Origin: Odobenus rosmarus divergens
Lineage: Eukaryota > Chordata > Mammalia > Carnivora > Odobenidae
Direction: 5' to 3'
NCBI RefSeq assembly: GCF_000321225.1
Contig: NW_004450286.1
Span: 653,489 to 717,488, forward strand
Length of the DNA: 64,000 nucleotides
This document shows positions 1 through 64,000 of the stretch, piece after piece (the first letter of the stretch is position 1; every line of letters starts with the position of its first letter). The position numbers were made by a program, and so were the translations under genes. The notes beneath the pieces were generated by a model that was not told where the DNA came from, made no database searches, and worked only from the letters and a program-made list of their open reading frames with translations.

Positions 1-524
1 AAGAGCACAAAGTGGGGGTGGCAGGGAGGAGGCTGCGGTGGCATTCAGACCAGGACCCCTTCATTTCCCAAACCCTTGGAGGTCTTGACCCTATCTTGGC
101 TGGATGTCTGCATTGATCGGCCCCAGGCAGCAGGAATTGGAGGGAGGGGAGGAGTCTTTATGTCCCATCCCCCAGCCAAGAGGCTTTGGGGGTCAAGGTC
201 TTCCTCTACTTCCATTTCATTGCCTGCCCATGGTGAATGATGGATCTGGGAGGAGGCGTGGCAGGTGGGGAGCTGAAGACGGGGCACAAGAAGGGCCGGT
301 GGACACTGCAGAGGGTCAAGGGGAGGTGGTGCCCTCGAGGACCCTGGAGATGAGTTTGGAAGAAAGCCCCGGGGGCAGGAGGAGGAGCTCTCAGGCACGA
401 ATCTAGACCCTGTGTTTCAAGGGCAGACTCTCAAGACAGTCCCCCTGTCAACGCCTGTCCCTCCAGAGGCTGAAGAGCCAGCACGACAGGAAGCTGAGTT
501 CTCCGAAAGGCCCTTGAAGGCAGG

Positions 525-620
525 GACCATTCCCAGCACCTGGCACAGTGCCTGGCCCTCGTAGGTGCTCAAAAAACATTCACTGACATGAATAAATGAG
601 TGAGTGCCATGGACCCACTT
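525..620 (+). repeat. MIR/L2 3' end fragment
   Basis: The segment reads like the degraded tail of an ancient MIR or L2 element: a cagcacctggcacagtgcctgg-like phrase, then a gtaggtgctcaa phrase, then gaataaatgag. This order is the usual 3' end of these elements in sense orientation. Boundaries are approximate and the MIR versus L2 choice is uncertain. Confidence 0.6.
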
Positions 621-1477
621 ATCTCCTGAGTTACTCATTTCCCCCACTTGATTTCAGTGTCCTCTTCTGGAGCTAATGATTCCCAGCTCAGCGGCCAGGC
701 CTGTGATGGCACGTATCAGATGAGCTAATGACCACAGATCCCCCTGAATGGTTAGGAGCCCCTAACAGAGGCAAATGGGAACCACCCACTCTGGGGCCTG
801 CTCTCTCTCCTGCTTCCTCGGCAGAATCCCGCAGATTCCAGACCGACTCCCTGGAACAGTGGGAGGTGAAGTACTCGGTGACTAGGACTGAGGTGACCCT
901 GCCCTCAGCTTGGGGAGGCCGGGGACTCGCCAGCCCTAGTCTCCTGCAATCCCTCTCTCCCTTGTGGGCCTGACTTGCTCTTCACACACCAGGATCGCAA
1001 GCACAGGTACTTCCAACAATCCCAGGAATGGCTGCCATGGAAGACAAAGCTTCTTGGGAAGGGTCCCCCTGAATAATAACGGAGGGGAGCATCAACTATG
1101 TGATTCAGGTGGGGGCCTCATGCAGAGAGTAGTTCAAAATGCCAAGTAGAATACACACCTGTAAAAGGCATCTGGGCTAATTCTTCCCATAGATTATCAG
1201 ACAGAGACGGGAGGGGCTTGGAAGGCGGCGCGCACTTGGGCCATGAGCGAAGCCTCAGAGGCTGGGGAAGGCAGGCAGATGGCTGGGGCTGCAGAGTGAG
1301 AAGGGAGAGAAGGTACAGACAGATCATCACGGCCTTGAATGCTCGGCAAGAAACTGGGACCACACCCTCTGCCCATCCCCACCCCCCCGGCCCCCACCAG
1401 TGGGGACAGTGATATATTCTGAGGTCTCTCTTTCTCTTCTCCCTCCCTTGGACCACCTGGGACCTCTTCAGGAATCT

Positions 1478-1562
1478 CTGCCCCTAGCTTGCTGTGTGAC
1501 CCTAATTAATTTGCTATCCCTCTCTGGGCCTGTGCCTATCCACTTGGATAATGGGCAGGCTG
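1478..1562 (+). repeat. MIR fragment
   Basis: Contains the MIR core phrase gcttgctgtgtgaccct followed by a degraded form of the pyrimidine-rich ctctctgggcctgt segment and a gataatgggcag segment, in sense order. Edges are approximate. Confidence 0.6.
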
Positions 1563-4500
1563 GACTATGGGGTTGCCATGTCCCCTTTAACTGACCTTTG
1601 TCTGCCAATCACACAAAGGGGGTTACGTGAGGCACTGGCTCCCTGGGATCCCTGTCACTGCACCCCAGAGTCCACACGCCCCCTCTCTGGAGGCCCAGCA
1701 GTCACTGTGACCCACAGTGACATTGAGGGACGTGCTATTCTCTACCCTGCCCAATGGGCCGTGTGCCAACACCTGCCTTCTCCCCGCTGTCATCTGTCAC
1801 TGTCTCAGTGTGTCGGTAGGAAGACAGCTTCATTAGCTCCTCCTGAGCCATCCGTCCCCTGGAGCAGAGACAAATGAAGCCCTCCCACCCCCTTCAGCCT
1901 GGGAGGGCTCCGAGCCCTAAGGGCAGTTTCTAAAGGGTCGCCCTGCCTTCTCCGCTCCCTGTACAGTTCTCCTACTTAAGGTCATAGGCCTTCTCACTAG
2001 GCAAGAGGATGAGTCCCCAACAGCTCCCTCGCCACCTGACACCATGGCCAGAGCCCTGCCGGGAGAGGCCCCTGAGGCACTTCTGCCCCCACAAGTCCAC
2101 GGCAAGGCAGACAACCAGGCATAGGAGCTCAGACACGGGACTGGAGCCAAGAGTCAAAGGCACTCCCTTCCCTGATATGGGCCCCAGGCCACTGGTTTCC
2201 CCTCGGGACCTCAGCTTCGCCATCTTGAAATGAAGGAGTTAATCTAGAATTTAGATCATCTCCAGGCCCTTTGATCTGCGATATTATGAAGTTCCATGGG
2301 GGTTTCTGGGGCTGATGGGGGAAGGACACGCTCTGGAGCCTGCTCCCTCTGCAGGAACTGGGGCCACCAAGCACACGGCTCAGTTTCTGAGACGTAACCA
2401 CATCAGTTAATGAACATGGCTCTCCCCCTCTAAAGCACTTCCTGAAAAATGGTCCCCATTTTGGAACTTCCAGTTACCAGCCATGGCCTTAGGGGCAGTG
2501 GACAGAGTGGAAGCCAAGCCTTGCATTAGCATCTGGGTGGATAACAGGCCCAGGAAGGAGAACGGTTTCCTCGAAAAGATTCTGCTAGACTCCTGGGCAG
2601 TGATTCTGTCCCACCTGGTAAGACAGAGGGGGGCTGCATAATGCCCACTTCTGGACCATCCTGAGTTCCCCATAGGTTCAGTGGAGTGAAGAGAGTCATC
2701 CCGTCCCCACCTGCTTGCTCACCCCAAAGGAGGACCCCCCCCCCGGTTTTCAGAGGGAGGAGGAAGCGGCAGCTCCCCTGTACTGTAAAAGTGTGCAAGG
2801 AAACTCCTCCACCTCCATTAATAAAATCACACTGGACCCCAAGGTAGAGCTCCGCAGAGAGAACCACTCCACGGAGCAGTCTGGGCTCTAGTGGGGTGGC
2901 CGGATGGAAGCTCTCTACAACGTCCCTAACACTGAAGCTGAGGCAGAACCATGATTTCTGTATAGTGAGAGCCAATCCAATGGCTCAACTCCCAAAGGCT
3001 CTGAGCAAAACAGGGAGATGGAGGCCTGAGTCCATGACCTAGCACGGCTCAGCCTTCTGAGGGTACAGGAGGCAGGGCCCTGGGTCTCCATGACGGTGAC
3101 CTTGCCTACTGATTCCAACATGGAATGGGACCCCGGGTGGACGCGGTCTCAGCGAGGGGTCACAAGCCTCAGCTGTCCTCTCCTCAGAGCGACTCTTCCC
3201 TCACCCATAATCTCGGAAGAGCAATAGTGGTTTCATGAAAAGACTTGGTGAGTCAAAATACCACCAGTACGCACACAAGCCCCATTCGCAGCCACGAGCA
3301 GCTCCAGTGAGCCCCCGAAGGCTGGCTCAGAGCCCCATCTGGGCCTGGAGAGCATGGGAGGCCTGCCCTCAGGACTCTGCCTGGAGCGCAGGAGTCGCAC
3401 CCTGACAGCCAGCTGGCAGAGGCTCAGGGGTGAAAAGGAGAGTGTGTCTGGGACCAAAAAGAAGGTTCTTCTGGCTGGAATGATGGGAACATGAGGAAAG
3501 GACGGGGATCGGAGAGGGTCCTCAGGGCCTGGTCAAGGAATTTCGAACTTGATCCTATAAGCAGAGGGAATCTATTAAAAGCTTTTGGTGGCAGGAAGGG
3601 CCAGAGTTGGGAGGGCCCCAGAGGACATCTAACCCAGCCTCCCTGTTACAGGTGGGAGGGCTGGGGGGCGGGGGGCCTGGTGTAAAATCATCCACGTGTT
3701 TAGAACCAGGGCCAGCACTGTTCTTTCCGAGCAGGAGGTAAGTCTGTTCCATGCAGAGGAGGACCACTCCTTCCACTCCAGCCCTGGGATCTCTGTCCCC
3801 TCTGGGGCTGATCGTGGACAGTCTCTGACCCCCAGCTTCCCATCCGGAGGAGGTCTGTGCTCCTGGCACCCAGTTTCCCTGCTAGCAAGCCCTGCTTGGA
3901 GGGGAGGACGGGGGCAGTGGGGAGACGGGCTATTATCAGGGGGCCAGATGTAAAATGAATGCCTGTGATATTTATCCCTGTCATCACTAATAATAAATGG
4001 CCTGATTTGTCAAGCAGGGGCAGATTCAAAGATGTCAATTAAGAAGAGAAAAAAGCCCAGCTGTACTGTATTTATCTGTCAGGCAGATGCATGGTGGAGG
4101 AGAGGGCTCCAGAGCGTGGGGGCCCCCCGAGCCCACCCCCACCCTGCTGCTACTTTCCTTCCACCTCCCTCGCCTTCTCCTCGTCCCTCTGTCTCTTCCC
4201 CCTCTGGTTTCCTCCTCGCCGTCCTACTGCACGCCAGACTCTGTCTCTCCCTCACCTCTCGCCCCACCCTGCCCCAGCGCACGGGACGGTCCACCCCTCC
4301 TATCACTGTCTGCTTCCCCCACCATGATCCTGAATCTCCACCTCCAGCTCCCCCTCCCCCGAACCTTTGGTTGCTAGGACCCTGGTCTCTCTCCACTGGC
4401 TTCCTTTGTGATCTGGGCTCACAAAGCCTGTTCTGGAATCAGAGCGGTGAGTGGATGTAAGCCATAGAAGGAAAATTGTAAAAGCCACAAATCTGAAGGT

Positions 4501-5939
4501 TTTTACTTAAACTACATCATCAACCAAACTTTTAGAGGGTTTCTGCTTTGAAAGATAAAATAAGATCGCAGGGAATCAGTTTGACGGGGTCCCTGAATAA
4601 TAGATTAAAATTGAAACTAGCACCTAAACCTAAGCAAAAACTTCTCCCTCTTGCACCCTCCACCCCCAGCCCTGAACCAATCATGTCTGAGACCTGGGGG
4701 GCCCAGGACAGGACTTTCTCCAGGGACCAAGGGGTTCTAAATAGCACTGAGAGTTCTTCTAGATCCTGGATCTCTCCACTCAAGGAGTCACAGAGAAATG
4801 CCCCCAGGGTGGAAACCAGCCCCACGAGGGCCACTGCAGTCTAAGGGGGGGTCGAGGAAGGATGTGGGGATTTGTCCACCGTGGATGGGACCAAGGTTGC
4901 TCAGAGAGGTGATGATGCATCAGCCTGGTGTTCTCCCCCACTGGCATCGTGGGAAACTGTTGGCCTCTTCTAGAGAATACATCCCACTCAGACATCCCAA
5001 GCTGGGGCATGTGCTCTTTGCTGTCTGCCTTACTAGGGCCATGACTTTCCTTCTCTGAGTCACAGTGAAAAGAGCTCCCTGAATGGTTCTCTGGAAATGG
5101 GTCCCGAACTGCTGGCATAAGCAGAGATCCCTCCCCCTGGGCCTCCAGCCCCAGCCCCACAGCTCTTCAGCTCAGGATGATGTCACACTGCACAACACCA
5201 AGACTGACCACTGACATGGGGTGAGGGCTGGGTTTACCCTGGCTGAGACCAAGGGCTAGATTGCAGCCCATCCCAGGGTGGGGCAGTCCACGGTCAGGGA
5301 GAAGGGGAAGCCACATGGCCTCCCACAGACCACTGGTATTACCCATCTGGCCAGAGCCAGCTTCCCTGGGCCTCACTGACTGCGTGTGCACAGGAGGCCC
5401 TTTAGCCATACCCTGAGATGTCCCTGCATCCATAGGGAAATGAGGAAACCTGTCCCAATCGGTCATAACACTTCTCAGGTGACCACCCCACCTCCTGCTT
5501 TACTGCCCACCAATTCCCCCCTTCTCTGCCTTCTGCCTACCCCCCAGGAACCAGCTGAGAGCATCTATCCCCACATGCAGATGAGGAATCTGTCATTCAT
5601 TCTGGAGCCTGAATTAGAATCCACGCTCCTTGCCCCATGGTTCTTCCTCTGTTCCACATCCTCAGGGACAGTCTGACAGATGATACGTGAAGTTGATCTT
5701 TGAATTCTTGGGGAGACAAGTGTCATAGACATAGCAGTGATTGTTGCAGCCACGATCTGTGTGAGCAGATTTATAAAGTCACTTGCCAGTGGTTCTATCA
5801 GAGCTCAGAGAGTCCAGGCATGCTGTTGGGAGTCTGGTCCTGAACTCCCAAGGACACTGTGAGCCACCAAAAATCACTCTAGCCTGGTAAGTTGGCAGCA
5901 TGTTCTGCAAGCCTTTCTCTTGCCCCCTCTTTTATAGGT

Positions 5940-6175
5940 ATCATTGGAATAATAATAAAATAATAATGATAATAAACATTTGTCGGGCACATAATACATT
6001 CAAGGCAGTGGGCTAAATAAGCATTATTTTGCTTAATGATGACAACAACCACATAGTTGAGGTACTATTGTCTCCCCCTTACCAGAAAAGGAGACTGACG
6101 TTCAGGGGTGTTAAGTAATTTGCCCAAGGACACAGCCCGTAAATGGCACTCAGCACTTGAACTCAGATCTGTATT
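5940..6175 (-). repeat. MIR element, antisense
   Basis: After an AT-rich (AAT)n-like lead-in, the order aacatttgtcgggcacataat, gtgggctaaataagcattat, gaggtactattgtctcccc, and aagtaatttgcccaaggacac matches the reverse complement of a near full-length MIR. Divergence is high, as expected for a Mesozoic element. No block of the 36-bp lattice occurs this far left. Confidence 0.75.
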
Positions 6176-7055
6176 TCTCCAGAGTTGGAGCTTAGGACCA
6201 GATTTTTCCCTCCCTCCTGTCTTGAGGCCCAGCCCCCAGGGTGAGGCCTGGGTGGAGGTGCCCACAGAGGCAATTCTCCCCTCGGCAGCTGACCCCAGGG
6301 TCTGTTCAACCAGGTGGTCGATGACTGAGTCTTAGGGCAAACTGACCTCTGGCTCCTCTCAGAGAGGTTCTCTCTGCTCGGTCACTGAAGGAGGTGCTGT
6401 GGGCCCTCTCCCCATATGCACCCCCTTTACCGTTTCAAAGCTCACTGACCCAACGGCCAAATGACATCATCTTCTTTTCTGTGCCTGAGGATTTTCTCTC
6501 TGCTGACTGTGTAGGGAAGAAATGTCAGGGAATTAACAGCCGCTGGAAGCAGCCTTCAACCGAGGACTGATGGGAGTTGGTGCACAAACACTCCATCTCC
6601 CTCGCTCCCTGGGTGGTCCGACAGTGGGGCACGGGCCGTTCCAGGTCTCAGAGCTCCCCAGCAGGGCTGAGTCCCACTCACCCACCATGGTAACTAGCTC
6701 AGTAATGGCCCACTGCCTTTCTTTCCCTACTGGTGTCCCTGCACTGAAATAGGTGTCTAGGGTGGGCTTCTGGAGGAACCCAAACTAACCCCTTCCTCCC
6801 CGCTCTCAGCAGTGTCCTCAGCACCCAGAGCAGGAAAGGGGTGGGGGGATCTGATTAGGATGTAGGTACCATTTTCCTTCCCAAATCCCCGGATGGCTCC
6901 CCAGTGCCTCCAGATGGGGTCCAGGGTCTCTAAGCTGGCATGCTCTGGCTCCTGCCCACCTCGCCTTTGGATATCCCTATCTCCAAGAGACTTCAGCCAT
7001 AACATAGTTTCATGCCTGCAGGGCTCTGCCCACACAGCTCCCCCGAGCTGGCCTC
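6176..7055. other. Intergenic DNA, nothing recognised
   Basis: Single-copy sequence with no exon, RNA gene or mobile element that I can identify. The part around 6,440-6,545 is more AT-rich than its surroundings and contains a tgacatcatc motif resembling a CRE/AP-1 half-site, too weak to call as a regulatory element. Confidence 0.5.
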
Positions 7056-7059
7056 CTCA

Positions 7060-7350
7060 GAGCCCCCCCTTTCCACCTGGTGAACACCTGCTCATCTTTC
7101 AAGACTCCGCTCAAAGGTCGCTTGCTCTAGGGGAAGTCACTCGTGTCCTAGGGAAGTGATCGTGCCTGCCAGGGAGCCCCCGACCGTCCTGAGCCTGCTT
7201 CCATTCCAGCCTCTGTGACCCATCGAGGGACGCATCTGTGTATGAGGCCAACTTTCTCCCCAGATGCTGAGCTCCTTGAGGGCAGGGGTCAGTCTTATCC
7301 ATCTTTTGTTGTCAGGCCAGCCCCCTGATAAATGTACATTAAGTGAATGG
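7060..7350 (+). repeat. L2 LINE 3' end
   Basis: The order tttcaagactccgctcaaa, then a degraded splice-like ctctaggggaagtcac stretch, then gctgagctccttgagggcag, gtcagtcttatccatctt and finally gataaatgtacattaagtg follows the 3' terminal consensus of L2 LINEs in sense orientation. It is an ancient relic with no coding capacity. Confidence 0.7.
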
Positions 7351-7614
7351 TAGTGTATCTGAGGAGAGAGGAGGGGCAGGGGGGAGGCAACTCAGGGAGG
7401 CTGGACCTCACCGTGCAGGCTTGTTTGCTTCTGTGATGGTCTCAGAACCTGTCCCTGCTCCAGCAGCCTGACAGCTGGGCCCAGTTAGTCCCGTGGCCCC
7501 GTGGCTCTGGCCCTCTTCCCCTCAGCCCTTGCTTGCCCTGGTCACTCAGCCAACTTCTAAACTGGGGTCTCCTCGGTACCCACCACATCCCAATGATCAA
7601 TGGAGAGGGCCTGA

Positions 7615-7828
7615 TATTCTGGAAGGAGCACCGACCTGGCTTTAAGCCCACGTGGGACCTCCAGCAAGTTATTTGGCTTCTGTTTACCCATTTGGGCCTC
7701 AGTTTCCCCAACCGTAACAAGGGGAATAACAAATCTCCCGTCCAGGGGCGCCATAAGCATTCAAGATGATAACCACGAAAGGGCCCAGCACGTCTCCTGG
7801 AATGTGGGGTGCTCTCCATAAGTGACTG
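7615..7828 (+). repeat. MIR element, near full length
   Basis: Shows the MIR order: a ggagcaccgacctggcttt head, agcaagttatttggcttct, gggcctcagtttcccc, gggaataacaa, and a tail with cccagcacgtctcctggaat. The length of about 210 bp is close to the full element (about 260 bp). Sense orientation. Confidence 0.75.
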
Positions 7829-7844
7829 CACAGGACATGGGAGA

Positions 7845-7965
7845 CTTTTGCCAAGTTTCGTCTAGTCGCTCCATTTCACAGATGGGCGAACTAAGGCCCA
7901 TAGAACGGCCACCCCCCAAGGCCACAGAGCCCATCATGGACAGAACTGGGGTTCTGAGCTCCTTG
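7845..7965 (-). repeat. MIR fragment, antisense
   Basis: The phrases catttcacagatgggcgaac, taaggcccatagaacggcc and aaggccacagagcccatc are the reverse-complement MIR core. The fragment lies about 20 bp after the sense MIR on its left, so two independent copies are adjacent in opposite orientation. Confidence 0.7.
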
Positions 7966-7999
7966 GTTGTGTTCTTTCCTTCGCCCTAGGTGGCTTCTT

Positions 8000-10195
8000 T
8001 GCAACCATCCTTGTTGAGCTAAAATAGCTTAAAATGTCTTCTTTTCCTACCTGTCCCCACAGCGGGTCCCGGTGCAGAGTTTCCCAGAGGCTCCTCATCT
8101 ATTACCCCAGCCCTGGCAAGTCTTCCCCGCACCTGGCTGCCCACACCTGCTCAGACGCGCCCCCCTTCGAAGACTTATCGTCTCCTCAGTGTGGAACTCA
8201 GGGCTGCAAGGCGGAGGGGGCTGACAGGGGCTGGGGGCAGGGGGCTGGGGGCTGGGAAGTCTCTCTCCCATGATTTTCTCCCCAGACTGCAAGCTCTCTC
8301 AGCAAGAAGTCCAGACCCTGTCCCCACTGGGGGACAGGGTGACCCCACATTCATTCTTGCAGATGTCTGCTGGCCTCCCAGGATGCCCTAGGCTCCGGGT
8401 GAGGCTTTGAGGGATCCAGAGCTAACCCAGTCACTATCTGCACCCCACGATGCTCAGGGTCGGGGAGGAGGAGCCAGCAGGCAAAGAAGGACCTGCTCGT
8501 GTGAGAGCAAACACCCCTCAAGGCGAACCCCAGGCACGTGAGAGTGAGGGCTGCAGCGGTGTGACTCCTTCCAGGGCTCACAGTCCAATCGCCGTCTGGG
8601 TGTCTTAACCCCACTAGCAGATCCGAAGGGCCTAGCAACAAAGTCTGGGTCCCCCGTGGAATGTCTGTGATTGGACCGACTTGCAGAGAGGGGCCCACTT
8701 ATGGAGAAGGAAGTTGGGGGGACTGTCTGCTTCCCTCCCCCAGCCTTCTCCTTCCCTCCCTTCCCCCATCCTTCTCCACCATCCCCTCCCCCACAGCCCC
8801 CGTTCCTGCCCCTCCCCCACTCAAAGAGTCCTATTAATAACTTGTGATACCATCAGCTTTTGCTGTCACCAGCACCGACAACTCAGAAGTCCCCAAGAGC
8901 TGTCTGCAAAGACACAATAAATTAGAACCCTTAATTAACACCTTCCTTAACTAAATAAATTAATTTTATGCGGTCATGATGTCAGCGATGTGACTTGCTG
9001 ATGACAGAGGCGACTTGGAGACACTTGGCAGGGGCTGAAGGGCAGGAGCGGCTTGTTCGCCTCTGCGGGCCTCAGAGGGCGGCGGGACCATGGGGTGAGG
9101 GGCTGACACGCGGGCGGGGAGCCCGGGACCAGGCAGCCGACAGGGGAGCCGGTGGTGGTGCAGCCGATGGGTCTCCCTCATCCTAGTGGCCTTGGCAAAC
9201 TGCTTAGCGTCTCGGGGTCTCTGTTCTCCTCATCTGTAAAACGGGTGTCATCTCTTGCCGTGCCTCTTTCTCGGGACCATGGAGAAGACTAAAAGGTGCT
9301 GGAGAGAGGGCTTTTATAAACTGTAAAGTGCTGTGCACGTGTCAGAAATGATAGCACCCCCTTCCACGGCTGGAGAGTTAGGGCTATAGCCCTCACTGCA
9401 CACATAGGCAGCCCTGAGCCCCCCGGAGGACGCCCTGGGACAGGGAGGACACCTCCAAGCACAGCACCTTCAGAAAGCCTCTGGTGTTCCCCCCCCCACA
9501 CTCAGCTGAGGGCTTAGAGCCAATGAGGCCAGGACGGCGGCACTCGCCCCACTGGCTCCCATCAGAGAGAAAGTCTGCCCGTGCGCCAGGCTGACCCTGC
9601 CCCACCCGCAGGAGCCTCTCATCCAGCCCTGGGTTGGAAGACCAGAAACCATCCCCAGGCTCTGACTTCAACTCCAACCCGGACAACTCAGCCCCTGCTC
9701 TGCCCTGGCTCTGGCCAAATTCTTCATTTGGGATCCCGATGTTGCTGGAGCCGGCCCCTGACTTCAATCCCTGGCCGAGCCCCCCATCCAGCCCACCCTG
9801 ACACCCCTCAGTCCCAGGGCCAGCCCGTGCCCTGGCTGGGTGCCAGGCCCGGGACACTCTCTGCCCCAGGCCCTTGGGACCATACTGTGCTCTAACCCAC
9901 CTCAGCCTCATCCTGGGGGAGATGGAGAGGCCCCCCCTTCCCCTGTGGTTCCCACTGCTGGCACCTCCTGCCCATTCTATCCCCCCAACACTTGCATGTC
10001 ATTAGCCACCCTCCACAGGTAGTGCCGCTCCCAAGGATCTGAGCACAGAGACAAAAAGCAATTCACCAGGGGCCACACAGCATTGTGTGGTAGAGCGAGG
10101 ACAGGGACAGTCACCTAGAGATTTCCCTGTCTGCCTCTGAGAAGGAGGCAGAGTTCACTGTCCTCACTTCCCTGAGTCCGGGGAGCAGGAGTTCT
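8000..10195. other. Intergenic DNA with an AT-rich candidate non-coding element
   Basis: No gene is recognised. A pyrimidine-rich run (about 8,735-8,820) is followed by an AT-rich stretch (8,830-8,985) with TTAATTAA- and TTAATT-type sites that contrasts sharply with GC-rich flanks. A MIR occupies about 9,180-9,345. The open frames on both strands between 9,390 and 9,910 are GC-rich chance frames with no family resemblance. Confidence 0.5.
9180..9345 (+). repeat. MIR element
   Basis: The order ggcaaactgcttagcgtctc, tctcctcatctgtaaaacgg, then ttataaactgtaaagtgctg and a gtgtcagaaatgat tail is a sense-orientation MIR with typical divergence. Confidence 0.7.
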
Positions 10196-10198
10196 AAT

Positions 10199-10240
10199 TC
10201 CTTCCTTCCTTCCTTTCTTCCTTCCTCCCTTCCTTCCTTC
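10199..10240 (+). repeat. (CTTCC/TTCC)n simple repeat
   Basis: A polypyrimidine tract of ttcc and ttccc units with a few interruptions. The reverse strand yields a lysine/glycine/arginine-rich false open frame. Confidence 0.9.
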
Positions 10241-10408
10241 ACTCAAACGTTTACTGAGTGCCCCCACACGCCCAGCACACTGGGCATGGGGCAGGGTGGT
10301 CCGGGCAGACATGGGCCCTGCTCACCTGCAGCTCACAGGCGGGGCGAGGATAAGACTTGTTCCCTGGAAACCGCACCAAATGTTTCTCAGTTGCTACTTC
10401 ACTTCCTC

Positions 10409-10410
<2 letters not shown>

Positions 10411-10448
<38 letters not shown>
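10411..10448 (+). repeat. (CA)19 microsatellite
   Basis: An uninterrupted dinucleotide run of 38 bases preceded by cctccc. It is a normal mammalian microsatellite, it has the opposite strand sense (CA) to the lattice blocks further right, and it is not on the 36-bp grid. Confidence 0.95.
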
Positions 10449-10449
<1 letters not shown>

Positions 10450-10839
10450 CCCTAGGCGGACAAAGTGAGGACACACGTTCAGAGAAGCATGTGGGGGAAG
10501 CTGACCTCAGGGAGCCCCTCCAACCACTGCTCTGGGCACAGGGGGCGGGGGGCGGTGGCAGGATCTCTCAGCCCATCACTGATGCCACCGGGACCGAGGC
10601 CCTCATTGGTGGCTGTGGGACACAGAGTGTGGCATTAGTAACTGGGCCCAGGCAGGGAGGGAATGAGCAATGAGGTCATCACATCTCCAGGCCCAGGGAT
10701 GACCCTCCGTGACCCAGCGCAGAGGAGAAGCCGGGACCGCAGAAGAACGGATGTCAGCCTCCGCCACGTGTGGGCCCTTGAGCCGGGCAGAGGCAGAGAA
10801 GCCGAGGCCAGAGCGCAGCAGTGGATGGGCCTGGCTTGT

Positions 10840-11135
10840 GGGTGGCAGAATCAGACTGCCTGGACTTCTTGGCCTCATAGAGCGTCGCCCCAACTCCAGT
10901 TCCCCTGACTTCCCAGGAGCCTCCGTGAACCTGAAGTGATTGGAGCCCGGACCCATCTGGGACGCGGCAGAGCCCCAGCGGGAGTCCCACTTGCATGTGA
11001 GCAGCTGTGTGACATCGGTCAGGTCACCGAGCTTCACGCACTTCAGTGTCCCATCTAAGAAATGGGCTAATAGTGCCCTTCACGCAAGGCTGTGGTGGTA
11101 TTACAGAGGTCACTGTTCTTGGCACAGGCCTGGGG
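10840..11135 (+). repeat. MIR element(s)
   Basis: The segment has ggcagaatcagactgcctgg, an unrelated GC-rich middle, then gagcagctgtgtgacatcgg, cactt-cagtgtccc, taagaaatgggctaatagtg and a terminal cttggcacaggcctgg. This is a sense MIR, apparently interrupted. Exact edges are uncertain. Confidence 0.65.
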
Positions 11136-11846
11136 ACACGGTGAGCGCCTAGCCGTTGGGAATTACCCCATCTTTCCATGCTTTGCCCACCGCAAAGCCG
11201 GCCTTCCAGCCCCAGAACCCCAGGGACCAACCCCCCAGAGTGGGAAGGGCCCTCGGGGTGCCTGATGTTCCTTTGCCCAAAGGCCCTCCACTGCCTCCCT
11301 TCAGGTGGTCCTTGGCTTCAGCTCATATGCCCCAAGGGATGGAGCACTCACTACCCAAGGCAGACATTGGGAGGGAGCTCAGCGTGAGGGAGGGTTCTCC
11401 TACTAAGCTGGAACGCGACCCCTGGAACATCCACAGGTCCTCAGTAGCCTGTGCCTGCCCCGCTCCTGGTGAGCCCTCCACGTGCGGCCGTCACCAGAGT
11501 CCACGCCTGAGTTCAGCTTCTCTGGAAATCAGTCAGGGTGCCTTGGAGAAAGGCGACCCGAGGACCAAGACAACCCAGGGTGTCACTCCCCTTCCCCTCA
11601 CCCTGATATCTTACCCCCGGTCGCCGGCCATCACGCGGAGCTCTCCCAATGCCCCAGGGTCTCCAGGGCCTCCGCTCACGTGGAACTGGCGGATTGTAGC
11701 ATTAACAAGTGTTCCTTGTCCTGTGACTCCATTTTGGAAGCTGGGACTGTTGACTTAATTCACCCAAAGGAATGACTTCCTAATGGTGGAATTATGGATA
11801 TCAGGGCATCTTGGTGGAAGGGAGATTTGCAGATAAGAGCCTTCTT

Positions 11847-12042
11847 TTTGTTTAAGATTTTATTGATTTTGTTTTAGAGAGAAAGAGCATGAGTGCGGGG
11901 AGTGGCAGAGGGAGAGAATCTCAAGCAGACTCTGCGCTGAGCACGGAGCCTGACACGGAGCTCGATCTCATGACCCTGAGATCACAACCTGAGCTGAAAC
12001 CAAGAGTCAGATGCTTAACCAGCTGAGCCACCCAGGTGCCCA
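11847..12042 (-). mobile_element. SINEC carnivore SINE, antisense, with 13-bp TSD
   Basis: Read in reverse complement it starts with the tRNA-derived gggcacctgggtggctcagc-type head, continues through the ggtcatgatctc-type box and ends in an A-rich tail (visible here as a T-rich start near 11,847). A 13-bp direct repeat, taagagccttctt, flanks it at 11,834-11,846 and 12,045-12,057. This marks the genome as Carnivora. It lies outside the lattice and serves as an unmodified control copy. Confidence 0.92.
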
Positions 12043-12402
12043 CGTAAGAGCCTTCTTAATGCCCTTCCAATCATACCACCCTATGGGCTGCCAGGCTCCC
12101 CTGCCGGGTAAGATTTTACCTACACAGAGCCTTGGGCACGCTTTGGAACCTGAAGCCTGCTCTTCGGCAGGAGGGCGTAGCCAAAACAGCTGGGACAGCT
12201 GCAGCTTTAGGAATAACTTCTGAGCCCGCAGAGGCAGGAGTGAGGGGACTGATTTTTGAGTCCTCTTGGAGACTGGGATCTGCAATCAATCTGGCAATTA
12301 CTGGGCCAGGTGTGAGGTAGCTGCTGCATTCCAGGCTCCCCCATCCCCCGCCCCCCGGGTTCCTCTCCTTTTCTGAAGGAGGGGCTCTGCTGCTCCCTGT
12401 GG

Positions 12403-12715
12403 TTCCTCCCTGCCTCCCTGCCTCCCTGGCCCTGTCTCCTGCCTCCCTGCCTCCCTGCCTCCTGCCTCCCTGCCTCCCTGCCTCCTGCCTCCCTGCCTCC
12501 TGCCTCCTGCCTCCCTGCCTCTTGCCTCCTATCTCCCTGCCTCCCTGCCTCCTGCCTCCCTGCCTCCCTGCCTCCCTCCTCCTATCTCCCTGCCTCCCTG
12601 CCTCCCTCCTCCTGCCTCCCTGCCTCTCTGCCTCCTGGCCTCCTGCCTCCCCACCTCCCTGCCTCCCTGGCCCTCTCTTCCTGCCTCCCTGCCTCCTGCC
12701 TCCCTGCCTCCCGGG
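12403..12715 (+). repeat. CCTCCCTG/CCTCCTG pyrimidine minisatellite
   Basis: Roughly 310 bp of tandem 7- and 8-mers (cctccctg and cctcctg). The units alternate irregularly, with occasional cctatct and cctggcc variants. The two strands give long false frames rich in Pro-Pro-Cys-Leu or Gly-Gly-Arg-Arg; these reflect only the repeat. No lattice register is present. Confidence 0.92.
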
Positions 12716-14249
12716 GACAGCTGCTGAGGAGTCCAGCTGGTTGTACCTCTTTCCAGATGCTGTCACCTGGGCAGGGCCGTCGGGCGGGCTGGGAGTAGGG
12801 GGCCCAGGTGTCAGGGCTCAGCAAGGGAGCAGGGAGACACCCCCCACCAGGCCCACAGCACAGAGGTTGGGGCAGTCTGGGCTCCTGGGCATCACCCTGG
12901 CCAGATCCGGGCAGCCTCTAGGGGCCTTTTCCAACCCCTCTGCATCCACATCCGAGGTAGGGAGGAGGGTATAGCAGGGGTTTGCAGGGACTGAATTTTC
13001 AGAGGCCCGATCCAGGGGAACAGAGAGCAGTCTGTCTTACATTCGCCACCTGCCCAGCTGACCAAGCCCGGGCGCTGTTGGCCGTTGGAATAGTTCAGCT
13101 CATCATCCCCCTAACCAAGCCCCACTCCAGCCCTCCCACACCTGGAGAAGCGAGTGGCTTGTCAGGATTACCTAAACGGGAGAGCGATGAGGTTTCAGAG
13201 AACTAAGGGCTGTCCCGGGAGAGACACAGCACTGCCTTGAGAAAGCTCAGGTTAATGGGGGTTGTTTTCCCTTTCTGCCCCCCTCCTGTGCTGTGTGAAC
13301 TTGGATGATTCCCCTCCCCTCTCTGAGCCTCCAGGCCCCACCTATACCAGGAGGGTGGGACCAGAGGATCTGGCTTGGGGGCGGGCGGGGGCAGAGTCCG
13401 GGACTCTCAGGGCTTAGACCACGAACCTAGAGTTTTCCAAAGTGGGCAGCAGGCAGTGGGCTTTCCCAAATTCAGCATCCCAGAAGCCCCAGGAAAAGTA
13501 GGCTGGTTGCAGCCAGGTCCCCCATGGTTGAAGTTTCATTTGAGGTCTTACACCCCAGATCCTGAGCTCCAGCCCTCTCCCTTCCCTCCAGAGCCTGGGC
13601 TGGGGTGGGAGGCTAGTACCTGGAGGGGCTCAGCTCAACCCTGAGCTGTTGCACACCAGGACCCAGGGCCACCACAGTGAGGGGCGATGGAGCTTTGGGG
13701 CTTTGGGGGCTGCTGGAGCCTCCAGAGCAGGGTAGTTGGGCCTTGAGAGTATTTTATTTACCAAGGATTTCATGGGCCACTCCTCAGGGCTGGTGGCAGC
13801 AGTCTCCACCCATAAGCAGGAGCCCAGGAGCCGATAAATTCAAATCACAGGCCCCCACCGCCTCTCCTGACCCCGGATGGACTCCCTGAGCCACCCCCCA
13901 ACGCATGATTTGAGGAAGCCCTGGCTGAGAGCCTCGCCTGCTGATTCCCCCTCCTGACCCCTGCTTCTAGAGCTCAGTCACCTCCTGGAAGAGGCCAGTG
14001 GTGAGAGCCAAGGGGTCTTGCTCTGGGAGGAAGCAGGAAGTGTGCCTTCTTCTTCTTTAAAAACCTAGTAGCGCAGGTGTTAACAGGAAGTGTCTGATTG
14101 CTCCTCTCTGGTCCCTTATAATCTTCCCTGTCTCCTCCTTGAACTCTTCCTCCTCCCTCCCTACCCGGTGAAAGATAGAATCATTCTAATGTAGCTAACT
14201 ATGCCCGTTGTCAGATGGCACACAGGTGGTCAGAGAGAAGAAATCCCTC
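12716..14249. other. Intergenic DNA, nothing recognised
   Basis: Single-copy GC-rich DNA. I see no exon, RNA gene or clear mobile element. Short open frames on the + strand at 13,375-13,890 carry no recognisable domain. Confidence 0.5.
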
Positions 14250-14480
14250 CACCTACCCACCCACACATCACCCATCCATCCACCCATCCATCCACCCACC
14301 CACCCATCCACCTACCCATTCATCCATCTACCCACCCATCCATACATACACCCATCCATCCACCCACCCATCCATCCATCCGTCTACACACACATCCATC
14401 CACCCACTCACATGCCCACCTGCTTACCCACCCATCCATCCATCCATCCACCCATCCATCCATCTATCCATCCAACCATC
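14250..14480 (+). repeat. (CCATCCAC)n tetranucleotide-type repeat
   Basis: About 230 bp of catc and caccc units. It gives three parallel false frames on the + strand rich in His-Pro-Ser-Ile and one false frame on the - strand rich in Trp-Met-Asp-Gly. Natural simple repeat with irregular unit order. Confidence 0.92.
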
Positions 14481-17400
14481 CAGCATGCCTTCTGCCTGTA
14501 CTGTCAGACCAGGAGCCAGGCAGACCAAAAAGGAATCCAACAGCCTCTGTCCCCAGGAAACTCCAGGCCAACTGCCCTGGGGCAGAGTAGGGAGGGCAAG
14601 GCCCCAAGGCACCCAGGCACCAGCACCTATTCTTCCCAAAGAGAAGGATAAAGTCAACCAGTCACCAAGGGTGACTCCAGCAGCCCCAATACCCACCACT
14701 CAAGGGTTATAGAGTGGCCGAGAAGAGGAACCCTCGGATGTCATCTAGGACAAGTCCCGCATTGGACAGGAGGAAAGCATTATGCCAAGTGAAGAGAACA
14801 GTGTGAGTGGAGGTGAGGAGTAGTTAGATAAGCAAGTCAGAGTGCAGTGCCTGAGGGCAGAATGGGGGACAGAATGGCCCAGCTGAAGAGCTGGTGTGCA
14901 GGGCGAACTGGCAGGGGTGGGCAGGATGCTATCACCCACATTCCATCACCAGCTCCTTTCTGGCCTGCACACATGCAGGGGTCACCCCAGACCCACCGCT
15001 CTGCATATCTTCCTCTCTGTCCAGAAGGCCCCTCTCTCGGGCCAGTTGGCTGGCTGTCAATAGACTCAGGCACAACCCCCATTACATCTCCATTGCCCAC
15101 ATTTCTTTCCCTCATTTTTCTTGCTAAGAGAGTTTTTAAAAATGAGTCCCTGAGCTCAGCCCTTTCCAGCCTCGTTAATTTCGTGCCCCACCTCATTTGT
15201 TCGGGGGACCTACTTTCCCCTCGCCCGCTGCCGCCTTCCTCCCGCCAGCTATATTGGGATCTCTGTTCCGTCCTCAGTAACCTTGTGCGCCGCTCAGAGT
15301 TCTGCGGCTGTTTTTCCCTGCCAAGGAACTCTGGACTCGAAGGGACCGCAGAAGGTCATCTGTTCACATCCAACCCCCTCCTCATGCCCGAAACTGGAAT
15401 CCCTTTTCCAGCATCTCTGCCCAAGGTTATCCGGTCCCAGCTGCATTCCTCCAAGGACAGGCTGCATATGGTCCACAAGACAGCCTCGCTGCTGCAGGGC
15501 AGCCTTCCCCGGGCCCAAGTGCTTCCAGAAAGGTGGAAAAGACCTGAGGGAGACACCTTGCCATGGTTCCCTCTGTGTGTTCTGTCCGAGTTCCCCGCAC
15601 AGTACCATCAGCCTCCAAGAGCAGGGCTCATGGCACGCATGTCTTGGGCGTCCCTTGGACCACGTGTTCTTTGGGTACTTTGGAAGTGTAGGACATGTCC
15701 TTTGCTTGCGGTCCTGTCAGTGACGGGACTCTCGAACCTGTCCGCGTGCCTCCAGCGCGGGAAAGTGCTGGCCTAGAAACTTCTTCCCTGTTTCAGTTGA
15801 AAATCCCCATTTCTGGAGCTAACTCTGCCTTCAGGAGTCACCCAGAGCAAGCAGAATTCCTCTTCTGTGGGACAGACCCTCAGATGTTTAAGAACAACCA
15901 TCACATTCCCTCCAAGTTCAAAGTCAGAATTCCTTCAGTCATCCTGCCTCTGGCCTGGGTCTTGTGGCCCAGGCACCCACACTCCTCCCCAGGGGACACA
16001 CGGCAGTTTACCGATGTCCATGCATGGGTGTAGTCCCTCTGGCCATGGTGTGAGCAGAGCTGACAGATGTCACCTGTCACAGCAGCGTGGGCTTGCCCTG
16101 CCGCTCTGGCAGCCCTGCTCTCACTGCTGGTCCCTGCTCCTGTCTCCCCAGGAGAGCCAGGCAGGGAGCAACCTCACCCACTCTGCATCTCAAGTGGACA
16201 AAGCACGCAGCGACGGGGCCCCCGAGAGGTCTACGCCTGGAATCTCCACAGCTGACTTTTCTCTCGCTCCTCGCCCCTGCTGTCGGGCCATGCCCACCTA
16301 CACCTGCTCTCAGCAGGCTCTTCAGCCTCCCGACTGTTACCCTGGGCCCCGTACGGCAGCTGACGCTGCCGGCCATCTCTCTTCGCTTTTATGATGCACA
16401 GCCCTATTCCAATCCTCCAACTCTCGAGGGACTCTTGTCCCAGTCGGCTGCTCAGGCTCCTACTCCACCCCTGCCGTGCAGACCTTCAGTGGATTTGCAC
16501 CCTCAGCCCGCCCCTCCTCACCCCACGCTGGCCCTGACTCATGCCTGCTTTCAAAGTCCCTCCGGGCGGGCAGTCCCCGGTCTACCTTATAGCACCCGCT
16601 GAGCTGTGAACAGGGCTTTCACCACTTTCTGAAGCCCGCCTTCTCCTTCAAGATCAAGCCCCGACTCCTGTCTTCCAGAAAGCGTGGTGCAATATCCCCA
16701 TGTCACTCAGGGTGCCTGCCATACCCATGTCCCCTTGTAGCTACAGAGTGAAACACGGCCCTCCATGGGCAGCCTGGAGCAGATCATGTGACCTGGCTCC
16801 TGGGGTCGGCCCAGTGGGGCGGAGACCATCAGTCAGGGCCCCTTGGGATTTGGGCTGAGGATATGGTGAACTGGAGCAAACATCCAGAACAAGGAGGGTA
16901 AACAGGAAAGCAGAGGCGGAGGCTGTCCTGGGAAATGCGGGAGGGGAGGGGGACGGAGAGACCCCCGAGAGAAGCAGCCCGGAGCTGCTGGCCCCCGGCT
17001 CCACCTGACTTTCCTGCCAGGGAACCCCTCGGATGAACTTCTGGCCTTCATGACTAAATGTTCTGCAGCCCCAGGCAGATGGAAGCCCTTCCCCCTGCAG
17101 GCTCCTAGGCAACGTTTTTGTGTCAGGGTCCTTAACATAGGGAGGCTCAGGGCATCTGAGCTCCCGGGGCGCTGATTCCTTCTACTGACTGAGGGCCGTC
17201 TGAACAGTCCCAGGGCCCCTTGGTGGGGAAAGAGAGCGGAGGAGACAGACAACCTGAGGACACCAGACAGGGGCGTGTGGGTGGGGAGGACCAATCAGCA
17301 CAAGGACTGTTACAAGGTCACGTCCCCTCTCGGGGGACACATGAGGATTACCTGCTTTGGCCCTGAATTCAGGTTCCCTGTCCCCAGGGGCTCCTCCCAG

Positions 17401-17995
17401 CCGACACCGAGTCCTAGCAGTGGGGGCCCTGTCACACTGGCGGTGAGGCTGAGGATCTCTTGGGGGTGTCGAGGCAGGAAAAATACTGAGAAGCGTGGTC
17501 TGACCGGCCTCCATTGTGGACTAAGGAGGAAACCAAGGCCCAGGGAGGGCGGCTGAGGCCAGGGGTGGAGATGGCCAGGCAGGGCAGGCACAGACGCCGG
17601 CTCCTGATGGAGGCTCGATGTTTTGAGCACATCTTGCAGCCTCTCTGGGGAGATCTGGTTTCCTTCCTGGTTTCTGCACGACCTTGGGCCAGTCACCTCC
17701 ACTCCCCCCACCTGGTTTCCTCCTGCATCTTAAAGAGGTCTGAAGCTCAGTGTCAGGGATGTGGAGCTGGAGTGCCCAGCCGCTGCCTGGAACCAGGCTG
17801 TACAGGGGGAGCAGGGCCCGGTGACCTTCCCCAGAGCCAGCGCCCCCTGCACCCCTGCAGGGCTGCTGGGATGAGATGGTGCTGGGGGCCTGGGCTGGAA
17901 GGGTCCGCTCAGACTCCTCACCTACAGGGCACGTGTGCCCGGCTGATATGCCTCCCTGGCCCCCTGCTCCCCAAGGCCTCAGGGGGCACGGGTAT
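14481..17995. other. Intergenic DNA, no gene supported
   Basis: Contains the longest non-repeat open frame outside the lattice (14,847-15,776, + strand). That frame has no recognisable domain, overlaps comparable frames in other phases and on the other strand, and has no splice or promoter context. A MIR-like phrase (ggaccgcagaaggtcatctg) lies near 15,340. No RNA gene is recognised. Confidence 0.5.
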
Positions 17996-18480
17996 TTGTG
18001 TGTGTGCATGATGGTGTGAAAGCATGGGGGACATGAAGGCGGGTGTGGGTATGTGTGAAGCTATGTGTGTGTGTGTGTGTAGATGGAGGTGAATACGGGT
18101 GTGTGAAGGTGTGTGTGTGTGTAGATTGAGGTGAGTATGGGTGTGTGTGTAAATGGAGGCAAGTATGGGTGTGTGAAGGTGTGTGTGTGTGTAGATGGAG
18201 GTGAGTACAGGCGTGTGAAGGTGTGTGTGTGTGTGTGCAGATGGAGGTGAGTACAGGTGTGTGAAGGTGTGTGTGTGTAGATGGAGGTGAGTACGGGTGT
18301 GTGAAGGTGTGTGTGTGTGTAGATGGAGGTGAGTACGGGTGTGTGAAGGTGTGTGTGTGTGTAGATGGAGGTGAGTACGTGTGTGTGTGTGTATATGTGT
18401 GTAGATTGTGTGAAGGTGTGTGTGTGTGTAGATGGAGGTGAGTACGGGTGTGTGTGTGTGTGTGTGTGTGTAGATGGAGG
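17996..18480 (+). repeat. TG-rich minisatellite, roughly 40-bp unit
   Basis: Tandem units alternate a gtgtgtgaag element, a longer (GT)n run and an agatggaggtgagtac element. Unit length varies because the GT runs vary, so it is a natural imperfect minisatellite and most GT runs are off the lattice (for example, the run beginning at 18,379 misses the grid by one base). The artificial lattice becomes visible inside or just after it, from about 18,416-18,452. The reverse strand gives a His-Thr false frame. Confidence 0.85.
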
Positions 18481-18703
18481 TGAGTACGTGTGTGTGTGTG
18501 TATATGTGTGTAGATGGATGTGAGTGTGTGTGTGTGTGTAAATGGAGGCAACTATGGGTGTGTGTGTGTGTGTGTGTGTGCATGGATGAAGATGTGTGTG
18601 TGTGTGTGTGGGTGTGTGTATGGGGGGGTGAGTGTGTGTGTGTGTGTCTGAATGTGGGTGTGCGTGTGTGTGTGTGTGTGTGGAAACCGTGAGGGAATGT
18701 GTC

Positions 18704-21700
18704 GTGTGTGTGTGTGTGCCCTACAAAGAGCAAAGTGGGGTGTGTGTGTGTGTGTGAGCTGAGCGAGAACTAGTCGTGTGTGTGTGTGTCCGTGTGAAGA
18801 ATCGGCCACCGGTGTGTGTGTGTGTGTCTGAGCCACACAGCGGATGAGTGTGTGTGTGTGTGGCCGGGGAGGTCACCAAGGCTGTGTGTGTGTGTGTGGT
18901 TGGCCCAAGGTCCGTGTCGGTGTGTGTGTGTGTCCTGAGCTGCCTGGCTCCTAGTGTGTGTGTGTGTGTTCCTCGGACCATCTGCTCCGCGCCCCCCTGC
19001 CCTGCTGAGCGGCCGGCAGCACCCTGGGTGTGTGTGTGTGTCGCCCTGGGACCCCAGGCCTGCGTGTGTGTGTGTGTATGCCTGAAAGGGCCGCTCTGGG
19101 TGTGTGTGTGTGTCTGCCCTCTCCCTGTGAAGAGCGTGTGTGTGTGTGTAGGCTCGCACCTGGGCCTCCCAGTGTGTGTGTGTGTAGCCCTCTCCACCTC
19201 CTCCTTCCAAGGCATGAAGCCAGGGCCCGAGGAAGCAGGGGGTGGCCAAGCACCACCAGGGGCCTGGCAGGGGACAGCCTGACAGACAGCTGGGGCAGGC
19301 CACATGCCGGAAACTGGCCGAGGGCAGGCCCCTGGGCCCTCTGCCCCGCCCGTGTGTGTGTGTGTGGGAGGCTCTTGTCCCCTGCCCGTGTGTGTGTGTG
19401 TCTCTCCCCCACTGCCCCCGTGTGTGTGTGTGTGTGTGCTGAAAGTCCAGAAGTTAATCGTGTGTGTGTGTGTGAAAGCACAGGCTAATGCTCCTATGTC
19501 GGGGGATGATGGATAACCATGGGTGCAATGCGTGTGTGTGTGTGTCTACCCGCATGCCCATTTGACAGTGTGTGTGTGTGTGGCCCAGAGAACGGACTAG
19601 GTGGCCAGGGCCTCTAGCTGGCCTGGCCTATCATCATGGGTGTGTGTGTGTGTAGAGGGTTCCATGTCTGCCCTTGTGTGTGTGTGTGTCTTACAATGCC
19701 AGGGAAGGAGGGTGTGTGTGTGTGTTCTTCCAGCCTTGGTGTTCACTGTGTGTGTGTGTGTCGTGTTAGCTTGGGAGGGGGGAGTGTGTGTGTGTGTCTG
19801 TCCCAGTGTGCCCAGGACTGTGTGTGTGTGTGTACTGAAAGTCCCACATCCCTGGGTGTGTGTGTGTGTCAGGCAAATCGGACAGTTGGTCCCCCTACTC
19901 TAACCAACAGGGGACATCTCCCAGTGCGTGTGTGTGTGTGTGGGCCAGGCTGGAGGGTGGGGAGTGTGTGTGTGTGTCATCAGCTTAACCGCCCTGCCTG
20001 TGTGTGTGTGTGTACCCGCCTCTGCTTGAATGCCCGTGTGTGTGTGTGTCTCACCACCGAGTTAGGTACCTGTGTGTGTGTGTGTGCATCTCCAAGTGCC
20101 AGAAAGTGTGTGTGTGTGTGTGCTGATGGCTGCCTTCCTGTGGGTGTGTGTGTGTGTCATCCCCTTCCCCCCCCACCTTGTGTGTGTGTGTGTGAACACC
20201 CGGAAGACACGTGCCGTGTGTGTGTGTGTTGCCCTTCAGACTCTTGAAAGCGTGTGTGTGTGTGTCTGGGGCATCTTGGGCACGTCTGTGTGTGTGTGTG
20301 TTTTCTAGGCCCTCTTGCTTCATGTGTGTGTGTGTGTCTAATGAGGAGCAGACAGCAGACAGCGGGGTCCACCTCATCACCCCTCTCCCACCATGGTGTG
20401 TGTGTGTGTCTCCCCGGCTTCACGCCCTCTCGTGTGTGTGTGTGTCAGCTGCTCCCCCCGCAATCTCGTGTGTGTGTGTGTCGCCTACTGCATGCCAGCC
20501 CTGGTGTGTGTGTGTGTGATACGCTACCAAATGGGACAAGTGTGTGTGTGTGTCTCACTGGGGCTGCCGGTCTCCGTGTGTGTGTGTGTAGCGCCACGGG
20601 TTGGGGTTTAGGTGTGTGTGTGTGTCCTATGGGGCGCTGTGAGGCTCGTGTGTGTGTGTGTACCTGAGCTGTGTCCAGGCTCCGTGTGTGTGTGTGTTAG
20701 GTGAAGGGGGAAAAGAGGGGTGTGTGTGTGTGTGCAAATCCGCAGCTTGGAGAGCGTGTGTGTGTGTGTAGGGCGCCCTAAGTGCAACGGGGTGTGTGTG
20801 TGTGTGTGGGACCCAGTCTGCGGGAAAGTGTGTGTGTGTGTCCCCATACGGAAAACAGACAATGTGTGTGTGTGTGTATGGAGGCAGGGCAGCGGGGACT
20901 AGCGTCGTCATCCATCTGTCTCTGCTCTCCCAGGCGTGTGTGTGTGTGTGCCCACGCATGGGTAGGGTGGGGTGTGTGTGTGTGTGGGAGGGGACAGGGC
21001 TGTCCTCCCCCAGGCTTCACCTGCTAGTCTGTCACACTCCTGCGTGTGTGTGTGTGTGAGGCAGCCCTCTCCCTCCTGCGTGTGTGTGTGTGTTCCTCCA
21101 CACCGTAAACCTGTCGTGTGTGTGTGTGTGAAAGGCCTGGCCATCAGCCACGTGTGTGTGTGTGTACCTTCTCTCCGGTTGCGTGTGGTGTGTGTGTGTG
21201 TCAGGAGGAGGCAGGAGGCTGGCGTGTGTGTGTGTGTTAAATCTATCAAAGCTAGTTTCGTGTGTGTGTGTGTATTCCTCTGTAAAAAGCCACTCGTGTG
21301 TGTGTGTGTATTACAGAATTCATTTGATGTCGTGTGTGTGTGTGTTGGCCTGGGTAAATCCAGCAGGGTGTGTGTGTGTGTCTCCCAGCTGGGCTCCTGT
21401 CTGGTGTGTGTGTGTGTGGCACCGAGTCATGGTGTCTCAGCCTCTGCCTCCGTGTCTGTGGAATGGGGATACAGGGTGTGTGTGTGTGTCAATGGTACCA
21501 CTGATGCATGTGTGTGTGTGTGTGTCTGGCACAGAGTTAGGCCCCTAGTGTGTGTGTGTGTTGATGATGCATACTGAAGCCTGGTGTGTGTGTGTGTTTG
21601 GGGAAAGGTGATGGGGGCAGTGTGTGTGTGTGTGGGTTTTTAGCTCCTGACTGGCGTGTGTGTGTGTGTCAGGCCCTCCTGCATCACTGGGCACTCTCTG

Positions 21701-24700
21701 GGTGAGGATGCACTGGAAACAACCAGGGTGTGTGTGTGTGTGAAGGATTCTCTTCCTCTTCTCGTGTGTGTGTGTGTAGATCCTCTCCCCATCTAGACTG
21801 TGTGTGTGTGTGTACATCAAGACTATTCTAGCCCTGTGTGTGTGTGTGTCTTAGAAGTTCAAGCAATTCATGTGTGTGTGTGTGTAGATTCCCTGGATCC
21901 TGGGGTAGTGTGTGTGTGTGTGCTGCTTCCAGTTGATTAGTGATGTCTGCCATTGGCCTTAGACCGCGTGAGGTGGCCCGTGTGTGTGTGTGTTGCTTTG
22001 CCAACCTTTCAAGTTGTGTGTGTGTGTGTCTGTAGATGAGGCAGCTGATATTCAAGAAGGGCCTGAGCAATGAAGAAGGGGGGTGATGTGTGTGTGTGTG
22101 TACTGTGTGTTACACGCCAGCCAGTGTGTGTGTGTGTCCTCCCATCGGACCCTCCTGACGTGTGTGTGTGTGTGACAAAAGCTCTGAGGTTAGAGCAGTC
22201 ACTCAGCCAGCTGGTCGAGCTGTGCCTTCCAGTGTGTGTGTGTGTGGATTCCGGGGTCCCAAAGAACGTGTGTGTGTGTGTGACCCGGTCCTTGGAGCAG
22301 AGGGGACCAGACGTTCGATGTGCAGATGCAATGGCGCAGCTGGAGGCCACAGGGACCTCCCAGAGAGGGGATGAATCATTGCAGGGGGGAAGCTTTCCCC
22401 AGCCAGAGTTTGTGTGTGTGTGTGTGAGAGGTAAAACAGAGTAAATTAGTAGTAGTGCCGGAAAAGCCAATCATCCTCCAGTTGTGTGTGTGTGTGTCAC
22501 TTTGCGGGGAGCTTCCACAGTGTGTGTGTGTGTTTGGAGCCGCTGAGAGACCCTGGTGTGTGTGTGTGTGGTGGCTCGGCCTGTCCAGTCTGTGTGTGTG
22601 TGTGTTGAGGCTCAAGGAGGTGATGTGGTGTGTGTGTGTGTCTCATGGGGCCGCAGTGTCAGGGACGTGTTCCCGCACTGCTCAGCTTGTCTTCTGGAGG
22701 TGTGTGTGTGTGTCTCCCCGTTCTTCCTCCTCCTCCCCGTCCCTCCTACTTATGAAGGCCCTGTGTCTGGGGCTTGACACGCGCCACCTCTAACCTTCAC
22801 AAAAGCCGTGTGTGTGTGTGTCTCTCATCAGCCCCATCGCACAGTGTGTGTGTGTGTGGCTCAGAGCAGTTGAGGTGCCGTGTGTGTGTGTGTGACTCCG
22901 AAGCTTGGCCCTCTCGTGTGTGTGTGTGTCAGCACGCATGCTAGCGAGGGGGTGTGTGTGTGTGTGGCACGGCCTGCACGGGACGGCGTGTGTGTGTGTG
23001 TGCGGTCCACGCTTCCAGAAGAAGTGTGTGTGTGTGTTCTCGGCTGGGAGCCTGTTGTCGTGTGTGTGTGTGTCGCCCGTCCCAAGCCAGGGAAGGTGTG
23101 TGTGTGTGTCAATTCCTGGCCCAGGAACACTGTGTGTGTGTGTGTCGTCAGCAGCCGAAAGGGGATAAAGATAAAACATCTCCCTTCTGGGGTCACTGAG
23201 TGAGTGTGTGTGTGTGTCAGGAAGGCGAGCCCGACACGGGTGTGTGTGTGTGTTCCTTCTGTCATCCTTGCGGCTGTGTGTGTGTGTGTCGCAGCACCCA
23301 GTGGGCCCACGGTGTGTGTGTGTGTGAGCATGAGATCCAGCGAATGAGTGTGTGTGTGTGTGAACGCAGCACCTGGCCGTCTGGTGTGTGTGTGTGTAGA
23401 TGGGACAGTGACAACTGCCGTGTGTGTGTGTGTGAAGGCTCGGGAGCCCCGTCCAGTGTGTGTGTGTGTAGGGCACGCTGAGCGCTCCGTAGTGTGTGTG
23501 TGTGTTTTTAAGGGAAGACGTTTACCCGTGTGTGTGTGTGTAGCTAATCGCCTCTCCCTCGTCGGTCTTCACCCCCCTACTCCTGGATGAACCACAGGTG
23601 TGTGTGTGTGTGTTCAAACTCAATCACTTCTGCTGGTGTGTGTGTGTGTGGTGCAGCTGGGTGCGCCGCCCGTGTGTGTGTGTGTGCCGGGCACACACAC
23701 ACACACAGTGTGTGTGTGTGTTAGAGAAAATCAAGGTGGCCTGGTGTGTGTGTGTGTTGCATGTAGTTCTGAGTTTGTCGTGTGTGTGTGTGTCATCGTG
23801 TGTGACACAGATCAAGTGTGTGTGTGTGTTCTGCTGGGCTGGCCAGCCTAAGTGTGTGTGTGTGTGACAGTGGTGTCAGCCTCCTGCCTAACTGCAGCCA
23901 CCGTTCTGCCCCGGGAAGGTCCGGTGTGTGTGTGTGTAGGAAGGGCTCTCCCATGCGTTGTGTGTGTGTGTGTTCCTGTGGCCTCGTGAGAAAGGGTGTG
24001 TGTGTGTGTCCCACAGGCTGGTCTGCTGCATGTGTGTGTGTGTGTGTGTTCTGGGCAGAAGTGGGCTGTGTGTGTGTGTGTTCTCCAAGTCTGGGCCATA
24101 CTCGTGTGTGTGTGTGTATGTCCCCAGAGTCCCTTCAGTGTGTGTGTGTGTGTGCTCTGTGCCAGGCAGAGGGGCGTGTGTGTGTGTGTAGCCCTGCCCT
24201 GTGGGGACTCGGTGTGTGTGTGTGTGGCTGCAGTTGGGCCCAGGGCTGTGTGTGTGTGTGTGGTACTAGAAGGGCATTGAACGGGGACCTGGCCTCATCG
24301 GGCGGCGCGGCATAGCTGAGTGTGTGTGTGTGTGGTGACACGGAGGTGGACGGAGGTGTGTGTGTGTGTTGTGCAGGAAGTGGCCAGGACAGTGTGTGTG
24401 TGTGTCACATTCAAAAAAGGAAAGGAAGTGTGTGTGTGTGTTGCAGAGTCAGCTGCAGGCCCCGTGCGGCGGGCAGGGGCCGAATCTCATCCCAGGTTTG
24501 TGTGTGTGTGTGTCCCTCGGCCCGTCTCTGACCACGTGTGTGTGTGTGTACATTCCCCTTGCAGACCGATTGTGTGTGTGTGTGTCATGGGCGCCGGCTG
24601 CTCCTCCCGGCCTCACCATCCAGCAGGTGCCGTGGGACTGGGAGTCCCCCTTTAGACTTACCTGTGACCCCCCATGTGGCCGTCCCGGCTATACCCACTG

Positions 24701-27700
24701 CCTGCCTCCAGGACAGTGTGTGTGTGTGTTCAGGAGCCAGCACCTGTGACTGTGTGTGTGTGTGTACAAATACACTGACATCTCCAGGTGTGTGTGTGTG
24801 TGGGTCACTAGCAGCTTACTGAAGTGTGTGTGTGTGTGGGACTAGGTTGGGGGGAGGCGGTGTGTGTGTGTGTTTAGCACCTCGTATTTCACCCCGTGTG
24901 TGTGTGTGTGCAGGCACTGGAGGCCTGTGGCGTGTGTGTGTGTGTGGTTCCTTCTGAAACCAGAGCAGTGTGTGTGTGTGTCCAGGCCCAAGCTCTCTGC
25001 AGCGTGTGTGTGTGTGTCATCACCGCCTCCTCCAGGTAGGCTGCCCTCCTCCCTCCATGACCCTGGGCGCCTTTGGTGTGTGTGTGTGTTGAAGCATGAA
25101 CTTCACTAATCGTGTGTGTGTGTGTGACCTGGACTGAGCCTGCCCCTCCCCACCCCCTAGGAAACTGGTCCAGGGGAGATTCACACTGAACAATTCAAAA
25201 TGAGCCCAAAGGCCATTACGTGTGTGTGTGTGTCTAGCCTCTTGCTTCTCCATTTGTGTGTGTGTGTGTTAGAAAGACAGGGGGTGGGGTGGTGTGTGTG
25301 TGTGTGACATAGAGACTTGGAGGCAGGGTGTGTGTGTGTGTTGGTATCATCGCTCACTACTTAGTGTGTGTGTGTGTATGGGCATCCCGTCTGTCTTGCG
25401 TGTGTGTGTGTGTGGAACAGAGAAACCCAGAGCAGGTGTGTGTGTGTGTTTGTTAAATGAAGCAAGGAGAAGTGTGTGTGTGTGTAGAAAGCAGAACGAG
25501 AGGAAAAGTGTGTGTGTGTGTTAGCAGGCTGAGAGAGTTGCTGGTGTGTGTGTGTGTTCCTGTTATGTTTGTGCATTTTGGTGAGAGCAGAGGCTGACGG
25601 CGGGACCAGCTCTTCGTGTGTGTGTGTGTAGTGGCAATGATGAAAGCGAAGGTGTGTGTGTGTGTCCTGGTCATCCCTCCCCGGCCAGTGTGTGTGTGTG
25701 TGCACCCACAAGTCTAGCCAGGGAGCCAGGCCAAGGGCCCAGTCCTCTGGGTGGCTTGAGTGTGTGTGTGTGTAGAGCAAACAAAGCATCCACGTGTGTG
25801 TGTGTGTGTTATGGCTTTAATCTCCCTTATAGTGTGTGTGTGTGTATTATTTCAGGGATGAAAAGAAGTGTGTGTGTGTGTGAATCATGGCCTTAAGAAG
25901 CTGATAAACAGCAGGGAAGCTCGCTGGTGGGGCTGGAGTGTGTGTGTGTGTGTAAGTCTTATGGATACTCCCTGAGTGTGTGTGTGTGTTAGCCATCAAG
26001 GTGATAAAAAGGTGTGTGTGTGTGTTAAACTAACTCACCTGTCTCGTGTGTGTGTGTGTGTGTGGAGGGGACAGACGAAGGGGGTGTGTGTGTGTGTAGG
26101 GCCCCATGTAGGGCTGCAGGGGACCCCTGGGGGATAGAAGGCAGCTCACAGAGCCGTGTGTGTGTGTGTGATCAGAACCTGGAGGATGCAGGAGGATCCG
26201 TTCAGACAGGGAGTACGACACTGTGTGGTGTGTGTGTGTGTGCTGGGACTCAGTTTCCAATCTAACATCCGGGGAGCAAAAGATGGGTCCAGCTGGTCTG
26301 TGTGTGTGTGTGTCGAGCTGGCCTTCAGGGTCCTAGTGTGTGTGTGTGTCGAGGAGGTGAGGAGAAATGGGGTGTGTGTGTGTGTGAAAGGCCCTTCTCT
26401 CTGGATCCTGCCCACAGTGGCAGCCCCCCCCCACCCTGCTTCCCCTTCCCTGCCCTTCCCGGTCCCACTCACCCACACGGTGTGTGTGTGTGTGTGCCAT
26501 TGCCGACACTCTTGGGTGTGTGTGTGTGTTCCAGGGAGGGGACAGTGGGGTGTGTGTGTGTGTGTCGAATGCACCATGGAAAGCAGGGTGTGTGTGTGTG
26601 TCAGGAACCGTAGACTCTTTTCTGTGTGTGTGTGTGTCTCTGCCGAGGCTCCAGAGAGAGTGTGTGTGTGTGTGGCCTGGAAGGACAGAAATAGAGCCCA
26701 GGAGAACATGACGACAGTGGCCAGCGGTCTGGTGTGTGTGTGTGTCTAGACGGTCCGCAGAGAGTGAGTGTGTGTGTGTGTTGGGCGGCTGGGTGTGTGC
26801 ATGGTGTGTGTGTGTGTTGGATAGACAGGTAGGTGGATGGTGTGTGTGTGTGTTGGATGGACAGGTGGACACACAGTGTGTGTGTGTGTAGGGGAGGGGA
26901 CTGTGAGCTGAGTGTGTGTGTGTGTTCCTGGTGCCACAGCTCCCTCCCTGGAGCTCTCAGCCCTGGCAGGCTCTGCTCAGCGCGTGTGTGTGTGTGTCCA
27001 CGGGCCATGTCACCCATGAGTGTGTGTGTGTGTGGCTCAGGGTTGCCGGATAAATGTGTGTGTGTGTGTAATTATGAATAATTTTTAGCAAGTGTGTGTG
27101 TGTGTTACTGTATTTAGTTGCTCCATAGTGTGTGTGTGTGTAGAGTGTCCCCTGGGCCCCGTGGTGTGTGTGTGTGTGCTCGGGAGAGAGGCCCCCACCC
27201 AGGCGGTGTGCACGGTGAATTTCTCATTCATGGCCGTGTGTGTGTGTGTCGAGGCCCTGGAAGCCTCTGGCGTGTGTGTGTGTGTGGAGAGAAGATTCCA
27301 CCGAGAAGTGTGTGTGTGTGTGGTGGCAGTGCCAAGCCTGGTAGTGTGTGTGTGTGTGCCTCCAGGCCCAGTGCAGGCTGTGTGTGTGTGTGTTGGGGGC
27401 TGGCTGCCACCTAGCGGCCAGTGTCAGAACGGCAGGCTGCGGCGCCCCAGGGTGTGTGTGTGTGTAAATGCCCTCACAAACCAGCCTGTGTGTGTGTGTG
27501 TGTTAGGATTATTATGCACTTGAGTGTGTGTGTGTGTGAAGGTCACCCAGAACCTCAACGTGTGTGTGTGTGTTAGCATGGGTGTAGCCTGGTCTCCACC
27601 TCCAGGCACCCCCTCTCCTATTCACAGCCACTAAGTGGGTCCCCAAGGCCCGCCCTATCACAGGCATGTGTGTGTGTGTGTCCTTCCTCAGTAGCTCCCT

Positions 27701-30700
27701 GTTTTCAATGCAATAAAACAACGCCTCTCTGCGCTGCTGTTCAGAGCCTCTTCAACCAGCCCAAACTTCGCTTCCGTGTGTGTGTGTGTGCCTTCTAAAT
27801 CCTCCTGTGTTGTGTGTGTGTGTGTCTTCCTCAGTCCTCCTCTGCCTGTGTGTGTGTGTGTCCTTCATCTCTGAGGCTGCTGTGTGTGTGTGTGTGTGTC
27901 TGCCCCGAGGCTCTTCCCCACCTCCACATGGCCCCAACCTTCTAAAGCCCATGGGGTGTGTGTGTGTGTAATAAGCTCATCTAATTCCACAGTGTGTGTG
28001 TGTGTCCACTAACAACTCCAAAATGCCGTGTGTGTGTGTGTCAGGCTCACGCTGTGCACCATCGTGTGTGTGTGTGTCCTCCACTAGGAGCCCAACAGGG
28101 TGTGTGTGTGTGTCTGCTCACCCTCAGCCTTTCCCGTCCCAGTGGCACCTCTCCAGTTAGTCAAGCCAGATGTGTGTGTGTGTGTCCCCACATCCACTCT
28201 GCCCACAGTGTGTGTGTGTGTTGCTTCCAATATCAGCCTGAAGGTGTGTGTGTGTGTACCCCCCTCCACCCAAGGAGGCGTGTGTGTGTGTGTCACCGCG
28301 CAGGGGCACTCAGCCGTGTGTGTGTGTGTGGGCCCACCAGGACCGCTGCACGTGTGTGTGTGTGTGCCCCCTCACTTCCTCGTCCCCTGCAGTCTAGGCT
28401 CCCATTCATTCATTCCTTCAAGGACGGGCCAGGCCCCTGCTGTCGTGAAGCTTCCACAGGTGTGTGTGTGTGTATAGGAGGGTGGTGCTGGGGGCGTGTG
28501 TGTGTGTGTCAGTGAGACACGCTATTATCTCGTGTGTGTGTGTGTCATTGCTACAAAGCAGAAGTGGGTGGGGGGAGGTCACAAGGCAAAGAGCAGGTGG
28601 AACGTGTGTGTGTGTGTGCACAGAAAAGGCTTCCCTGAGGTGTGTGTGTGTGTCTGTCTTCTCAAAGATGGGTCTGTGTGTGTGTGTGTAAGAGAAGGGA
28701 GGGTGGGGAGGGTGTGTGTGTGTGTGCAGGGAGAGCGATGCACTTGGGTGTGTGTGTGTGTTGGGAGGAAGGAGGCCCAGAGGGTGTGTGTGTGTGTGTA
28801 CGCTGAGACCGGGGGCCCAGTGTGTGTGTGTGTCTCCTGGCCTTGTGGGCCTTGGGGGCACTCAGGGTTTTATTCGTGGACCCCTCCATACGTGTGTGTG
28901 TGTGTACCCCTGATTCAGGCCAAACAGGTGTGTGTGTGTGTTAGTGAGACACCAGACACAGAAGTGTGTGTGTGTGTTGGTGACAAAGGTCTGGAAGTCG
29001 TGTGTGTGTGTGTAGGCTCAGAGAGCCTGCCTCCGGTGTGTGTGTGTGTCCTCCCCGTCCCGCACACTTGGGTGTGTGTGTGTGTCTGTGCCAGCCCCAA
29101 GCAGCCCGTGTGTGTGTGTGTAAGGGCCCCTGCTGTGGCCTTGGTGTGTGTGTGTGTGGCTGGGCCGAAGGACCTCAGCGTGTGTGTGTGTGTGGGGTGC
29201 TCCCAGGCCCACCCAGTGTGTGTGTGTGTCTGGGGTTGCCACAAGAGTGCCGTGTGTGTGTGTGTGCCCTTTTCAAGGGGTCTGGGAGTGTGTGTGTGTG
29301 TAAGGCTCCCTGGAGGAGGGGACGTGTGTGTGTGTGTGCCCGTAGAGGGAGTGGCAGGAGCAGAGCTGGGCTGGGTTCAGGAGTAGCAAGTTGCAGTGTG
29401 TGTGTGTGTAGCACCCATCCTCAGGACGGCCGTGTGTGTGTGTGTTAGAAAGATGGATGGAGTGAATGTGTGTGTGTGTGTAGGGGCAGAGGGAGGTGGG
29501 AGGGTGTGTGTGTGTGTATGGGGAAGAGGGCTGAGGAGCGTGTGTGTGTGTGTGTGTGGGTAGCAGTGGGGCCTTGTGTGTGTGTGTGTGGGGCAGTGAT
29601 GTCCTTGTCACGTGTGTGTGTGTGTATGGCATGGCTGCACCCACGGGGCACACGGGACAGGGAAAACTCTCCTCAGCAGGCCGGTGTGTGTGTGTGTACC
29701 CAGGCTCTTGGTCTGGGGCGTGTGTGTGTGTGTAGGGGCCAGGAGCAGTGGGGGAGTGTGTGTGTGTGTTGTGCTTCCTGGGGGGGAGCAGGTGTGTGTG
29801 TGTGTGCAGAGGGGAGGCTCCCAGACAGTGTGTGTGTGTGTGGACACGGAGTCTCGGAAGCACGTGTGTGTGTGTGTGGGGCGCAGGGGATCCCGTGAGG
29901 TGTGTGTGTGTGTCTGCCAAGCGGATAGATGATCCGTGTGTGTGTGTGTCATCGGTGGATGGGGGTGACGTGTGTGTGTGTGTGTCTGTGCGCAAATGCC
30001 AGGCTTTGTGTGTGTGTGTGTTGGTGAGGCCGGGGGTGAAGCCAAGACTTACTTGAAGTCCCTGTTTTCCTTCTACAGGGTGTGTGTGTGTGTACAGGGA
30101 GCCCTTCTATTATCTGTGTGTGTGTGTGTAACCCACAATGACCCCATTGTCGTGTGTGTGTGTGTCCCAGCCCCGCCCGACCCGGGCGTGTGTGTGTGTG
30201 TTCTTCCTCCACCCCCACAAGCTCAGGAGGAGGCTGGCTCTGGACTCCTGAGGCCGTCCGTGTGTGTGTGTGTTGAAGGAACTCCAAGCTTCTGGGTGTG
30301 TGTGTGTGTCAGCAGAAGGAAAACTGAGGACGTGTGTGTGTGTGTTGAAGATCTAAGCGGGCACCAGGTGTGTGTGTGTGTTCCTGGTCCTTGTCTCTAG
30401 GAGGTGTGTGTGTGTGTCACCCCAGGTCTTGCAGATTAAGTGTGTGTGTGTGTCGAAGGTAGCCCAGGGTCTACAGTGTGTGTGTGTGTATGTAGCTTAG
30501 CCCAGGCTAGCGTGTGTGTGTGTGTCAGGTCAGCCCAGGCCCACACACTAATCCAGAGACACACGATATCCCCAAACACTTGCGTGTGTGTGTGTGTCCT
30601 GTTAGCCCAGGATAGCCCAGTGTGTGTGTGTGTGTTCAGAGCACACAAGTTAGGCGTGTGTGTGTGTGTACACATAGGTTTCCTTGGCACAGTGTGTGTG

Positions 30701-30734
30701 TGTGTCAACAAATAAATTGGTCCAAAAGTGTGTG
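18704..30734. other. Intergenic DNA under the lattice, no gene seen
   Basis: Between blocks the 22-nt windows read as ordinary GC-rich single-copy DNA. Longer uninterrupted parts (for example 19,186-19,351 and 22,274-22,411) hold no recognisable exon. A natural (CA)8 lies at 23,692-23,707, filling most of one window. All long frames in this stretch are Val-Cys or His-Thr artefacts of the blocks. Confidence 0.6.
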
Positions 30735-30955
30735 TGTGTGTGGTTCCTGGGTGGCTCAGTCGGGTGTGTGTGTGTGTTTGGTTCAGGTCATGATCTCGGG
30801 TGTGTGTGTGTGTGCCCCAAGTCGGTCTCCCTGCTGTGTGTGTGTGTGTCTTCTCCCTCTGTCCCTCCCCCGTGTGTGTGTGTGTCGCTTGCTCTCTCTC
30901 TCTCCCAGTGTGTGTGTGTGTTTTTTAAAAAGAAGAATTTTTCGTGTGTGTGTGT
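30735..30955 (+). mobile_element. SINEC SINE, sense, cut by lattice blocks
   Basis: Windows between blocks read ttcctgggtggctcagtcgg, then ttggttcaggtcatgatctc, then ccccaagtcggtctccctgc, then a cttctccctctgtccctccc pyrimidine stretch, then ctctctctctccca, then an A-rich tail. These are consecutive parts of the carnivore SINE in the right order. The missing pieces are about 14 nt each, equal to the block length, so the blocks replaced SINE sequence. Confidence 0.88.
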
Positions 30956-32935
30956 GTCAGTAGAATTCTCCTTCAAATGGTGTGTGTGTGTGTGTCCAAA
31001 GTATAAAACCGATGAGTGTGTGTGTGTGTGGTTGGGAATGGAGGGGGCGGAGCAGGGGGCCGGGGTGCAGTGGCGCGGTGGGGAACGTGCCTCCCTCAGT
31101 GGCCAGGGAAAGGCCCTGCCTCGGTGTGTGTGTGTGTTTCTGTGATACAAGGAGTCCCAGTGTGTGTGTGTGTGGCCCGCAGCCCCTAGTTACCAGTGTG
31201 TGTGTGTGTGGAGATGCCCAGAATTACCTTCGTGTGTGTGTGTGTCCGCGCCAGCTCCCGGAGCTACGTGTGTGTGTGTGTCTCTTCTGGGGTCATCCCA
31301 GGGGTGTGTGTGTGTGTGTCCTGGGGAGCCCGGGTCCAAGTGTGTGTGTGTGTCCCAGGCCTGGGGGTTGACGAGGTGTGTGTGTGTGTTCAAAGCCTGA
31401 GGGGAAGCCAGGTGTGTGTGTGTGTATCCCCAGCAAGCATGGGCCAAGTGTGTGTGTGTGTCGGCGGGGGGCACCCAGCCCCAAGAACTGCCCGCATGGC
31501 TTTGACCAAGCCCCCTCTGGTGTGTGTGTGTGTGTCTCCCCACCTGTACAAATGAGTGTGTGTGTGTGTCACTCTGGCCTCGGGAAGTCAGGTGTGTGTG
31601 TGTGTGTCACTTCCTCCCTCTGCCCCCGTGTGTGTGTGTGTACCCCGTCCCGGCAGAGCCCCAGTGTGTGTGTGTGTCTCCCTCCACCCCTCAAACACCG
31701 TGTGTGTGTGTGTTGCCATCCGACGGAGTGTGCGGAGCTGGACACAGGGCGTGTGTCCTCCTTTGTCAGAGGTGTGTGTGTGTGTTGCCCACGACAGCCC
31801 ATGCAGGGTGTGTGTGTGTGTGTGCGGTGCCTGAAGGAACAGCGTGTGTGTGTGTGTTCGTAAGCAGCCCAGAGCATCGGTGTGTGTGTGTGTGGCTTTT
31901 CTTTTTCAATTTGAAGTGTGTGTGTGTGTAAGAAATAGTTTGAACACTCAGGTGTGTGTGTGTGTCCACCACCCGGACTGAGATGCTGTGTGTGTGTGTG
32001 TCTTCTCGGACTGGGACATGCTTCTCCCCTGCTCAGAGCGCGCTCAGTACCCCTCCCGGGTGTGTGTGTGTGTTCACGCAGGTGCAGTGGGCCAGGGGTG
32101 CCTGACACCTCCCTCCCAAGCAGGGGCTCGCGTGTGTGTGTGTGTGCTTCTCTGTGCATCAGCCCTGGTGTGTGTGTGTGTCACGCTCCTCTGACATCTC
32201 ATAGTGTGTGTGTGTGTCGTGGGCAAAGGAAGACTTAATGTGTGTGTGTGTGTGAAGAAGAAACCGAGGCATAGAGTGTGTGTGTGTGTCCCGAGAGCAC
32301 ACAGTACATGGTGGCAGGTCAGCACTAGACCCGGGTCTGTCCCTAAGACGAGGGTTCTCTTCCCCATCAGCCCCTGGGTGGCCTCGTGCGCTCCCTTCCC
32401 CTCGGGGCCTCCAGGCGGGGTGCTAATAAGCATGCTGCATCCATGGGTGTCAATGGTGTGTGTGTGTGTCAAACTGGGCCATACGTCAACAGTGTGTGTG
32501 TGTGTCTACCCCAAGAGGTGGTCAAGAGTGTGTGTGTGTGTAGATATAGGACACGGTCCCGCCGTGTGTGTGTGTGTGGACGCCCAGATGCACACATTTG
32601 TGTGTGTGTGTGTGCTGTGCATGCTGAGCATACCGGTGTGTGTGTGTGTAGCCATGGAGCAGGAAGCAGGAAGGGGCTGGCTTTCTAGAGGAAGTGGTTT
32701 GATTTAGGTGTGTGTGTGTGTGCCCGGCGAGGTGGGGAGGAGGGTGTGTGTGTGTGTCAGAGGCCCCCCGCCACATTCCGTGTGTGTGTGTGTGGAACCT
32801 GCACCACCCAAGGAGGCAAAGAGAGGGGTTTGTGAGAGGATGGGAAAGTGAGTGTGTGTGTGTGTGAAGCATATGCCTATACACGCAGTGTGTGTGTGTG
32901 TAAATCTAGGATATGTTAAAAAAGTGTGTGTGTGT

Positions 32936-33140
32936 GTGGCGCCTGGGTGGCTCAGTGGTGTGTGTGTGTGTGTCAGCTCAGGTCATGATCCCACGGTGTG
33001 TGTGTGTGTCCCCACGTCGGGCTCCCTGCTCGTGTGTGTGTGTGTTTCTCCCTCTGCCCACTCCCCCGTGTGTGTGTGTGTCTCTCGCTGTCTCTCTCTG
33101 TCAGTGTGTGTGTGTGTATCTTTAAAGAAAGAAAAACATG
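32936..33140 (+). mobile_element. SINEC SINE, sense, cut by lattice blocks
   Basis: The visible windows are ggcgcctgggtggctcagtg, cagctcaggtcatgatccca, ccccacgtcgggctccctgc, ttctccctctgcccactccc, a tctctcgctgtctctctctg stretch, and an atctttaaag tail. After the gctcagtggt head, exactly 14 consensus bases are missing before cagctcagg, matching one block. Confidence 0.9.
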
Positions 33141-33289
33141 TGTGTGTGTGTGTAAAAAAAGCCCCAGTCTAATAAGTGTGTGTGTGTGTAAAGCACTGGC
33201 CAAGGCCTGGAGTGTGTGTGTGTGTGTGAGCCTGAGTCTAGCTGTCCGTGTGTGTGTGTGTAAGTCCCCAACGCCACCACTCGGTGTGT

Positions 33290-33760
33290 GTGTGTGTAAT
33301 TACAACCACAATGGGATCCGTGTGTGTGTGTGTCACGATGGCTAAAATTAAAAAGGTGTGTGTGTGTGTTGAGCCGACAAGAATGTGGAGCGTGTGTGTG
33401 TGTGTCACGCTGCTAGTGGGAGTGTTAGTGTGTGTGTGTGTAAATGGCTTGGCAGGATTTACGGTGTGTGTGTGTGTATCTGGCAAATGCCACTCACAAG
33501 TGTGTGTGTGTGTGAAACGAAAGCAAAATGACCGCCAAAGGACATGGACAGAAACGTTCATCACAGCTTTCGTGTGTGTGTGTGTGAACTGAGAACGGCT
33601 CTACAGCGTGTGTGTGTGTGTGTGCATGAGTGAGGGCCCAGCCGTGTGTGTGTGTGTTACACGGCGATGAAAAAGAACAGTGTGTGTGTGTGTTAAGTGT
33701 GGGATGGACCTCACAGTGTGTGTGTGTGTTGGAAGGAGGTAGACAGAAATGCCTGTGTGC
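33290..33760 (+). mobile_element. L1 LINE ORF2 3' fragment, lattice-modified
   Basis: The windows follow the L1 ORF2/3' end order: acaaccacaatgggatcc, atggctaaaattaaaaag, gccgacaagaatgtggagc, ctgctagtgggagtgtta, aatggcttggcaggattta, acatggacagaaacgttca, ggcgatgaaaaagaacag. Sense orientation and heavily degraded. The interposed GT blocks remove what would have been intervening consensus. Confidence 0.8.
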
Positions 33761-36700
33761 TATGTGGGCGCATTTGAATAAGCTCAGGTGTGTGTGTGTG
33801 TAATTTGGGGGATTAAGGTCTGAGTGTGTGTGTGTGTTTGGAGATTATTGACTGGAAAGGTGTGTGTGTGTGTGGAGCGTGCTGTATCTTGATCGGTGTG
33901 TGTGTGTGTCAGTCTACACATGGAGAAATCCGTGTGTGTGTGTGTCCTTAAGATTTGAGAGCTTTATGTGTGTGTGTGTGTCCAATAAAGAGGTTTTTTT
34001 TCAGTGTGTGTGTGTGTGTTCAAGAGTGGAGTGGAGAGGGTGTGTGTGTGTGTGACAAGCACTTGGGAGGCTTTTGCAACACCCCAGGTGCGAGAGAATG
34101 AGTAAACTAGCGTGTGTGTGTGTGTAGGCGTGGGCTCAGCCGATCATGTGTGTGTGTGTGTGAGGAAGATGTCAGCAATGTGGGCAGCTGGGGGAGGCTT
34201 CTGGAAGGAGAAAGAGGGAGTGTGTGTGTGTGTAGAGGCAAGGGCTCCTGGTCCAGTGTGTGTGTGTGTATCTAGAACAGGCACCCTGGCTGTGTGTGTG
34301 TGTGTGGGTGAGCCCCCCAACACTGACAGGCTCAACGAGAATAGTCAGCCCCATTCGTTGGGCGTGTGTGTGTGTGTTGGGGCCCCACAGTGAGAGCTTT
34401 ATGGGAGCTCTCTCATCAAGCCCAGGAAGGAGGCCGTGTGTGTGTGTGTTCACAAATGTGCACACTGAGGCGTGTGTGTGTGTGTAGTGGCACCAGCACC
34501 CCCATCCGTGTGTGTGTGTGTTTAATGACCGTGACACACCAGAGTGTGTGTGTGTGTTGCAGGGACAACTTGGCAGGGTTGCCGCATCAGTGGGGCGGCG
34601 GGGGAGAAGCAAGCTGTGTGTGTGTGTGTGGGATCTGCACCTCCTTGGGCCGTGTGTGTGTGTGTGGCACGTCGGGTTTGGGAATGGGTGTGTGTGTGTG
34701 TAATGACCGTAGCTCTGAACCTGGTGTGTGTGTGTGTGGAGCCTAGGAAGTCATCAGGCACTGTCCTTGGCCCTCTCCCCTCAGGATGGCCCTCCGTGTG
34801 TGTGTGTGTTATCCCCATCTTACAGATGAGGGTGTGTGTGTGTGTAGTGATCAACCAGGGGACCCCCGTGTGTGTGTGTGTGTGGTCCCCCAGCCCAGCC
34901 TGTGTGTGTGTGTGTGTACACCTCCTCCGGGTCCTGGGGGTGTGTGTGTGTGTACCCCCCAGTGGATGGGGCAGAGTGTGTGTGTGTGTAGAGACCCAGA
35001 GAATGAGAGGGGTGTGTGTGTGTGTAGAGACGCCAAGGAACTGAGAAGTGTGTGTGTGTGTGCGGGCGGGGCAGGCAAGCAGCGTGTGTGTGTGTGTGAG
35101 ACTGAGCAGATGTTCCCAGCAGCTGTGAACTCACGAGACAGACGCTGCTGACACCGTGTGTGTGTGTGTGTCCCCGCTCCTGCCTGTCCCCGTGTGTGTG
35201 TGTGTGGCCACCCTGGTCCAGGTGGCAAGGGGTGTAAGTTGGGGGAGGATCAGCAGAAGGCCAGTGTGTGTGTGTGTAGGGAGCCCCCCAGGAGACTGTG
35301 TGTGTGTGTGTGTCAGTGTTGTCATCTGGACAATGGTGTGTGTGTGTGTTGCCGGTACCGTCAGGCTCCGAGTGTGTGTGTGTGTTCCCCCGCACCCAGC
35401 CTCACTCGTGTGTGTGTGTGTCCCTGCAGCCCTCCACCCCCTCGTGTGTGTGTGTGTCTCCCTGTGGGAAGTGCAGCCCGTGTGTGTGTGTGTTCCTGGG
35501 GCCTCCAGCCTCGTCGTGTGTGTGTGTGTTGTGCTCGCTTCGGCCACACACGTGTGTGTGTGTGTATAGGGCGGGGGAGAGGAGCGTGTGTGTGTGTGTG
35601 TGATGACACAGAGAGTCTTGAAGGTGTGTGTGTGTGTAAAACGTAAAAACAAAAGATGAGTGTGTGTGTGTGTTGCAGCATCTCTGTCCTCCCTGGTGTG
35701 TGTGTGTGTACCCTTGCTGCAGGGTCTGCAGGTGTGTGTGTGTGTTGTAGTTGACCTGGGAGGGGCCGTGTGTGTGTGTGTGTGGGGAGGATCCAGGGGG
35801 ACTGTGTGTGTGTGTGTGTCACCCCCCCCGCCAGAACTGGTGTGTGTGTGTGTAAGCTTTGACAAACCAGCTGTGGTGTGTGTGTGTGTTAACTCAACCT
35901 CTCTGAGTGGCGTGTGTGTGTGTGTCCAATGGGCTGGCCCCCTTGACGTGTGTGTGTGTGTACTGGCTGCCGCGGCCGCAGTGGGAGCTGCCCAGCTGGT
36001 GCCCAGCACTCCGCGGTATGTGTGTGTGTGTGTGGCAGGAGAGAAAAGACAACCGGTGTGTGTGTGTGTACTTCAGCCAATGCCGACCCCAGGCCTCACG
36101 TGACGTCCACAGAGGGCAGCTGGAAAAGTGTGTGTGTGTGTCTTAGGGCTCAGAGGGCACAGAGCCCAAGTTTCTGGCTCCCAGGCCAGTTCTCCCTGGG
36201 TGTGTGTGTGTGTTCCTGCCCCTCCTGCAGATGCGGTGTGTGTGTGTGTCATGATGGCATCCAGAGATGCCGTGTGTGTGTGTGTACGGGAAAGCACACC
36301 GCCGGCCGTGTGTGTGTGTGTTCGAGGATGAAAGAACCACGGTGTGTGTGTGTGTGTTGTGGCACCTGTCCGAGAAGGCGTGTGTGTGTGTGTATCCAGC
36401 CTACTGAGGCCACACGTGTGTGTGTGTGTTTCCGCTGGGCCCCCCTGTCCCGTGTGTGTGTGTGTGGCTTGATGAAGCTGTCTGTTGGTGTGTGTGTGTG
36501 TTCAAATAGAGTCCAAAGGGGACGTGTGTGTGTGTGTCCTGAAACAGGCTGAACCTGATGTGTGTGTGTGTGTTGGGTCTTTAATGCCAGCCAGCTGCCC
36601 TGTGGGTGCTCAGCCCAGCCCCTGCCCAACCGTGTGTGTGTGTGTGGGACACTGTGCACAGCCCCTGGTGTGTGTGTGTGTTAAACCACCAGTGCAAATC

Positions 36701-39700
36701 TGGGTGTGTGTGTGTGTTTCACAGTGCTCCATGCTGAGGGTGTGTGTGTGTGTACCACTGCAGCAGGAGAACAAGGTGTGTGTGTGTGTGACAGAGGAGG
36801 AAAAGAAGGAAGTGTGTGTGTGTGTAGGGAGGGGGCTCAGAAGCAGGGTGTGTGTGTGTGTCCCCAGACCTCCTTTCTGGACCGTGTGTGTGTGTGTATC
36901 TGCAGCATCCCCTGGGGTCCTGTTCTCACCTTTGGGCTCTCCTTCCCACCTCCTGGTGTGTGTGTGTGTAGAAAAGTCCTCTATCAGTCATGTGTGTGTG
37001 TGTGTGAATTTGAAGCTGGACAAGACTGTGTGTGTGTGTGTATCCCACATCGTTTGGGGGATAAAGCAGCTGAAGCTAGGAGGGCTAAATGCCCCTGGGC
37101 ATCAGTGGCCAAGCTGAAAACTTCTGAGCACTAGGCCTACACCATTGGTCTTTGTGATGCACAACCTCCCCGTGTGTGTGTGTGTCTTCGGTGGAGAGTC
37201 AAAATGTGTGTGTGTGTGTGTAATATAGGCATATACTAGTGTTGTGTGTGTGTGTGTACCATGGCAGGAGTCCTTCAGGGTGTGTGTGTGTGTTGTCTTT
37301 GGGTCTGGGCAGTGTGTGTGTGTGTGTGTGGCCCAGGCAAGCAGCCCTGCTGTGTGTGTGTGTGTGATTCTCAGGGGACCTGGTTGTGTGTGTGTGTGTG
37401 TATTAGGAGAAGCTGTGTGGCCTGTGTGTGTGTGTGTTCCTTTCTGGGCCTCATTTTCTCTGTCTGATCACAAGGGACTCAGAACTAACCATCTGGTGTG
37501 TGTGTGTGTTCAGGGTCTATAAGGGGAGAACGTGTGTGTGTGTGTGCCTGGGGTCTGGCCTGAACAGGTGTGTGTGTGTGTGAGACAGAGCCCCTCTAGC
37601 CACGTGTGTGTGTGTGTATGGGCCCGGGGGTTCAGCCATGAATTCCAAGCACCCTTCATCTCCCCATCTACAAAAGTGTGTGTGTGTGTTGGGAGGCTAT
37701 ACACTAATGAAGTGTGTGTGTGTGTCAGAAGAGAAAAAGGGGAGCCTGTGTGTGTGTGTGTGGATATAAGGCAGCAGCCTAGGGTGTGTGTGTGTGTGGC
37801 TGGTCACTGGGCCCTGCCCGTGTGTGTGTGTGTACACCAGCAATCCAGCAACCTCTAGTCTACTAGAGAGGTTTTCCTGGCATTCACTTCCGTGTGTGTG
37901 TGTGTGAAAATCTTCCGCACGTCATGTGTGTGTGTGTGTGTCTCTGTAGATGGTTCTGAAGCCGTGTGTGTGTGTGTCCCAACTCTAGAGAAAGTGACAG
38001 TGTGTGTGTGTGTTCCCTCTCTCCGACTGGGGTTTGTGTGTGTGTGTGTCATGTCTACCACTATGAGGGACGTGTGTGTGTGTGTGGAAAGTGCCAGCCA
38101 TCAGGAGGTGTGTGTGTGTGTGGGCAGACAGAGGGCAAAGCAAGTGTGTGTGTGTGTTGTCACCACGTGTGAAAATGTTGTGTGTGTGTGTGTCATGGCC
38201 CAGATGCCTCAGCAGGTGTGTGTGTGTGTAAGCCCTGTAGTCTTCTAGTTCGTGTGTGTGTGTGTCATCTCCAATAGATCCCACAACGTGTGTGTGTGTG
38301 TCCTGGATGCAGCCTCCCTGGTCGTGTGTGTGTGTGTGCTCCAGGCAGTGCCCGGCCTGGTGTGTGTGTGTGTCAAGCAAAGCGGGGCTCACCTGTCCCT
38401 AGAGGTCTAAGAATTATAGCTGAGCCGGCTAGTGTGTGTGTGTGTGAGGGAGAAGTCTTCACCTAGGGTGTGTGTGTGTGTTCTGGATAGTTAGAGGGAA
38501 CAGGTGTGTGTGTGTGTTGGCCGGAGCAATGTAAGTGGAGTGTGTGTGTGTGTAATCTGCACGGTATATTCAAGGGTGTGTGTGTGTGTTGCCAGAGGGG
38601 AGAGAAACCCAGTGTGTGTGTGTGTGGCAGAATGGGGCGGGGGGGGGGTGTGTGTGTGTGTGCCAGTCCCACCCCTCTCCCTGGTGTGTGTGTGTGTACC
38701 TGAAGCCCCATTGCCTTCTGTGTGTGTGTGTGTGCCTGGAGAGAGGCCCTGGAGGAGCGTGGGGTGAGCGAGGTGGCACTGGGTGACAAGGGTGTGTGTG
38801 TGTGTATTAGAATGACATGTCACTGCCGTGTGTGTGTGTGTGGGTAGGTGCCTGAGATGCATAGTGTGTGTGTGTGTGCTCCGCTCCGTGGGTGATTTAG
38901 TGTGTGTGTGTGTCCAGTCCGGCCACTGGTCCAGGGGCAGCCCACACCACAGAGAGAGGTGTCCTCCATCAGTGTGTGTGTGTGTAAGTGCAGAACGGCC
39001 AACTCAGGTGTGTGTGTGTGTAGGGCTCTAGGATGCATGGGGCGTGTGTGTGTGTGTCAGGTGCACAATGCAACCCCTTTCCTTTCCCCTGGGGCCCCTC
39101 CTTAGAAGACAATTCGTGTGTGTGTGTGTCCTTTACAACCTCTCTTAGTTTGTGTGTGTGTGTGTGAGCCCACCAGGATTTATCTGCAGGACCTAACCAA
39201 CTGCACAGAACGGCAGGAACCTGGTGTGTGTGTGTGTCCAATGCTAACGTTCTAAGGGAGTGTGTGTGTGTGTCCCTCTACCCAGGACTCAGTTTGTGTG
39301 TGTGTGTGTAATGGAGTCAGACAAGAGAGCCGTGTGTGTGTGTGTAATAACTCTCTCGTCATTTCTGGTGTGTGTGTGTGTGTTGCCTGGCTGGCCTAGG
39401 GCTGTGTGTGTGTGTGTAGTCCATGCACCTTGTCCTGCTGTGTGTGTGTGTGTGCCCAGGGGCTGACCAGCAACCGTGTGTGTGTGTGTGCCCAGAACCT
39501 TGGACTGCCATGTGTGTGTGTGTGTTCAAAGACCCTGTGGTCCAAACGTGTGTGTGTGTGTATGGGCCATGGAGGCCCAGAGAGGGCAATGACTTGCCCA
39601 AGGCTGCACAGCAAGCCATGTGTGTGTGTGTGTTGTACCTTAGTTGAGATCTTGGGTGTGTGTGTGTGTGGTACAAAGGCTGTGCTAACTGGTGTGTGTG

Positions 39701-42700
39701 TGTGTTCACAGGGAGTCCCCTGGGGTAGTGTGTGTGTGTGTGACCCTGATGGGTGGGGTCCACGTGTGTGTGTGTGTAAATCGCCCCCACCTGCCAAGAA
39801 CCCACAATCGAGACAAGAGGAAGAGATTCTAGTGGGTGTGTGTGTGTGTAGAGTACACTGTCCCAACTAAAGTGTGTGTGTGTGTTCACCACTGCCTGTC
39901 ATTCCACGTGTGTGTGTGTGTCGCTTTGGGGTAAAAACTGCCCGTGTGTGTGTGTGTGTTACAAAGTCATTTCCTAGCAGTGTGTGTGTGTGTAATTTGT
40001 CAGAAGTCCTTCTCTGTGTGTGTGTGTGTCCGAGATCAAATAAAGGAGCCAAAGAGAAAGACCCCTGCTTCTTCTGGGGTGCAGATAGTGTGTGTGTGTG
40101 TTCTCTCCCCATGGGCAGCCCTGGTGTGTGTGTGTGTGGTTTACAGCTTGTCCCAGCACGTGTGTGTGTGTGTACACACACACACACACACAAACGTGTG
40201 TGTGTGTGTACGCACACACCCCACGGCCAAGGTGTGTGTGTGTGTATCAGCCTAGCAAAGACCTTCTGTGTGTGTGTGTGTGTTTTCTCAGGGGTGGGGA
40301 GCTGTGTGTGTGTGTGTGCATCCAAGCCAAGGGAGTGGAGTGTGTGTGTGTGTTTTCCATCCCAGAGAGACTCGAGTGTGTGTGTGTGTTCTCCGTCCTC
40401 CCCCTCCTCCTGTGTGTGTGTGTGTGTTCTGCCAGCCTGAATGCAAGGTGTGTGTGTGTGTGCCCATCCTCTGCCCTACTACCGTGTGTGTGTGTGTCGA
40501 GGGTGTTCTCTGAGTGGCCGTGTGTGTGTGTGTCCCTCGCAGGGGCTGGTAGCTCGTGTGTGTGTGTGTTCCAGGGCCCCCAGAGCCCCCCGTGTGTGTG
40601 TGTGTGCCCACTCCTCAGTTGCAGGCCGTGTGTGTGTGTGTCGCTCGTTAGCACTCACAGGGGGTGTGTGTGTGTGTGCCTCCCAACCGGAAGATGACAG
40701 TGTGTGTGTGTGTTCACTCACTGGCTCACAGTCTCGTGTGTGTGTGTGTGCAGGCACCCAGGTGGCGGTGCGTGTGTGTGTGTGTCCTCCTCCTGCCTCT
40801 CGGCTCCGTGTGTGTGTGTGTCTTCGAGCCTTTGCTTCCCTCTGTGTGTGTGTGTGTTGCCCCTCCGGCTCTCCTCCTGGTGTGTGTGTGTGTTCCCTTT
40901 CGGGCCCCAGCCCTCGTGTGTGTGTGTGTTTCTGCCCCTCATTCCTGCCTCGTGTGTGTGTGTGTTCCGGGGAGCCCCCAGGCCTGTGTGTGTGTGTGTG
41001 TAAGCCAGTGCTGAATCAGGGTTGTGTGTGTGTGTGTAGCTGAAGGCACCCGTCCCTTCGTGTGTGTGTGTGTCGCCCGGCAGCCTCCTCCCGCTGTGTG
41101 TGTGTGTGTCGCCATCTCCGGGGGGCCCAGCGTGTGTGTGTGTGTCAAGGCAGGCAGGGGAGGGGAGGTGTGTGTGTGTGTCCCTCAGATAGCCAAGGTG
41201 GGTGTGTGTGTGTGTGTAATGGAAGCACAGAGACATGAAGAGACGACCCCAGCCAAGCTGCGGTTCAAACCCAGGGTGTGTGTGTGTGTAAGCCCAGGGG
41301 CTTCCTTATCTGTGTGTGTGTGTGTCCAGACAGCTGGGCTAATGGTACAGCCAGGACTCGAACCTCCAGCCCTGCAGGCGCACGTGTGTGTGTGTGTTCC
41401 GAGCCAGGAGATGCTCACGGAGGGGTGTCCCTGCCACCAAGGGGATACCATCTAGGTGTGTGTGTGTGTTGGGGGGGGTCCTGGAAGGAAGGTGTGTGTG
41501 TGTGTAGATGGGGGACCCCGGTGGGAGAGCAGGAGGCAGGGAGGGGATGAGCAGGGGAGGAAGGTGTGTGTGTGTGTAAGTGGGGGGAGGGCAGAGCAGG
41601 TGTGTGTGTGTGTGAAAAGACAAAGGGAAGGAGACGTGTGTGTGTGTGTAGCCCTTCCTCCCCTCCCCCAAGTGTGTGTGTGTGTAATAGGCTGTGCGGT
41701 GAAAGAGGTGTGTGTGTGTGTCAGGCGTCTGAAGCAAGAGGTAGTGTGTGTGTGTGTGGAGGAGCGTCCCCACAGACCTCAGCCCGGACGAGGCGGTGGC
41801 CGCATCTGCCCCGCCTGCCCCGGCCCCGACCCGGGCCCGAGGACATCCTTCCACCCAGGAATAACCCACCCGTGCAGCGTTCGGCCAGCTCAGAGCCAGG
41901 CTCTGGGCACCCAGACCTGGCAGGTTGGCTGTTACAACCCCACTGTACAGATGGAGAAACTGAGGCTCAGAGAGCCACATGACAGGCCTGACTCCTGGGC
42001 ACCACCACGAGGACTTGGTCACAGAGGGGACAGACACCCTGTGGGATTCCCTGGGCTCAGAATTAAAGTGTGTGTGTGTGTCGACCCTCACCTCCGAGTG
42101 CCCCCCACCCCGGGCTGACACCCAGCATCAAGGAGGGCAGAGAGGAGAGGGTGAGGGGTGAAGTCCCAGGAGATCGTGTGTGTGTGTGTACAATGCCCCC
42201 ACTACCTTCTTGTGTGTGTGTGTGTGGGGGTGGCTGAGGCCTGGAGAGTGTGTGTGTGTGTCCCTGGTGCTCACCACAGAGGCGTGTGTGTGTGTGTAGA
42301 ACCGGGAGATCTTTCTGTTGTGTGTGTGTGTGTGCCCCTAAGTGGCTGGGTGGCCGTGTGTGTGTGTGTCTTCCCGGAACTTGAGCTCCCTCATAACCCC
42401 GTGCCCTTCCTGCCTACCTCCTGGGCACGCCTGTGGAAGAACTAATTAGTGGTTGGTTTGCAGAGGCAAAGCCCCACATGAACACCGAGGGTTATTAGCG
42501 TGTGTGTGTGTGTAGGAAGGCCAGCTAGGAGCTGCGTGTGTGTGTGTGTTGGTTTCTCTGCCCAACTTGAGGTGTGTGTGTGTGTTGTTAGCAGACAGCG
42601 TGATTATGTGTGTGTGTGTGTAATCTCTTAGGTTTATAAACAGGTGTGTGTGTGTGTATCTTAGGGCTCTTCCACATTTGTGTGTGTGTGTGTCCAGCAG

Positions 42701-45700
42701 GTCAATACCGCAGCAGTGTGTGTGTGTGTTCTCCGTGCTTTTATGAGACACGTGTGTGTGTGTGTTCTTGACCAGGGCCACACAGCAGTGTGTGTGTGTG
42801 TCTGGAGTCAGTGGTCATGGTCTGTGTGTGTGTGTGTAGAACCCATCTTCTGTAGACTCACTGATTCTCTCGGTCTCTCTCTAGCCATCTCAGGAGTGTG
42901 TGTGTGTGTACACTTGTCTCGTGTTTTCTATGTGTGTGTGTGTGTTGTGATCAAGGCAGCGCTGGTGGTGTGTGTGTGTGTATGGTGCAGGTGAGGCTCA
43001 GAGGTGTGTGTGTGTGTACTAAAGATCACACAGCAACAGGTGTGTGTGTGTGTTCCCCCTCCAGTGCTCTAACCAGGGTGGCAGCTGGAGCTGGGGAGGC
43101 TCCAGGGGAACGTGTGTGTGTGTGTTATGACAGGAAGGAAGGCCTTGGTGTGTGTGTGTGTCCTGCGGGGTGCGGGGGAGGGGGTGTGTGTGTGTGTGCC
43201 CGTGGCCATCTCCCTTCCGTGGCCCCCAGTTGGTCGTGAGGGAGGAAAATGAGGAGTGTGTGTGTGTGTCAGACAGAGAGGAGACCCCAGTGTGTGTGTG
43301 TGTGTAGCTAACTCCCCCCCTGTTTGTGTGTGTGTGTGTGTAACTGCCATATGAGGATGGGGCGTGTGTGTGTGTGTCCTTAGGTTCCCTCTGGTTCGGA
43401 GGCCGCTGAGGTCCTGCCCCTGAGTCCAGCCCGCCGTGTGTGTGTGTGTATGTTGGGGTGGGGGGCAGGGGGTGTGTGTGTGTGTAAGGCAGGAGCCCTG
43501 GCCTTGTGTGTGTGTGTGTGTGGACCTTGAGCAGGTCCCTCACGTGTGTGTGTGTGTTCTCCTCATCTATCAAGTAAGGGTGTGTGTGTGTGTCCCTTCC
43601 GGCCCCAGGGCAGCCATGACTGAGGCTCCTGGGGTTGCGGCTCACAGCTGGGTGTGTGTGTGTGTCAGGAGTCTGATTCAGACATGGGTGTGTGTGTGTG
43701 TCCCAGCCTCCCCGGGCCACCAGGTGTGTGTGTGTGTCCCCAAGGATGCCCTGTTCATCGTGTGTGTGTGTGTCAGGCCCCAGAGCTCTGGCCCAGTGTG
43801 TGTGTGTGTAAACAGCACTAGCAGCCCAAGTGTGTGTGTGTGTGTGACAGATGGGCTCGCCTGGGCTGCAGGGGAGGTAGGAGGTGAGCAGGGCTGGGAC
43901 TGGGTGTGTGTGTGTGTGGGCGGGGGCTGGAGGGGAGAAGTGTGTGTGTGTGTAGAAAGATGAGCAGGGGGACAGTCCCTGGGGCCTCCTCCCAAGAAAC
44001 TGCCCCCAGGGCCTACAGGGCTCCTGCTTTGTAGGCTGTCGGGGTGGGTGTGTGTGTGTGTCCTGTACCCTTCTGACTTTGGGGTGTGTGTGTGTGTCAG
44101 ATTAGATCTCAGGCCAAAGGTCCAGAAGCAATGGGGGAACGAAGCTAGCCATGACCCTCTCATCACCAGGCACAGCACTTCAGTTGGTCAGGATTTCCCA
44201 GCACAATCTCCCTGGAGTCGCCATGACGTGTGTGTGTGTGTCTCATTTCATAGCCAGAGAAACGTGTGTGTGTGTGTGGCTGGAGACGCTTACCACATCG
44301 TGTGTGTGTGTGTTGAGCTTGTCCGTGGACTTGCTGTGTGTGTGTGTGTCTGGCTCCCAGCTGGAACCCGAGTGTGTGTGTGTGTTGTGCGGAGGGATGC
44401 TCCATCAAGGCATCAAGGCCCAAGAGAAGCGGCCAGCGCTCCGGTGTGTGTGTGTGTAACAGACGGGGCATTCCGTGGGGTGGGGAGGAAGGTGAGGAAT
44501 GGGGGCAAGCATGATCTTCTCCTGAGGATGTATTACAAGGTCAACCAAAAGGTGTGTGTGTGTGTCCGATTGACGAAGTCAGCGCAGGTGTGTGTGTGTG
44601 TCCGGGATTCTGCCGGCAGCGCGGTGTGTGTGTGTGTCATTCACATGGAGAATGGGGACGTGTGTGTGTGTGTGGGCACCAGGACGGGGAAAGTAGTGTG
44701 TGTGTGTGTTTGGTTGGAACACCTGCAGTGTGTGTGTGTGTGTGTAGCAAAGGGGACGCCTCGCCCAGTGTGTGTGTGTGTGCCCTCCGTGGGCACCCAT
44801 GGGGTGTGTGTGTGTGTAAAGAGCTCCCTCCCCCACCCCGTGTGTGTGTGTGTCTCCCCCTCTACCCCTGCTTTTGTGTGTGTGTGTGTTCCCCCCCCCC
44901 CCCGCCACCTTGTGTGTGTGTGTGTTGCTGGGAGCGCTGCAGGGAGGGTGTGTGTGTGTGTTGGTGCTCTGCAATTCAGTGCCGTGTGTGTGTGTGTTCC
45001 TGACCTGTGAATGAGACATGTGTGTGTGTGTGTCGTGGGCTTTGCGAGATTAAGAGTGTGTGTGTGTGTAGTAAGCTCTCCACTGCTCCTCGTGTGTGTG
45101 TGTGTCCTTAGCCAAGTGCACATCCTCATTGCTTTAACCCAGCCTCTCATGAGGGACTCCTGGGTGTGTGTGTGTGTCCAGCCCCCTGCCCCTCCATCTC
45201 CTCTGCACAGCCTGCCACGGTGAGCTTCCTGAAATGTGTGTGTGTGTGTCGCCACTTTGGGGCTTAAAAATGTGTGTGTGTGTGTTATGGGATGAAATTA
45301 AAGAATGGTGTGTGTGTGTGTTCAGGTGTGGTCATGGTAGTACGTGTGTGTGTGTGTTTTAAAGAGTCCCCGAGTTTTAGTGTGTGTGTGTGTTTTATAT
45401 ATGAAATGATATGTGGTGTGTGTGTGTGTAATCTGAGGGTGGGGTACAGCTGGAACGAGCTGGGCAAACTGTCCATTGTTAAGCCAGGTGTGTGTGTGTG
45501 TTATGAGGATCATTATACCAGCTGTGTGTGTGTGTGTGTGTTTGAAACTTCCTATAGTAGTGTGTGTGTGTGTCGTGGAGGGAGAATGGATGAGAGTGTG
45601 TGTGTGTGTGATCACCGTTGGTGAGCACAGGGTGTGTGTGTGTGTGCATGCTTTTGTGTATATTTGTGTGTGTGTGTGTGTAAAAGTTGTTTTGGTATTG

Positions 45701-48289
45701 TGTGTGTGTGTGTGTGTCTGTCTGCTCCTCCTTGCTGCCCCAGGATGGGGCTCCTTGGCGCTGGTCCTCCAGAAAGTGTGTGTGTGTGTCCAGCGCACTT
45801 CTCGCTGTCCCGTGTGTGTGTGTGTAGGACTTGCCTGCACCTCACGCGTGTGTGTGTGTGTCTGCAGTCAGCTGCCAGACACTGTGTGTGTGTGTGTTGC
45901 TCTGTCCCCTCGGTGGCACGTGTGTGTGTGTGTTCAGCCAAGAGGTCTTGGTTGAGTGTGTGTGTGTGTTTCTCTAGGAAGCAGGTCCTGCTTCTCCTCC
46001 GGTCTCCACCCTGATGGAAGAGATCACGTGTGTGTGTGTGTCCCTACAATCCATGTGGCCAGGGTGTGTGTGTGTGTGGGGCCGGGTTTGTCTTTGTCTG
46101 TGTGTGTGTGTGTCCTAGCACCAAGCCTGAATTCTGTGTGTGTGTGTGTTCCAGAGGTCTCATGTAACACGGGACATCGTCTGGCTGCGCAAATCCCAGA
46201 GAACCGGGATCATTTCCTGAGGTCGCCCTGCCCCCTGTTGGTGGTGTGTGTGTGTGTAGGGTTGGGTGGAAGCAAAACTGTGTGTGTGTGTGTCCCAGAG
46301 CCTATAGCAGAGCTCGTGTGTGTGTGTGTAGATGGGCGAGCCCCCGCCACAGTGTGTGTGTGTGTCCATCACCGTCAGCCTCCTCCCACCCCTTGGGGCT
46401 CCCATATTCTCAGCCCACTGAAGACTCTCCTTAGGAACTGGGCACACCCTCCCTCAGGCCAGCTGACTTTGGCTAAGCCCCCCGACCGCCAACACGTGTG
46501 TGTGTGTGTCCTGGCCAGCTCCTGGTGAATCGTGTGTGTGTGTGTTGAACATCCCTCCATGCGGACACTGCCCTGTCCCCCACGTGTAGAGTTACTCTGT
46601 GTCGTGTGTGTGTGTGTCAACCATAGTCCTCTAGGATGGGTGTGTGTGTGTGTATTACTGGGGTAACCGACTCCTTGCCCAGACCAGAGGGTCCTTAAGA
46701 GAGGCCACTTGGTGTGTGTGTGTGTGAGACCCACTAAGAACTGAACTCGTGGGTTTGGTTTCTAGCACTCTTGCTGAAGCTCCGTGTGTGTGTGTGTAAG
46801 GAAGGCTGAGTCATCAGACGTGTGTGTGTGTGTGTTTTTGTCTCCCTCGGGAGGAGTGTGTGTGTGTGTATCTCTAATGTCTAGAACGGTCGTGTGTGTG
46901 TGTGTAGCCCCCAGTCCCACGTGGCCCGTGTGTGTGTGTGTGTAGCTGACCTACCCTTCCCTCGTGTGTGTGTGTGTCGGCTCAGATGGCCAGAGCCATG
47001 TGTGTGTGTGTGTTGCAATTAAGGGAGTGAGCGCCGTGTGTGTGTGTGTATTCAGGGCACCCTGGGGACACCTCATCCCAAAAACCAGTGGCCACCTCCA
47101 AGTGTGCGTGTGTGTGTGTGTCTGCTCCTAAGCTGTCTTTCAGGTGTGTGTGTGTGTAACAACATTTAGTGAATGCCTGGTGTGTGTGTGTGTTAAGCTG
47201 AGCACCAGCATTATAATGGGGAGGGACCACATGATCTCTGGGGGACAAAATCGTCACCGTCACCACCACCCTGATCGAGAACCACTGGTGTGTGTGTGTG
47301 TGGTAGGCAAGCATGGTCCCTCTGTGTGTGTGTGTGTAAAGAGCCATTTGTGTTGGGGGGTGTGTGTGTGTGTAGCCCCCCTGCGGGTGGCTCCGGTGTG
47401 TGTGTGTGTAGGGCAAAGGTGGCCGGTTTCAGGATTTCCACCAGGCAGAGCCTGCTGTCCCTGCCCAGTGTGTGTGTGTGTGTGCACCCCTCAGGAACGG
47501 CTGGTGTGTGTGTGTGTGAGCAGCCTCAGCTACCTGGGGGTGTGTGTGTGTGTCACTATGGCCTCAGAGAAGGCCAGTTGCTGGAACAGAAGCATGGGCT
47601 ACAGAGCAGGGGTGTGTGTGTGTGTAGCAGCACCCTCTGTGGCAAACATTGAGGCGGGCTGCCTGGAAAAGCCAGACTCTTCGCTCATGGAGAATGGAAG
47701 CTTTCCTTTGGGATGGTGCAAGCCCCTGGGTTCATGTCTGCCTAGGGACATGGCTTGGAGGAGGAGCCCCCAGAATATATATTGAACTTCTGTGTGTGTG
47801 TGTGTGTGGGTCCTACCATGCTCTATTGTGTGTGTGTGTGTAGGGACACCACTTGCCTCCCAAGTGTGTGTGTGTGTTATACCTGTAACTATGATCTCAG
47901 TGTGTGTGTGTGTTCCTTCCTGCCACTTGTCACAGGTGTGTGTGTGTGTAAATCAAACAGTAACAGATGAAGTGTGTGTGTGTGTAGGGAGGGAAGGGAA
48001 CTCGCCCGTGTGTGTGTGTGTCTTGGGAACATGGTGCCTGAAAACAGACATGGCGACCAGAATTATGAACGCAGAGAAGCTTAGAACTGGAAGGGATCTA
48101 GGGCCGTAGGTAGAGGTGTGTGTGTGTGTCCGCCGTCCCTACAGCAGCCCTGTGTGTGTGTGTGTATTCAGCTGCTGCCAGCCAGGTGTGTGTGTGTGTG
48201 TCGCTCTTGAGGGAGGCCCATCCGTGTGTGTGTGTGTATGGCTGGTTTAGAGTTCAGCTGTGTGTGTGTGTGTCATTAGAACTAAATAG
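33761..48289. other. Intergenic DNA under the lattice, no gene seen
   Basis: Ordinary sequence in the windows, with no exon recognised. A natural CA microsatellite is visible in the window at 40,174-40,195 and again at 40,211-40,218, interrupted by a GT block of the opposite strand sense. An antisense MIR lies at 41,915-42,000. The section at 41,758-42,067 has eight consecutive empty slots, giving a 310-bp view of the unmodified locus. Confidence 0.6.
41915..42000 (-). repeat. MIR fragment, antisense
   Basis: The phrases ggctgttacaaccccactgt, acagatggagaaactgaggc and tcagagagccacatgac are the reverse-complement MIR core. It lies within a run of empty lattice slots and is therefore readable without interruption. 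Confidence 0.75.
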
Positions 48290-49165
48290 AGCATCGGTGT
48301 GACTGCAGACAAGGTACGATCAAAATTCACAGTGTGTGTGTGTGTCCAACAATAGCCAATTAGAAATGTAATGGGACAAATATCCCATGCACAATGGCCA
48401 ACCGTGTGTGTGTGTGTCCTAAGAGTAAACTTAATGAGAGTGTGTGTGTGTGTATACAAGGAACACAATAAAACTTTACTGAAGGACATAAAGAAGGCCT
48501 GAATAAATGGAGTGTGTGTGTGTGTTCCAGATGGGAAGACTCAATAAGTGTGTGTGTGTGTTTCTTCCCAAATTAAATCTATAGTGTGTGTGTGTGTCCA
48601 ATCAGAACCCTAAAGGGATGTGTGTGTGTGTGTACAGGCTGGTTTTAAAGCTCATGTGTGTGTGTGTGTAAGTAAGAATCACCAAGAACATGTGTGTGTG
48701 TGTGTAAAAATGAGATGAAACTTGACCGTGTGTGTGTGTGTACACGTTGTAAAGCTAGAGTAATTACAACAGGGCAGAGCAGGTGCATCCAAGGAACAGG
48801 TGTGTGTGTGTGTAAACCGTGCTACGGGGATCATGGTGTGTGTGTGTGTTGCAAGAGCAGCATTCGGATCGGTGTGTGTGTGTGTGACTAGTTGAGATAC
48901 AAACAGTGTGTGTGTGTGTGTTCTCCACTTGGAAAACAAAATAGTGTGTGTGTGTGTCGGGGTTTTGTTGTTGTTGTTAGTGTGTGTGTGTGTTCTCACA
49001 TGACGCCCAAAAGAAGTGTGTGTGTGTGTTAATAATCTGAGCACTTTTTACCAGCTGTCCAATATTTGTTCATCCTGATGTGAGGAAGTGTGTGTGTGTG
49101 TAGACATGAAATCCAGAAACCACAAAGGAAAAGTCAGGCAAATCTGCCTGTCTAAAAATTTAACA
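48290..49165 (+). mobile_element. L1 LINE ORF2 fragment, lattice-modified
   Basis: The windows include caatagccaattagaaatgt, cctaagagtaaacttaatg, acaaggaacacaataaaac, aaggacataaagaaggcctg followed by aataaatgg, gatgggaagactcaata, and cttcccaaattaaatctata. This is the order of a sense L1 ORF2 segment. A SINEC copy follows directly at 49,171. The right boundary is uncertain. Confidence 0.7.
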
Positions 49166-49170
49166 TTTCA

Positions 49171-49376
49171 GGGCGCCTGAGTGGCTCAGTCGGTTGTGTG
49201 TGTGTGTGTATTTCAGCTCAGGTCATGATCTGTGTGTGTGTGTGTCGAGCCCCGCCTCAGGGTCTGCGTGTGTGTGTGTGTCTGCTGAAGATTCTCTCGC
49301 TCTGTGTGTGTGTGTGTCCCTCCCCCACCCCCTCTCTCTGTGTGTGTGTGTGTAAAAAAAAAAAAAAAATTAACAG
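49171..49376 (+). mobile_element. SINEC SINE, sense, cut by lattice blocks
   Basis: Starts with gggcgcctgagtggctcagt, then windows with ttcagctcaggtcatgatct, gagccccgcctcagggtctg, ctgaagattctctcgctct and a pyrimidine-rich part, ending in a 16-base A run. The 5' flank ttaacatttca and the attaaca after the A tail suggest a target-site duplication whose 3' copy is truncated by the block beginning at 49,376. Confidence 0.88.
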
Positions 49377-49829
49377 TGTGTGTGTGTGTTAAGCTAAAAA
49401 GCAAATGAGATGCAGAGAAATATTTACAACACGTAATAAATGAGGGGGTGTGTGTGTGTGTATCAACAAGAAAAGGACCATCTGTGTGTGTGTGTGTCAA
49501 ACAAAAAACACTGCAGGCAGTGTGTGTGTGTGTGAAAGTCCAGGGCAGGTGCTTTGTGTGTGTGTGTGTCCCTGAGGGCAATAGGCTGAATGTGTGTGTG
49601 TGTGTTCAGAGACCGTGTAGAACACATGAGGATTGCTCCCCCAAGGAGCAAGGAAGTGGATTTGTGTGTGTGTGTGTCTGGTCCCCACTGGTGGAGAGTG
49701 TGTGTGTGTGTGTCCACTCTAAATGTCTAGACAGAGTGTGTGTGTGTGTCGGAGAATGTCCTCCGGGGGAGGGAGGCCAGAGCAGCAGTGAACGATGGAC
49801 AGATCGTGCACGTGACCTTCACTTGGGGT

Positions 49830-50080
49830 TGAGAGGGCACAGGCACGGTGCCGGGCACTTACCACGGACCATCTCATTTGTGTGTGTGTGTGTCCCTACA
49901 AGGCAACTATTATCATTATTATTATTACTCCCATTGTACAGTTGAGTAAACGTGTGTGTGTGTGTGTTCAGTAACTTGCCCAAATCCGTGTGTGTGTGTG
50001 TTGGAAGAGCGGGACCTCAGAGCAGATGCTGCTCCAGTTCCTGCCTCGGCCTCCGCGTGGTGTGTGTGTGTGTGCACAAA
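49830..50080 (-). repeat. MIR element, antisense, lattice-modified
   Basis: The windows read gtgccgggcacttaccacgg, aactattatcattattatta, ctcccattgtacagttgag and cagtaacttgcccaaatcc, in reverse-complement MIR order, separated by GT blocks. Confidence 0.7.
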
Positions 50081-50904
50081 GTGGCGTGGAAAGGTGTGTG
50101 TGTGTGTGTTCTTTGCGCCCAGCCATATTATGTGTGTGTGTGTGTTTATTTTTTGTTGTGTTATTTTGTGTGTGTGTGTGTTGTGTTCCGTCCACAATTT
50201 AAAGTGTGTGTGTGTGTTTGTGTGACTTGTCCGATCACAGTGTGTGTGTGTGTAATTAATGTATCATTGTATGTCGTGTGTGTGTGTGTAAAATCTAAAA
50301 AAATTTTTTTCGTGTGTGTGTGTGTGTTTTGTGTTTTTTTGCTTTAAGTGTGTGTGTGTGTAGCCTAGGATCTGGCAAATAGAGTGTGTGTGTGTGTAAA
50401 TGTGAGTCTCAGCAGTGTCGTGTGTGTGTGTGTCTTCTTGAATACGGTTTCTATGTTGCTCGGTAGCCATCCCAACCAGCAAATAAACAGTGTGTGTGTG
50501 TGTGTTTGGGAAGCATTTGTTGAGAGCGTGTGTGTGTGTGTGCAGCGTGCCAGACACCATGGGGTGTGTGTGTGTGTCATGTTTCATCCTGCAGAGCAAG
50601 GGAAGGAAAGGAAATGTACTGAGGAAACAGACCCAGTGTGTGTGTGTGTGGAAGTGGGTAGGGCCCGCGGGGTGTGTGTGTGTGTGGGGTGCATTGACTG
50701 GAGCAAAGTGTGTGTGTGTGTCAGGGCCCTTCACCTGAATGGGGTGTGTGTGTGTGTTAACCTGGTCATATATTTTTGTGTGTGTGTGTGTGTAACCATA
50801 TTTTGATATTTTAGAGTGTGTGTGTGTGTCCCTTGTCTTCTGTCTCTCTGCGTGTGTGTGTGTGTCGCTCACCTCAGGTTGGGTTGTGTGTGTGTGTGTG
50901 TTGG

Positions 50905-51032
50905 GTGGGTGTGGGGATCTGGCGTGTGTGTGTGTGTGTTGGGGATACACTGGGCTCCGGTGTGTGTGTGTGTTCTGCTTGAGATTCTCTCTCTCGTGTG
51001 TGTGTGTGTCTCTCTCTAATAAATAAATAAAG
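50905..51032 (+). mobile_element. SINEC SINE 3' part, lattice-modified
   Basis: The windows show gggatacactgggctccgg, then ctgcttgagattctctctct, then tctctctaataaataaataa: the 3' half of a carnivore SINE. The 5' half is poorly preserved or overwritten, so its start is uncertain. Confidence 0.65.
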
Positions 51033-51632
51033 TGTGTGTGTGTGTAAGACATCTTCTCCCTTGTTAGCAAAATTCTCAATAATGTAACATATTCAATTAT
51101 AAATACATGGTTACTTTTTTCTCTTTCTATTGCACAGATGTGTGTGTGTGTGTTTTCATTGTTGGTCAGATCCAGGTGTGTGTGTGTGTTATGTGTGAGG
51201 TCAGTGTATGCGTGTGTGTGTGTGTCAAAATAATTTGTCTTTCTTCTGTGTGTGTGTGTGTAATTTATCTTCCTATTTTCACTGTGTGTGTGTGTGTGAA
51301 ACTATCATCATATGGAGCAGTGTGTGTGTGTGTGAAATTGTAGGAAATAAAAACTGTGTGTGTGTGTGTTCAGGCGCCTAATTAAAATATTATGTTATTT
51401 CTATGAACTCTGTGAAGTTTATGGTAGGTGTGTGTGTGTGTCAATTTGTTGTGACTGCCTTTGGTGTGTGTGTGTGTTATTGACATTGGAGCTTAAATTT
51501 GTGTGGGGAGATTTTTTTCTGTAATTTATGTTATTTTGTTTAAAGAGGGCCTCCACAACTGCATACACATTAAAGTTACACAAAAATTCTGGATCTGCCC
51601 CTACTTCTTGGAAGAGGTCATTATTAAGTCAT

Positions 51633-51812
51633 TTTATTTTTTTGTGTGTGTGTGTGTTTATTTATTTGAGACACACTAGGTGTGTGTGTGTGTGAAGGAG
51701 AAGCAGACTCTCCATGTGTGTGTGTGTGTAATGCGGGTTCGATCCCAGGACGTGTGTGTGTGTGTCTGAGCCGAAGGCAGATGCTTAGTGTGTGTGTGTG
51801 TCCAGGTGCCCC
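51633..51812 (-). mobile_element. SINEC SINE, antisense, with TSD, lattice-modified
   Basis: Read in reverse complement, the windows are the SINE head gggcacctgg, then taagcatctgccttcggctc, gtcctgggatcgaacccgca, atggagagtctgcttctcct and an A/T tail. An 11-bp direct repeat, tattaagtcat, lies at 51,622-51,632 and 51,813-51,823. The duplication shows a real old insertion that was later overwritten by blocks at 51,644, 51,680, 51,716, 51,752 and 51,788. Confidence 0.9.
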
Positions 51813-53409
51813 TATTAAGTCATGTGTGTGTGTGTGTGAAATTCTAGGGGTAGAATGGGAAGACCAGAAGATGGCCTAAACAAATCCAGACATTATGAGC
51901 CTCTGGACTCAACTAGGGAGCCTCAGAAGTTGTGTGTGTGTGTGTCATGCCCCTGGAGCCTCACATAGTGTGTGTGTGTGTTCCCACACTATGTGGCCTA
52001 AAGGACAGCCTGCCTTTCCACCTAGGCCAGCATCCAGCCGTGTGTGTGTGTGTATCATGGGGGTAGTGGACACTAGTGTGTGTGTGTGTAGTCATCAGTT
52101 ATTTCCAGCATGTGTGTGTGTGTGTATGGTAGAATTGCACTTCCTCAGTGTGTGTGTGTGTAGGCACAGCCATGCGAGCTGAAGTGTGTGTGTGTGTGCT
52201 AATCCACCACATCCCCATCGTGTGTGTGTGTGTATTAGTGATCCTGGAAATACAGAAGACAAGAGACCTCCATTGGCCTAGGTCCCCATGTGACTACAGT
52301 GGATAGAATCCACCTGTCACCCTGCATGTGTGTGTGTGTGTGAGAAAGAAGCTTTTGTTCTGTGTGTGTGTGTGTGTCTGGGGGGTTATTTTTTACTGCG
52401 TGTGTGTGTGTGTCATCCTGACAGAGGCATGAAACGTGTGTGTGTGTGTTGCTTAGCCCAACATGAGGCCCGTGTGTGTGTGTGTAGTTCATCTGTTCAT
52501 ATTCCACGTGTGTGTGTGTGTGCTCATGAGTCAAAGCATACCCTGCTGGAGCAGAAGGAACTACAAGGGACATGACCCTGTGTGTGTGTGTGTACAAGGC
52601 ATTTTCACTTTCGCCGTGTGTGTGTGTGTCTTCAAAGTTTCCCTCTTAACCGTGTGTGTGTGTGTATGCAATAACAGGGATAGGATGGTGTGTGTGTGTG
52701 TGAAACATTCCTGCTCAAAAAGGGGAAGGAGAAGGAGGCACGTGGCAGTCAGTGGGCCTGTGTGTGTGTGTGTTCCAGCAGGGTACGCTCATCGTGTGTG
52801 TGTGTGTGTTCGCTCAGTCCTGCCCCTGGGAGTGTGTGTGTGTGTCTCTTGGCTTGGAACACTGAGTGTGTGTGTGTGTGTTGTGGCTTACCTTTTCTTC
52901 TTGGTGTGTGTGTGTGTTGTTTGAAGTACAGTAGCTTTTGTGTGTGTGTGTGTACTCCTCGAAGGTAGGAAGTACGTGTGTGTGTGTGTCTTTTCAATTG
53001 TCTCTTTTTCAGTCCAAGTTGCTGGTGCTATTACCAATACAATTCTCGTGTGTGTGTGTGTAAGTTCCTATGAATCTTATGGAGTGTGTGTGTGTGTGAC
53101 AAAAATTCCAGCCCCAAATGTGTGTGTGTGTGTCCCCTTTCTACCTTGGGCTGTGGTGTGTGTGTGTGTAGAACCATGTCCTTAGGATTTTGTGTGTGTG
53201 TGTGTTCTGGCAAAGTTGGTCTAAGGGGTGTGTGTGTGTGTTTCTTCTAGAAGTCTACCTGAAGTGTGTGTGTGTGTCCTTAAATCTCTCTAAGGTCATG
53301 TGTGTGTGTGTGTCAATTGCACCCCTGACTTGCTCGTGTGTGTGTGTGTATTTCTTACTTTGAGAATCTTTGTGTGTGTGTGTGTACTGTCCTGGGCCCT
53401 CTTTGTTGT

Positions 53410-53535
53410 GTGTGTGTGTGTCCCAAAAACCAAACAGGTCAGGGTGTGTGTGTGTGTGAGTCTGTACAGCATGCAACTCGTGTGTGTGTGTGTGTGAGTT
53501 CAAGCCCCACTGTGGGTGTGTGTGTGTGTTTAAAA
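53410..53535 (+). mobile_element. SINEC SINE fragment, lattice-modified
   Basis: The windows gagtctgtacagcatgcaac, gagttcaagccccactgtgg and a tttaaaaaaacaccaccacc tail resemble the middle and tail of a carnivore SINE subtype. Short and degraded; moderate confidence. Confidence 0.5.
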
Positions 53536-53699
53536 AAACACCACCACCAATGTGTGTGTGTGTGTACAGGCAGCTAGAAAGCTCAGCGTGTGTGTGTGTG
53601 TTAGCCCCTCTCTCTGCCAGGTGACTTGAAGAGACAATCTTCCTAATTGCTCTTGAGTCGTGTGTGTGTGTGTAATTTCTTCACTGTCTCTTTTTGTGT

Positions 53700-55285
53700 G
53701 TGTGTGTGTGAAATATACATATAAAACAATTGTGTGTGTGTGTGTGTATAGCTTGAAGAATTTTCACGTGTGTGTGTGTGTACATACCCACCACACGGAT
53801 TCAGGAACAAAAATTACCAGGAGCCCACTCACAGTCTTTGTGTGTGTGTGTGTCATTGGGAAATGATGGGCCTGAGTGTGTGTGTGTGTGATGCATTTTT
53901 TTAAATTCAAGGTGTGTGTGTGTGTATTTACACATTCATACTTTTTGGTGTGTGTGTGTGTTCATTTGACCACACCACAGTCAGTGTGTGTGTGTGTGGG
54001 AAAGTGCCTACAGGTGGTGGTGTGTGTGTGTGTACACCAAGGTTTACTTCAAGCAGTGTGTGTGTGTGTGTCAGAAGTCTTATAGCCCTTACCAAGTGGA
54101 GGATATCACCCGTCAAAGTTGTAAACAGTGTGTGTGTGTGTGCACTGTAAAACACCACCAAGTGTGTGTGTGTGTGTGCTCAGTGGGTTAAGCGACTGCG
54201 TGTGTGTGTGTGTATGATCCCGGAGTCCCGGGATCGTGTGTGTGTGTGTGATCCCTGCTCAGCAGGGAGTCGTGTGTGTGTGTGTACCCTCTTCCCTCTC
54301 GTGCTCTGTGTGTGTGTGTGTCTCTCTCAAATAAATAAATAAAGTGTGTGTGTGTGTAAAAAAAACACCACCAAGTTGACCCTCAAAGGCCCCATCATCA
54401 AGATTTGTGCGGGAGACGCAAAGGCAAATGCCTGTCCTGTGACAGTACTTTCAGCTTCAAATATATCATTTAAATGAATGTAAAAACAAAACAAAACAAA
54501 ACAAAAAACAATGATCCTACTTGAACGTGAGCTAATGGAGCAAAGTTAGCTTTTTTCCATGCTCCTTTCTGCCTGTCCCTTCTCAAAATACTTCATGAAA
54601 GGCTGTATTTTTGACAAAGCCTTCAAATGAAAGTATTGCAAAAACAATTAAAATATATATATATATATATAAAATATTATAATTACCCCCCCCAAAAAAT
54701 TCCGTGTGTGTGTGTGTGTAAGGTCCCACCCCTCCAGCCGTGTGTGTGTGTGTAGGAAACTTTGCCTCTAGTAGTGTGTGTGTGTGTGTAAATACTGTCA
54801 CTTAGCATGTGTTTGGGATTCATCCACTACACTGAATGTGTCCACAGGTGTGTGTGTGTGTTCGCTGAGTAGTATTCCACTGTGTGTGTGTGTGTGTTGT
54901 GTTTATTCATTCATCTGTTGATGGACATTTGGATTATTTCCAAATACAGCTGCTCGTGTGTGTGTGTGTTAGGTTTTTGCATGGACATGTTTTCATTTCT
55001 CTTGGAGTAGGATCGCTGATTTATAAGGTGTGTGTGTGTGTAACTTCATAAAAAAAAACTGCCGTGTGTGTGTGTGTAGTGGCTGGATTATTTTGTATTG
55101 TGTGTGTGTGTGTGTGAGAGTTGCAGTGGCCCCGCGTGTGTGTGTGTGTGCGGCTGACCTCTAATGGTATTGTGTGTGTGTGTGTGGCCCAGAACGGTTT
55201 CCAGCACCAAACGGGAGGGGCAGAGGGATTGTTTCACCTACTGGTGTGTGTGTGTGTATGGATCTTTATCTGCGCCCTGGTGTGT
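53700..55285 (-). mobile_element. L1 LINE 3' region, antisense, with nested SINE
   Basis: The segments catgtgtttgggattcatcc, gctgagtagtattccactg, ttcattcatctgttgatgga, catttggattatttccaaat, ttttgcatggacatgttttc and attttgtattg are the reverse complement of the L1 ORF2 end and 3' region. The left part is less certain. A SINEC copy with its own target-site duplication is nested at 54,163-54,361. Simple repeats (AAAAC)n near 54,484 and (AT)n near 54,654 lie inside. Slots 54,380 to 54,668 are all empty. Confidence 0.65.
54163..54361 (+). mobile_element. SINEC SINE, sense, with 14-bp TSD, lattice-modified
   Basis: The windows read gctcagtgggttaagcgact, tgatcccggagtcccgggat, gatccctgctcagcagggag, accctcttccctctcgtgct and a tctctcaaataaataaataa tail. 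The direct repeat aaaacaccaccaag lies at 54,149-54,162 and 54,362-54,375. The SINE is nested in an L1 relic. Confidence 0.9.
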
Positions 55286-55550
55286 GTGTGTGTGTGGCCC
55301 CTCTCCTAGTGACTTGTGTGTGTGTGTGTTTGTAACAAGGATGTGCAAGAGGAAGGCGGGGTTTGGCACTTTCCCCATAAGCTGTCAACTCCCTCTGGCC
55401 CCTGCTCAGCTGTGGGGTCTTCCGTGTGTGTGTGTGTACCTGCTGGAGTACCTCTGTGCGTGTGTGTGTGTGTTCTCGGGCCCCAGCTGTTCATGCTGGC
55501 ATGCCTGCACACACCCGGCTCCAACTATTTAAGATTTTAGCTGATTTCTG

Positions 55551-55752
55551 GGGCGCCTGGGTGGCTCAGTTGGTTAAGCGTTGGCCTTCAGCTCAGGTCA
55601 TGAGTGTGTGTGTGTGTGGATCAAGCGGGGGGCTGGGCTGTGTGTGTGTGTGTGAGTCTGCTTCGTTCTCCCCCTGTGTGTGTGTGTGTCCCACTCATGT
55701 GCTCTCTTTGTGTGTGTGTGTGTGTTAAATAAAATCTTAAAAAAAAAGTGTG
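55551..55752 (+). mobile_element. SINEC SINE, sense, first 50 bp intact
   Basis: The head ggggcgcctgggtggctcag continues uninterrupted to tcaggtcatga because one lattice slot is empty, giving the best view of the 5' tRNA-derived part within the lattice region. Later windows (ggatcaagcggggggctggg, gagtctgcttcgttctcccc, cactcatgtgctctcttt) and the aaataaaatctta tail complete the element. Confidence 0.92.
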
Positions 55753-56589
55753 TGTGTGTGTACTTCTTCTTCCCACGTATAAGGTGTGTGTGTGTGTCCC
55801 CCCTCTCCCTAAGGGCCAGCACAGATGAGCGGGTCTGCATTCCTCCCTTGGAATTGTGTGTGTGTGTGTGCCCTGTGAGCTCAGCTTCCTGGTGTGTGTG
55901 TGTGTAGTGCTGATTTTGTAGTATATCGTGTGTGTGTGTGTTCAGTGTGGGAGCAACACTCTTGTGTGTGTGTGTGTCCTGGGTGGAAGCAAACCTTCCG
56001 TGTGTGTGTGTGTGGCTTCCTTCTACCCTCTTCCCACCACTATTCCCAGGCAGCTTGTTTTCAGCATTCCAGTGTGTGTGTGTGTGTTTTGCTCAGGAAT
56101 CTATGCGGTGTGTGTGTGTGTGCTGTATGACAAGCCACCCCCAGTGTGTGTGTGTGTACAATTAAACTGTACTACTAGTGTGTGTGTGTGTGTGGGTTGA
56201 CTGGTCTCTGCTAAGGTGTGTGTGTGTGTGGGTCTCACATGCGACAGCGGGGTGTGTGTGTGTGTGAAGGTCTGGACAGCCAAGGAGCCTCAGCCCCACG
56301 CCAGCAGATGATTAGCAGAAGCCACAGGCATGACCACGGACAGTCAAGGCCCAGTGGAGGGCCATCTTTGGAGACTAGCTAACATCCTAAGAACACTACA
56401 CATAAAATGGGACCTTTCACATTTAGGTCTTATGTTTATCTAGCCATAAAGTTAACAGGAGACGAGGAAGAATATTATCGTGGCAGGAAAATTATTAGAT
56501 AAATCCTCCAAAGCACAAAGTTATAAGGCAGAGAAATAAAAGAGAGAAGCCCAGTACACCGGTATATAAAATTTCTACCAACAAAGGAC

Positions 56590-57510
56590 ACTATGGAAGT
56601 AGTTAGTATACCGATGGCCAATGGGAGGAGATATTTGCAATATTGAAAATGGACAAGCAATTAGTGTCTAGATATAAACTTCTGCAAATCAACGTAAAAA
56701 AGAGAACACTGTAAACTCTAAAAAATAAATAAATAAATAATGAAAAGACTATTCAAAGGCAATTTATAAGCAATAAGCCTCAAGTGCTCACAAGCAGATG
56801 AAGAGGTTCTCAGAATCACTACTAATCAGAAAAACAAAGTAAAACAGTGAGCTCTCATTTTATACCTATTAACTTGGCAAAAATTAAAAAGCTAGATAAG
56901 TGTGTGTGTGTGTTGTGCGAGCAATATAGGGGAATAGAAACCCTCCCTCACACGATGCACATGATATGAGGACCAGCGCAGCCCCTGCCCACAGCATCTG
57001 AAACTATTTTGGGATATGTACCCATGAGGGAATTGCTGGATTTGTGTGTGTGTGTGTTATTTATATTTACATATTTATAGTGTGTGTGTGTGTTATATTT
57101 AAGCTGATAAGAAACTGTCCACAGGCCAGAGAGCTACTGAGTTGGAAGAGATGTTCACTGCAGCATCACCTTTGTTGTTCTGTTCTGTGTGTGTTGCACA
57201 CGCACATGCTTGGGGGCGGGGTAGCGGTGGTGGTGGCAGGTTGTTGGAAGCTACCTGAGGTGTGTGTGTGTGTAGAATGATAACCTATGCTGGGTGTGTG
57301 TGTGTGTGTACTGCACAGCAGTTAGAAGCTAGTGTGTGTGTGTGTATCTATATGGCAAAAATAGATGGTGTGTGTGTGTGTAGACACAGCACACAGATCC
57401 ATTGTGTGTGTGTGTGTAGACATACAGATGAAACAACAGGTGTGTGTGTGTGTCATATACAAACAAAAATACATATATGACACATTAGAGTTTACAGAGT
57501 AACACACTGG
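56590..57510 (+). mobile_element. Old L1/HAL1-like LINE fragment
   Basis: The text gaggagatatttgcaatatt, tataaacttctgcaaatcaa, gaaaagactattcaaaggca, aagaggttctcagaatcact and ctattaacttggcaaaaatt, then ggatatgtacccatgaggga, matches the ORF2/3' order of old L1 families in sense orientation. A 17-slot gap in the lattice (56,266-56,899) leaves the left part intact. An unrelated GC-rich stretch lies at about 57,185-57,255. Boundaries are approximate. Confidence 0.65.
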
Positions 57511-57559
57511 GGTGTGTGTGTGTGTAGTGGAGTATGGGGATGAAGGTGTGTGTGTGTGT

Positions 57560-58860
57560 GTAATGTTTTTGAACATGAGAGGACTTGTACTACTTGACTC
57601 CAAGACTTACACAGCTACAGTGTGTGTGTGTGTTGGCATTAGCATCAAGATGGACGTGTGTGTGTGTGTACAGGATAAAGTCCACACATATGTGTGTGTG
57701 TGTGTTAAACCACACATATATCTTCAACTGAGTCTTTACAAAGATGTAAAAGCAATTCAGTGGAGAAAGGAAGAACTGAATATTCATTCATATGCAAAAG
57801 TGTGTGTGTGTGTCATAACTTAAAGCATAGGAAAAGTGTGTGTGTGTGTGATCATAGACCTAAATGCAAAAGTGTGTGTGTGTGTACACAGGAGAAAACA
57901 TCACAAAGTGTGTGTGTGTGTGAAAAATCTTCATGACATTGGGGTGTGTGTGTGTGTCTTAGTTGCAACACCAAAATACGTGTGTGTGTGTGTAGCATTG
58001 GATAAATTGGATTTCGTGTGTGTGTGTGTCGTTTGCTCTTTGAAAGACAGTGTGAAACACAAAGAAGAAACTGGCAAACCACATCTCGTGTGTGTGTGTG
58101 TTATCCAGAATAAAGAACTCTCAGTGTGTGTGTGTGTCACAACTCAAAAGTGGGGGAGGGTGTGTGTGTGTGTGAAAATAAACACCTGAAAAACTGTGTG
58201 TGTGTGTGTGCCATTAAGGAAACTCAAAGGAGTGTGTGTGTGTGTTACCACTACACAGCAAATAGAAGTGTGTGTGTGTGTAAGATTGACCATAACAAAC
58301 ACTGTGTGTGTGTGTGTGGTGTAGGGGAACTGGAACTCTGTGTGTGTGTGTGTGGGCACGTAAAATAGTACAACCGTGTGTGTGTGTGTTCTGGCAGTTT
58401 CCTAACAAGTTGTGTGTGTGTGTGTGTCATATGACATAGCCATTTCAGTGTGTGTGTGTGTCCCAAGAGAAATGAAAGCAGATATCTAAACAGACTTGGA
58501 TGGGAAAGTGCACAGCAGCTTTATTTGTAATAGTGAAAAACTGCAAACAACCCAAGTGTGTGTGTGTGTGTGAACAGATCAACAAAATGTGGTGTGTGTG
58601 TGTGTTTTAACACTGTAAAGTAAATTTGTGTGTGTGTGTGTAAAGGAAGAAACTATTGATACAGTGTGTGTGTGTGTTGAACCGCAAAGTAATTATGCTG
58701 TGTGTGTGTGTGTCAGACACAAGAGTATCCGCTGTGTGTGTGTGTGTGTCATAAATTCTAGGAAATGCAACCTAACATACTGCGCCCGGAAGCAGATGAA
58801 TGGTTGTCAGAGAAAGAAGGAAACCTGTAGGGACGGTGGATACGTGTGTGTGTGTGTTGA
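57560..58860 (+). mobile_element. L1 LINE ORF2 3' end, lattice-modified
   Basis: The windows follow the end of L1 ORF2 in order: ccaagacttacacagctac, gcattagcatcaagatgga, caattcagtggagaaagga, atcatagacctaaatgcaaa, gaaaaatcttcatgacattg, ttggataaattggatttc, ttgctctttgaaagacagtg, taccactacacagca, gcagctttatttgtaatagt, gaagaaactattgataca and aatggttgtcagagaaag. It is a degraded, non-functional relic. Blocks replace the intervening consensus. Confidence 0.85.
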
Positions 58861-59029
58861 GCATGATCGTAGTGGTGCTGTGTGTGTGTGTGTCATATGC
58901 CAAAACGCATCAAATGTGTGTGTGTGTGTATGCGCATTTTTTTGTAGGCCAGTGTGTGTGTGTGTTGCCTTTAAAAAAGAAAAAGGTGTGTGTGTGTGTG
59001 TGGTGACACGGGTGGTAAGTGGCGTGTGT

Positions 59030-59560
59030 GTGTGTGTGCGCAGAAGTCCGCGCCTGGAGGTGTGTGTGTGTGTCCCTGAGCTCCGGGGAACAGGAGTGTG
59101 TGTGTGTGTGCTGGAAGCGGGCAGAGGCCGAGTGTGTGTGTGTGTGCCGAGTTAACGATTACCGGTGGTGTGTGTGTGTGTGCCCCGCCCCGCCCGCGGC
59201 CCCGTGTGTGTGTGTGTGCCCCGCCGCCCCGCGGCCACCTGCTGCTCGACCGCGTCCGCACCTGCGCCGAGCCCGCCATGGTGAGGGGTCGCGCGCCGCC
59301 GCCCGCGGGGCGTGTGTGTGTGTGTGGGCGGAGGAGAGGAAGGGGCCGTGTGTGTGTGTGTCGAGGGTGGGGGACGGTCCCTGGTGTGTGTGTGTGTGCC
59401 AGCCGCTCGCCAGGCTCGGGTGTGTGTGTGTGTTGCCCCGCTGCCACCCGCACCCTCGGTGGTGCCCCAGGGCGAGCTGAGGCCGGGAGAGGTGTGTGTG
59501 TGTGTCCGGGTGACAGCGAGGCGGAGCGTGTGTGTGTGTGTGCTCCCAGGCCCGTGTCCC
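59030..59560 (+). promoter_or_regulatory. PCBD1: CpG-island promoter of PCBD1
   Basis: A CpG-rich stretch with GC-box motifs (ccccgcccc at 59,183-59,191) and no visible TATA box surrounds the PCBD1 start codon. This is typical of a housekeeping promoter. CpG density rises abruptly compared with the AT-rich L1 relic ending near 58,860. The transcription start is not visible from sequence alone; it should lie within a few hundred bases upstream of 59,278. GT blocks at 59,168, 59,204, 59,312, 59,348 and 59,384 replace parts of the island, while slots 59,240 and 59,276 are empty. Confidence 0.8.
59278..59280 (+). CDS. PCBD1: PCBD1 exon 1 coding part (ATG only)
   Basis: The start codon sits in gcccgccatg and is followed directly by the donor gtgagg, so exon 1 codes only for the initiator Met. 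This matches the known gene structure, where exon 2 begins with the Ala-Gly-Lys codons. Slot 59,276 would have covered the ATG and the donor but is empty. Confidence 0.88.
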
Positions 59561-62500
59561 CGGGTGTGTGTGTGTGTTGCAGGCACACATGAGCGGTGGG
59601 TGTGTGTGTGTGTGGGGGGAAAGAGGCAGCTGGTGGTGTGTGTGTGTGTCGCCCGCCCTCGGTGGCGGGTTGTGTGTGTGTGTGTGGGGAGGGGGCGACT
59701 GTGTGAGGTGTGTGTGTGTGTAGGCTGGTTCTGTTTCTCTTCGGTGTGTGTGTGTGTGCTCCTCGCTTGCACTTCTGGCGTGTGTGTGTGTGTAGTCCTC
59801 TGTGCACCGGGCGCTGTGTGTGTGTGTGTGAACCAGCCCCTGGTGCCTCGCGTGTGTGTGTGTGTCAGCAATGGGGACCCAGTTGCTGTGTGTGTGTGTG
59901 TCCCTGCAGGCTGGTTTTCCCCCGTGTGTGTGTGTGTGCTGTGCTCAGCCCTACTTCAATACCCCCACCCTCCTGGAGGTGAACGGGAGCCCTGGGTGTG
60001 TGTGTGTGTAGTGTGTAGACCCGGGAATCTTGTGTGTGTGTGTGTTTTCTGGTCCTAAAGCCTGAGGGTGTGTGTGTGTGTTGGTGACAGCTGAGAAGGC
60101 ACTGTGTGTGTGTGTGTTTGGAGGGAGGGCGGGGGAGAGGTGTGTGTGTGTGTTGGTGCTCCGAGGCCCCAAAGATGCAGGCAGGGCGGGTAATCAGTAA
60201 CCGGAGCGCACGTGTGTGTGTGTGTCCAGGCCAGGCCTGGCCTGCGAGTGTGTGTGTGTGTACTGCCCCTTCCCCGGCTCTGATCCCAGCTCTCAGAGGC
60301 ACTTGTCATTTCAGCCCCAGTGTGTGTGTGTGTGGCGATCCCTGAAGACTCTAAAGTGTGTGTGTGTGTTCCTAAGAGCTCACTAGTACCCGTGTGTGTG
60401 TGTGTGGGCCAGAGACCTAAGCAGTGGGTGTGTGTGTGTGTGCTGACATCATTCATCTGGTTGGTGTGTGTGTGTGTCAGGCTTATCAGCCACGGAGAAG
60501 TGTGTGTGTGTGTAATGGAGCAGGGGTTGGGCACAAGATGCAGATCTCTCAGAGCTGCGGAAAGGAGCCGGGTGTGTGTGTGTGTGTCCAGAGAAAACAA
60601 ATGTTTTGTGTGTGTGTGTGTAAGATTGACTTAGAGGAGGCTGGTGTGTGTGTGTGTTTCAACACCACACCTGCAAGGCGTGTGTGTGTGTGTAGCCCCA
60701 GAAAGTCTCCTTTTACAAATGCAGATGGCAGGCCCTTACTAAGGATGGACTGTGTGTGTGTGTGTCATTGGCTCCTCTTGCTGATCTGTGTGTGTGTGTG
60801 TGGGCCCTTTCTACCTTTCAAGCCAAGGGAGGTGAGTGCCACAGGGCCACCCTGCTGGAGTGTGTGTGTGTGTGGGCTTGAACCAGTCCTGCCAAGTGTG
60901 TGTGTGTGTTGCCAGGCTGCGGGCTGCCTCATGAAGCTCAATTAGCCTCCCTCACATTCTCTTCCCAGTGTGTGTGTGTGTATTTTTCCTTCAACACTCT
61001 ATTGTGTGTGTGTGTGTAAGTCTCAATTCTGGGATCCCTGTGTGTGTGTGTGTTGGATCCAGCCCCCCCAGAGAAGTGTGTGTGTGTGTGCTTCCTTCTG
61101 TCTCTGAGGGTGTGTGTGTGTGTGTGAACTGTACCAGCTTGGGCTGCGTGTGTGTGTGTGTGCACAATAGGTAAATAGCCTGAGTGTGTGTGTGTGTCAG
61201 TCACCCTGGGCCAAGTTACGTGTGTGTGTGTGTTGAGCTCTGTTGGCTCAGGCTCGTGTGTGTGTGTGTGTAGACAAGAAGGTGGGCATCCGAAGCCCCC
61301 AGGCCTGGCAGCTGGTACTCAGAGGCTGTGTGTGTGTGTGTGGAACACCCACTGGGAGGTAGTGTGTGTGTGTGTGTACTGTGGTGTGGTGAAGAACCAG
61401 TGTGTGTGTGTGTTAAGTGCTGGCTCCTTTGCCCCGTGTGTGTGTGTGTGACTCGGACTCCCTTTGAGAACGTGTGTGTGTGTGTCGAGGATGGAGGGGG
61501 GCGTGGGGGGAGGAGAACTATGGTCATTTTCCCTTTCTAGGCCGTGTGTGTGTGTGTTCACATTGCAGGCGTGGGGGTGAACTGGATACCGTCCATGACA
61601 GAAAAAGGAAGGTTGGTGTGTGTGTGTGTCTCTTTCTCTGAAAAGTTGTGTGTGTGTGTGTGTGTATCTGGGCTTCATTTTGCTTTTACTCCCTCATTAT
61701 AATAAGAGACCTATGGTGGGGGGCGGGGGGGGCGTTGTTGCTCAGCCCCAGGGACTTGCATCACACCTCAGGATTTTCTGTTCTCTGAGCAGAGTGTCAG
61801 AATCTAAGAACGTATCAGCGCGTGAGCCAGGGTGTGTGTGTGTGTGCAGGGTGCCACCCTCAGTGCCGTGTGTGTGTGTGTGTTAGACCCGGCCACCAGA
61901 GCCCCCGGGGAGGCTGGCTGACTTCCGCTCGTGACTGGAGTGTGTGTGTGTGTTTCCTCTCCTAGGCTGGCAAAGGTGTGTGTGTGTGTGCTGAGGAGCG
62001 GGAGCAGTTGCTGCCAAACCTGAGGGCTGTGGGGTGGAACGAGCTGGAAGGCCGAGACGCCATCTTCAAGCAGTTCCATTTCAGTGTGTGTGTGTGTGTA
62101 TGTCGCCGGGTGGGACAGAGTGTGTGTGTGTGTGGCGGATGGGGTTACACTCCAGGTGTGTGTGTGTGTCTTAAAGCCCTGCTACCCAAGCGTGTGTGTG
62201 TGTGTCCCTAGTCAGGTTGGAGTGTCAGTGTGTGTGTGTGTAGAGTGGGGAGATGGGTCTTGGGTGTGTGTGTGTGTCAACTCTTAGAGCAGCCCTCTGG
62301 TGTGTGTGTGTGTGACCTGGGTCTCACTTCACTACGTGTGTGTGTGTGTTCATGACGAGGGTGGCCCTGCAGTGTGTGTGTGTGTACCACCATCCTGAAT
62401 GGTTTAAGTGTGTGTGTGTGTTGAGCGATGCGTGCCCAGCCGGGTCCTGAAGGCCCTTCGCTGGCCTTCCCTAGGGGCCGTGTGTGTGTGTGTCAACATG

Positions 62501-63021
62501 AACAGCCCTGCAAAAGTGTGTGTGTGTGTATTAAAGAAGTGCAAATGAAAAGTGTGTGTGTGTGTCAGGCAGTTAAGGTAGGCAGTGAGTAGGCATCAAG
62601 AAGGCCGAACCACAGAAGGCAAGGTGTGTGTGTGTGTCGTATTCATGGCTAATAGCTCTGTGTGTGTGTGTGTCTCCTGGAGGTGGGGCGTGGAGGTGTG
62701 TGTGTGTGTTCACCTGAGCTGAGAATAGCATGTGTGTGTGTGTGTTCGGACCCCAGGCCAGGGCCACGTGTGTGTGTGTGTCAGTGTTGCTAGAGACTCG
62801 GGAGTGTGTGTGTGTGTGCCACAGTGTGGAGACCGGCTGGTGTGTGTGTGTGTTCGGTGTGGCTGAGCCGCACAGGTGTGTGTGTGTGTTGCTCGGGGCC
62901 CGAACCTCTGATTTTGTTCCAGGTCCACATCACCCTGAGCACCCATGGTGTGTGTGTGTGTTCGGAACGGGACATAAACCTGGGTGTGTGTGTGTGTCAA
63001 GTAGCAGTGTCCATGACCTGT
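59278..63021 (+). CDS. PCBD1: PCBD1, pterin-4a-carbinolamine dehydratase / DCoH, four-exon gene
   Basis: PCBD1 dehydrates 4a-hydroxytetrahydrobiopterin in cofactor regeneration for aromatic amino acid hydroxylases and also stabilises HNF1 dimers in the nucleus. Exons are 59,278-59,280, 61,966-62,097, 62,340-62,420 and 62,923-63,021. The reading frame gives 104 codons, the family length. Unaltered windows match PCBD1 rather than PCBD2: [47 protein letters not shown] and QVAVSMT. Catalytic His codons (62,388-62,393 and 62,944-62,946) are intact. Six lattice blocks in the coding exons overwrite residues 5-9, 41-45, 46-48, 57-61, 68-72, 81-85 and 93-97 (the exon 2 end and exon 3 start are separate blocks), and a further block hits the stop. 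The acceptor of exon 3, its donor G and the stop codon are destroyed. As written the gene could not make normal protein; the underlying locus is an intact orthologue. Confidence 0.96.
59281..61965 (+). other. PCBD1 intron 1
   Basis: GT donor (gtgagg) at 59,281 and AG acceptor at 61,964-61,965. The left part is still CpG-rich, then the sequence becomes ordinary. The lattice runs through the intron with the usual empty slots. A longer unmodified view lies at about 61,666-61,831, which includes a G-rich run. No nested gene is recognised. Confidence 0.85.
61966..62097 (+). CDS. PCBD1: PCBD1 exon 2 (residues 2-45)
   Basis: Acceptor cctctcctag ends at 61,965 and donor gtatgt starts at 62,098. The exon is exactly 44 codons. 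Blocks at 61,976 and 62,084 turn residues 5-9 into Gly-Val-Cys-Val-Cys and residues 41-45 into Ser-Val-Cys-Val-Cys without shifting frame. Slots 62,012 and 62,048 are empty, leaving the middle intact. Codon 14 is GAG (Glu), where I recall Asp in human; this is a plausible species difference. Confidence 0.96.
62098..62922 (+). other. PCBD1 introns 2 and 3
   Basis: Intron 2 (62,098-62,339) begins with gtatgt and its AG is overwritten. Intron 3 (62,421-62,922) begins with a modified donor and ends with a good polypyrimidine-poor ttttgttccag acceptor. Neither contains a recognised element apart from lattice blocks. Confidence 0.85.
62340..62420 (+). CDS. PCBD1: PCBD1 exon 3 (residues 46-72)
   Basis: The readable codons FMTRVALQ and HHPEWF fix the frame. 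Counting back three codons from Phe49 puts the exon start at 62,340, and the expected acceptor AG at 62,338-62,339 now reads gt because of the block at 62,336. The block at 62,408 covers residues 68-72 and changes the donor G at 62,421 to T, leaving tgagcg after it. Length is 27 codons, as expected. His62 and His63 codons are intact. Confidence 0.93.
62923..63021 (+). CDS. PCBD1: PCBD1 exon 4 (residues 73-104 and stop)
   Basis: Acceptor ttgttccag ends at 62,922. Readable residues are [15 protein letters not shown] and QVAVSMT, with blocks at 62,948 and 62,984 replacing residues 81-85 and 93-97. The block at 63,020 covers bases 2 and 3 of the stop codon. Codon 105 now reads TGT instead of a stop, so the frame runs on into the 3' untranslated region in the sequence as given. 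Confidence 0.95.
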
Positions 63022-63465
63022 GTGTGTGTGTGTCTCTGTGAATTCTTCAGGGGAAGTGTGTGTGTGTGTCGGGAATCCAGGGAGGGAACCGGTGTGTGTG
63101 TGTGTGTTACTGCAGCGGAACGGCCAAGTGTGTGTGTGTGTCTCCGGCTAGGGGGAGTCCTTGCTATGGAAGGAGATGCCCACATCACCGCCGCCCTTTG
63201 TGTGTGTGTGTGTTCTTCAACCTTGACGCTCTGTTGTGTGTGTGTGTGTTGCGTACGATCTTCCCTTTCTGGTGTGTGTGTGTGTAACAGTAATGGTCTT
63301 CTTGCCAGTGTGTGTGTGTGTCCCTTTCTAATTCATTTCCCAAGTGTGTGTGTGTGTGATGCACCAAGTCTTGTCTTAGGTGTGTGTGTGTGTAAGTCAA
63401 CCCCATTGTATGTGAGTGTGTGTGTGTGTCTTTTATGCCTCAAATAAAACTGTGTGTGTGTGTGT
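63022..63465 (+). other. PCBD1 3' untranslated region
   Basis: Runs from the lost stop codon to just past a canonical AATAAA at 63,443-63,448. A length of about 440 nt fits the short PCBD1 mRNA. The usual position 10-30 nt after the signal puts cleavage near 63,460-63,475, which overlaps a GT block at 63,452-63,465, so the cleavage site itself cannot be read. Confidence 0.75.
63443..63448 (+). terminator. PCBD1: Polyadenylation signal AATAAA of PCBD1
   Basis: A canonical hexamer in the context cctcaaataaaactg, about 425 nt after the stop codon position, and the only good candidate in the downstream sequence before 64,000. It falls in a 22-nt window and was not overwritten. Confidence 0.8.
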
Positions 63466-63475
63466 TCTCAGGCTC

Positions 63476-64000
63476 TAGAACCTTCCTTTCCACAGGTCAG
63501 TCCAAATTGGAGTCTACAGGCATGTGTGTGTGTGTGTCTGTGAGAGGCACTGTTCAAGGGTGTGTGTGTGTGTGCGGAGTGGGACCAGACCACCCTGTCT
63601 TCATGTAGGGGAATTAAGCAGGAAGCAGGAAGTGTGTGTGTGTGTGATGAATGAAGTCAGTGCTAGAGTGTGTGTGTGTGTATGAGCTAAGGGAACATGA
63701 AGTGTGTGTGTGTGTGTAGTCTGGATGCTTCTCTGACCTGTGCCTCGAAGACCTGAATGGGATTCTTGAGGCAGGGTGTGTGTGTGTGTTACCATGACTA
63801 AAAGAAAAGGTGTGTGTGTGTGTGTTACTTATGCATGGTGGGATCTAGTGTGTGTGTGTGTGTCTGTGGCTGTCTTATGTTCTGTGTGTGTGTGTGTATC
63901 CCAGGGGGAAATTTCTAATGTGTGTGTGTGTGTGTGGTTTCTTAGAGACTTAGTCGTGTGTGTGTGTGTTTGCCTGCTTTTACTGTGTAAGGGAGAGGAC
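63476..64000. other. Downstream flank of PCBD1
   Basis: About 525 bp of sequence under the lattice after the PCBD1 polyadenylation site. No exon is recognised. In human the next gene on this side is SGPL1 (remembered synteny), but nothing of it is visible here. Confidence 0.5.

Follow-up and report, generated by a model that had tools for sequence, protein, structure and literature searches.

The window analyzed here, the whole stretch of 64,000 nt, carries from position 18,416 onward blocks of one and the same GT repeat at a fixed stride of 36 nt, and the question raised by this locus is how these blocks came to stand there. Exact (GT)7 occupies 995 of the 1266 slots that start at positions congruent to 20 modulo 36 (starts 18,416 to 63,956). 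Each of the remaining 271 slots differs from (GT)7 by 7-14 mismatches, and slots with 1-6 mismatches do not occur, in agreement with the identity of the blocks claimed in a preliminary description of this DNA. The phase, stride and coordinates given there (20 modulo 36, stride 36, from 18,416 on) proved exact, without a single phase slip over 1266 slots. The lattice reaches the end of the window and its extent is at least 45,000 bases; the filled blocks add up to 13,930 bases, i.e. 31% of the affected stretch. The coordinates of all features are listed in Table 1.

The distribution of (GT)7 starts modulo 36, suggested as a check in the same description, separates the two parts of the window clearly. 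From 18,416 on, 995 starts fall on residue 20, and another 127 are found on residues 16, 18, 22, 24 and 26 together, the latter representing longer GT runs that enclose an on-phase block. Upstream of 18,416, none of the 511 slots at 20 modulo 36 holds (GT)7. All seven off-phase runs of (GT)7 or longer are located upstream of this position within a natural GT minisatellite, and none is found downstream. Away from the blocks, 65 other runs of GTGT or longer are spread over 24 residues modulo 36, a selection that omits the residues near 20. The bases flanking the blocks show little bias: GT follows a block directly in 5.5% and precedes it directly in 5.8% of cases, compared to 4.7% GT in the spacers. 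As this is close to chance, the block length is 14 nt and the extensions arise roughly by chance. The spacers of 22 nt had been described as single-copy DNA; there are indeed no duplicates among the 1266, but some spacers are part of SINEs.

Table 1 Features of the window (positions are those of the whole stretch)
Feature	Position	Strand	Remarks
Natural GT-rich minisatellite, 42-nt unit	18065..18525	+	TRF 18067-18525, period 42; lattice starts within
109-nt tandem duplication, copy 1	18298..18406	+	No filled lattice slot
109-nt tandem duplication, copy 2	18407..18515	+	Same as copy 1 except three bases in slot 18452
Lattice	18416..63969	+	1266 slots of 14 nt, stride 36, 995 exact (GT)7
First visibly overwritten slot	18452..18465	+	Twin 109 nt upstream (18343-18356) has different letters
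Eight consecutive empty slots	41780..42045		
SINE copy with three blocks	49171..49304	+	Aligns to copy 11906-12041 (- strand, outside lattice), 2 gap columns
Nine consecutive empty slots	54380..54681		
Longest empty stretch, 17 slots	56288..56877		
PCBD1 exon, residues 2-40	61966..62082	+	One in-frame block (slot 61976); no block in slots 62012 and 62048
PCBD1 exon piece, residues 49-67	62349..62405	+	Block at slot 62372; tblastn match to human PCBD1
PCBD1 last exon, residues 72-104	62920..63018	+	Two in-frame blocks, slots 62948 and 62984

Whether the blocks were added to the underlying DNA or took its place can be read from coding exons, a tandem duplication and SINE copies. The preliminary description assigned the window to the PCBD1-UNC5B locus. 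Its PCBD1 part is backed by matches to solved PCBD1/DCoH structures, but UNC5B was not found in the window when an N-terminal segment of human UNC5B was used as query (best E 0.065, low-complexity). For PCBD1, the query of the tblastn search was the human protein, of which residues 1, 41-48 and 68-71 lie outside the matches. Residues 2-40 match the structures 3hxa and 1dch at 4.8e-17, gapless to 3hxa and with GVCVC in place of AHRLS. For residues 72-104, matches to 1dch and 3hxa were obtained at 1.5e-6, the one to 1dch being gapless, with two five-residue stretches replaced. The PCBD1 exons thus stay in frame and gapless across the blocks, at a loss of about five residues per block, and since 36 nt correspond to 12 codons, the reading frame is kept past each block. 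The PCBD1 promoter might lie in a GC-rich stretch near 59.2 kb.

The two copies of the 109-nt duplication differ by three mismatches (18,455-18,457), all located within slot 18,452. In addition, the SINE at 11,880-12,050, a putative carnivore SINE outside the lattice, served as reference for aligning six lattice stretches that carry SINE landmarks. All six score better when the blocks are treated as 14 unknown bases than when they are removed (93 vs 34, 69 vs 33, 68 vs 48, 56 vs 34, 43 vs 22 and 59 vs 41), with unknown bases being free in this scoring, which favours the replacement model somewhat. The corresponding replacement alignments contain 2, 17, 13, 15, 7 and 0 gap bases. Equal-length replacement was found wherever it is testable, namely in three PCBD1 exon pieces, one duplication and six SINE stretches, and an insertion of the blocks is ruled out by the PCBD1 frames, the 109-nt duplication and the SINE stretches. 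Judged from these sequence comparisons, the blocks replace DNA and are not inserted; the 14-nt substitution raised earlier as a point to check was seen in all three settings within the window.

The lattice starts inside the natural GT-rich minisatellite. The preliminary description counted the blocks from 18,416, and the slot phase does hold from there. The 109-nt duplication, however, pairs the blocks at 18,416 and 18,488 with twins at 18,307 and 18,379 that sit off the lattice, which identifies the former two as natural; the first visible alteration is slot 18,452. The two natural (GT)7 blocks in each 109-nt copy are spaced 72 nt apart, which is twice the lattice stride. Among the nine GT runs of at least 10 nt upstream of 18,416, five are exactly GTGTGTGTGTGTGT. 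Exact natural (GT)7 starts at 9 of 18,401 positions upstream of the lattice, so that a blind placement would rarely start on one (about 1 in 2,000 for a randomly placed lattice, calculated post hoc). The overlay seems to have been seeded at natural (GT)7 blocks of the minisatellite. These correspondences, spotted after the fact, point to the natural array as the source of the word, of the starting point and perhaps of the stride. Further repeats upstream of the lattice comprise an array of CCTCCCTG (8-nt unit) and a CCAT/CCAC array, both natural-looking tandem arrays (12405-12712 and 14243-14482), as well as a perfect (CA)19 microsatellite (10411-10448, + strand).

The empty slots, left undescribed so far, amount to 271 of 1266 (21%), with about 79% being filled. 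They are clustered: the sequence of filled and empty slots forms 363 runs, compared to 427 ± 12 in 2000 shuffles (minimum 385), and the probability of a hole is 0.33 after a hole and 0.18 after a filled slot. When the three long empty runs (Table 1) are left out, the clustering is weaker yet persists (357 runs vs 383.7 ± 10.7; 34 of 5000 shuffles as low). Across the 100 slots from 54,416, the fill rate is only 0.53. By eye, the empty stretches at 54,380 and 56,288 are AT-rich, whereas the one at 41,780 is not. The mean number of mismatches to (GT)7 is 10.68 in empty slots and 10.64 in spacer DNA, and no empty slot has fewer than 7 mismatches, where 3.7 are expected. As empty slots and spacers are about equally distant from (GT)7, there is no visible dependence of filling on resemblance, and filling by likeness to (GT)7 was ruled out since no effect was seen.

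Sequence composition is a poor guide to filling as well. A flank-composition model reached a cross-validated AUC of 0.50, with 4 of 28 flank features at p < 0.05 when tested singly. Filling shows a weak positive correlation with regional GC content (Spearman 0.009, 0.059, 0.091, 0.079 and 0.096 at ±1, 3, 5, 10 and 20 slots) and with the GT/TG content of adjacent spacers (Spearman 0.079 at ±1, p 0.005). T is slightly scarcer in empty slots than in the sequence on either side of them (-0.018, Wilcoxon p 0.003, T being one of four bases tested). A search for a period in the succession of empty slots was negative, with no modulus from 2 to 39 passing |z| 2.5.

Taken together, the lattice is almost certainly a constant word written in silico over genuine mammalian sequence and not a product of biology. 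The overlay or data-processing artefact proposed earlier is supported by the equal-length substitution, the all-or-nothing slots and the continuous phase. No DNA process known to us exchanges stretches of equal length at a coordinate stride, free of errors and through exons and repeats alike, and it is for this reason that the word is attributed to in-silico writing. A program would have written GTGTGTGTGTGTGT over the PCBD1-region sequence with a constant step of 36 along the sequence coordinates, beginning within a natural GT minisatellite that already carried the same word. It would have filled about 79% of the slots and apparently left the other 22 of each 36 bases untouched. We infer that software did this writing and that the contig coordinates were already in place at the time. 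The repeat could have set off a fault during assembly or file processing, or the record or window could have been spiked or augmented on purpose, with word and start taken from the natural repeat; the start on a natural block fits both equally well. The clustering of empty slots and the weak effects of GC, GT/TG and T are not predicted by a plain random dropout from such an overlay, and a known program with a failure of this kind was not identified. Bit-packing, in which two-bit codes would give the GT fill pattern, was set aside because 14 nt are not a whole number of bytes.

The other explanations differ in the level at which the blocks would have arisen. An error in reads or assembly is very unlikely, whether it came from a faulty sequencing cycle, from failed basecalling or from a k-mer polisher that carried GT repeats over into the contig. 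GT-rich minisatellites are places prone to polishing and assembly errors, and the lattice start lies in one; moreover, the default k of 37 of the polisher JASPER gives a k-1 equal to the stride. However, as shotgun reads have random starts, a fault tied to the sequencing cycle should not be able to hold the contig register for 45 kb, the 995 junctions between GT and unique sequence would hardly be frequent in reads as a k-mer polisher demands, and exact equal-length replacement with spacers still matching exons and SINEs is unlike a consensus error. A k of 37 as the source of the 36-nt stride was dropped. JASPER requires any path that it accepts to consist of k-mers found frequently among the reads, and the stamping of a word is not described in the text consulted (PMC10096238).

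A real genomic structure, with regular Z-DNA-prone GT tracts laid down by a hypothetical copying process in which 14 bp are exchanged per 36 bp, is extremely improbable. It would account for the start at a natural GT array and for the reuse of the array's own word, as might be seen in a templated process, but not a single mutated or length-changed block exists across 1266 slots, and four blocks ruin codons of PCBD1, a conserved enzyme, in exons whose remaining sequence agrees closely with PCBD1. Nor was a lattice with unique spacers present among the at least 123 prokaryotic and viral pattern matches listed. Still somewhat less credence is due to the lattice as a physical part of the animal's genome, where a templated process seeded by the minisatellite would have rewritten 14 bp in each 36-bp interval along 45 kb or more, PCBD1 included. 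The least credible reading is an ordinary, unusually regular minisatellite. A 42-nt GT minisatellite is present at 18,065-18,525, yet the lattice spacers, some of which belong to exons and SINEs, include no duplicate, and the ten runs of (GT)4 or longer upstream of 18,416 start on nine different residues modulo 36, none of which is 20. A head-to-tail tandem repeat of whole units was rejected, the 14-nt word alone being recurrent.

If the overlay of software origin is the right reading, the locus has no biological significance and matters as a case of data quality. The letters in filled blocks are then not the true bases, apart from the few natural blocks and chance agreements, and are not to be trusted. 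The blocks break the PCBD1 gene model and would yield false microsatellite and Z-DNA calls. If the overlay is also present in a public assembly, that record needs correction. Such overlays can be recognized quickly by an in-frame test, 36 nt being 12 codons, and by a duplicate-copy test.

Database searches returned nothing resembling the lattice. Rfam at gathering scores gave no match, and Pfam (E up to 0.1) gave no family for ten long open reading frames chosen from 209, three of them from upstream of the lattice. Pattern scans of contigs returned at least 119 prokaryotic and 4 viral stretches, with every listed match being a pure or nearly pure GT run; 14 records among the matches listed have a spacer that is not pure GT, and none has unique spacers. 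In the literature, searched at the level of abstracts, no description of such a GT lattice was found. Among known systems, k-mer polishing errors as in JASPER (k 37) share the 36-nt stride in the form of k-1. With natural GT-rich minisatellites, the lattice shares the (GT)7 block of the array at 18,065-18,525; such minisatellites repeat the whole unit, whereas the lattice repeats 14 of 36 nt and no spacer recurs. Synthetic spike-in or masking, as generally known, has the constant word, the constant stride, the equal-length replacement and an apparently small regard for underlying content in common with the lattice. In contrast to such sequences, the lattice uses a GT repeat as its word instead of N or X, it starts on a natural copy of that word, and about one in five slots is spared, in clusters.
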